Assembly (NCBI GenBank): GCA_029861345.1
Contig: JAOTZM010000006.1
Span: forward strand, 1 to 32,783
DNA: 32,783 nt
Direction: 5' to 3'
Source of the DNA: Candidatus Nitrosopumilus sp.
GTDB taxonomy: Archaea > Thermoproteota > Nitrososphaeria > Nitrososphaerales > Nitrosopumilaceae
The notes below the pieces were generated by a model. That model saw only the letters and a list, made by a program, of their open reading frames with translations, was not told the origin of the DNA and ran no database searches. A program made the position numbers and the translations under genes. How positions within the stretch are numbered: position 1 is the first letter of the stretch; every line of letters starts with the position of its first letter. Below, in pieces: positions 1 to 32,783 of the stretch.

Positions 1-213
1 AAGCATCTTCCGCAACCAAATCAAATGGGACACTGGTTCTATTTCTCAGAATTTGGAGACAACAATACACTTTTGATTCTATCTAGTGATGCTGATGTTG
101 AGAAGATTGTAGAAGCAATCCAAGCAAATGCTGGAATTGGAAAAATAATTGTAACTAATGTAGAAGAGCTTATCGATATACAAAAAAACACAAAAGGCGA
201 AGCAGCTCTTTAA
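1..213 (+). CDS. P-II-like nitrogen regulatory protein, 5'-truncated by window edge
   Basis: The reading frame is open from base 1, so only about the last 70 residues of a longer gene are visible. The visible part matches the second half of the P-II (GlnB/GlnK) fold: a beta strand (NTLLILSSD), a helix with DVEKIVEAIQ, then GKIIVTNVEELIDIQ and a final KGEAAL, comparable to the family's usual GKIFV..VEEVIRIRTGE..EDAL ending. P-II proteins are trimeric sensors of ATP/ADP and 2-oxoglutarate that control ammonium transporters and nitrogen enzymes. The usual ATP-binding B-loop (RTGxxGDGKI) is shortened here to NAGIGKI, so this is a divergent member, perhaps with altered ligand binding. A P-II paralogue lies about 400 bp downstream on the same strand, which supports the family call. 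The start and T-loop cannot be seen. Confidence 0.6.
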   Translation, partial: KHLPQPNQMGHWFYFSEFGDNNTLLILSSDADVEKIVEAIQANAGIGKIIVTNVEELIDIQKNTKGEAAL

Positions 214-616
214 TTTAGAATCTCAACTTTTCTGCTCTTAATCTTATGATTGTTAGTATTGCTAATATAATGAAAGTCTAGTTAATGAATTCATTTGCTA
301 ATTAGTTGTGTTTGTAGGATAAAGTTTTCAGAGAACAATCTGTCATTTTATCAAATTACTTCCTGAATTTTATTTTTGATCACTTCGATTGGTTATTCTA
401 TTTTGATTCTCTGTATCTATGATAAAACATTGTTTTGAACAAAAATTGTTTTGAACAAAAATTGTTTTGAACAAAAATTGTTTTGAACAAAAATTGCTTA
501 CCCTGTCACTAAACTCTTTATCATAATTTTTGCATTTCAACCTTACATTAAACACAAAAATCCTTTACATATTTTTTCTCAAATTACTATTATAGATCAT
601 CCTCATAGAAAATTGT
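214..616. other. Intergenic region between two P-II genes
   Basis: No convincing gene was found in these roughly 400 bases. They hold the tandem 16-bp repeat array at 430-493, flanked by AT-rich DNA. A TATA-like stretch (attactattatag, about 583-595) lies roughly 26 bases before the ATG at 617. A 61-codon minus-strand frame over the repeats has a low-complexity translation forced by the repeat itself and is not supported. Confidence 0.5.
430..493. repeat. Four perfect tandem copies of a 16-bp dyad repeat
   Basis: The unit TTGTTTTGAACAAAAA occurs four times head to tail without a mismatch (430-445, 446-461, 462-477, 478-493), and a partial fifth copy (ttg) follows. Each unit contains an inverted repeat, TTGTT-TTG-AACAA. 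The array lies about 125 bp upstream of the P-II gene that starts at 617. It could be an operator array for a dimeric regulator or simply a slippage-generated microsatellite. Sixteen bases is about one and a half helical turns, so neighbouring dyads would sit on roughly opposite faces of the DNA. Confidence 0.9.
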
Positions 617-952
617 ATGAAGAAGATAGAGGCTATAGTACTTCCATCTAAAGAAAAAGACATTGTAGATGCCTTACAAAAGACTGGAATTGGTGGTTTA
701 ACCATAACCACTGGAAAGGGTCGTGGTAAAGGACCAAGACTTGTCAAGCCTGGTGTAGGACGTTATATTGAAAGATACAATGATGTCTTGACATTTGTTA
801 TTGTAGTTGATGATTCTAAAGTAGATGAAATAGTTTCTGTAATTACAGATGTATCTCACACTGGTTCACTAGGTGACGGAAAAATCTTCATATCCACAAT
901 AGATGAAATTGTTGATATTACCACTAAGCAAAAGGGTGAAAAATATATCTAA
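617..952 (+). CDS. Nitrogen regulatory protein P-II (GlnB/GlnK family)
   Basis: This 111-residue protein has the normal P-II length. It starts MKKIEAIVLPSKEKDIVDAL (first beta-alpha unit). GIGGLTITTGKGRGKGP leads into the T-loop, and the B-loop and C-terminal part read HTGSLGDGKIFISTIDEIVDI. The intact TGxxGDGKIF B-loop argues for ATP/ADP binding in the cytoplasm and a trimeric sensor of energy and 2-oxoglutarate. The T-loop (LVKPGVGRYIERY region) lacks the tyrosine that bacterial GlnB uses for uridylylation at the usual place, in keeping with archaeal P-II proteins, so control is probably by ligands alone. Targets in this group are usually ammonium transporters or nitrogen-assimilation enzymes, but none is visible in the window. 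It is close to a second P-II paralogue upstream. A TATA-like box near 590 suggests a leaderless or very short-leader transcript. Confidence 0.9.
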   Translation: MKKIEAIVLPSKEKDIVDALQKTGIGGLTITTGKGRGKGPRLVKPGVGRYIERYNDVLTFVIVVDDSKVDEIVSVITDVSHTGSLGDGKIFISTIDEIVDITTKQKGEKYI

Positions 953-981
953 TTTGATTTTGATGTGATATTAATTCTTAA

Positions 982-1092
982 ATGCCTTTTAGTCTAATAT
1001 ATGATATGAGAACAAGTGATCCTAAATATAGAAAGTATATGTTTGCTTTAATGGGTGTATGTGCTGCAATAATATTATTGGTAAACATATGA
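982..1092 (+). CDS. Very small predicted membrane protein (36 aa)
   Basis: An ATG at 982 opens a 36-codon frame ending in TGA at 1090-1092. The peptide has a polar, positively charged N-terminal half (MRTSDPKYRKY) followed by one hydrophobic helix (MFALMGVCAAIILLVNI), the layout of a single-pass small membrane protein or of the N-terminal anchor of a longer one. The stop overlaps an ATG at 1089, but that frame closes after 25 codons. A separate open stretch in frame 2 (1121-1330) looks like protein-coding sequence, so this may be the anchor of a gene broken by a frameshift. No function can be assigned. Confidence 0.4.
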   Translation: MPFSLIYDMRTSDPKYRKYMFALMGVCAAIILLVNI

Positions 1093-1120
1093 AAATGATT
1101 CCAGTGAATTATCATAATAA

Positions 1121-1330
1121 TATCTGTTCAATTCAAACATTACAATACCGAAAGAATTTTTGGTAGAAAATCAAGGTGATCTTGGATTATCTCTACGAAC
1201 AAATGAAATGTCAATCAATTTCATGAAAAAGGGTTCTGCAGTTATTATAGGACCAAAAGATGAATCTGAAGATATTTCATTATATAATTATCTACTTGGA
1301 AAAAAGATAATCAAAAAAACAACAAATTAA
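1121..1330 (+). pseudogene. Open stretch without a good start, possible remnant of the gene beginning at 982
   Basis: Frame 2 is open from 1121 to the TAA at 1328-1330. It encodes a protein-like sequence (ITIPKEFLVENQGDLGLSL, then NFMKKGSAVIIGPKDESEDI and YNYLLGKKIIKK). No ATG lies at the 5' end. The first usable start is a TTG at 1160. Immediately upstream in the same frame are two adjacent TAA codons (1115-1120), and before those a stretch reading YENDSSELS that would continue the membrane peptide from 982 after a one-base frameshift. The simplest reading is one former gene of about 115 codons with an N-terminal membrane anchor, now broken by a frameshift plus tandem stops. A functional short protein from TTG 1160 cannot be excluded. 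Confidence 0.35.
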
Positions 1331-1358
1331 ATATCATACTTAGCTTGATAACTATTCT

Positions 1359-1796
1359 ATGAATAAATTTATAATTTTAGGGATTTTTTTTCTTGGATTA
1401 ATACCATTAATAGATAATTCTTTTCAAACTGAAATTCAAAATGATATTTTTGTTTTTGTACAAACTAGTATAAAAAATTCTGATGGTCAACTAGTAACCT
1501 ATCTTGAATCCTCAAAATTCTCTCATTTGAATTTACCCGCACTTGACTCCTTTTTAGATTTTGAAGCATCTCAAGGAAGTTCTCCAATCATTACAATTGA
1601 TGGAAAACAATATGAAATTATAAGAAGAGTACAGTCACAATCGTTTGATTATGAAGGACTAGTAGCAAGTACTATTTTGTATGATCGTATTGAAGAAAAA
1701 TCCATACTTCTTGCTAGATTCAGTCATGATGGATATCAAGTAATTCCCGGTGATATCCTAGAGTCAATGTGGACTTTTATTCGACCTGTCTCTTAG
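1359..1796 (+). CDS. Small secreted or membrane-anchored protein of unknown function
   Basis: This 145-residue protein begins with a clear hydrophobic export segment (residues 2-20, FIILGIFFLGLIPLIDNSF) and continues as a polar, probably extracellular beta-rich domain. Recognisable stretches are FVFVQTSIKNSDGQLVTYLE, ITIDGKQYEIIRRVQ and ILLARFSHDGYQVIPGD. There are no cysteines, no further membrane segment and no family motif that I recognise. The domain lies outside the cytoplasmic membrane if the signal is functional. The last 20 bases overlap the 3' end of the convergent gene at 1777-3054, so the two mRNAs share complementary tails. Confidence 0.7.
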   Translation: MNKFIILGIFFLGLIPLIDNSFQTEIQNDIFVFVQTSIKNSDGQLVTYLESSKFSHLNLPALDSFLDFEASQGSSPIITIDGKQYEIIRRVQSQSFDYEGLVASTILYDRIEEKSILLARFSHDGYQVIPGDILESMWTFIRPVS

Positions 1797-3054
1797 ATAA
1801 TAGTACTCCAACACCTATTGCGAAAAACACTACTAGTGGTACAAATCTATATGGTTGATTTGTTTGATTGGTAAATCCCGTCAATATTGGGGCTATTAAT
1901 AATATTCCCGCAATTAACACCATTATTGATTCAGCATTTCTTATTCCACTTTTTGATATTAGGAATAGTCCAACAATTAGTGGAATCATAAAAAGAATTA
2001 CAAGTCCATCAAATCTAAGTTGATATGAAAAAGATGTAAAACCCATCCAGAATTCATTAGGCTCAAATACTTCTTGTGTCTCCTGAATTGAGGAATCTGT
2101 TCCAATTGCTATTCCGCCAATTACTATTATCATGCTAGTAACTCCAGCAGTTATTGCTTTTTGTTTTTTGGATATACTGCTTCTAAGAATAAAGTATATT
2201 GACATTGGTAAAAATAATATGGTAAGTGCCTTTGAAGGAATCGAAAGAAAATAAGATACAGGCGATAGAGGCCAAAACTTGTAAACTGTATATAATGAAA
2301 CTAAATAAAATAAAACCCAAAAATTTGTGTAAGAAACAGATGTATCATATTTCAAAAATACGCTACTTTGCATTAGAATTATCACTGATATGATTCCCGC
2401 AAATCTTTTCTGAGCTATTCTCTTTGTAATAAAATAAGTTGTAATCAATAATACAATACTTGCAAATAATGGAATTACTTTATAATTCCCAAAAATCTCC
2501 ATTGATGATGTTAGGAAAAAATACTTTACATGTGGCTCAAATGATGTTATAACTTGTTCTGGAGACCAAGACTCAAGACGATTTTTAACTCCTTTGTAGT
2601 CTTCAAATTCTTCTTCGTATGCTAATTCTCCTGCACTTACAGCAGTGTATATTATCAATAATACTAGTAGTGTAATTAATGCAACCTTCTTGGATATTTC
2701 AAATAAAAAGAATCTTCTGAATACAGATAATATTGATTGAGGTAATTTTTGTTTAAAGTATAAACCTAAAAGACAAAATATGATGATATTTGCTAAAATT
2801 ATTCCCCCTGACCATGTACCAAATTCAAAAGGATTTGGGATTATTGGCTGTATTCCTGGAATTTTAATTGTACCTAAAGCAAGAATTCCGGGAAAAATAA
2901 CAGGAACAAAACTAATTAAAACAACTGATATTGAAAAAATAAACGCTATCCAACTGATGCATTCTTTTGGTAAATTTCTAGTTTGATTTTTGTTAATATC
3001 TTCATCCTTACTTACTCTCTCAGGTTTATTTTTATTTTTTTTTACCAATTTCAT
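1777..3054 (-). CDS. Polytopic membrane protein, possible GT-C type glycosyltransferase
   Basis: The 425-residue protein has a charged, lysine-rich cytoplasmic N-terminus (about residues 1-30) followed by roughly nine or ten hydrophobic segments. After the third segment comes an acidic loop (GELAYEEEFEDYKGV) and then EPHVKYFFLTSSMEIFG. Acidic first-loop motifs of this kind are typical of GT-C enzymes (PMT/ArnT/GT39 type), which transfer sugars from polyprenyl-phosphate carriers outside the membrane. A GT-C role suits the neighbouring sugar genes and the polyprenyl-phosphate-hexose synthase-like gene at 21703, but the match is architectural rather than motif-perfect. A TATA-like TTTAAA at 3075-3080 lies about 26 bases from the ATG, so this start implies a leaderless mRNA. 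The 3' end overlaps the convergent gene by 20 bases. Confidence 0.55.
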   Translation of the reverse strand: MKLVKKNKNKPERVSKDEDINKNQTRNLPKECISWIAFIFSISVVLISFVPVIFPGILALGTIKIPGIQPIIPNPFEFGTWSGGIILANIIIFCLLGLYFKQKLPQSILSVFRRFFLFEISKKVALITLLVLLIIYTAVSAGELAYEEEFEDYKGVKNRLESWSPEQVITSFEPHVKYFFLTSSMEIFGNYKVIPLFASIVLLITTYFITKRIAQKRFAGIISVIILMQSSVFLKYDTSVSYTNFWVLFYLVSLYTVYKFWPLSPVSYFLSIPSKALTILFLPMSIYFILRSSISKKQKAITAGVTSMIIVIGGIAIGTDSSIQETQEVFEPNEFWMGFTSFSYQLRFDGLVILFMIPLIVGLFLISKSGIRNAESIMVLIAGILLIAPILTGFTNQTNQPYRFVPLVVFFAIGVGVLLSKRQVE

Positions 3055-3074
3055 ATGGATTTAATATTTACTTC

Positions 3075-3080
3075 TTTAAA
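3075..3080 (-). promoter_or_regulatory. TATA-like box for the minus-strand membrane-protein gene
   Basis: On the minus strand, GGATTTAAAG is centred about 24-26 bases upstream of the ATG at 3054. That is the spacing expected if transcription starts at or next to the start codon, as is common in this archaeal group. Confidence 0.35.
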
Positions 3081-3170
3081 TCCGCTGTGGAATATATCAT
3101 ATATCTAATTTCACAATTATTGATATATTTGGAGATTAGGAAAAAACTTACTATCAATAAATTGGTTCAA

Positions 3171-3180
3171 TCATATATGG
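3171..3180 (+). promoter_or_regulatory. TATA-like box for the isomerase gene
   Basis: TCATATATGG is centred about 26 bases before the ATG at 3201, again predicting a leaderless transcript. No Shine-Dalgarno-like sequence precedes the ATG (the preceding bases are aaaatttagtaa). Confidence 0.35.
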
Positions 3181-3200
3181 TAAAAATTAAAATTTAGTAA

Positions 3201-4211
3201 ATGGAGCGTTGGGAAATAAAAAAATTTGATTCTAATAAAATATGTCAAGTCTATGACAAATGGCCACAACTTGCCAAGGAATCTTATGAATCTGATATAG
3301 AAACTATTGATTTTGATAACATAAACCATATTATTTTTTCTGGAATGGGCGGTTCTGGTGCTATAGGTGATTTATTTTCTGCAATACTTTCAAAAACTGA
3401 TGTTCATGTAAGTATAGTAAAGGGTTATCTACTCCCAAAAACTGTTGATTCCAACACACTTGTTGTAACAACAAGTGTTTCTGGTAACACTGTAGAAACT
3501 CTAACGATTTTGGAATCTATACAGAAATTAAACTGTAAAAAAATTGCGTTTTCCTCTGGTGGTAAAATGGAATCTTTTTGTTTAAAAAATAAAATTCAAT
3601 TTAGAAAGATCCCAATTATTCATTCTCCTAGAGCATCATTTGTAAGCTATGTCTATTCAATTCTGAAAGTTCTTAATTCTGTAATTCCAATTAAACAGCA
3701 AGATATTGTAGAATCTCTTGATCAATTAAAAGAAACTGCAAAACAAATCTCGTCTGATCATCTCACAGATACAAACCCTTCATTGAATTTAGCAAATTGG
3801 ATTTCTGGAATTCCCTTAATTTATTATCCTTGGGGATTGCAGGCAGCTGCAATTCGATTTAAGAATTCGCTCCAAGAAAATGCCAAAATCCATGCAATGG
3901 TAGAAGATGTTATTGAGGCCTGTCACAATGGAATAGTTTGCTGGGAAAGACCTGCCAACATACAACCAATTTTACTTCAAGGGCATGATGATTATATCAA
4001 AACTAAAGAGAGGTGGTTAATTCTTAAGGAATATTTCAAAGAAAATAATATTGAATATCAAGAGATAATGTCTTCAAATGGAAATATTCTTACAAAACTT
4101 TTAAATTTAATTTATCTTCTGGATTATTCATCAATTTATAGGGCTATATTATTAAAAACAGATCCTTCTCCTACTAGTTCAATAGATTTTATAAAAAAAC
4201 ATCTTCTATAA
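3201..4211 (+). CDS. Bifunctional phosphoglucose/phosphomannose isomerase
   Basis: This 336-residue SIS-domain protein has the length of the archaeal PGI/PMI family, which interconverts glucose-6-P, fructose-6-P and mannose-6-P in the cytoplasm. The sugar-phosphate loop SGMGGSG lies at 47-53 and the second SIS motif SVSGNTVET at 92-100. The base Glu226 (in SLQENAK) and His242 (in ACHNGIV) are 16 residues apart, the same spacing as the catalytic Glu and His of the characterised Pyrobaculum enzyme. A C-terminal Lys (about 333, FIKKHL) completes the set. By making mannose-6-P it would feed GDP-mannose for the 4,6-dehydratase at 6298-7323, and it links gluconeogenesis to the glycan genes around it. 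Two glycosyltransferases follow on the same strand. Confidence 0.9.
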   Translation: MERWEIKKFDSNKICQVYDKWPQLAKESYESDIETIDFDNINHIIFSGMGGSGAIGDLFSAILSKTDVHVSIVKGYLLPKTVDSNTLVVTTSVSGNTVETLTILESIQKLNCKKIAFSSGGKMESFCLKNKIQFRKIPIIHSPRASFVSYVYSILKVLNSVIPIKQQDIVESLDQLKETAKQISSDHLTDTNPSLNLANWISGIPLIYYPWGLQAAAIRFKNSLQENAKIHAMVEDVIEACHNGIVCWERPANIQPILLQGHDDYIKTKERWLILKEYFKENNIEYQEIMSSNGNILTKLLNLIYLLDYSSIYRAILLKTDPSPTSSIDFIKKHLL

Positions 4212-4263
4212 GGTAATTTTAATAGTAAAAATATAATTCAACAAAACTCCTGAATTATTTATC

Positions 4264-5154
4264 TTGCATTCATTAAATGATAAAGTCTCTGTTATAATGC
4301 CAATTTATAACTCTGAAAAATTTTTAAAAGATTCAATTAATTCTGTACTGCATCAAACCTATCAAAATCTAGAGATTATAGTAATCGATGATGGCTCAAC
4401 TGATAATTCTTTAAAAATATTGCAAAAATATTCTGATAAGATAACTGTCATTCATCAAGAAAACAAAGGATTAGCTGATGCGTTAAATGTTGGAATAAAA
4501 AATATGAACGGAAAATGGTTCAAATGGTTCTCTCCTGATGATATTCTTTACAGTGACGCAATTGAAATCCTTGTTAATGAAGCAAAGAAATTACCTGAAA
4601 ACACCATTATCTACTCTAATTGGGAATTAATTGATAATGTTGGTAAAAAAATTAGAGATTTTTTTGAATCAAACTATAATGAACTAAACATATTTGAATA
4701 CAATGTACGGCTACTTGATGGTCAACAAATTAATGTTAACACAACATTAATTCCTGCATCTTTGTTCGAGAAAGGATGTTTAATTCAGAATTTAGAAGAT
4801 CCTGTTGCCATTGACTATGATTTTTTCCTGCGAGCTGGTATGCTATATGATACAAAATTTTACCTCATTTCAAAATCTCTTGTGCAATACAGAATTCACT
4901 CTCTTCAATTATCTCATAAAAATATTATAAAAACACTTTCTTATCTTCTCAAAATTCGGAAAAATATTATGTCTAAACTTGATGATGCTGATAAAAAACA
5001 TTATTTACAACATTTATCCCTATACAAAAAAAATAAATCTATTTCAAAAAAAACTCTTGAATTTGGTTTAAAACTAACACAAAATTTTTTACCTAATGAA
5101 ATTACAGATAAGTTACTAGTTTTTTATGTAAATTATATTAGAAATAATAGATAA
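4264..5154 (+). CDS. Family 2 glycosyltransferase
   Basis: This 296-residue GT2 (GT-A fold) enzyme has the classic N-terminal VSVIMPIYNSEKFL, then IIVIDDGSTDNS, an NKGLADALNVGI acceptor-side motif and a metal-binding FSPDD in the DxD position (about residues 95-99). A C-terminal helical part follows. It would move a sugar from a nucleotide donor to a growing glycan on the cytoplasmic face of the membrane; donor and acceptor cannot be predicted. The start is a TTG at 4264; no in-frame ATG precedes the fold, so TTG is well supported. It lies between the isomerase and a second GT2 on the same strand, with about 50-bp gaps, probably one expression unit. Confidence 0.88.
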   Translation: MHSLNDKVSVIMPIYNSEKFLKDSINSVLHQTYQNLEIIVIDDGSTDNSLKILQKYSDKITVIHQENKGLADALNVGIKNMNGKWFKWFSPDDILYSDAIEILVNEAKKLPENTIIYSNWELIDNVGKKIRDFFESNYNELNIFEYNVRLLDGQQINVNTTLIPASLFEKGCLIQNLEDPVAIDYDFFLRAGMLYDTKFYLISKSLVQYRIHSLQLSHKNIIKTLSYLLKIRKNIMSKLDDADKKHYLQHLSLYKKNKSISKKTLEFGLKLTQNFLPNEITDKLLVFYVNYIRNNR

Positions 5155-5196
5155 AGATTCATAAAACAATTTTTACTTCTAATCAATAAAGTAGTC

Positions 5197-6195
5197 ATGA
5201 ATAAAAATACTCCCTTGGTGTCAATTATTATAGTTAATTACAATGGGAAAAAATTTCTAGATGATTGCTTTGATACATTACAAAAAATTACATATTCAAA
5301 TTTTGAAATTATTTTAATTGATAACAACTCTACAGATAACAGTATAGAATTTATTAAAAATAGATACCCCTCAACAATTATTATTAAGCTTGAAAAGAAT
5401 TATGGATTTGCTTATCCAAATAATGTTGGTGCAAAAAATGCAAAAGGTGATTTTTTATTATTTCTTAATAATGATACCAAAGTTCATCCAGATTTTATCT
5501 CTGAAATGGTTGATGTTTTAAAAAAAGATTCTAAAATTGCTATTTGCCAAAGCATGCTACTAAAACCTGATGGAGGTATAGATTCAAGTGGTGATTTCGT
5601 TGATCACCTTGGTGGTGTTTATAGTTCTAAAGAACAAATACATGATATTCGTGAAATTTTGAGTGCGAGGGGTGCATCAATGATGATCAGAAAAGAAATT
5701 TTTAATAAATTAAAAGGATTTGATGAAAAATTTTTTGTATCTTTTGAAGATGTTGATTTGGGATGGAGAGCGTGGATATTTGGATATAAGGTTGTAGTAA
5801 TTCCTAATTCTATTGTTTATCATGTAGGGGCGCAAACCACAAAAAAAATGGGAAACGAATTGTCTTTTCATGGATTTAAAAATCTTTTAGCTATGAAGAT
5901 AACAAATTTTGAACCAAAATTTGCGATAAAAAATATTTTCTTATTTTTCATATTAGGAGGAATAAAAATGCTGAAAATCATGTTTGATTATAGATTTAAA
6001 GGCACAACTAATGTACTGACTTTTGAAAAAACCCCTGTATCCAAACCTAGCATTAGATCAATTTTAAGAGGTATATTTTGGATTTTTGGTAATTATAGAT
6101 ATCTTATCCACAAACAAAAATGGATAAATTCTCATAGAGTGTTTTGTACACCCGACTTGCAGAAAAAAAATGTAATACGAAACTCGATTTCTTGA
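5197..6195 (+). CDS. Family 2 glycosyltransferase, rhamnosyltransferase-like
   Basis: This 332-residue GT2 enzyme has the motifs VSIIIVNYNGKKFLDDC, IILIDNNSTDNSIE, NYGFAYPNNVG and the metal site FLNNDTKV. Later motifs are RGASMMIRKEIF, GFDEKFFVSFEDVDLGWRA and VYHVGAQTT. This NNDT plus FEDVDLGWR plus HxxG pattern is typical of the WbbL/RfbN-like branch, many members of which transfer rhamnose from dTDP-L-rhamnose. That donor could come from the rfb operon at 18187-21657. A hydrophobic segment near residues 245-258 (IFLFFILGGIKML) suggests peripheral or monotopic membrane attachment. Acceptor unknown. Confidence 0.87.
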   Translation: MNKNTPLVSIIIVNYNGKKFLDDCFDTLQKITYSNFEIILIDNNSTDNSIEFIKNRYPSTIIIKLEKNYGFAYPNNVGAKNAKGDFLLFLNNDTKVHPDFISEMVDVLKKDSKIAICQSMLLKPDGGIDSSGDFVDHLGGVYSSKEQIHDIREILSARGASMMIRKEIFNKLKGFDEKFFVSFEDVDLGWRAWIFGYKVVVIPNSIVYHVGAQTTKKMGNELSFHGFKNLLAMKITNFEPKFAIKNIFLFFILGGIKMLKIMFDYRFKGTTNVLTFEKTPVSKPSIRSILRGIFWIFGNYRYLIHKQKWINSHRVFCTPDLQKKNVIRNSIS

Positions 6196-6297
6196 TAATT
6201 TCAATTTTTATCTTCTCTACCAAAAAAGCTAAGAATTATAACTAAAATATTTCGAATTTTTCTATCGTATTAAATGATTTAAAGAAATACTATGTCT

Positions 6298-7323
6298 TTA
6301 TTTAAATGCTGAGTCGTCTCCAGATGTGAAAGCATCCCAAGGGAAAAATTCCTTTTTCTGCCATCTTTCCCATCTTGAAATGTCTTCTTCAACCATGATT
6401 TTGATTAATTTCTTAAATTTAGTTTTAGGTTTCCAACCCAATTTCTTTTCTGCTTTAGAATAATCTCCTTTTAGATGCTGAACATCATTGGGTCTTTGAT
6501 TCTCTTTTGATATGGATATGCACTTTGAAGAAATTCCTGCAATGTTGCAAGCTTCTATAACAAAATCTTTAACTGAATGAGTATCATTTGTGGCAAGAAC
6601 AAAATCATCAGGTTTTGGTTGTTGTATCATCTTTCTCATCCCTTCTACGTATTCTGGTGCATATCCCCAGTCTCGTTTGGCCATCAAATTTCCCAGCTTT
6701 AAGTTTTTACTAATCCCAAGTGAAATCTTTGCTACACCATTTGATATTTTCCTAGTAACAAATTCCATTCCTCTTAGGGGCGATTCATGGTTAAACAAAA
6801 TCCCACTTACTGCAAACATTCCATAAGCTTGTCTGTACATGTTTACCGTCCAATGACTATACAATTTTGCAATAGCATATGGACTTGCAGGCTCAAAAGG
6901 AGTTTTTTCATTTTTTACAATTGATTTCTGATTTCCATACATTTCTGATGATGATGCCTGATAAAATTTTATTTTATCATCAAATTTTTTTATTTCATCA
7001 AGCATTCTTATAGTTCCAACTGCTGTAACATTGGCCGTGTATAACGGTTGATCAAAAGATGCTCCTACAAAACTTTGAGCTGCAAGATGATAAATTTCTT
7101 TTGGCTGTGACTTTTGTAGTGCACCTGATATTGAAGCAGAATCTAGCATATCAGCAGGAACGAGATTTATCTTGTGAAAAATATCTAGATAATGTAATCT
7201 CCAAAAATTTGGAGTCGATAATCTTCTGTATGTGCCAAATACATTATATCCTTTATTTATGAGAAATTTAGCTAGGTATGCTCCATCTTGGCCTAAAACT
7301 CCTGTAATTAATGCAGTTTTAAT
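6298..7323 (-). CDS. gmd: GDP-mannose 4,6-dehydratase, apparently starting at a non-standard ATT codon or frameshifted at its start
   Basis: Converts GDP-D-mannose to GDP-4-keto-6-deoxymannose, the precursor of GDP-fucose, GDP-rhamnose and relatives. The frame includes the full extended-SDR fold: KTALITGVLGQDGAYLAKFL, then HLAAQSFVGASF, SSSEMYG, SPYAIAKLYSHW, FNHESPLRG and MAKRDWGYAPEYVEGM. From the ATT at 7321-7323 the catalytic residues would be Ser125, Glu127, Tyr149 and Lys153, and the length (341 aa) matches the family. The first ATG in frame (7147-7149) is codon 59, after the cofactor loop, and no ATG, GTG or TTG lies upstream of it in frame before the TGA at 7330-7332. Either ATT initiates, or one base has been gained or lost relative to the GTG at 7331-7333, which reads out of frame by one. 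It faces an SDR gene across a short shared promoter region. Confidence 0.85.
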   Translation of the reverse strand: MKTALITGVLGQDGAYLAKFLINKGYNVFGTYRRLSTPNFWRLHYLDIFHKINLVPADMLDSASISGALQKSQPKEIYHLAAQSFVGASFDQPLYTANVTAVGTIRMLDEIKKFDDKIKFYQASSSEMYGNQKSIVKNEKTPFEPASPYAIAKLYSHWTVNMYRQAYGMFAVSGILFNHESPLRGMEFVTRKISNGVAKISLGISKNLKLGNLMAKRDWGYAPEYVEGMRKMIQQPKPDDFVLATNDTHSVKDFVIEACNIAGISSKCISISKENQRPNDVQHLKGDYSKAEKKLGWKPKTKFKKLIKIMVEEDISRWERWQKKEFFPWDAFTSGDDSAFK

Positions 7324-7357
7324 ATAAAATCACCGTGTGGTAGGTTACTTGGATAGG

Positions 7358-7365
7358 TTTTAAAA
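7358..7365. promoter_or_regulatory. Palindromic TATA-like box shared by two divergent genes
   Basis: The perfect palindrome TTTTAAAA sits between the dehydratase and the plus-strand SDR gene. Its centre is about 31 bases from the ATG at 7393 and about 38 bases from the ATT at 7323. With transcription starting some 26 bases away, leaders would be about 5 and 12 bases. A symmetric box could drive both directions; two overlapping weaker boxes are an alternative. Confidence 0.4.
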
Positions 7366-7392
7366 GTTATGAATACATCTTGATAGTTTGAA

Positions 7393-8298
7393 ATGAAACA
7401 AAATAAAAAAACTATCTTGGTTACAGGTTCTAATGGTTTTATTGGATCACATCTTTTGAAAACATTATTAAAAAAATACAAGGTGATAGGCGTAAATCAC
7501 ACACAAGATACAAAAACTAAGAATTATTCTCCCTTGAGAAAAAACATTGTAAAATTATCTGTCGATGAAATCTCAGAAAAATTAGGAGGTGTTATTCATT
7601 TGGCTGCTATTACTGATGTAGACCTATGTGACAAAAACCCAAAAAAATGTTTTTTGACCAATATAATGGGAACTCAAAAAGCGCTTGAAATTGCCAGAAA
7701 AAATAACTGTAAATTTGTTTATATTAGTACAAATCATGTTTATGGTAAACCCAAAAAGCTCCCCATAAGTGAAAATCATCCAAGAAATCCAAATTCAATT
7801 TATGCAACCAGTAAATTAGCTGCTGAAATTTGTTGTGAAGGTTATTCAAAATCATATGACATGGATATTGATATTGTAAGATTATTCTCAGTATATGGTC
7901 CAAAAAGTCCTCCTCATTTAGTGACTTCAAAAATCATTACACAACTACAAAAAAAAAATTTAATTTTAGGTAATGTGAGCTCTCAAAGAGATTTTATTTA
8001 CATATCAGATGTAATAAATGCAATCAAAATTGTTTTTGAAAAATCATCTGGTTTTAATGTATATAACATTGGAACAGGTAAATGTTATTCTATATTGAAT
8101 ATTTGTAATTTATTAAAAAATTTATCCAAAAGTGATGTTCCAGTTAGAACACTGACATCAAAAATTAGAAGAAATGATGTAAAAAAAATACTGTCAAATA
8201 ATACAAAAATTAAAAAACTTGGATGGGAACCACAAGTAAATTTAGAATTAGGTTTAAAAATGACACTTGATTGGTACAATTCGCAAAAAACTTCTTAG
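7393..8298 (+). CDS. SDR-family nucleotide-sugar reductase/epimerase, possibly GDP-6-deoxyhexose reductase
   Basis: This 301-residue extended SDR protein has an NAD(P) loop ILVTGSNGFIGSHLL (residues 8-22), HLAAITDVDLC, a Ser/Thr active-site strand YISTNHVYGKP and the YxxxK motif SIYATSKLAAE. Substrate-side motifs are RLFSVYGP, SQRDFIYISDV and YNIGTGK. It pairs head to head with GDP-mannose 4,6-dehydratase, so a GDP-4-keto-6-deoxymannose reductase (Rmd-like) or epimerase-reductase role is the most economical guess. The sequence itself only shows a generic nucleotide-sugar SDR. It would act in the cytoplasm. The ATG at 7393 is about 31 bases from the TTTTAAAA box, so a nearly leaderless mRNA is expected. 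Confidence 0.8.
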   Translation: MKQNKKTILVTGSNGFIGSHLLKTLLKKYKVIGVNHTQDTKTKNYSPLRKNIVKLSVDEISEKLGGVIHLAAITDVDLCDKNPKKCFLTNIMGTQKALEIARKNNCKFVYISTNHVYGKPKKLPISENHPRNPNSIYATSKLAAEICCEGYSKSYDMDIDIVRLFSVYGPKSPPHLVTSKIITQLQKKNLILGNVSSQRDFIYISDVINAIKIVFEKSSGFNVYNIGTGKCYSILNICNLLKNLSKSDVPVRTLTSKIRRNDVKKILSNNTKIKKLGWEPQVNLELGLKMTLDWYNSQKTS

Positions 8299-8336
8299 TT
8301 ACTTTTATTTCAATTATGATGGACTCAAATTTTAGT

Positions 8337-10748
8337 CTAGATGTTGATGATATTTTTAATTCGTTCTAAAATTTCATTTCCTGTTTTTAAGTAACTTAAC
8401 TGCTTTTCTACATTAATACGTGCATTGATTCCAATTTTTTTTGCTTCTTCAGAATTTTCAAAAACATACCTCATCAATGAAGAAGCATGTTGTAAATCTG
8501 GTTCTGCCCAAATACTTCCCTTTCTGTATGCGCCGTAATCTCTATCTAATTTTTCTAGTTTATACTTAACTGGGAGGCTGTTATTTACATTCATAAAATC
8601 TGTATTTCCACCATAAGATGTTGCTATAACTGGTTTTTTTGCATACATAGCTTCTGCTATGGTAAACCCATGTCCTTCGGAACGATGTAATGAAACATAA
8701 CAATCAGAACTAGCTAACAAAGAATAAACTTCATCTCTGTTCATATGTTCATCAAAAAGAATAATATTTTTCCTTCGACATGCTTGCTGTAATTTTTTGT
8801 TATCTGATGGTGATTTTGAACCATTAATGGATTTGATAACTAGAACTGCATTTTCTTCTTCACTAAAAGTATTTTTGAAAGCTTCAATCACACCTAATGG
8901 ATTTTTTCTCTCAAACACACTAAGAAAATCAAATATGAATAAAAAAACAAAATCATCTTCTTTTAAATCAAATTTTAATCGATTTTCAATAAATTTTAAT
9001 TCGTTAATTTCAATTGGACAAGTTATTTTTATTACTGGAACTGGTGAGAATTTTGCTATGGAATTTGCAATGAAATTACTTGCAACCCATATCTCATCAT
9101 AATACTTGAAACTAGTATTCCATTCCTTTGGAAAATCAGCTAGCTCCCAAAACCATATTCCTATATTGTATTTATTTTCAAAATATTCAGGCCCAACTTT
9201 CTTATAAAATAATTCTGATTGATCAGCATTAACTACTATTAGATTAATTGGATTAGGATTGGATTCTTCAAAATCATCAAATGTTTTATCCTCATTCCTA
9301 TGTAGCGGTGAATCTATATTGTTTAGAACAAATGGAATGCCAACATCTTTAATTGCAGTAGCATAACTTCTTCCTGCTTCAGCAATCCCAAATTCTCCCT
9401 TTAAATAGCCAGAAACATTAATTGCAATTTTATTGAGATTTAATTTATGTATGTTTTTTTCAATTAATTTTCTTCTAATTGTTCCATCAACTTCTGATTG
9501 GTTAATTCTATTTTGATCTGTTTCTGACAAAATATTTGATGGTAAGAATATTCTATCAAAGTCATAATCTTTTTTTAAAGTTTGTTCAATCCATCGAACA
9601 TAAGATTTTCTATCTTTTCCAAATAAATCTTGGAATGTATCCTGCAAATCTTTTCTTTCTTTGTATAATTCGTACCATAATCTGGTAATTGTGGGAGTTT
9701 CTTTATCCACATTTTCATTTAAAAAATTTAAGAAAGAATTTGTATCTGATGTTGAGAAAGGATTTTCAAAATTTTCTCCATCATCTAGTGATTTAGCATA
9801 TATTTTTCTAGCTAATTTTGGAATTTTTATACCATTATCAAAATAATCAAATTTACATTTCCAATTTTTAATTTCTAAATACCCATTTTCAACCAACGAA
9901 TCTCGATATAATTCAAAAAGTGGCCTTACAGATTCAATATTTCTTAGAGTAAATCTATTTTGATGCTTTGAAATACTTTCCATTTTTTCTGGAGAAAATC
10001 CACTAAAATGAAGAAAATACGCTGGTTTATTGTTGACATTAATCGTATCTTTGTTTGAAATTTCCACATTTCTTTGTTGAAGATTCCAATATGCTATATT
10101 GTAACCCGGATGTCTAATAACGTAAACATCGTCAAAAATTGAAGGAACAAGATCAATCCATTTTTGGTCTGTAAATAGGCCTTTTTCTATATTACTAAAG
10201 CCATGTTCCATAAGATGAGGAATCCACCAATCTAAAAATTTTGAACTAGTTTTGTTATGTGATAATGCTATAAATCCTAAATTGTAACTTCCTGATCTTA
10301 GTATGTCCATTTCTGATGGATGCTTATCATCTGTTATTGGACTAGTTAGGTGAGGTGTAAGCACAATTGATTTTTTATCTAATAAATCCCATAAATTTTC
10401 AAGACTATTTGTAATCATGATATCTGGATCAAAATAGGCCAATTTTTTTAAATTATATTTCTCAAAGAGATATTTTAAGAAATTTGCCTTTGCTCCAGTA
10501 TTTTGCTCTAAAATGTCATATTTGAAACAAAATGATTCTAAATTTTTAATTCCTATTTCATCAATTTTCACCACAATAAATTTTTCTTTTTTTGGATCAA
10601 ATTTTTTATCTATTGTGTCAACCAATAAAACATATACCTTACCATTTGGATTCTTTTTAAGAAAAGACTCTGTTAGAACTCTAGCATGAGCCAAGTAATT
10701 TTTAGAAATTATCGTACATATTGTAATTTCAGAATTCATTTCTTTCAA
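8337..10748 (-). CDS. Two-domain glycosyltransferase (GT8-like plus GT4-like fusion)
   Basis: This 803-residue protein appears to carry two catalytic units. The first (about 1-270) is GT-A/GT8-like: ITICTIISKNYLAHARVL, a metal-binding YFDPDIMI (Asp107 and Asp109), GSYNLGFIALS and PGYNIAYWNL. A helical linker (about 300-420) follows. The C-terminal part (about 440-803) is GT-B/GT4-like: GYLKGEFGIAEAGRSY, GIWFWELADFP, VFLFIFDFLSVFERKNPLGV and the EX7E-type site EGHGFTIAEAM followed by KPVIATSYGGNTDFM. It would add two different sugars in sequence, or the same linkage repeatedly, at the cytoplasmic membrane face. It starts 6 bases after the coiled-coil gene upstream, so the two are probably co-translated and may work together. 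There is no signal peptide or membrane segment. Confidence 0.85.
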   Translation of the reverse strand: MKEMNSEITICTIISKNYLAHARVLTESFLKKNPNGKVYVLLVDTIDKKFDPKKEKFIVVKIDEIGIKNLESFCFKYDILEQNTGAKANFLKYLFEKYNLKKLAYFDPDIMITNSLENLWDLLDKKSIVLTPHLTSPITDDKHPSEMDILRSGSYNLGFIALSHNKTSSKFLDWWIPHLMEHGFSNIEKGLFTDQKWIDLVPSIFDDVYVIRHPGYNIAYWNLQQRNVEISNKDTINVNNKPAYFLHFSGFSPEKMESISKHQNRFTLRNIESVRPLFELYRDSLVENGYLEIKNWKCKFDYFDNGIKIPKLARKIYAKSLDDGENFENPFSTSDTNSFLNFLNENVDKETPTITRLWYELYKERKDLQDTFQDLFGKDRKSYVRWIEQTLKKDYDFDRIFLPSNILSETDQNRINQSEVDGTIRRKLIEKNIHKLNLNKIAINVSGYLKGEFGIAEAGRSYATAIKDVGIPFVLNNIDSPLHRNEDKTFDDFEESNPNPINLIVVNADQSELFYKKVGPEYFENKYNIGIWFWELADFPKEWNTSFKYYDEIWVASNFIANSIAKFSPVPVIKITCPIEINELKFIENRLKFDLKEDDFVFLFIFDFLSVFERKNPLGVIEAFKNTFSEEENAVLVIKSINGSKSPSDNKKLQQACRRKNIILFDEHMNRDEVYSLLASSDCYVSLHRSEGHGFTIAEAMYAKKPVIATSYGGNTDFMNVNNSLPVKYKLEKLDRDYGAYRKGSIWAEPDLQHASSLMRYVFENSEEAKKIGINARINVEKQLSYLKTGNEILERIKNIINI

Positions 10749-10754
10749 ATGTAA

Positions 10755-11483
10755 CTAAATCAATTCCTTATCGTCTATAATTATAAATCCATCATTTTGA
10801 AGTTCTGCTTTTGTAGAAGGTCTAATTTTTAGTCGATTTTTATGATTATCTTGTACTTTTTTAATTAATTCTATTTTATCTTTTTCCGATATTGACAAAT
10901 TTGAATTTGAGGAATAAAATGTATTTATTTTAAATTCTTTTTTTACAATTTTAGTTTTAACTGTTAAAATATATTTTCTCAGACCTTCTTGTCGAATTAA
11001 AATAATACTAGCTATTACAATTTTTTTAAATTCTCCTCTTTTACTATTATTTGGGAATATAGAATCAATTATTTTTGAAATACTTTTTGAAAATTTAAAA
11101 ATTATACTATTGTGAATTTGTGCAAGTTCTTCTCTTATTTCAATTAATTCACAATTTTTACTATTGAGATCTTTATCTTTCTGTCTAACTAACTGATCCA
11201 AGCTTGTAATTTCATCTTCTTTCTGTCTAACTAACTGATCCAAGCTTGTAATTTCATCTTCTTTCTGTCTAACTAACTGATCCAAGCTTGTAATCTCCTT
11301 ATTTTTTCTCTTAATTTTTTGATGAAATTTTTGAATATCTTCATCAAGAATCTCTAACTCCGAATCTCTTTTTGTAATTTCTTCTGTTAGTTCATTAATC
11401 CTATTGATTTTCTCAAAAATGATTTTATCTAGATTAAATAAATCTAGATTATCCTGAGGTTTTTGCATTAAATTAAACTTCAT
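10755..11483 (-). CDS. Coiled-coil protein with tandem 14-residue repeats, next to the fusion glycosyltransferase
   Basis: In this 242-residue protein, residues about 12-118 are a continuous predicted coiled coil (heptads rich in E, K, L, I). It includes three near-identical 14-residue units (ITSLDQLVRQKEDE), encoded by the DNA repeat at 11177-11302. The rest (about 119-242) contains IHNSIIFKFSKSISKIIDSI, FKKIVIASIILIRQEGLRKY and an acidic tail ending DDKELI. Coiled coil followed by a NSxxFKxxKxI segment resembles the spacer regions found inside many large bacterial glycosyltransferases. This may therefore be a detached scaffold or chain-length ruler for the enzyme encoded just downstream. 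No catalytic motif is visible, and no confident membrane helix, although IVIASIILI is hydrophobic. Confidence 0.75.
   Translation of the reverse strand: MKFNLMQKPQDNLDLFNLDKIIFEKINRINELTEEITKRDSELEILDEDIQKFHQKIKRKNKEITSLDQLVRQKEDEITSLDQLVRQKEDEITSLDQLVRQKDKDLNSKNCELIEIREELAQIHNSIIFKFSKSISKIIDSIFPNNSKRGEFKKIVIASIILIRQEGLRKYILTVKTKIVKKEFKINTFYSSNSNLSISEKDKIELIKKVQDNHKNRLKIRPSTKAELQNDGFIIIDDKELI
11177..11302. repeat. Three tandem 42-bp repeats inside the coiled-coil gene
   Basis: Copies one (11177-11218) and two (11219-11260) are identical at every base. Copy three (11261-11302) matches until about 11293 and then diverges. Forty-two bases is 14 codons, exactly two heptads, so copy-number change would lengthen or shorten the coiled coil in register. 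Confidence 0.9.
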
Positions 11484-11619
11484 TATCCTAAATTTACATT
11501 TTTAGCATTAAAATAAAATACTCAATTGAAGGGAATACAGAAAATGTAAGAATATTTACAAAAATAATGCAAACTAGAGAAAAAGCATTAATCATTTTAC
11601 CATTATAGAATCTGTTTTT

Positions 11620-13002
11620 TTATGTTATACTTAATTTTTCCATATGATAAATAACACGTTCTGATTCTTGTATATTGAAAGATTCGATTATTTTAAAATT
11701 ATTTGAGAATTCTTTTTCAAAATTTTCCTGATTATAATTAGGAAAAATATCTTCTCTATTCAACAAAAGTCGTTTTACTTGGGAATCTGTTTTTGGAATA
11801 AACTCAATAATTAAATGATGGCAACTTTTTTCAAAAAACTCTGAAACTTTGTTTAAAGGAAGATTATTCGATATTGTTAGATGATGGATCAATGCCAAAG
11901 CCATGACAGTATCAACTGGGCCTCTCTCTATTAATGAATGTCGTTCTATATTATTCCAGCCAATACTTGGACTCGGATTAGTAAGATCAAGTAAAAGCGG
12001 TAAAATTTTTGTTTCGTTCTTTTTAATACATTCAAGAAAATTTTTTTCAACTGCAGATGGATCAACATCAAATGCAATTGTTTCAATTTTCTTATCACTT
12101 GCAATACGGCTAAATTCTCCCATGTTTGCACCGAGATCCCATAGAAACTTTGGTTTTATTTTTTCAATTATTGTTGAAACGATCTGTTTTTTATGTTCAA
12201 ATCCTTTATGTGAATAATTTATGTCATCATAGTAATTTGCCCATTCTGTTCCTTCTGGAGTCCAGTTTAATTTTTTAATTCCAGAAATCAAACTTTCTAT
12301 TATTCCTGTCATCGATCGACGACTGACTTTCTTTTCTTTTACTTTGGCATTCTTATTTTCATAATGCTTTTGACTTTTAGCATGGAAGTGAATATGGGAA
12401 ATTAACGAGAATGAAGATAAAGCACGAGTTGGAAGTAATTCATCTGCAAGATCAAGAGGAATACCATCTATGTAAATTCGTAACAGTTGACTTAATCTAA
12501 TGTCTTTTTTACTCATCAATGCCAGAGGTGCAAGAAAATGCTGGCAAAACTGTTTATATGCACTCCAAGGCTGGCCTTCATGATATTTTTCAAAAGACAG
12601 AGTATCAATTAAGACGGGCTTACAATTTTTAAATTGTATATTATATGCACTAGAATCTTTTAAAGTCATGTTAAAATTCATTGCAATTTTTTGTATTTCT
12701 AGAGTACATAGCGCTGCTTGTTTTAATTGAGTAAAACTCCATTCATAGGGATAGGAAATGAACGGTATCACTTCAGGTTGAATAATTTTATACATTGTTT
12801 TTGGATTGTGAGCCAAGCTATCAGAATCAACATGTGGAATTATTAAATTAGAATTTAGAAGATGATCATAAAGTCCAGATGAAATTAAAAAGTCATATTC
12901 ATCTTTATATGCATTGTTTATTTGCCTGTATAAAACTCCATTATTCCAAAAAAGAAATCCACTTGGATCTCTAAAAGAACTTGGTTGCCTGTAAAGATTC
13001 AT
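11620..13002 (-). CDS. SAM-dependent methyltransferase with kinase-like N-terminal domain
   Basis: The C-terminal half (about residues 245-460) of this 460-residue protein is a class I methyltransferase: WTPEGTEWANYYDD, motif I FLWDLGANMGEFSRIA (SAM loop 289-295), acidic FDVDPSAVE (311-319) and later MALALIHHL and LIIEFIPKTD. The N-terminal half contains SGLYDHLLNSNLIIPH, YKIIQPEVIPFISYPYEW and KDSSAYNIQFKNCKPVLIDT. In this last stretch Asp116, Asn121 and Asp133 are spaced like the catalytic and metal-binding loops of APH/kinase folds. Proteins with this two-part layout occur in surface-polysaccharide loci and presumably methylate a sugar; the kinase-like part may bind rather than phosphorylate. 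It lies 10 bases downstream of the small YLDPGSGS protein gene, suggesting an operon. Confidence 0.8.
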   Translation of the reverse strand: MNLYRQPSSFRDPSGFLFWNNGVLYRQINNAYKDEYDFLISSGLYDHLLNSNLIIPHVDSDSLAHNPKTMYKIIQPEVIPFISYPYEWSFTQLKQAALCTLEIQKIAMNFNMTLKDSSAYNIQFKNCKPVLIDTLSFEKYHEGQPWSAYKQFCQHFLAPLALMSKKDIRLSQLLRIYIDGIPLDLADELLPTRALSSFSLISHIHFHAKSQKHYENKNAKVKEKKVSRRSMTGIIESLISGIKKLNWTPEGTEWANYYDDINYSHKGFEHKKQIVSTIIEKIKPKFLWDLGANMGEFSRIASDKKIETIAFDVDPSAVEKNFLECIKKNETKILPLLLDLTNPSPSIGWNNIERHSLIERGPVDTVMALALIHHLTISNNLPLNKVSEFFEKSCHHLIIEFIPKTDSQVKRLLLNREDIFPNYNQENFEKEFSNNFKIIESFNIQESERVIYHMEKLSIT

Positions 13003-13012
13003 TTAGTAACTT

Positions 13013-13225
13013 TCACTTGCGTATTGAATAAAACTTCATTTTCACTTTTTCCCAATATACTTTAATCGCAATACCTACTCCCACTAAAGCTCCTATAATA
13101 GATTGGATAACAATACTGCCAGAACCAGGATCAAGATATGCATATGCATCTGAAATTATAAATGCAGGTAAAAGTAAAGAAATTGCTGCAATTTGAATTT
13201 TTATACGACTAGATATTTTTACCAT
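13013..13225 (-). CDS. Small membrane protein of the YLDPGSGS type
   Basis: This 70-residue protein has an N-terminal signal-like helix (residues 9-27, ending SDAYA), then YLDPGSGSIVIQSIIGALVG, a second hydrophobic helix, and a basic tail (KVYWEKVKMKF). The YLDPG(S/T)GS motif right after a signal sequence, followed by a glycine-rich helix and a basic tail, is a recurrent small-protein pattern. I recall it from exopolysaccharide and surface-glycan loci in bacteria and archaea, where its role is not established. It sits between the sulfatase-like enzyme (56 bases upstream) and the methyltransferase (10 bases downstream), all on the minus strand. It is likely an inner-membrane accessory subunit; no enzymatic residues are evident. 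Confidence 0.75.
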   Translation of the reverse strand: MVKISSRIKIQIAAISLLLPAFIISDAYAYLDPGSGSIVIQSIIGALVGVGIAIKVYWEKVKMKFYSIRK

Positions 13226-13281
13226 TTTTTCTTGATAATTTTTTTCTATTTATAAATATGTTGAAAGTTATGTTCTTGAAT

Positions 13282-14832
13282 CTAATCAAGTAATTCAGGA
13301 TTAGGTTTTTTCAAAGCAAAAGTTACATCTTCTAATTGATCACCTTTTTTGCTTACTACATAAGCCTTATCTTCCAATAATTCATACTCATCACCTAACA
13401 TATTAAATAAAATTCTAAAAGAATTTACGGGAGTAGTAGTTTCAAAGTATACATTTTTTTCTTCATCAGGGAAATAATATGCTTTGAAATTATTAAAATT
13501 CCTAAGCATGAATTCATATCCATTTTTATATTCGCCCTCTCGCATACCATGATCTGATTGAATTATTATAATTGAAGGCTCTTCAACTTGAGTTAATTTT
13601 TCTATAACCCCCTTCATTTTTAAATTTGCAAACTCTAATTGTCCAATATAGCGCTCTACATTCCATTTGTGTATCCCATCATCTCTGAGAGCAAGACTTC
13701 CTGAATCTATTGGTTCACCAGTTGGACCAAAAACATAAGGTCTATGTGGAAGCATTATGTGAGCAAATACAAATTTTGGAGTATCATTATTATTTTTCAT
13801 ACGGAATAATTCAGAAAATCCACAAAGGATTTTTTCCCGATTGGCATCAGAAAATAATTTAGTTTGTATTGGATTTATAATCGTGGTTTCAATTAACAGA
13901 GAATCAAATTCACTTTGTGATGCAGTATCTTCATTTGTACATAATCGAAAATCAACATTGTTCATGTTTGTGGTATGTACGGAACCTGATTCTATTGAAT
14001 ATATTGTATAACCTTTGGATTTAAAATTTTTAAATACTGGATTATCACGTGAAACCTCAATTAGTGCCCTTCCGTCATTAAGATCTATGTTTTTTATATC
14101 GACCGTATTTTGAATATAATTCATGTGTAAAGTTGAGGGTATAGAAAATCTAGTGCCTTGATAATTACTAAAACTTTCTGAAGCAATGTGAAATCCTTTT
14201 TTTGATAAAAAATCTAGGAAATCACTGTTATCATAATTTTCCATTTTTTGTAGTGATAATGATCCAGCATAGGCATCAAGAATGATATAGTACACATCAG
14301 GAAAATTGTTTGATTCTGTAATCTGGACTGAGCTTTCTTTAGGAATATTTTGGATTTGATCAAGGGAATAACTTTCTGTGATATAATATTCCCCAATCCC
14401 CACAAGAGAAATAACAACAAGTGATGCAGCTATAAAATTTACTATCTTTGTAGCATTGTTTAATGGTCTTTTTGTCCTTATGAAATAATATGAACCAAGA
14501 GCAAACAAAACTAGTACCGGAATGAATAAGATTAAATGATAAGACAAAAAATCTAGTTTTATATCTTCTATTGGAAAATATGTATTTAACAGCATGAAAA
14601 TATGCCCATAAGAAAAAAATACAATTAATCCAAGAGAAACTACAAAGCCTGCCTTAATTCTACTTTTTAATATAAAACCCAATACAATCCAAATTAAGAA
14701 TGTACCAGATATTGCATACAGTAATGGTAGAATTATCTCTTCAGCGTATAGATTATTTACATTATGTGAAAACAAAAAAATGATTGGAAATATTGCCAAC
14801 AAAAAAGGATGAAAAATTACAGTTTTTTTCAT
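13282..14832 (-). CDS. Membrane-bound sulfatase-like enzyme of the alkaline phosphatase superfamily
   Basis: In this 516-residue protein, residues 1-145 form about five membrane helices, the last ending near GIGEYYITES. Residues about 175-516 are an extracellular domain beginning NFPDVYYIILDAYAG, with the metal-ligand aspartate at about 186 and SNYQGTRFSIPSTLHMNY holding the candidate Thr/Ser nucleophile. It continues with FVFAHIMLPHRPYVFGP and a second metal site IIQSDHGMREG. The layout resembles LtaS/OpgB/EptA-like enzymes, which transfer or remove phospho-alcohol or sulfate groups on surface polymers. It may therefore be a glycan phosphotransferase rather than a sulfatase. A PAPS-type sulfotransferase gene lies just upstream on the same strand, so a sulfate-related job is possible. 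Substrate unknown. Confidence 0.8.
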   Translation of the reverse strand: MKKTVIFHPFLLAIFPIIFLFSHNVNNLYAEEIILPLLYAISGTFLIWIVLGFILKSRIKAGFVVSLGLIVFFSYGHIFMLLNTYFPIEDIKLDFLSYHLILFIPVLVLFALGSYYFIRTKRPLNNATKIVNFIAASLVVISLVGIGEYYITESYSLDQIQNIPKESSVQITESNNFPDVYYIILDAYAGSLSLQKMENYDNSDFLDFLSKKGFHIASESFSNYQGTRFSIPSTLHMNYIQNTVDIKNIDLNDGRALIEVSRDNPVFKNFKSKGYTIYSIESGSVHTTNMNNVDFRLCTNEDTASQSEFDSLLIETTIINPIQTKLFSDANREKILCGFSELFRMKNNNDTPKFVFAHIMLPHRPYVFGPTGEPIDSGSLALRDDGIHKWNVERYIGQLEFANLKMKGVIEKLTQVEEPSIIIIQSDHGMREGEYKNGYEFMLRNFNNFKAYYFPDEEKNVYFETTTPVNSFRILFNMLGDEYELLEDKAYVVSKKGDQLEDVTFALKKPNPELLD

Positions 14833-15064
14833 TTTTTATAACCTCTTAATTTCATTAATTTATCAAATTTCAAAATCAAAATCCAAGATTTAAGGACTCG
14901 TATAGTCTGAGAAATTATAATAAAACAATTTTTATCCTCCTTCAGATTCAATTTCGACAATTTTGCCTAGTAATTTGAAACCTATTAGTTCCATATTAGA
15001 AGGTGCCAAAGGCAACCCTCGTCAAGATATCTATTTTCTTAAAAAATCTCTCCATGATTGGATA
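14833..15064. other. Intergenic region upstream of the sulfatase-like gene
   Basis: AT-rich DNA with a locally less AT-rich stretch at about 14995-15030 (ggtgccaaaggcaaccctcg). A TATA-like TAAATTAATG on the minus strand near 14860 could serve the gene starting at 14832. No RNA gene or credible CDS was recognised; a 40-codon plus-strand TTG frame (14963-15085) is not supported. Confidence 0.4.
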
Positions 15065-16327
15065 CTAATATCCAAGTTCTCTTAATTTTTCACCCATTAT
15101 TTCATTCATAATGTTTTGCTCTTTCTGAGTAAAATTTTCTTTCCATTTACCCGGACTTGCACTTCTAGTTACTTTTCCTGAACCTTTTTTCTCAGAAGGA
15201 ATATTTTCAAAACTATGTTTTTCTACAATTTTTTCCAATTCTTTTTCTGGGATTTCAATCCCGATAAAATCATATATATTTTTTAATTCTTCAAATGTAT
15301 TACTTCGTAAATTTTCATATTTTACTGCATATCGAAGTTCTTTAGAATGCTTTTCATATGCTGATTTTATTATTTCCATAGTATTTACCCAATATGAGGA
15401 TTGTCTAATTATTTCATCAACTTTATTTTTTTCATTCCATGCAGTAAAACCATATCTTTTTGTAAACCACGCATCTTTTTTTAATCCATCAATCCATGAA
15501 TCCACCACATCTCTCCCGTCTCGAATCAGAAAGATCATCTTTGATTGAGGCAAACATCTCAATACAATGTCTGCACCAGTTCCTCCATTAGGCTCTTTTA
15601 TTATAATTGGTGTTTTTGTATCTTGAAATTGACCGTATATTCTACCTAGTATAAGTTTCCTAACAAAGTATTGCCAAATTTTTTTGTACCTTGACGAGAA
15701 AAAATAGTCTGGATCTTTTTCAAATAAATCAATATTTCTTACAATTTTATCTTGTATTTTTGGTTCGTTTATTCCTAAATGAAAACCAATGTATGGTTCA
15801 TTGATTGATAATGTTTTGTATTCTAAGAGTCGTGTTCCTAGCCAAGATGTACCGCCTCTTGGAGATGAAAAAATCCAAACAATATTTTTTTCCAAATCTC
15901 TTTCATCATTTGGAGTAGGACCTATGGGTTTAGGTAAAACAAAATCTTCTGGTAAATAAGAAATTTCATCTTCATTGGTCTCAATAAATCTAATTTCTTC
16001 TAAAGGGGTTAATCTATATCTACAATCTGACTTGATTGGAACCTCTTCATTTATCCTGTAAATTACTTTAACATATTTTATATTCTTTGGAATTGTGAAA
16101 ACTAGTTTGTATGTTTGTTCTTTTCCAGAAAAATCATTTAGCCACTGAATTTTGCGAGATATCTCATTATCCCTTTCATCAAACATTACAATTCCAAAAT
16201 ATGCACAGTATTGTTCGCCAAATATCCCTATAGATCTGATAGAAATTCGATATTTTTTATTTGATTCTACTGTAACTTTATTTGATGAAATAAATTTCTC
16301 ATTTGAAGTTAAACTAATTTCCAACAT
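15065..16327 (-). CDS. PAPS-dependent sulfotransferase with N-terminal beta-sandwich-like domain
   Basis: In this 420-residue protein, the C-terminal part (about 147-420) has the sulfotransferase signatures. The 5'-phosphosulfate loop is SSPRGGTSWLG (154-164), the 3'-phosphate motif is FLIRDGRDVVDSW (266-278), and a late SASPGKWKENF matches the usual G-x-W-K nucleotide-binding end. It should transfer sulfate from PAPS to a hydroxyl on a carbohydrate or other acceptor. No transmembrane segment is seen, so it probably acts in the cytoplasm before export. Residues 1-135 are beta-rich (YRISIRSIGIFGEQYCAYFG, YKLVFTIPKNIKYVKVIYRI) and resemble carbohydrate-binding sandwich domains, perhaps holding the acceptor glycan. 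It lies beside the sulfatase-like gene and the ABC exporter, on the same strand. PAPS-making enzymes are not in the window. Confidence 0.87.
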   Translation of the reverse strand: MLEISLTSNEKFISSNKVTVESNKKYRISIRSIGIFGEQYCAYFGIVMFDERDNEISRKIQWLNDFSGKEQTYKLVFTIPKNIKYVKVIYRINEEVPIKSDCRYRLTPLEEIRFIETNEDEISYLPEDFVLPKPIGPTPNDERDLEKNIVWIFSSPRGGTSWLGTRLLEYKTLSINEPYIGFHLGINEPKIQDKIVRNIDLFEKDPDYFFSSRYKKIWQYFVRKLILGRIYGQFQDTKTPIIIKEPNGGTGADIVLRCLPQSKMIFLIRDGRDVVDSWIDGLKKDAWFTKRYGFTAWNEKNKVDEIIRQSSYWVNTMEIIKSAYEKHSKELRYAVKYENLRSNTFEELKNIYDFIGIEIPEKELEKIVEKHSFENIPSEKKGSGKVTRSASPGKWKENFTQKEQNIMNEIMGEKLRELGY

Positions 16328-16435
16328 GTGTATGAGAATTGATCATCTAACTAGTTAATGAAGTATTTCAATATTAAATTTAAATCCAAAAAACAACCTT
16401 GTTTATGAAATACAATTATTTTTCTAATATTTTAG

Positions 16436-17164
16436 TCAATCCTGGTATTCTTCATAGTATTTTTTTAGAACCTGATCAATATCTCCAACTAAGATAATCT
16501 TGCCTTTATCCATTAGTACAACACGATCTGCTATCTCCAATTGTGGACCTAAATTATGAGTTACTAATAAAATGGTTTTATTTTTTTCTTTAAATGAAAC
16601 AAAAGAATTAAAGCTTTTTTCCTGAAATTTCCTGTCCCCCACTGCCAAGATCTCATCAACAAGAAAGATATCTGGGTTCATTTGTAGTGCTAAAGAAAAT
16701 GCTAATCTTGCACGCATCCCGGTTGAATAATGTTTTAACTTCATTCCAGTAAACTTTTCTAATTCTGCATATTCTATTATGTCATCTGTCTTCTGTAAAA
16801 TTTTGTCTTTTTTTATCCCCATCAATAATCCTGACATCAAAATATTTTCTTTTGAATTAAGCTCTTCATGAAATCCTGTACCTATATGCAATAAAGGAGC
16901 TATGGTACCATCTATTACAATATTTCCTGAATCTGGCGTATATATGCCTGCAATAGTTCGTAGTAAAGTGGTTTTACCACTACCATTTCTTCCAATTATC
17001 GCAATGACTTCGCCTTTTTTAATATCCAATGTTATGTTATCTAATGCCATAATCTTGGTTTTTTGAGATTGAGAAAAAATATTGAAAAGTCTTGATTCTA
17101 GATTTTCACTTTTAAAAGTAAATGACTTTGTAACATTTTCTAATTTTATTGCTATTTCATCCAA
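16436..17164 (-). CDS. ABC transporter ATP-binding protein, polysaccharide export (Wzt/TagH type)
   Basis: This 242-residue ATPase has Walker A GRNGSGKTT (58-66), signature YSTGMRARLAFSLAL, Walker B DIFLVDEILAVGD and the H-loop LLVTHN. The sequence LLHIGTGFHEELNSKENI after the Q-loop is the hallmark of the Wzt/TagH/RfbB branch, which powers export of lipid-linked polysaccharide or teichoic acid through the inner membrane. It ends soon after the ATPase core, so it lacks the C-terminal carbohydrate-recognition domain of O9a-type Wzt. Export should then depend on the carrier lipid or on a separate recognition protein, not on a terminal modification read by Wzt. The start is only two bases after the permease stop, so the two are co-transcribed. 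Confidence 0.92.
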   Translation of the reverse strand: MDEIAIKLENVTKSFTFKSENLESRLFNIFSQSQKTKIMALDNITLDIKKGEVIAIIGRNGSGKTTLLRTIAGIYTPDSGNIVIDGTIAPLLHIGTGFHEELNSKENILMSGLLMGIKKDKILQKTDDIIEYAELEKFTGMKLKHYSTGMRARLAFSLALQMNPDIFLVDEILAVGDRKFQEKSFNSFVSFKEKNKTILLVTHNLGPQLEIADRVVLMDKGKIILVGDIDQVLKKYYEEYQD

Positions 17165-17166
17165 TT

Positions 17167-17961
17167 TTACAACTCCTCCATAATTTTTGATTGATATTTA
17201 TTAAAAATTAAAAATCCAAATAGAAATATTCCTATACAAAATATTGAGACATATGTCCATTCTACTAATGTTGGAATTGTATTAAAGACAACTATGTTGT
17301 GAGTTAATTCTGTTAATTGTCCAATAGGATTAATCGAATGAATTGCAAGTAAAATATTGCCTAACCCTGTATCTTTGATGTCATCGATATACCAAATGAT
17401 CGGTGTGATAAAAAATAAAGCTTGAATGAGAATGCTCCATATCACTTGAATATCTCTAAAATATACATGTAGAATACAAAGTATGTAAGAAATTCCTAAA
17501 ATCAAAATTATTAATAACAATAAAACTACCGGTAGAAAAATAATTGTCCATACTGGAATAAATTGAAAGAAAGGCATCAATCCAAAAAATACTCCTATCT
17601 GAACAACCATTAAAATCGATGTAGCTAGAACAGCTGTTACTGGAAAAAATTCCTTGTTGATATTAATTGATTCAATTATGTTTACATTACTACGTATACT
17701 TGATAATCCCCCAGACGTTCCCCTCGCAAATATATTGTACAATATAATGCCTGTAAGAAGATAGATTCCATAATTCTCTTGTGGACCTTTTGTAATGCTT
17801 GTAAATACTATGTATAGAAAAACAAACGTAAGAGTTGGCTCTAAGGCAGTCCAAACTATACCTAACTTCATACCTTTGAAGCGAAGTTTGATGTTTATTA
17901 TCGCAAAAAAAACTAGTATAGATCTAACCTTCCATAAATTTACTAATGGTAGAAAACTCAA
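17167..17961 (-). CDS. ABC-2 type polysaccharide export permease (Wzm/TagG type)
   Basis: This 264-residue protein has six hydrophobic segments and the ABC-2 family pattern: an amphipathic N-terminus (INIKLRFKGMKLGIVWTALEP, with the conserved LG.xW...P), GIILYNIFARG at the second helix, and YFRDIQVIWSILIQALFFITPIIWY in the middle. The last is the standard coupling and re-entry region of Wzm/TagG permeases. With the ATPase two bases downstream it forms the exporter that flips a completed lipid-linked glycan across the cytoplasmic membrane. The start is the TTG at 17959-17961; the family N-terminus fits, and a TATA-like CTTATATCT at 17992-18000 gives an 8-base leader. Confidence 0.9.
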   Translation of the reverse strand: MSFLPLVNLWKVRSILVFFAIINIKLRFKGMKLGIVWTALEPTLTFVFLYIVFTSITKGPQENYGIYLLTGIILYNIFARGTSGGLSSIRSNVNIIESININKEFFPVTAVLATSILMVVQIGVFFGLMPFFQFIPVWTIIFLPVVLLLLIILILGISYILCILHVYFRDIQVIWSILIQALFFITPIIWYIDDIKDTGLGNILLAIHSINPIGQLTELTHNIVVFNTIPTLVEWTYVSIFCIGIFLFGFLIFNKYQSKIMEEL

Positions 17962-18186
17962 ATTGTTACAGCTCGGTAAAATTATTACTACCTTATATCT
18001 ATTCTTTAGTATTGTTGAAATTTAATTTAATTATCTTGTTCTGAATTTTTTTTGTAAATCTACTGCTATTCCCAAAAACTTACGAGTTAAGAAAGAATGT
18101 CTAAAATTATATTCTTAAAGTTCTAAATTGGTTTCTTGTAATAAACAAATAGTTTAAGATATATTCAATAATTTAAAAATTAAGAT
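17962..18186. promoter_or_regulatory. Divergent promoter region between ABC exporter and dTDP-rhamnose operon
   Basis: These 225 bases hold no gene. On the minus strand, AGATATAAGG (17991-18000) is about 34 bases upstream of the exporter start. On the plus strand, GTTTAAGATA (18152-18161) lies about 30 bases before the ATG at 18187. Both spacings suit leaderless or nearly leaderless transcripts, so exporter and sugar supply fire outward from one region. Confidence 0.4.
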
Positions 18187-18681
18187 ATGCTACCCGGTGT
18201 AAAAATACAAGAACTTACAAAATTTCCTGATGAAAGAGGCTCCTTTACAGAAGTCTTTAGAGAAGATTGGTCAGACTTGGTTGAACCTGAGGATAAAATT
18301 CTCCAAGTAAATGTATCTTATAGTTATCCTGGCATGATACGAGCGTGGCATCGACACGAGAAAGGACAAGTAGATTATTTTATCACCATAAAGGGAACAA
18401 CAAAAATTTGTGCATACGACGATGATAATAATTCATCAACGCGTGGACAACTAGATCAGATTATTTCAAGTGGAGAAAAAATTCAGTGTGTTAGAGTTCC
18501 TGGATTTTACTATCATGGATTCAAGTCTGTTGGATTTGAACCTGCATTGGTAGTTTATTTGACTACACGACTTTATGATTACAAAAATCCTGATGAGGAG
18601 AGAAGACCTTGGAATGATTCTACTATAATTGATCCCAAAACAGGGAAACCTTTTGACTGGAATGCAATTCCCTATAAATAA
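18187..18681 (+). CDS. rfbC: dTDP-4-dehydrorhamnose 3,5-epimerase-like protein
   Basis: This 164-residue cupin is slightly shorter than typical RmlC (about 180 aa). Motifs are FPDERGSFTEVF, the active-site histidine in GMIRAWHRHEKGQVDYF (His55), PGFYYHGFKS and the C-terminal signature PDEERRPWND. It converts dTDP-4-keto-6-deoxyglucose to the 4-keto-L-rhamnose form by epimerising C3 and C5 in the cytoplasm. It is first in the operon rfbC-rfbB-rfbD-rfbA, whose stepwise order makes dTDP-L-rhamnose from glucose-1-P; rfbB begins two bases after its stop. Divergence from bacterial RmlC (RAWHRH rather than RGLHYQ) leaves room for epimerising only one centre, giving a related 6-deoxyhexose. Confidence 0.85.
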   Translation: MLPGVKIQELTKFPDERGSFTEVFREDWSDLVEPEDKILQVNVSYSYPGMIRAWHRHEKGQVDYFITIKGTTKICAYDDDNNSSTRGQLDQIISSGEKIQCVRVPGFYYHGFKSVGFEPALVVYLTTRLYDYKNPDEERRPWNDSTIIDPKTGKPFDWNAIPYK

Positions 18682-18683
18682 TC

Positions 18684-19676
18684 ATGAATTTTCTAGTTTG
18701 CGGTGGGGCCGGATTTATTGGTAGTGCTTTTATTAGACATTTACAAAACCATAACTCAAAAATAATAAATCTTGATCTGCTAACAATTGGTTCTAATCCT
18801 GAAAATCTAAAGAATTTAGAAAATAAAAATTACCAATTTATCAAAGATGATATTAGAAATGGAGACACCCTCAATCATCTCGTAAGAGAGGTAGATGTTG
18901 TCGTAAATTTTGCAGCTGAATCTCATGTTGATAGAAGTATAGCAAATCCAAAACCATTCATTGAAACAAACATACTTGGTACATACTCTATACTTGAAGC
19001 CATACGAAAACATGAAAAAATGTTCATCCATGTATCAACTGATGAAATCTATGGTGATGCTGAAGAGCAGTCATCATTTGATGAAGATTCTCAAATAAAT
19101 CCAAGTAATCCTTACGCTGCCACCAAAGCTGCAGCTGATCACTTGGTTGCATCATATTACAGAACATATGGAATAAAATGCATTACAACAAGATGTACTA
19201 ACAACTTTGGTCCATATCAATTTCCAGAAAAACTAATCCCTAAAACTATAATTCGTTCAATAAAAAACCTCAAAGTTCCATTATATGGTAATGGACAGCA
19301 AATTAGAAGTTGGATTCATGTATATGATCACGTTCACGCAATTGAATCACTTGTTTCAAAAGGAAAATCTGGTGAAGTTTATAATATTACTGCCTACAAC
19401 GAAATCAACAATAAAATCATAGTTGAAAAAATTTTGGATATTCTTGAAAAATCATATGACATGATCGAATATGTAAAAGATAGACCAGGACACGATAAAA
19501 GATATTCCATTGATTCCTCAAAAATTCAAAAAGAGATTGGCTGGAAACCTCAATACCAATTTGATGATGCATTAGAAGAAACTGTAAACTGGTATTGTGA
19601 AAATAAAGAATGGTGGGAACCTTTGATTGATGATAAAACACTTCATCCTCAGCCTTGGACTTTGAACTGGAAATGA
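18684..19676 (+). CDS. rfbB: dTDP-glucose 4,6-dehydratase
   Basis: This 330-residue extended SDR enzyme has the family length. It has the NAD loop CGGAGFIGSAFIRHL (6-20), VVNFAAESHVDRSI, the catalytic trio Thr119-Asp120-Glu121 in HVSTDEIYGD, and Tyr144/Lys148 in NPYAATKAAADHL. Also present are RCTNNFGPYQFPEKLIP, GNGQQIRSWIHVYDH and the C-terminal RPGHDKRYSID typical of RmlB. It oxidises dTDP-glucose and removes water to give dTDP-4-keto-6-deoxyglucose in the cytoplasm, the second step of the dTDP-rhamnose route. Two bases separate it from rfbC, and its TGA overlaps the ATG of rfbD (ATGA), indicating translational coupling. Confidence 0.95.
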   Translation: MNFLVCGGAGFIGSAFIRHLQNHNSKIINLDLLTIGSNPENLKNLENKNYQFIKDDIRNGDTLNHLVREVDVVVNFAAESHVDRSIANPKPFIETNILGTYSILEAIRKHEKMFIHVSTDEIYGDAEEQSSFDEDSQINPSNPYAATKAAADHLVASYYRTYGIKCITTRCTNNFGPYQFPEKLIPKTIIRSIKNLKVPLYGNGQQIRSWIHVYDHVHAIESLVSKGKSGEVYNITAYNEINNKIIVEKILDILEKSYDMIEYVKDRPGHDKRYSIDSSKIQKEIGWKPQYQFDDALEETVNWYCENKEWWEPLIDDKTLHPQPWTLNWK

Positions 19677-20554
19677 AATTCCTTGTTACAGGTTCTGCAG
19701 GACTAATTGGTTCCCAAGTAACAAAAGATCTTACACTAGAAAATCATAAAGTTTATTCCTGTTATCATGATAACAAACCCATTCATGGAAATCCATTATA
19801 CTTTGATCTAACTAATCAAAACAAAATAATTAGAACAATTCAGGAAATTAAACCTGATTCAATAATACATCTCGCAGCTATGACAAATGTTGATCAATGT
19901 GAGACTCAACAAAAACTTGCTTATCTCATAAATACAAAATCTACTGAAATTTTGGCAAAGCAAGCTGCAAAATTAGATGCGTTCTTTGTTTATGTTTCAA
20001 CTGATTACATTTTTGATGGAAGAAGAGGAAAATATAGTGAAGATGATTCCACAAACCCGCTTGGGTATTATGGTAAATCAAAATTTAAAGCAGAAGAAGC
20101 ACTAAATAAATTGGCTTCAAGTTGGTGTATTGCAAGAACCAGTACTCCATTTGGGATTCACCTCAACAAAACAAGTTTCCCAATATGGATAAAAGAAAAT
20201 TTAGAAGCAAAAAAAGAAATCCCTGTACTGGTAGATCAATTTACATCTCCAACATATGTCCCCAACCTTTCAAAAATGCTTATAGAAATTGCAAAAAGAC
20301 AGATTTCGGGAATCCTTCACACAGCTGGTTCTAGTAGAATATCTAGATATGAACTGGCAAAACTAGTATCAGAAAAACTACATCTTGATAAAAAATTACT
20401 AAAACCAACTCAAATTAATGAGATGACTTGGAATGCACAGAGACCAAGAGATTCTTCTCTTGATGTCTCAAAGGCAACTGAGATCCTAAATGAAAAACCA
20501 CAAACAATACAATATAGCCTTAATCTACTAATAGATGAAATCTTAAAGAAATGA
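19673..20554 (+). CDS. rfbD: dTDP-4-dehydrorhamnose reductase
   Basis: This is a 293-residue protein from the ATG at 19673. The frame is open further to a TTG at 19655, but the ATG gives the standard start immediately before the Rossmann loop MKFLVTGSAGLIGSQV, and the ATGA overlap with rfbB supports it. Motifs are IIHLAAMTNVDQCE, YVSTDYIFDGRRGKYSEDD, NPLGYYGKSK (Tyr133/Lys137 pair) and PTYVPNLSKM, followed by GILHTAGSSRISRYELA, all typical of RmlD. It reduces the 4-keto sugar to dTDP-L-rhamnose using NAD(P)H. It is third in the operon, 35 bases before rfbA. It could reduce a close relative if rfbC has altered stereochemistry. Confidence 0.92.
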   Translation: MKFLVTGSAGLIGSQVTKDLTLENHKVYSCYHDNKPIHGNPLYFDLTNQNKIIRTIQEIKPDSIIHLAAMTNVDQCETQQKLAYLINTKSTEILAKQAAKLDAFFVYVSTDYIFDGRRGKYSEDDSTNPLGYYGKSKFKAEEALNKLASSWCIARTSTPFGIHLNKTSFPIWIKENLEAKKEIPVLVDQFTSPTYVPNLSKMLIEIAKRQISGILHTAGSSRISRYELAKLVSEKLHLDKKLLKPTQINEMTWNAQRPRDSSLDVSKATEILNEKPQTIQYSLNLLIDEILKK

Positions 20555-20589
20555 TTAATTTTATACTGGGATGACTGATTGAAAAAGAA

Positions 20590-21657
20590 TTGAAAGGCAT
20601 CATACTTCATGGTGGTCATGGAACAAGACTGAGACCTCTAACACATACAGGACCAAAACAACTACTTCCAATTGCAAACAAACCAATGTCTCAGTATGCA
20701 CTAGAGGATCTAAAGACAGCAGGAATTACAGATATTGGAATAATAATTGGTGATGTTCATCCGGACAAAGTAAAAGAGTATTATGGAGATGGCCAAAAAT
20801 TTGGTGTTACTATTACCTATATCTATCAAGATCAACCCAAAGGGATTTCACATGCAATATCTCTTTGCAAGGATTTTGTGGGTAATGACAAATTCGTTGT
20901 GTATCTTGGAGATAATGTATTAAGAAAAAACCTAGTTGATTATGTAAAAAATTTTCAAAACTCTGAATCTGATGCCCTAATTTTATTATGTAAAGTTGAT
21001 GATCCTCAAAGATTTGGAATTGCAGAGTTGGGTAAAACCCCAGGAAAGATAAAAAAAATTATAGAAAAACCTAAAATTCCAATATCTGATCTAGCTGTAA
21101 TTGGAATTTACTTTTTAACTCCAAAAATTTTTGATATTATAAATCAATTAAAACCCTCTTGGCGGGGTGAATTAGAAATAACTGATGCATTACAGCTATT
21201 AATGGACAAAAAAAATAAAATTGAATATGATGTGGTAACAGGTTGGTGGAAAGACACTGGAACCCCTGAAGATATTATTCATGCAAATAAACTAGTTCTT
21301 GATTCTATTGGAACTGAAAATCAATTTCTAATAGATGCTGATTCAGCAATTAAAGATAATATTGTAATTGGAAACGGTACTGAAATCTCAAATGACTCTT
21401 TTGTTGTGGGCCCTGCAATTATTGGAAAAAACTGTAAAATAGGTCCAGCAGTAAAAATAGGACCCTATGTTAGTATTGGAGAAAATTGTATTTTGAAAAA
21501 CTGCACTGTTGAAGATTCGATAATAATGAATGACTGTACAATTAATACTACAACTAATTTATCATGTAGCATTATTGCACATGGTTCTGAAATTATTGAT
21601 AGTAAAACAAAGAAAAATCAATTCTTGCTAGGTGAAAGGTCTAATATTAGAATCTAA
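20590..21657 (+). CDS. rfbA: Glucose-1-phosphate thymidylyltransferase, archaeal long form
   Basis: This 355-residue nucleotidyltransferase starts KGIILHGGHGTRLRPLTHTG and continues with PKQLLPIANKPM (catalytic and triphosphate-binding loop), YLGDNVLRKN (metal site) and RFGIAELGKTPGKIKKIIEKP. WRGELEITDALQ and GWWKDTGTPEDI follow; they are typical of RmlA. From about 240 on there is a left-handed beta-helix of hexapeptide repeats (IIGKNCKIGPAVKIGPYVSI), absent from the short bacterial RmlA and normal for the archaeal long form. It joins dTTP and glucose-1-P to give dTDP-glucose, the entry step of the pathway. The start is a TTG at 20590; no in-frame ATG lies at the 5' end, and the family begins at this residue. 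Confidence 0.92.
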   Translation: MKGIILHGGHGTRLRPLTHTGPKQLLPIANKPMSQYALEDLKTAGITDIGIIIGDVHPDKVKEYYGDGQKFGVTITYIYQDQPKGISHAISLCKDFVGNDKFVVYLGDNVLRKNLVDYVKNFQNSESDALILLCKVDDPQRFGIAELGKTPGKIKKIIEKPKIPISDLAVIGIYFLTPKIFDIINQLKPSWRGELEITDALQLLMDKKNKIEYDVVTGWWKDTGTPEDIIHANKLVLDSIGTENQFLIDADSAIKDNIVIGNGTEISNDSFVVGPAIIGKNCKIGPAVKIGPYVSIGENCILKNCTVEDSIIMNDCTINTTTNLSCSIIAHGSEIIDSKTKKNQFLLGERSNIRI

Positions 21658-21702
21658 ATTAGAAATACTTTACATAAAGGCACTTTAACAAAAATTGTAA
21701 TA

Positions 21703-22575
21703 TTGAATCTAGCCTGTATTCCAGCATATAATGAAGAATTAACCATACAAGATGTAGTAAAAAAATCACTATTCCATGTAGATAAGGTAATAGTATGTGA
21801 TGATGGCTCTACTGATAACACTGCAAAACTAGCCAAAGAGGCAGGAGCTATAGTAATTTCTCAAAAAAATCAAGGATATGGCGCTGCAATTACTACTCTT
21901 TTTGAACAGGCAAGAAAAGAAGATGCTCAGATAATGATTACTATAGATGGAGATGGACAACATAATCCAGACCAAATTCCATTATTGATTGATACTATCA
22001 TTACCAATAATGTTGATGTTGTAATTGGCTCAAGATTTTTAGATGATAAGACAAAAGCTCCTGGATATAGAAAAACTGGAATCAAAATTATCACATCTGC
22101 CTCAAACTATGGAACAAACTTCAAGACAACTGATTCTCAGTCGGGATTTAGAGCATATTCAAAAGATGCTATTGATGCAATACATCCAACCGAACAAGGA
22201 ATGTCAGTTTCAACTGAAATTTTACAAAAAATATCCAGGAAGGGATTATCCGTAGCCGAAGTCCCAATAACTGTATCCTATGAAGGTGATACTTCAGAAG
22301 AGCATTCAGTATCTCATGGTGTATCTGTTTTAGTTAATACTCTAAAGTATGTTTCAATTAAACATCCACTTCAATTCTATGGCATTCCTGGAATTGTATT
22401 AATCATTGTAGGTATTGTTATTGGTGGAATTTTTCTTGATGCGTATTTGAATCAGCAAATAATATTTTATGGTTCACTACTTGCTTCAGTTGTAATATTT
22501 TTACTAGGTACAATTCTAATGGTTACTTCAATTATATTATTTTCAATGGTAAATTTAATTCGAGATAGAAATTAA
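21703..22575 (+). CDS. GT2 polyprenyl-phosphate hexose synthase-like protein with two C-terminal membrane helices
   Basis: This 290-residue DPM1/GtrB-like GT2 enzyme has IPAYNEELTIQDVV, VIVCDDGSTDNTAKLAKE, GYGAAITTLFEQA, the metal site TIDGDGQHNPDQI, VIGSRFLDD and TTDSQSGFRAYSKDAI. Two hydrophobic helices at the C-terminus (about 230-250 and 258-280) anchor it in the membrane. Such enzymes load glucose or mannose from a nucleotide donor onto dolichyl or polyprenyl phosphate for later transfer outside the membrane by GT-C enzymes. The GT-C-like protein at 1777-3054 is a candidate partner. It begins with TTG at 21703, 45 bases after rfbA, and is probably the last gene of that operon. Its 3' end overlaps the facing epimerase gene by 21 bases. 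Confidence 0.87.
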   Translation: MNLACIPAYNEELTIQDVVKKSLFHVDKVIVCDDGSTDNTAKLAKEAGAIVISQKNQGYGAAITTLFEQARKEDAQIMITIDGDGQHNPDQIPLLIDTIITNNVDVVIGSRFLDDKTKAPGYRKTGIKIITSASNYGTNFKTTDSQSGFRAYSKDAIDAIHPTEQGMSVSTEILQKISRKGLSVAEVPITVSYEGDTSEEHSVSHGVSVLVNTLKYVSIKHPLQFYGIPGIVLIIVGIVIGGIFLDAYLNQQIIFYGSLLASVVIFLLGTILMVTSIILFSMVNLIRDRN

Positions 22576-23460
22576 ATCTGATAATCCTTCTTTTAGGTTC
22601 ACTTTTGGATTAAATCCTAGTTCTTTTTTTGCTAGAGTTATATCTGCTTGACTATACTTTATATCCTCTTTTTTTGCAGATTTGTATTTTATCTCTACTT
22701 TTTTTCCAGATATGTCAAGAAATATTTTAGCTAACTCTTTTATTGAAATTGATTTTCCACTTGCAATGTTATATGTTCCACTTGAATTTATTTTTACTAC
22801 ACAATCAAATGCATTAATGACATCATTAATTGATATAAAATCCCTTGTCTGTTTGCCGTCTCCATAAATTACAAGTGGATTATCTTTTGATAAATTCTCA
22901 GTAAACTTTGAGATTACACCTGCATATTGTCTGTTTTGTCTTTTTCCATATATGTTAAATAATCTTAAAATGACATAGTCTAGATTATTTTTTGCCATTT
23001 TTTTAATTTCGTTTTCTGCTAGCATCTTACTTGTACCATATGGAGATATTGGTTTAGTTTCTATATTCTCAGTAACTGCAATGTTAGAATCACCATAAAC
23101 TGCTGCAGATGATGCAAAAATTATTTTTTTTGTATTGTTTTTTATGCAACTCTTTAACACATTAATTGTCCCATTAACATTGATGTTTTCTACTACTTCT
23201 GGATGCAAGGTAGATTCTGTAACATCTAACTTTGCAGCCAAATGTATCACCAAATCAAATCCTTTGGAGGACTCTACTAATGTATCATAATCTAAAATAT
23301 CTCCTTTGAAAAATCGAGCTCCTTTTTTGATTAATGAATTCAGAGTTTCTTTAGAGCTATTTGATAAATTATCATAAATGGTGACTTTGTGACTGTTTAG
23401 CAGAAAATCCACTAAGTATCCTCCAATGAATCCAGCACCACCTGTCACTAGAATATTCAA
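22555..23460 (-). CDS. UDP-glucose 4-epimerase-like NAD-dependent epimerase/dehydratase
   Basis: From the TTG at 23458-23460 this encodes 301 residues beginning MNILVTGGAGFIGGYLVDFL. Motifs are VIHLAAKLDVTES, FASSAAVYGDS, SPYGTSKMLAEN (YxxxK), RLFNIYGKRQNRQYAGVI and YGDGKQTRDFISINDV. A longer frame runs to an ATG at 23568, but the added 36 residues (hydrophobic and without homology I recognise) precede the Rossmann loop unusually far, so the TTG is preferred. GalE-type epimerases switch the C4 configuration of UDP-hexoses or UDP-hexuronic acids and supply galactose-type sugars for glycans. It faces the GT2 gene, overlapping its 3' end by 21 bases. It could equally be a UDP-GlcNAc or dTDP-sugar epimerase. 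Confidence 0.85.
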   Translation of the reverse strand: MNILVTGGAGFIGGYLVDFLLNSHKVTIYDNLSNSSKETLNSLIKKGARFFKGDILDYDTLVESSKGFDLVIHLAAKLDVTESTLHPEVVENINVNGTINVLKSCIKNNTKKIIFASSAAVYGDSNIAVTENIETKPISPYGTSKMLAENEIKKMAKNNLDYVILRLFNIYGKRQNRQYAGVISKFTENLSKDNPLVIYGDGKQTRDFISINDVINAFDCVVKINSSGTYNIASGKSISIKELAKIFLDISGKKVEIKYKSAKKEDIKYSQADITLAKKELGFNPKVNLKEGLSDLISISN

Positions 23461-23624
23461 TAGTTTTTTTCGAAGTCCTCCAATTATCTTGGTTTCTATT
23501 CCTATCAAAAAATAGTAAAACTTTAAAATTAATTGAGATTTTACACAATATGAGAGTTTAAAATCCATTCTAGGTTGTAAAAATTATAATTTTTGATCTA
23601 GGAATTACAAAAAACCTGTCCTGA

Positions 23625-23649
23625 GCCTAAAAAATTAACAAGTTTAGGC
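23625..23649. repeat. Inverted repeat upstream of the S-layer promoter
   Basis: GCCTAAA (23625-23631) and TTTAGGC (23643-23649) form a perfect 7-bp inverted repeat with an 11-base spacer. TTAGGC recurs at 23672-23677, directly before the TATA-like box. A second small dyad, GGAC/GTCC (23658-23661 and 23667-23670), lies between them. This suggests operator sites or mRNA-independent promoter architecture. Confidence 0.6.
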
Positions 23650-23676
23650 AAATTTGTGGACAATTCGTCCATTAGG

Positions 23677-23685
23677 CTTAAATAC
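23677..23685 (+). promoter_or_regulatory. TATA-like box of the S-layer gene
   Basis: CTTAAATAC is centred about 31 bases upstream of the ATG at 23712. Transcription about 26 bases downstream would begin near 23707, leaving a leader of roughly 5 bases. The alternative GTG start at 23694 lies only 9 bases after the box and would not be in the transcript, so the box decides the start codon. Confidence 0.6.
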
Positions 23686-23711
23686 AAACTTTAGTGAAAA
23701 AATTCAATAAC

Positions 23712-26700
23712 ATGAATAACGAAATAGGACGTAAAATAACTAGTCTTACATTAATGACAATTATGGTTGCCGGTGGAATGACATTTGCTGTTCCAGGTGT
23801 AATGCCTGCAGCACATGCAGCCAACGCCAACCTCTTTGTTTCCGCAGAAAACTCTCAGTTTGATAACTACATGTCAGGACCTCAAGTAATTGAGGTAGTC
23901 ATAATTGATTCTGATATCAATGAAACAGATGAGTTGAATGGTGAACCAGACGTTGAAGTAAACGGTCAGGATCTTAGAATGGTCCAAGCCGTAGACGGAA
24001 ACTGGTATGGTTACTTTTCCGATTTAACACAAGCAGGACTTGCTGATGATACAACCTCAACTGCAGGTACTGGATTGGACTTTGGTGCTGTCTGTACCAA
24101 TGCTGAAGGAACAGCAGCAGTAGGGCTTGACCTTAGTGATGCTGATGGCGCTGCATTTGACTCAGACAATGCTTGTGCAGCTCTTGATGGAGGAAGTACA
24201 AATGGTGATTCTGTAAACGTGAATGTCTTGAGGGAATCCAAAGAGGCAAACACAGTAGTTGCAAATCCACCAGGTCTTATTCCAGCCGCATGGCCATTCA
24301 TTCAACTTTATGATCTCAGTGTAGGTGGTAACGTAGTCGTTCAATACAACAAAGGTGGTGGAGTTCAAACAACCACGCTAACTTTTGATACTGTTGAAGG
24401 TTACGCATCTTCTGGGTTAGATAGAGCAATCTATGGCCCAGGTATGGAAGTTCATGCAACTATTACCGATCTTTGGTTAAACATTGATCCAACAGACGAG
24501 GACTCATGGACATTTGCAACACAAACAAGTGGTCCAGCAGCAGCTGCCTTTGGTAGCTACTATAATGTATTTGATGAAAACGGTGATCCAGCAGGCGACG
24601 GTGTTGCCACTGCAGATTACGTGTTAGATTCAAATACTTTGAGTGACCTCATGTGTGAGGACAACTGTTTACTTGTACTTGATATCAATGAACAAGGCGC
24701 TCCTGATGACGTAATCGGTATACAAGACAACGATGACAGTGATGTTACTGGTACTGGTACTGATGCAACTACTTTTAGTAGTGTAGGTGGTACATTACCA
24801 GCAGGATCCGGTCCATTATCCTTTACAGAACAAGGACCAAACAGCGGTGTCTTTAGTTCAACCGACGAGTCAGATGCATCTAATATTGTAATTAATTCTG
24901 ATGCTGCTAGAGGAACTTCTGGTACAATTGATTATAACGAAAGCCCAGTATCAATCCTAGTAGGATTCACTACTGGTTCAATCGATATTCAACCAGTTGA
25001 CGATGAATGGAGTTCTGGTGAGGAAATTCCAGTTGTAGTAAATGATCACGACTTGAACACAAACAGTCGTGCAGATGAAGATTTGGATTTGAATAATCCA
25101 GATGTTGATCATATCCCAACACTACAAACTGGTTCACCAATAACATTAGAAACTATAACTGATGCTGTCTTTGATGGTGACGATGTATTCCCTCCAGAAG
25201 CCTATCCTGAAGAAGTAGAAGAATTCTCCCAAAGAGCATTCCTTGAAGCTAGCAGTCTAACCGCTGCAACGCCTCTCTCTATAGCTGCAGGTGTTACTAC
25301 ACTTACTGTAACTCTTGATGCCACATTTGAGGAACTGTATGATTCAATTCCTGAAAGTGGAGAAAATGATTACAGCGGTACAGGTCTCATCAACTATGAT
25401 GTGAGATCAATATTCCAAAGTGCGGATATTGATTCTGTAGACGTAAGTGTTTCTGATGGAACAACAACAGTACTTGTACATGAAGATGGAGGTTCACAAG
25501 AACTAGTCAATTTGGCTGATACTGATGCAACAGGCACAGGATCCGCAATTGATAATGGTTTCTATGGTCTATCTCCAGGTAGTAGTATCGAATTAATCTT
25601 CGAATTTACTGCTGGCACAGCTAGTGTCATTCCTGCAGGTACTGTAATGCCTATTGTTACTGACTTTTTCTCCTTTGGTTTCTTTAGTGATGGTGAATCA
25701 GCTTCTGATAGAGTTGCCAACCAAATCATAAGAATTGAAGCAGAAGAGACAGGTGACAACACAGGTCTGTTTGAAGGTTCCTTGGAATACACAATGATCA
25801 ATCAACTCAATGTCTTAGATGCTGCAACATATGAAGGACTTAGCACAATTGCTGATGATCCAACATTTATTGTATTTGAAGATTTGACTGATGAAGATTC
25901 ACCAAGAGTAAACTACTTGGAGATTATTGATGACGGTGTGCCAACAAAGCGCGCTGATCAGCAAGAAGCCCCAAGCCACTCTGGTATCGTCTCATTTGAT
26001 AATGACAATTACAAAGTTGCTGATACTGTATATATCACACTAGAAGACCAAGATCTAAACGTCGATTCTGACTTACTTGAAATCTATACCACCGTAGAAA
26101 AGGAGGCTGATCCTGCATATGGTACAGTCGGTGCTGAAGATCTTCCAGTATTCTCATTTGGTCCATTAGGTAGATTACTTGATGTAACCTTTGATGATAT
26201 TGCATGGAAGACTCCAACCGGCACATGTGCAGCTGATTTGGCTGGAACTGACGATACTGGTTTAGATGACGTTACATTCAGCCTGGTTGAAACCGGAGCT
26301 GAAACTGGCGTTTTCTTATCCAGCTTTGAAATTCCAGACAGATGGTGTCGTGCAAACGACGGCAGTGCCGAAACTACAACTGGTTTAGATCTAGAAGTAA
26401 ATTATGTTGACTTTAGAGACGCTTCAGGTGAAATCATTGAGGTAGGTGATAGTGCTGGCATTAGAGCCAACACAGGTTCAATCAGTCTTGATAGAACTGT
26501 ATATCCCGTACCATTTGGTGTACCTGATAACTTTGCAACCACTTCTGAGACATCTCCAACAGGTAGATCCTTATTCCCAATCCACGCAACTGGAATGGAT
26601 ACAGCTGGTACCGCAAGGTCCGATGCAGGTCTACAAAGTGGAGAGTTCTTAGCAGAGGGTGACTTAAGCGTTCATCTTAGAGTAAATGACCCAGACTTTG

Positions 26701-29534
26701 ATACTTCCGGACAAGGTGAAAACTTTATTGCACAAAACAGAGCCGACTTAGAAGTTGGACCAGTCAAGATCTCTGTAATTAGAGGTTCTGAAACTGTAAT
26801 CCTCGGATTTGCCGGTGGACCTTCAGAAAATGATGGCCTAATCAATGTAGGTACCACATTAACTGGAGATGGTAGAGTAGATAACGGTGAAATCACTGTT
26901 ACTTCCAGTACAACTGGATTTAGTGCTACAACCACTACTGGTGATGCAGCTGAGTTCACTGATGGTGCAGTAACTATTGCTCAAGGAGCGCTTACAGCAA
27001 CTGCAACATTTACTGATAATGCAGCAAACGGTATTGATTCCGGTTCTGAATTATCTGCATTTGTTGGTGTTGATTTGGCTTCCTTTACAAATGGTGCAAT
27101 AACCATTACTGATACTACTCCATTATCTGCAACCACAGATCAAACCGTAGGAGCAATTTTCACCAATACCGGCGCAGCTGGCCTTGGTTCAGGTTCTGAA
27201 ATAAGTGGAATCTCATCATTTACATCTGGTTCAGTATTAATCTGTCAATCAGGTGCTGACACTTGTGCAACAGGATTGTTTGTCAATTCTGGCGAGAGTG
27301 AAATCACTGACGGTGAATTAGAAGTTGAAACCTCAATTGATGTTCCATCTACCCTAGAAGGTATAGTGGAATTAGATGATTCAGGTGCTAGTGCTACTTC
27401 TACAGTCACTGCTACAGCCGATTGGACTGATAGTAATAATGATTCCAATATTGATGATGGTGAATTAACCATCATCAATGATGGTGCCGATTACACCAGT
27501 ACTGACGTACTTGATGTACTTGCTACTGACAGTGGTTCAACACTAATTGGAACTGTCACATTTACTGATCTAGATCGATTAGAGACTGATGAGTTAACTA
27601 TCTCACCTTCTCCAAGCGGCTCTGGATTTGTTAGTGGTTCAGTTACAATTACTACAGTCCCACCAATTTCAGGAGTAAGTGCAACAGGAGATTTCACTGA
27701 TAATCCATCTGTTAGAGCCTTTGGTCCAATCGAAGAGATTGCACCAGATGCAGGTATTTTTGAGCTAGATCTAGCAATAAGATATACTGACGGCCCAGCA
27801 GATGCACTCTGTCCAGAAACAGTAGACTTTGAACCACTTAACGGTGATAGTTCCACTGGCATCAATTCAGAATTATCTAGATTCAATGATGCATCTGGTT
27901 CAAGTGAGAACTTCTGTATCCTACAAGGAGATATTCTCCAAGTAGAATACGAAGATCCAACTGATGCCTCTGGTGATAAGAATACTGTAACAGACTCTGC
28001 AACATTTGACCTAAGAAACGGTGTACTACAATCTGACAAATCAGTTTACATTATCGGAAGTGATATAATCTTAACACTCATTGAGCCAGACCTTGATCTT
28101 GACAATGATGCTGCTGAGACATATGACTTGGACTTAATTGAATGGGACTCTGATGCTGCAACCATCACCATGGGTGATGCTGACGGCGAAGGAGCTGCAT
28201 TCGATCCAGAACCATCCAACTTTAGAGAAACAGGTGACAGCACTGGTATATTCCAGATTGTCATCGAGACTCCTGAAGTCTTGGAAGGCGACAGATTAGA
28301 AAGAGGAGAAGAAATTATCCTCGAGTATACTGACTGGGGTCCATCCGGTTCTGATTATGTAGGTGACGAAGATGAAGATGTCAACTTGACACTCTTTACT
28401 TCAAACTTTGGAGCAACTGTAGAACTTGACCAAAAAGTCTATTCTTGGACTGATAAAGCATACGTTACCATTGTCGCACCAGATCACAACTTTGACAGCG
28501 ACTTAGTTGATGAGATAGGAAACACTGACTTGGATCCAATAAAGGTTTCAACCAGAGGTTCTGATCTTGACAACTACAAGCTAGTCGAAACTGGTACTGA
28601 CACAGGCATCTTTACTGGTGAGGTTATACTTACTGGTTTCACACATGATGCTGATGGCGACTCTACAACTGGAGACGCACTTGGTAACGATGTAGTATCA
28701 TCTTCACCATCTGGTGCAGGTCCAACTGATGGACTTTTGCCAGCAGATGATGACGACGGACTTACTGTATCCTTTGAATTCTCAGAGGATGAAACAGTAG
28801 TAGGTTCAGCACTCATCAGATGGAACATTGGTGAAGTCCAATGGCTTGAAGCAAGTTATCCAGCAAGCGGAACAGGCGTTGTAAGAATAATTGATCCAGA
28901 TATGAACTTAGATCCAGAAGCAGTCGACAACTTTGATGCCGACGTGTGGTCTGACTCCGATGCCGGAGGTATTGACCTTACTGTAACTGAGACTAATGAG
29001 GCAACCGGAATCTTCGAGGGCACTGTGTTCTTCACAGTTACTGACGAATCTTCTGGTCACAGACTCAGAGTTTCAGAAGGTGACACTGTCACCGTAGAAT
29101 ATGAGGACAATACACTACCTGATCCATACACAACTGCAGATGAACTTGATATCACTGCCACTTCACTCATAGGTACCGTTGTACCACCTCTAGAGAGAGC
29201 ACCAATTGCTAGCTGTAGAGTAGTTGATGCCTTCGGAAATACATTAAGCAATGTAGCCGTTGATCAACAAGTACAAATCACCTGTGACTTAGCAAATGGT
29301 CAAGATAGAGAGCAACAATTTGCATACTTGGTACAGATTCAGGATGGTAACGGTGTTACAGTCTCACTAGCATGGATTACAGGTTCATTAGCTGCAGGTC
29401 AATCATTCAGCCCAGCATTATCATGGATTCCAGAACAAGCAGGAGCATTTGATGCTACTACTTTCGTTTGGGAATCAGTTGATAATCCAACGGCATTGTC
29501 TCCACCTGTAGATACAGCAATAACTGTCAACTAA
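23712..29534 (+). CDS. S-layer protein, giant acidic secreted repeat protein
   Basis: The 1940-residue protein has a signal peptide (positive NNEIGRK, hydrophobic core to about 30, cut probably after AHA at 36). It has no C-terminal membrane helix. The mature protein is built of repeated beta modules. Eight acidic turns of the type D-x-D-x-N occur (VVIIDSDINE, VVVNDHDLNT, ITLEDQDLNV, VTIVAPDHNF, VRIIDPDMNL and others). Seven NTG(I/V/L)F-like turns alternate with them (TGLF, TGVF, STGIF, DTGIF, ATGIF). Residues about 1040-1336 are a Ser/Thr/Gly/Asp-rich insert with its own repeat. I count 12 cysteines in six neighbouring pairs and four N-x-S/T sequons. This matches the S-layer protein of N. 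maritimus, which covers the cell as a charged lattice and is reported to concentrate ammonium. Codon use is visibly richer in G+C than the glycan genes, as expected for the most abundant protein. Confidence 0.9.
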   Translation: MNNEIGRKITSLTLMTIMVAGGMTFAVPGVMPAAHAANANLFVSAENSQFDNYMSGPQVIEVVIIDSDINETDELNGEPDVEVNGQDLRMVQAVDGNWYGYFSDLTQAGLADDTTSTAGTGLDFGAVCTNAEGTAAVGLDLSDADGAAFDSDNACAALDGGSTNGDSVNVNVLRESKEANTVVANPPGLIPAAWPFIQLYDLSVGGNVVVQYNKGGGVQTTTLTFDTVEGYASSGLDRAIYGPGMEVHATITDLWLNIDPTDEDSWTFATQTSGPAAAAFGSYYNVFDENGDPAGDGVATADYVLDSNTLSDLMCEDNCLLVLDINEQGAPDDVIGIQDNDDSDVTGTGTDATTFSSVGGTLPAGSGPLSFTEQGPNSGVFSSTDESDASNIVINSDAARGTSGTIDYNESPVSILVGFTTGSIDIQPVDDEWSSGEEIPVVVNDHDLNTNSRADEDLDLNNPDVDHIPTLQTGSPITLETITDAVFDGDDVFPPEAYPEEVEEFSQRAFLEASSLTAATPLSIAAGVTTLTVTLDATFEELYDSIPESGENDYSGTGLINYDVRSIFQSADIDSVDVSVSDGTTTVLVHEDGGSQELVNLADTDATGTGSAIDNGFYGLSPGSSIELIFEFTAGTASVIPAGTVMPIVTDFFSFGFFSDGESASDRVANQIIRIEAEETGDNTGLFEGSLEYTMINQLNVLDAATYEGLSTIADDPTFIVFEDLTDEDSPRVNYLEIIDDGVPTKRADQQEAPSHSGIVSFDNDNYKVADTVYITLEDQDLNVDSDLLEIYTTVEKEADPAYGTVGAEDLPVFSFGPLGRLLDVTFDDIAWKTPTGTCAADLAGTDDTGLDDVTFSLVETGAETGVFLSSFEIPDRWCRANDGSAETTTGLDLEVNYVDFRDASGEIIEVGDSAGIRANTGSISLDRTVYPVPFGVPDNFATTSETSPTGRSLFPIHATGMDTAGTARSDAGLQSGEFLAEGDLSVHLRVNDPDFDTSGQGENFIAQNRADLEVGPVKISVIRGSETVILGFAGGPSENDGLINVGTTLTGDGRVDNGEITVTSSTTGFSATTTTGDAAEFTDGAVTIAQGALTATATFTDNAANGIDSGSELSAFVGVDLASFTNGAITITDTTPLSATTDQTVGAIFTNTGAAGLGSGSEISGISSFTSGSVLICQSGADTCATGLFVNSGESEITDGELEVETSIDVPSTLEGIVELDDSGASATSTVTATADWTDSNNDSNIDDGELTIINDGADYTSTDVLDVLATDSGSTLIGTVTFTDLDRLETDELTISPSPSGSGFVSGSVTITTVPPISGVSATGDFTDNPSVRAFGPIEEIAPDAGIFELDLAIRYTDGPADALCPETVDFEPLNGDSSTGINSELSRFNDASGSSENFCILQGDILQVEYEDPTDASGDKNTVTDSATFDLRNGVLQSDKSVYIIGSDIILTLIEPDLDLDNDAAETYDLDLIEWDSDAATITMGDADGEGAAFDPEPSNFRETGDSTGIFQIVIETPEVLEGDRLERGEEIILEYTDWGPSGSDYVGDEDEDVNLTLFTSNFGATVELDQKVYSWTDKAYVTIVAPDHNFDSDLVDEIGNTDLDPIKVSTRGSDLDNYKLVETGTDTGIFTGEVILTGFTHDADGDSTTGDALGNDVVSSSPSGAGPTDGLLPADDDDGLTVSFEFSEDETVVGSALIRWNIGEVQWLEASYPASGTGVVRIIDPDMNLDPEAVDNFDADVWSDSDAGGIDLTVTETNEATGIFEGTVFFTVTDESSGHRLRVSEGDTVTVEYEDNTLPDPYTTADELDITATSLIGTVVPPLERAPIASCRVVDAFGNTLSNVAVDQQVQITCDLANGQDREQQFAYLVQIQDGNGVTVSLAWITGSLAAGQSFSPALSWIPEQAGAFDATTFVWESVDNPTALSPPVDTAITVN

Positions 29535-29555
29535 GACTAGAAAATTCACATTACC

Positions 29556-29570
29556 CTTTTTTCTTTTTTT
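29556..29570 (+). terminator. T-rich transcription terminator of the S-layer gene
   Basis: Twenty-odd bases after the S-layer stop codon lies TTTTTTCTTTTTTT without a strong hairpin. Archaeal RNA polymerase terminates at such T-tracts, and it would isolate this highly expressed gene from the next. Confidence 0.55.
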
Positions 29571-29644
29571 GAATCAATCCTAACGAAAGTTATAGACAAT
29601 TTTTCCAGAAGTAATATCTATGAGACCATACACAATTAATTAAA

Positions 29645-30613
29645 ATGAAGTTTCAAATTTTATTTTCTATTCTAGTTGTACTTTTACTTGTTAACACTCC
29701 TAATTCGTTTTCAGAACTCGAGTTATCAACAAACAGTAAAGTGTATTCTTCTTCACACAGTTTACAAGTTTATGGAAAAGGATTGCCTGAAGAAAACTTG
29801 ATTATACGACTTTTTGCTCCTGATGAAACAATTGCAAAGTTTGATCAAATAACTACTGATTCAGATGGTTCTTTTAATTATGGCTTACTGATTTGGCCTG
29901 ATCCATCAACAAACTTTCCTTATGGCACATATTCTGTTGAAGTAATTAGTACTGCACAAAATGGCATCTCAAAAAAAGTTGATGTAAAGTTTTCATCTAC
30001 AACAGAACTACTTGATGTACCTGTTGAAAGACATGTTAATACTTTGGTCTTTGCACCTGAAACTGCTGCAATAAATCATCAGTTTAGAGTATTTGTGCAA
30101 ACAACCAGTGATGGTCTATTAATTGGAAATGATCCTGCTGATTTATTGGGTACTACTCATGTTCATTTACCATCTGGAGTCTCTGTTTCTTTATCAGACT
30201 CTTTTGAGACACTGCATCAAGGACTGTATTATGTTGATTACATTCCCAGAGAAGAAGGAACTCACGTGTTTCATGTTGTTGCTTTTAGTCAAGGAACCAC
30301 ATCTCATGGTTCGGCTGCCACTAATGTTCTAAGTCAAGATATAGGAGGAATTTCAGAGCAAATTATTAAACTAAATTCAATTTTAGATGAAACATCAAGC
30401 GAACTTGATACTCTAAAATCTGAAATTGCAGGATTTGATAGTACTTTGGGACAGGCAAGTAACAAAATTGACAAAAGTACCGGCGCTATTGCCACATCTG
30501 TAGAATTTATCAGTGAAGCTTCATCCCAACTTAATTCATTATTGTTTCCAATCATAGCATCTATAGGAATTATTGTTGCACTACAAATTACAATCATTGC
30601 ACGACGAAGATAG
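29645..30613 (+). CDS. Secreted, C-terminally membrane-anchored beta-domain and coiled-coil stalk protein
   Basis: This 322-residue protein has a signal peptide (residues 1-22, FQILFSILVVLLLVNTPNSF), then two beta-rich extracellular domains. The first is about 24-115 (LQVYGKGLPEENLIIRLFAP, with DSDGSFNYGLLIWPDP and FPYGTYSVEVIST, an Ig-like extracellular pattern). The second is about 125-232 (LVFAPETAAINHQFRVFVQT, YVDYIPREEGTHVFHVVAFS). A coiled-coil stalk follows (about 238-292, IIKLNSILDETSSELDTLKS). The protein ends with one membrane helix and an RRR stop-transfer (FPIIASIGIIVALQITIIARRR region). It would stand on the membrane surface under or through the S-layer, so S-layer support or sensing is possible. 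It follows the S-layer gene by about 110 bases and precedes a secreted subtilase. No catalytic motif seen. Confidence 0.75.
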   Translation: MKFQILFSILVVLLLVNTPNSFSELELSTNSKVYSSSHSLQVYGKGLPEENLIIRLFAPDETIAKFDQITTDSDGSFNYGLLIWPDPSTNFPYGTYSVEVISTAQNGISKKVDVKFSSTTELLDVPVERHVNTLVFAPETAAINHQFRVFVQTTSDGLLIGNDPADLLGTTHVHLPSGVSVSLSDSFETLHQGLYYVDYIPREEGTHVFHVVAFSQGTTSHGSAATNVLSQDIGGISEQIIKLNSILDETSSELDTLKSEIAGFDSTLGQASNKIDKSTGAIATSVEFISEASSQLNSLLFPIIASIGIIVALQITIIARRR

Positions 30614-30622
30614 TTATAATAA
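30614..30622 (+). promoter_or_regulatory. TATA-like box for the subtilase gene
   Basis: TTATAATAA is centred about 27 bases before the ATG at 30645, predicting a leaderless mRNA and a promoter separate from that of the stalk-protein gene. Confidence 0.35.
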
Positions 30623-30644
30623 TACAAGAAAAGAAAATTAACTA

Positions 30645-32783
30645 ATGCCCAAAGCGGCTGTTTTCTTCTCTGTTATTCTTCTTTCTACCGTGCTAACTAA
30701 TTCATATGCATTTGTACCTAATGATTTAATCTCTGTAGATGATATGAATAATCCATTAGTTTTTGACTCTGGAATTATAGAAATTGATTCTAGTTTCTTT
30801 ACTGAAAATAATTTTAAAAGATACTTAATTTTTGGAACTAATTCACAGCAAATTGATTTTTTAAAAAATAATTCAATACATGGAATTCAGTCTGATAGTG
30901 GATTTTTTTATGTTTCTGTTCTTTCTGAAAAATCAGCTTCAAATCTTGCTTCACGGGGTTTTCATGTGATTGAAGATTTTAGATTAGATTTTCATTTACC
31001 TGATGATGAAATTCAAGATGCTTCAAGAATTGGTGATATTACTGGTTCAAGTATAGCTAAAAAAAAATATGATGCATCAGGAAATGGCACTGTAATTGCA
31101 GTTGTAGATACTGGAGTTGATTTCTCTAATCCTGATATTCAACATTCACTTGCACGAGATGAAATCAATCATCCTATAATGCTTGATCCAGATGGTCAAG
31201 GAATTGTTCTAACAAATGCAACTTTTTTTGCATATGTGGACAAAAATGAAATCATTAGAAATTATAGCAAACCCATTCCATCTCACATGACTTCATCTAC
31301 ATATGTTACTAATCATGGGATTTTTCTTGATGTATCTCAAGGCGGTAAAGGCAGTACAATTCCAATTTACAATTCATTTTTTCCACAACTTGGAACTTCA
31401 ACAATTTTTAATGGAACACTAGACAAGGATATGAAAATTGGAGAAGACAACAGAAATTACATAAAATCAAAAAGTGGGGTATATCATCTTGGTGTAATGT
31501 ATCAGGGAGGACTGCAAGGATCTCTGACTAGAATTCAAGTTGTACCTGTTCTTGTAGTTGATTCTTTTATTGCAGGAGTATATGATACTGTAATTCCTGA
31601 TCTAAGCACTTCTTGGGAGGATTACACAAGATTTGACTTAAAGTCAGGTCAGAAACCAAATTATGATTTTGATTTTACTGATGAAAAACCAATTGTATTG
31701 GGCAGTGGCAACGAGTTTCTAGTATATGACTCAAACAGTGATGGAAAAAATGATTACAGTGCTGGAACGCTTGGTGCACAAGTACTTGATGTTTATGGTG
31801 TGATTAGAAACAACTCTACTGAGATTGATGATTCCTTAAAGGCAATTAATGGAACCCTATTGCCTGCATTGGATAAAGATGGTGAATTCTTTGGAATAAT
31901 GACTGATTTTATGGGTCATGGAACCTCCAGCGCCGCATCAATTACTTCACGAGGTCAAGAAACTTATGATATTTACAATAATACAAAAAAATATTCTATT
32001 ACTGGCGTAGCACCTGATGCAAAGATTGTACCTGTAAAAGCATTATGGTTTGGTGATACTGTTTATGGGTGGTTGTGGTCTGCAGGGTTTGAAAACAAAG
32101 ATCATAACTGGAAGTTTTCAGGCAAGCCAAGAGTCGATATAATTTCTAATAGTTGGGGTGTGTCAAACTTTCCTTCTTTTGAGGCATCACCGGGGATGGA
32201 TATATTATCACTAATTCTAAGTGTACTTGCAACTCCAAATTCTTTAGATGATACTTATCCTGGTGTTACCATAGTTTCTAGTGCCGGAAATTCTGGACAT
32301 GGGTATGGAACAATTGGATTGCCAAATGCATCTCCTTTTGGAATTTCAGTTGGTGCTACTACTAACAATGTCTTTGTTGGGTATGGACCTTTCAAGGATC
32401 AACCTCGATTTGGAAATACTACTTCTCACTATGACGATATAGTTGATTTTTCTAGTAGAGGTCCAGGTTCGATAGGAGATCCAAAACCTGACATTATGAG
32501 TATTGGTGCTCATGGCTTTACCCCTTCAAATGTTTTAAAAACACAAAAAGATTCACAAGAAGAATCTTTTTCATTATTTGGAGGAACTAGTATGGCTGCA
32601 CCACTAGTTTCAGGAAGTGCAGCAATCTTAATGGAAGAAATGACAAAACAATCACTAGACTATGATCCATTTATTATCAAAAGTATTCTCATGTCCACTG
32701 CAACTGATCTACAAAATGATCCATTCACTCAAGGATCTGGTTTGGCAAATGTGGAATCTGCCCTGAATTATGTTCATGGTGAA
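30645..32783 (+). CDS. Secreted subtilisin-like serine protease (S8), 3'-truncated by window end
   Basis: The frame is open from the ATG at 30645 to the last base (713 codons seen). A signal peptide (FFSVILLSTVLTNSYA, residues about 7-22) is followed by a propeptide-like region to about 145. The catalytic triad is complete: Asp155 in VIAVVDTGVDF, His425 in DFMGHGTSSAASI and Ser649 in GGTSMAAPLVSG; the oxyanion asparagine is in VSSAGNSGHG. The Asp-to-His distance is about 270 residues instead of about 35-40 in subtilisin, so a large extra domain (about 165-420) is inserted. It is an extracellular S8 protease, perhaps processing S-layer or other surface proteins, since it lies just downstream of the S-layer and stalk genes. 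The C-terminal part, including any membrane anchor or S-layer-like domain, lies outside the window. Confidence 0.92.
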   Translation, partial: MPKAAVFFSVILLSTVLTNSYAFVPNDLISVDDMNNPLVFDSGIIEIDSSFFTENNFKRYLIFGTNSQQIDFLKNNSIHGIQSDSGFFYVSVLSEKSASNLASRGFHVIEDFRLDFHLPDDEIQDASRIGDITGSSIAKKKYDASGNGTVIAVVDTGVDFSNPDIQHSLARDEINHPIMLDPDGQGIVLTNATFFAYVDKNEIIRNYSKPIPSHMTSSTYVTNHGIFLDVSQGGKGSTIPIYNSFFPQLGTSTIFNGTLDKDMKIGEDNRNYIKSKSGVYHLGVMYQGGLQGSLTRIQVVPVLVVDSFIAGVYDTVIPDLSTSWEDYTRFDLKSGQKPNYDFDFTDEKPIVLGSGNEFLVYDSNSDGKNDYSAGTLGAQVLDVYGVIRNNSTEIDDSLKAINGTLLPALDKDGEFFGIMTDFMGHGTSSAASITSRGQETYDIYNNTKKYSITGVAPDAKIVPVKALWFGDTVYGWLWSAGFENKDHNWKFSGKPRVDIISNSWGVSNFPSFEASPGMDILSLILSVLATPNSLDDTYPGVTIVSSAGNSGHGYGTIGLPNASPFGISVGATTNNVFVGYGPFKDQPRFGNTTSHYDDIVDFSSRGPGSIGDPKPDIMSIGAHGFTPSNVLKTQKDSQEESFSLFGGTSMAAPLVSGSAAILMEEMTKQSLDYDPFIIKSILMSTATDLQNDPFTQGSGLANVESALNYVHGE

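What the first reader, a model, noticed from the sequence alone, without database searches (positions are those of the whole stretch)
6298..22575. Surface-glycan system with two deoxysugar supplies beside the S-layer gene
dTDP-L-rhamnose (rfbC/B/D/A) and a GDP-6-deoxyhexose (gmd plus SDR) are supplied within 15 kb of five glycosyltransferase domains, methyl and sulfate modifying enzymes, an exporter and the S-layer gene. I found no oligosaccharyltransferase, ligase or Wzx/Wzy gene. The product is therefore either a free or lipid-anchored sulfated rhamnan-like polymer, or is attached to protein by an enzyme outside the window. I am not aware of a described system of this composition in ammonia-oxidising archaea.
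Basis: inference. Interest (0 to 1): 0.7.

Follow-up and report, generated by a model that had tools for sequence, protein, structure and literature searches.

The report
Swappable archaeal sugar-coat gene cassette
Next to the gene for its protein shell, this ammonia-oxidising archaeon carries a swappable set of genes that appears to build and export a sulfated sugar coat, and in this and many related archaea the set includes a repeat-built coiled-coil that resembles the "ruler" bacteria use to set sugar-chain length.

Summary
The genes reported are real. They form one allele of a replaceable polysaccharide cassette (about 4264-21657) set between PGI/PMI (3201-4211) and the conserved trio GT2-SDR-S-layer. 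A congener (G204) with about 91%/86% identical flanks has an unrelated core. Another (G109) lacks the cassette and carries a GT2a::GT2 hybrid gene at the join. Export is by Wzm/Wzt; the genome has no recognisable Wzx or Wzy_C, but has AglB and an initiating transferase elsewhere. RmlA/B/D pass family cut-offs; RmlC is short and divergent. The "methyltransferase" is a NoeA-family kinase-methyltransferase of bacterial descent in a conserved operon with a Thr-nucleophile AlkP protein, not a sulfatase. Beside it a coiled-coil gene holds a perfect 42-bp (14-aa) tandem array. Nine such arrays, differing in sequence, lie within 15 kb of Wzm (0.48 Mb), none in 1.41 Mb elsewhere (p=4e-6). Most are fused to methyltransferases, resembling WbdD-type terminators with coiled-coil rulers. 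Likely product: a capped, sulfated, deoxyhexose-containing exported polymer. Against strict WbdD membership: Wzt lacks the carbohydrate-binding domain, and kinase-methyltransferase and coil are separate genes. The S-layer has only 4 sequons, so it is an unlikely main acceptor. Anchor, sugar identity and ruler function are unproven.

The parts
3201..4211 (+). PGI/PMI (phosphoglucose/phosphomannose isomerase): left border of the cassette
   Evidence: Pfam bact-PGI_C; glycan markers lie within 100 kb of it in 13/13 closed genomes; directly upstream of the S-layer gene in cassette-free genomes
4264..5154 (+). GT2a glycosyltransferase; left end of cassette, counterpart of the N-terminus of the G109 hybrid scar
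   Evidence: Pfam PF00535
5197..6195 (+). GT2b glycosyltransferase; conserved with G204 up to 6193
   Evidence: Pfam PF00535
6298..7323 (-). Gmd, GDP-mannose 4,6-dehydratase, probable ATT start at 7323-7321
   Evidence: TIGR01472 full length; sequence
7393..8298 (+). SDR divergent to Gmd, probable GDP-4-keto-6-deoxyhexose reductase
   Evidence: divergent Gmd/SDR pair recurs in relatives
8337..10748 (-). two-domain glycosyltransferase GT8+GT4, candidate polymerase, 6 bp downstream of the coiled-coil gene
   Evidence: Pfam; ortholog pair in G083
10755..11483 (-). coiled-coil protein, candidate molecular ruler; C-terminal domain shared with MTase-coil proteins of G083 and G146
11176..11294 (-). 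perfect 42-bp tandem array, 2.8 copies (14 aa = two heptads) in the coiled-coil gene
   Evidence: TRF
11620..13002 (-). NoeA-family kinase-methyltransferase, candidate chain-capping enzyme
   Evidence: PMC9758233
13013..13225 (-). 70-aa YLDPGSGS membrane protein, conserved partner of the kinase-methyltransferase
13282..14832 (-). 5-TM AlkP-superfamily protein with invariant Thr227 (phospho-transferase/hydrolase type)
15065..16327 (-). sulfotransferase
   Evidence: Pfam PF00685/PF13469; sulfotransferases recur in other alleles
16436..17164 (-). Wzt, ABC-transporter ATPase, no C-terminal carbohydrate-binding domain (242 aa)
17167..17961 (-). Wzm, ABC-transporter permease
   Evidence: NF050109; PDB O-antigen/teichoic-acid permeases
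18187..18681 (+). RfbC/RmlC, short divergent 3,5-epimerase
18684..19676 (+). RfbB dTDP-glucose 4,6-dehydratase
   Evidence: over TIGR01181 cut-off
19655..20554 (+). RfbD/RmlD dTDP-4-dehydrorhamnose reductase
   Evidence: over TIGR01214 cut-off
20590..21657 (+). RfbA/RmlA glucose-1-phosphate thymidylyltransferase; right end of cassette
   Evidence: over TIGR01208 cut-off
21703..22575 (+). GT2 resembling polyprenyl-phosphate-sugar synthases (AglJ/PpgS-like); conserved right border
22555..23568 (-). GalE-like SDR, divergent to the S-layer gene, conserved across genera
23694..29534 (+). S-layer protein (long form), homolog of N. maritimus PDB 8c8k; only 4 N-X-S/T sequons

Best explanation
The region is one allele of a serotype-like, ABC-transporter-dependent surface-polysaccharide locus of Nitrosopumilaceae, inserted between PGI/PMI and the GT2-SDR-S-layer block. 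Inferred mechanism: dTDP-L-rhamnose (Rml) and a GDP-6-deoxyhexose (Gmd plus SDR) feed glycosyltransferases (GT2a, GT2b, GT8-GT4) that build a polymer on a polyprenyl carrier in the cytoplasm, primed by a transferase encoded elsewhere. A sulfotransferase decorates it. The kinase-methyltransferase caps the growing end (phosphate and/or methyl), with the neighbouring coiled-coil protein holding cap enzyme and polymerase apart as a ruler. Wzm/Wzt then exports the chain. Shown by sequence: gene families, cassette borders, allele swap, deletion scar, association of perfect heptad-repeat arrays with Wzm loci and their fusion to methyltransferases. Inferred: polymer, capping, ruler role, anchoring.
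For: Wzm/Wzt identity; no Wzx or Wzy_C in the 95%-complete genome; initiating transferase present. Wzm-rfbC and Wzm-gmd co-occurrence and linkage to PGI/PMI. Same framework, different core in G204, with alignment ending at 6193 and resuming at 16399/18147. G109 hybrid GT2 scar. Kinase fold plus methyltransferase fold with WbdD as top PDB hit; catalytic residues invariant in 26 homologs. Perfect 42-bp coil arrays 9 in / 0 out of Wzm neighbourhoods, p=4.5e-6; coils fused to FkbM or class I methyltransferases in G083, G146, G104, G128, G203, G079. The coiled-coil/GT8-GT4 pair is conserved in G083, where the coil is fused to an FkbM methyltransferase. In bacteria a terminator on a coiled-coil ruler marks ABC-dependent O-polysaccharide assembly (PMC11231755, PMC5082667).
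Against: Wzt has no carbohydrate-binding domain, which all terminated bacterial O-polysaccharide transporters described in PMC11231755 have. In the window the kinase-methyltransferase and the coil are separate genes, and the NoeA family elsewhere travels with an AlkP protein rather than with coils (PMC9758233). No anchor ligase identified. 11 of 23 Wzm stretches show no heptad array, perfect or decayed (some are short contigs). No expression or chemical data.
Confidence: 0.6

Rival explanations
1. N-glycosylation locus: the cassette makes a short lipid-linked oligosaccharide that AglB transfers to S-layer asparagines, as in Haloferax (sulfated hexose and rhamnose glycan).
For: AglB in the genome; AglJ-like GT2 and SDR next to the S-layer gene; 17 N-glycans on N. 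maritimus S-layer (PMC11153153); Haloferax Agl11-14 (PMC4022621).
Against: Only 4 sequons in 1946 aa against 17.6 expected from composition (Poisson p=1e-4), the fewest among the homologs compared; Np. piranensis S-layer showed no N-glycan (PMC12153357); polymer-type exporter and coiled-coil/methyltransferase genes; AglB lies outside the locus.
Confidence: 0.2
2. S-layer O-glycan by an ABC-transporter route, as in Geobacillus slg loci (own knowledge: rml genes, Wzm/Wzt, methylating WsaE, ligase WsaB): a long capped chain is exported and linked to S-layer protein.
For: rml + Wzm/Wzt + methyltransferase beside the S-layer gene; S-layer gene linked to the cassette in several genera.
Against: No WaaL/Wzy_C-type ligase in the genome; in 6 of 13 closed genomes the glycan markers lie more than 340 kb from the S-layer gene but near PGI/PMI.
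Confidence: 0.12
3. The NoeA-type operon (YLDPGSGS protein, kinase-methyltransferase, AlkP protein) is an independent decoration module that modifies another secreted or lipid molecule; the coil gene belongs only with GT8-GT4 and the chain is not capped by the kinase-methyltransferase. (Compatible with the cassette reading; rivals only the capping step.)
For: Same operon in some 25 bacterial and archaeal loci; related NoeA/NoeB affect host-specific nodulation (PMC9758233); Wzt lacks the domain that reads a cap.
Against: In the window the kinase-methyltransferase sits directly upstream of the coil gene, co-oriented, where G083 and G146 have a methyltransferase fused to the coil.
Confidence: 0.3
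4. The cassette mosaic is an assembly or binning artefact.
For: The window genome is a 192-contig draft; G204 and G095 are drafts too.
Against: Framework genes on both sides lie on the same contig here and in single-contig genomes G003, G146, G059; G083 carries related pieces in the same order.
Confidence: 0.05

Closest known systems
ABC-transporter-dependent O-polysaccharide loci (E. coli O9a / Klebsiella O3 WbdD; Klebsiella O7 ORF6)
   Same: Wzm/Wzt exporter, multi-domain glycosyltransferase next to a coiled-coil gene, kinase plus methyltransferase, coil length plausible as ruler
   Different: Archaeal, no outer membrane or lipid A; Wzt lacks the carbohydrate-binding domain; kinase-methyltransferase order is reversed and not fused to the coil; coil built of perfect 42-bp repeats
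NoeA family (Lani_1194; Sinorhizobium nodL-noeA-noeB)
   Same: Kinase then class I methyltransferase, conserved AlkP-fold neighbour
   Different: Here inside an archaeal polysaccharide cassette beside a coiled-coil gene; gene order differs from the usual bacterial operon
Haloferax volcanii Agl11-14 N-glycosylation pathway
   Same: dTDP-rhamnose genes including a short RmlC; sulfated, rhamnose-containing surface glycan
   Different: No AglB in the locus; Wzm/Wzt exporter; sequon-poor S-layer
Replacement glycosylation islands of marine microbes, including Ca. Nitrosomarinus catalina (PMC8430335)
   Same: Variable polysaccharide island in a marine AOA
   Different: Here borders, exporter, allele swap, deletion scar and repeat-coil feature are resolved
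Geobacillus S-layer glycan (slg) loci (own knowledge)
   Same: rml genes, Wzm/Wzt, methylating terminator, S-layer association
   Different: No ligase found; archaeal S-layer; sulfotransferase and Gmd present

Membership tests
ABC-transporter (Wzm/Wzt)-dependent polysaccharide locus | Wzm permease and Wzt ATPase adjacent | tested here: met
   16436-17961, 2 bp apart
ABC-transporter (Wzm/Wzt)-dependent polysaccharide locus | polyprenyl-phosphate sugar-1-phosphate transferase to start the chain | tested here: met
   PF00953 elsewhere in the genome
ABC-transporter (Wzm/Wzt)-dependent polysaccharide locus | no Wzx/Wzy needed | tested here: met
   none in window; PF01943 and PF04932 absent from the genome
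ABC-transporter (Wzm/Wzt)-dependent polysaccharide locus | product is a long exported chain | not testable with these tools
   needs chemistry
WbdD-type terminator | kinase and methyltransferase in one protein | tested here: met
   (domain order reversed)
WbdD-type terminator | coiled coil fused to the terminator | tested here: not met
   separate gene 136 bp downstream; fused in relatives G083, G146, G104, G128, G203, but to other methyltransferases
WbdD-type terminator | Wzt carbohydrate-binding domain that reads the cap | tested here: not met
   Wzt 242 aa, ABC domain only
NoeA family kinase-methyltransferase | kinase plus MTase architecture with conserved D..N..D and SAM motif, AlkP neighbour | tested here: met
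   K115 D116 N121 D133, D289xGxNxG invariant; operon. NoeA itself was not aligned here; assignment rests on the architecture, motifs and neighbours described in PMC9758233
dTDP-L-rhamnose pathway | RmlA, RmlB, RmlD over curated cut-offs | tested here: met
dTDP-L-rhamnose pathway | RmlC over curated cut-off | tested here: inconclusive
   55 of 156 bits in TIGR01221; over Pfam cut-off; Haloferax Agl13 is also short (471-bp gene, PMC4022621)
GDP-6-deoxyhexose pathway | full-length Gmd and a partner reductase | tested here: inconclusive
   Gmd full length but below the NCBIfam cut-off, as in all 151 genomes searched; SDR not assigned
AglB N-glycosylation gene cluster | AglB in or next to the cluster | tested here: not met
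   AglB on another contig
Formylglycine sulfatase (13282-14832) | C/SxPxR motif | tested here: not met
   invariant Thr227 instead

The most novel reading that the evidence does not exclude
Archaea have their own terminator-plus-ruler system for surface polysaccharide, in which the ruler is a coiled coil made of perfect 42-bp (two-heptad) repeats that expand and contract in frame, so that chain length evolves, perhaps varies within a population, while the whole cassette is swapped beside the S-layer gene, possibly to escape viruses.
Probability: 0.35. Interest if true: 0.82.

Novelty: new variant of a known kind. Interest (0 to 1): 0.68.

Why it matters
Ammonia-oxidising archaea are among the commonest cells in the sea, and what covers them decides how viruses and ammonium reach them. 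Published work is at odds: N. maritimus S-layer carries 17 N-glycans while Np. piranensis S-layer showed none. A defined, swappable export cassette with recognisable borders gives a concrete candidate for a second surface glycan. The repeat-built coils would let chain-length control be tested in archaea, and the locus could serve to type AOA strains much as O- or K-typing does in bacteria.

Tried and rejected
Phmmer of the kinase-methyltransferase and of the AlkP protein against the PDB gave nothing significant; profile and fold approaches were needed. The plain reading 'sulfatase' was rejected (no C/SxPxR). The truncated Gmd ORF was first taken as a possible pseudogene; the upstream frame is open and the HMM covers it, so this was rejected. 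The full-length kinase-methyltransferase fold search hit only the methyltransferase half, so WbdD as top hit is not evidence for the kinase; the kinase domain was folded and searched alone. The idea that the coil gene belongs with the NoeA-type operon was dropped: the window coil protein found no match in the bacterial loci. Long-form S-layer proteins go with glycan markers (7 of 8, Fisher p=0.003), but this is weak and left as a remark. One paper id recalled from memory turned out to be an unrelated paper. Paper searches for a described Wzm/Wzt glycan locus in Nitrosopumilus found none in the held library, which is not proof of absence.
Full report
OBSERVATION. The window is contig C89 of a 1.74-Mb, 95%-complete genome. 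Its family is taken as Nitrosopumilaceae: one searched family member, G115, is the contig of Nitrosarchaeum sp. WB-IL-22. RmlA, RmlB and RmlD exceed curated cut-offs. RmlC is a short, divergent member. Gmd is complete if it starts at an ATT (7323-7321) preceded by GGTGA. Nine genes from Wzm (17961) down to GT8-GT4 (8337) run on the minus strand, with gaps of 2 bp (Wzm/Wzt), 10 bp (small protein/kinase-methyltransferase) and 6 bp (coiled coil/GT8-GT4).

BORDERS. In 13 closed genomes with glycan markers, 23 of 24 markers (Wzm, gmd, rfbC) lie within 100 kb of PGI/PMI; 14 of 24 lie within 100 kb of the S-layer gene. In several genera PGI/PMI sits directly upstream of the S-layer gene with nothing between (G082, G076, G004, G069, G050). 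In the window the glycan genes lie between PGI/PMI (ends 4211) and GT2 (21703)-SDR-S-layer. The same frame holds 20-60 kb of glycan genes in G003, G146, G059 and G044.

ALLELE SWAP. G204, a congener with 88-93% identical proteins at the left border and 86-91% at the Rml/GT2 border, aligns with the window at 90.9% DNA identity over 1152-6193. There is no alignment over 6194-16398. Wzt/Wzm align at 70.7%, and 18147-24059 at 85.8%. Its core holds other GTs, a Pfam-recognised sulfotransferase and two proteins with sulfotransferase-like motifs that Pfam does not call. The outer part of the S-layer gene is also diverged (67-71%) between stretches of about 85%. So the core and part of the S-layer gene are the variable pieces.

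DELETION SCAR. G109, a 99%-complete congener, has no cassette at this place. Its single GT2 between PGI/PMI and the SDR is a hybrid: residues 1-56 match GT2a (38/56 identical; right-border GT2 15/41), and the remaining 235 match the right-border GT2 (190/235; GT2a 17/72). This is what recombination between the two GT2 genes flanking the cassette would leave. No other genome among 95 congeners showed it, and its 5' end has a stop and no ATG, so it may be inactive. It is one case.

EXPORT AND LINKAGE. Wzm/Wzt resemble galactan-type O-antigen exporters. The genome has an initiating transferase and AglB, but no Wzx or Wzy_C ligase/polymerase. Wzm occurs in 23 of 151 family genomes and goes with rfbC (19/23) and gmd (13/23). 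The S-layer protein has 4 sequons where composition predicts 17.6; the homologs compared have 7-20. N. maritimus has 17 glycans per S-layer monomer (PMC11153153) while Np. piranensis showed none (PMC12153357). This speaks against the S-layer as main acceptor here but does not exclude it.

KINASE-METHYLTRANSFERASE. Protein 11620-13002 has no Pfam hit. A scan of one genome for each of about 85,000 species found 28 related loci, 36-64% identical over the full length, mostly bacterial. In most of them it stands in one operon: small YLDPGSGS protein, kinase-methyltransferase, 5-TM AlkP protein. The window and Nitrosarchaeum copies are sisters (99/98 support) among bacterial sequences, which suggests transfer. 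Kinase (K115, D116, N121, D133) and SAM-site residues are invariant in 26 sequences. The kinase part alone matches protein kinases among its 50 best PDB hits; the whole model hits WbdD first through its methyltransferase domain. The family corresponds to the described NoeA/Lani_1194 family, of unproven function (PMC9758233). The AlkP partner has an invariant Thr227 with D427/H428, which points to phospho-group chemistry.

REPEAT COILS. The gene after the kinase-methyltransferase encodes a coiled coil with a 42-bp perfect repeat (2.8 copies). The related coil in G083 is fused to an FkbM methyltransferase and has its own perfect 42-bp array of different sequence. A scan of the fetched DNA gave nine perfect 42-bp arrays, all within 15 kb of Wzm (0.48 Mb), and none in 1.41 Mb elsewhere, including 0.8 Mb of control regions from four cassette-bearing genomes (binomial p=4.5e-6). 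A tenth, in G003, is a perfect 33-bp (11-aa) array in a GT4 protein; two more are decayed. Units are 99-100% identical within an array but mostly near chance between genomes, so arrays are renewed often. Five arrays end at contig ends, as expected where assembly fails on repeats, so true copy numbers may be larger. Fused domains: FkbM methyltransferase (G146, G083), class I methyltransferase (G104, G128, G203, G079; also G130 and G025 with decayed arrays), and a sulfotransferase-like motif without Pfam support (G123). In bacteria, a terminator on a coiled-coil ruler is the marker of ABC-dependent O-polysaccharide assembly, and coil length sets chain length (PMC11231755, PMC5082667).

VERDICT. 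A swappable, Wzm/Wzt-exported surface-polysaccharide cassette is the best reading (0.6). That the coil is a ruler and the kinase-methyltransferase a terminator is plausible but fails two defining tests of the WbdD system: no Wzt carbohydrate-binding domain, and no fusion. So it is claimed as working like that system, not as a member of it. Sugar identity, anchor and function remain to be measured. Limits: most relatives are draft genomes; the linkage and co-occurrence tests count related genomes as independent; the regions searched for arrays were chosen partly around Wzm, which is why the array test is scaled by bases inside and outside.

Noticed in passing
7321-7323: gmd appears to start at ATT with GGTGA upstream; no ATG/GTG/TTG is available in frame before the conserved N-terminus.
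   Followed up: partly
23694-29534: S-layer gene: 4 sequons against 17.6 expected, and strong divergence of part of the gene from the close relative G204 while flanks stay at about 85%.
   Followed up: partly
13013-14832: Widespread three-gene operon (YLDPGSGS small membrane protein, NoeA-type kinase-methyltransferase, AlkP protein) in many phyla; function unknown.
   Followed up: partly
L036 (G095:C21): A draft genome assigned to another genus holds the right half of this cassette at 79-95% nucleotide identity, highest at Wzm (99% protein); recent exchange or mis-binning.
   Followed up: partly
L038:11158-11301 (G003): Perfect 33-bp (11-aa, hendecad-like) array in a GT4 protein of another cassette.
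   Followed up: partly
15065-16327: Sulfotransferase has a roughly 140-aa N-terminal extension without Pfam hit, also present in the G083 homolog; possibly a sugar-binding beta-domain.
   Followed up: no
425-496: 16-bp tandem repeat (AAAAATTGTTTTGAAC, 4.5 copies, 98%) between two GlnK/PII-like genes.
   Followed up: no
G030, G046, G086, G092, G098, G032 (single-contig genomes): Where PGI/PMI and the S-layer gene are apart, they are about 350-395 kb apart each time, as if one old rearrangement separates two chromosome types.
   Followed up: no
L039:2488-3473 (G003): Four 246-bp repeats (94%) in a 2018-aa protein within the G003 cassette.
   Followed up: no
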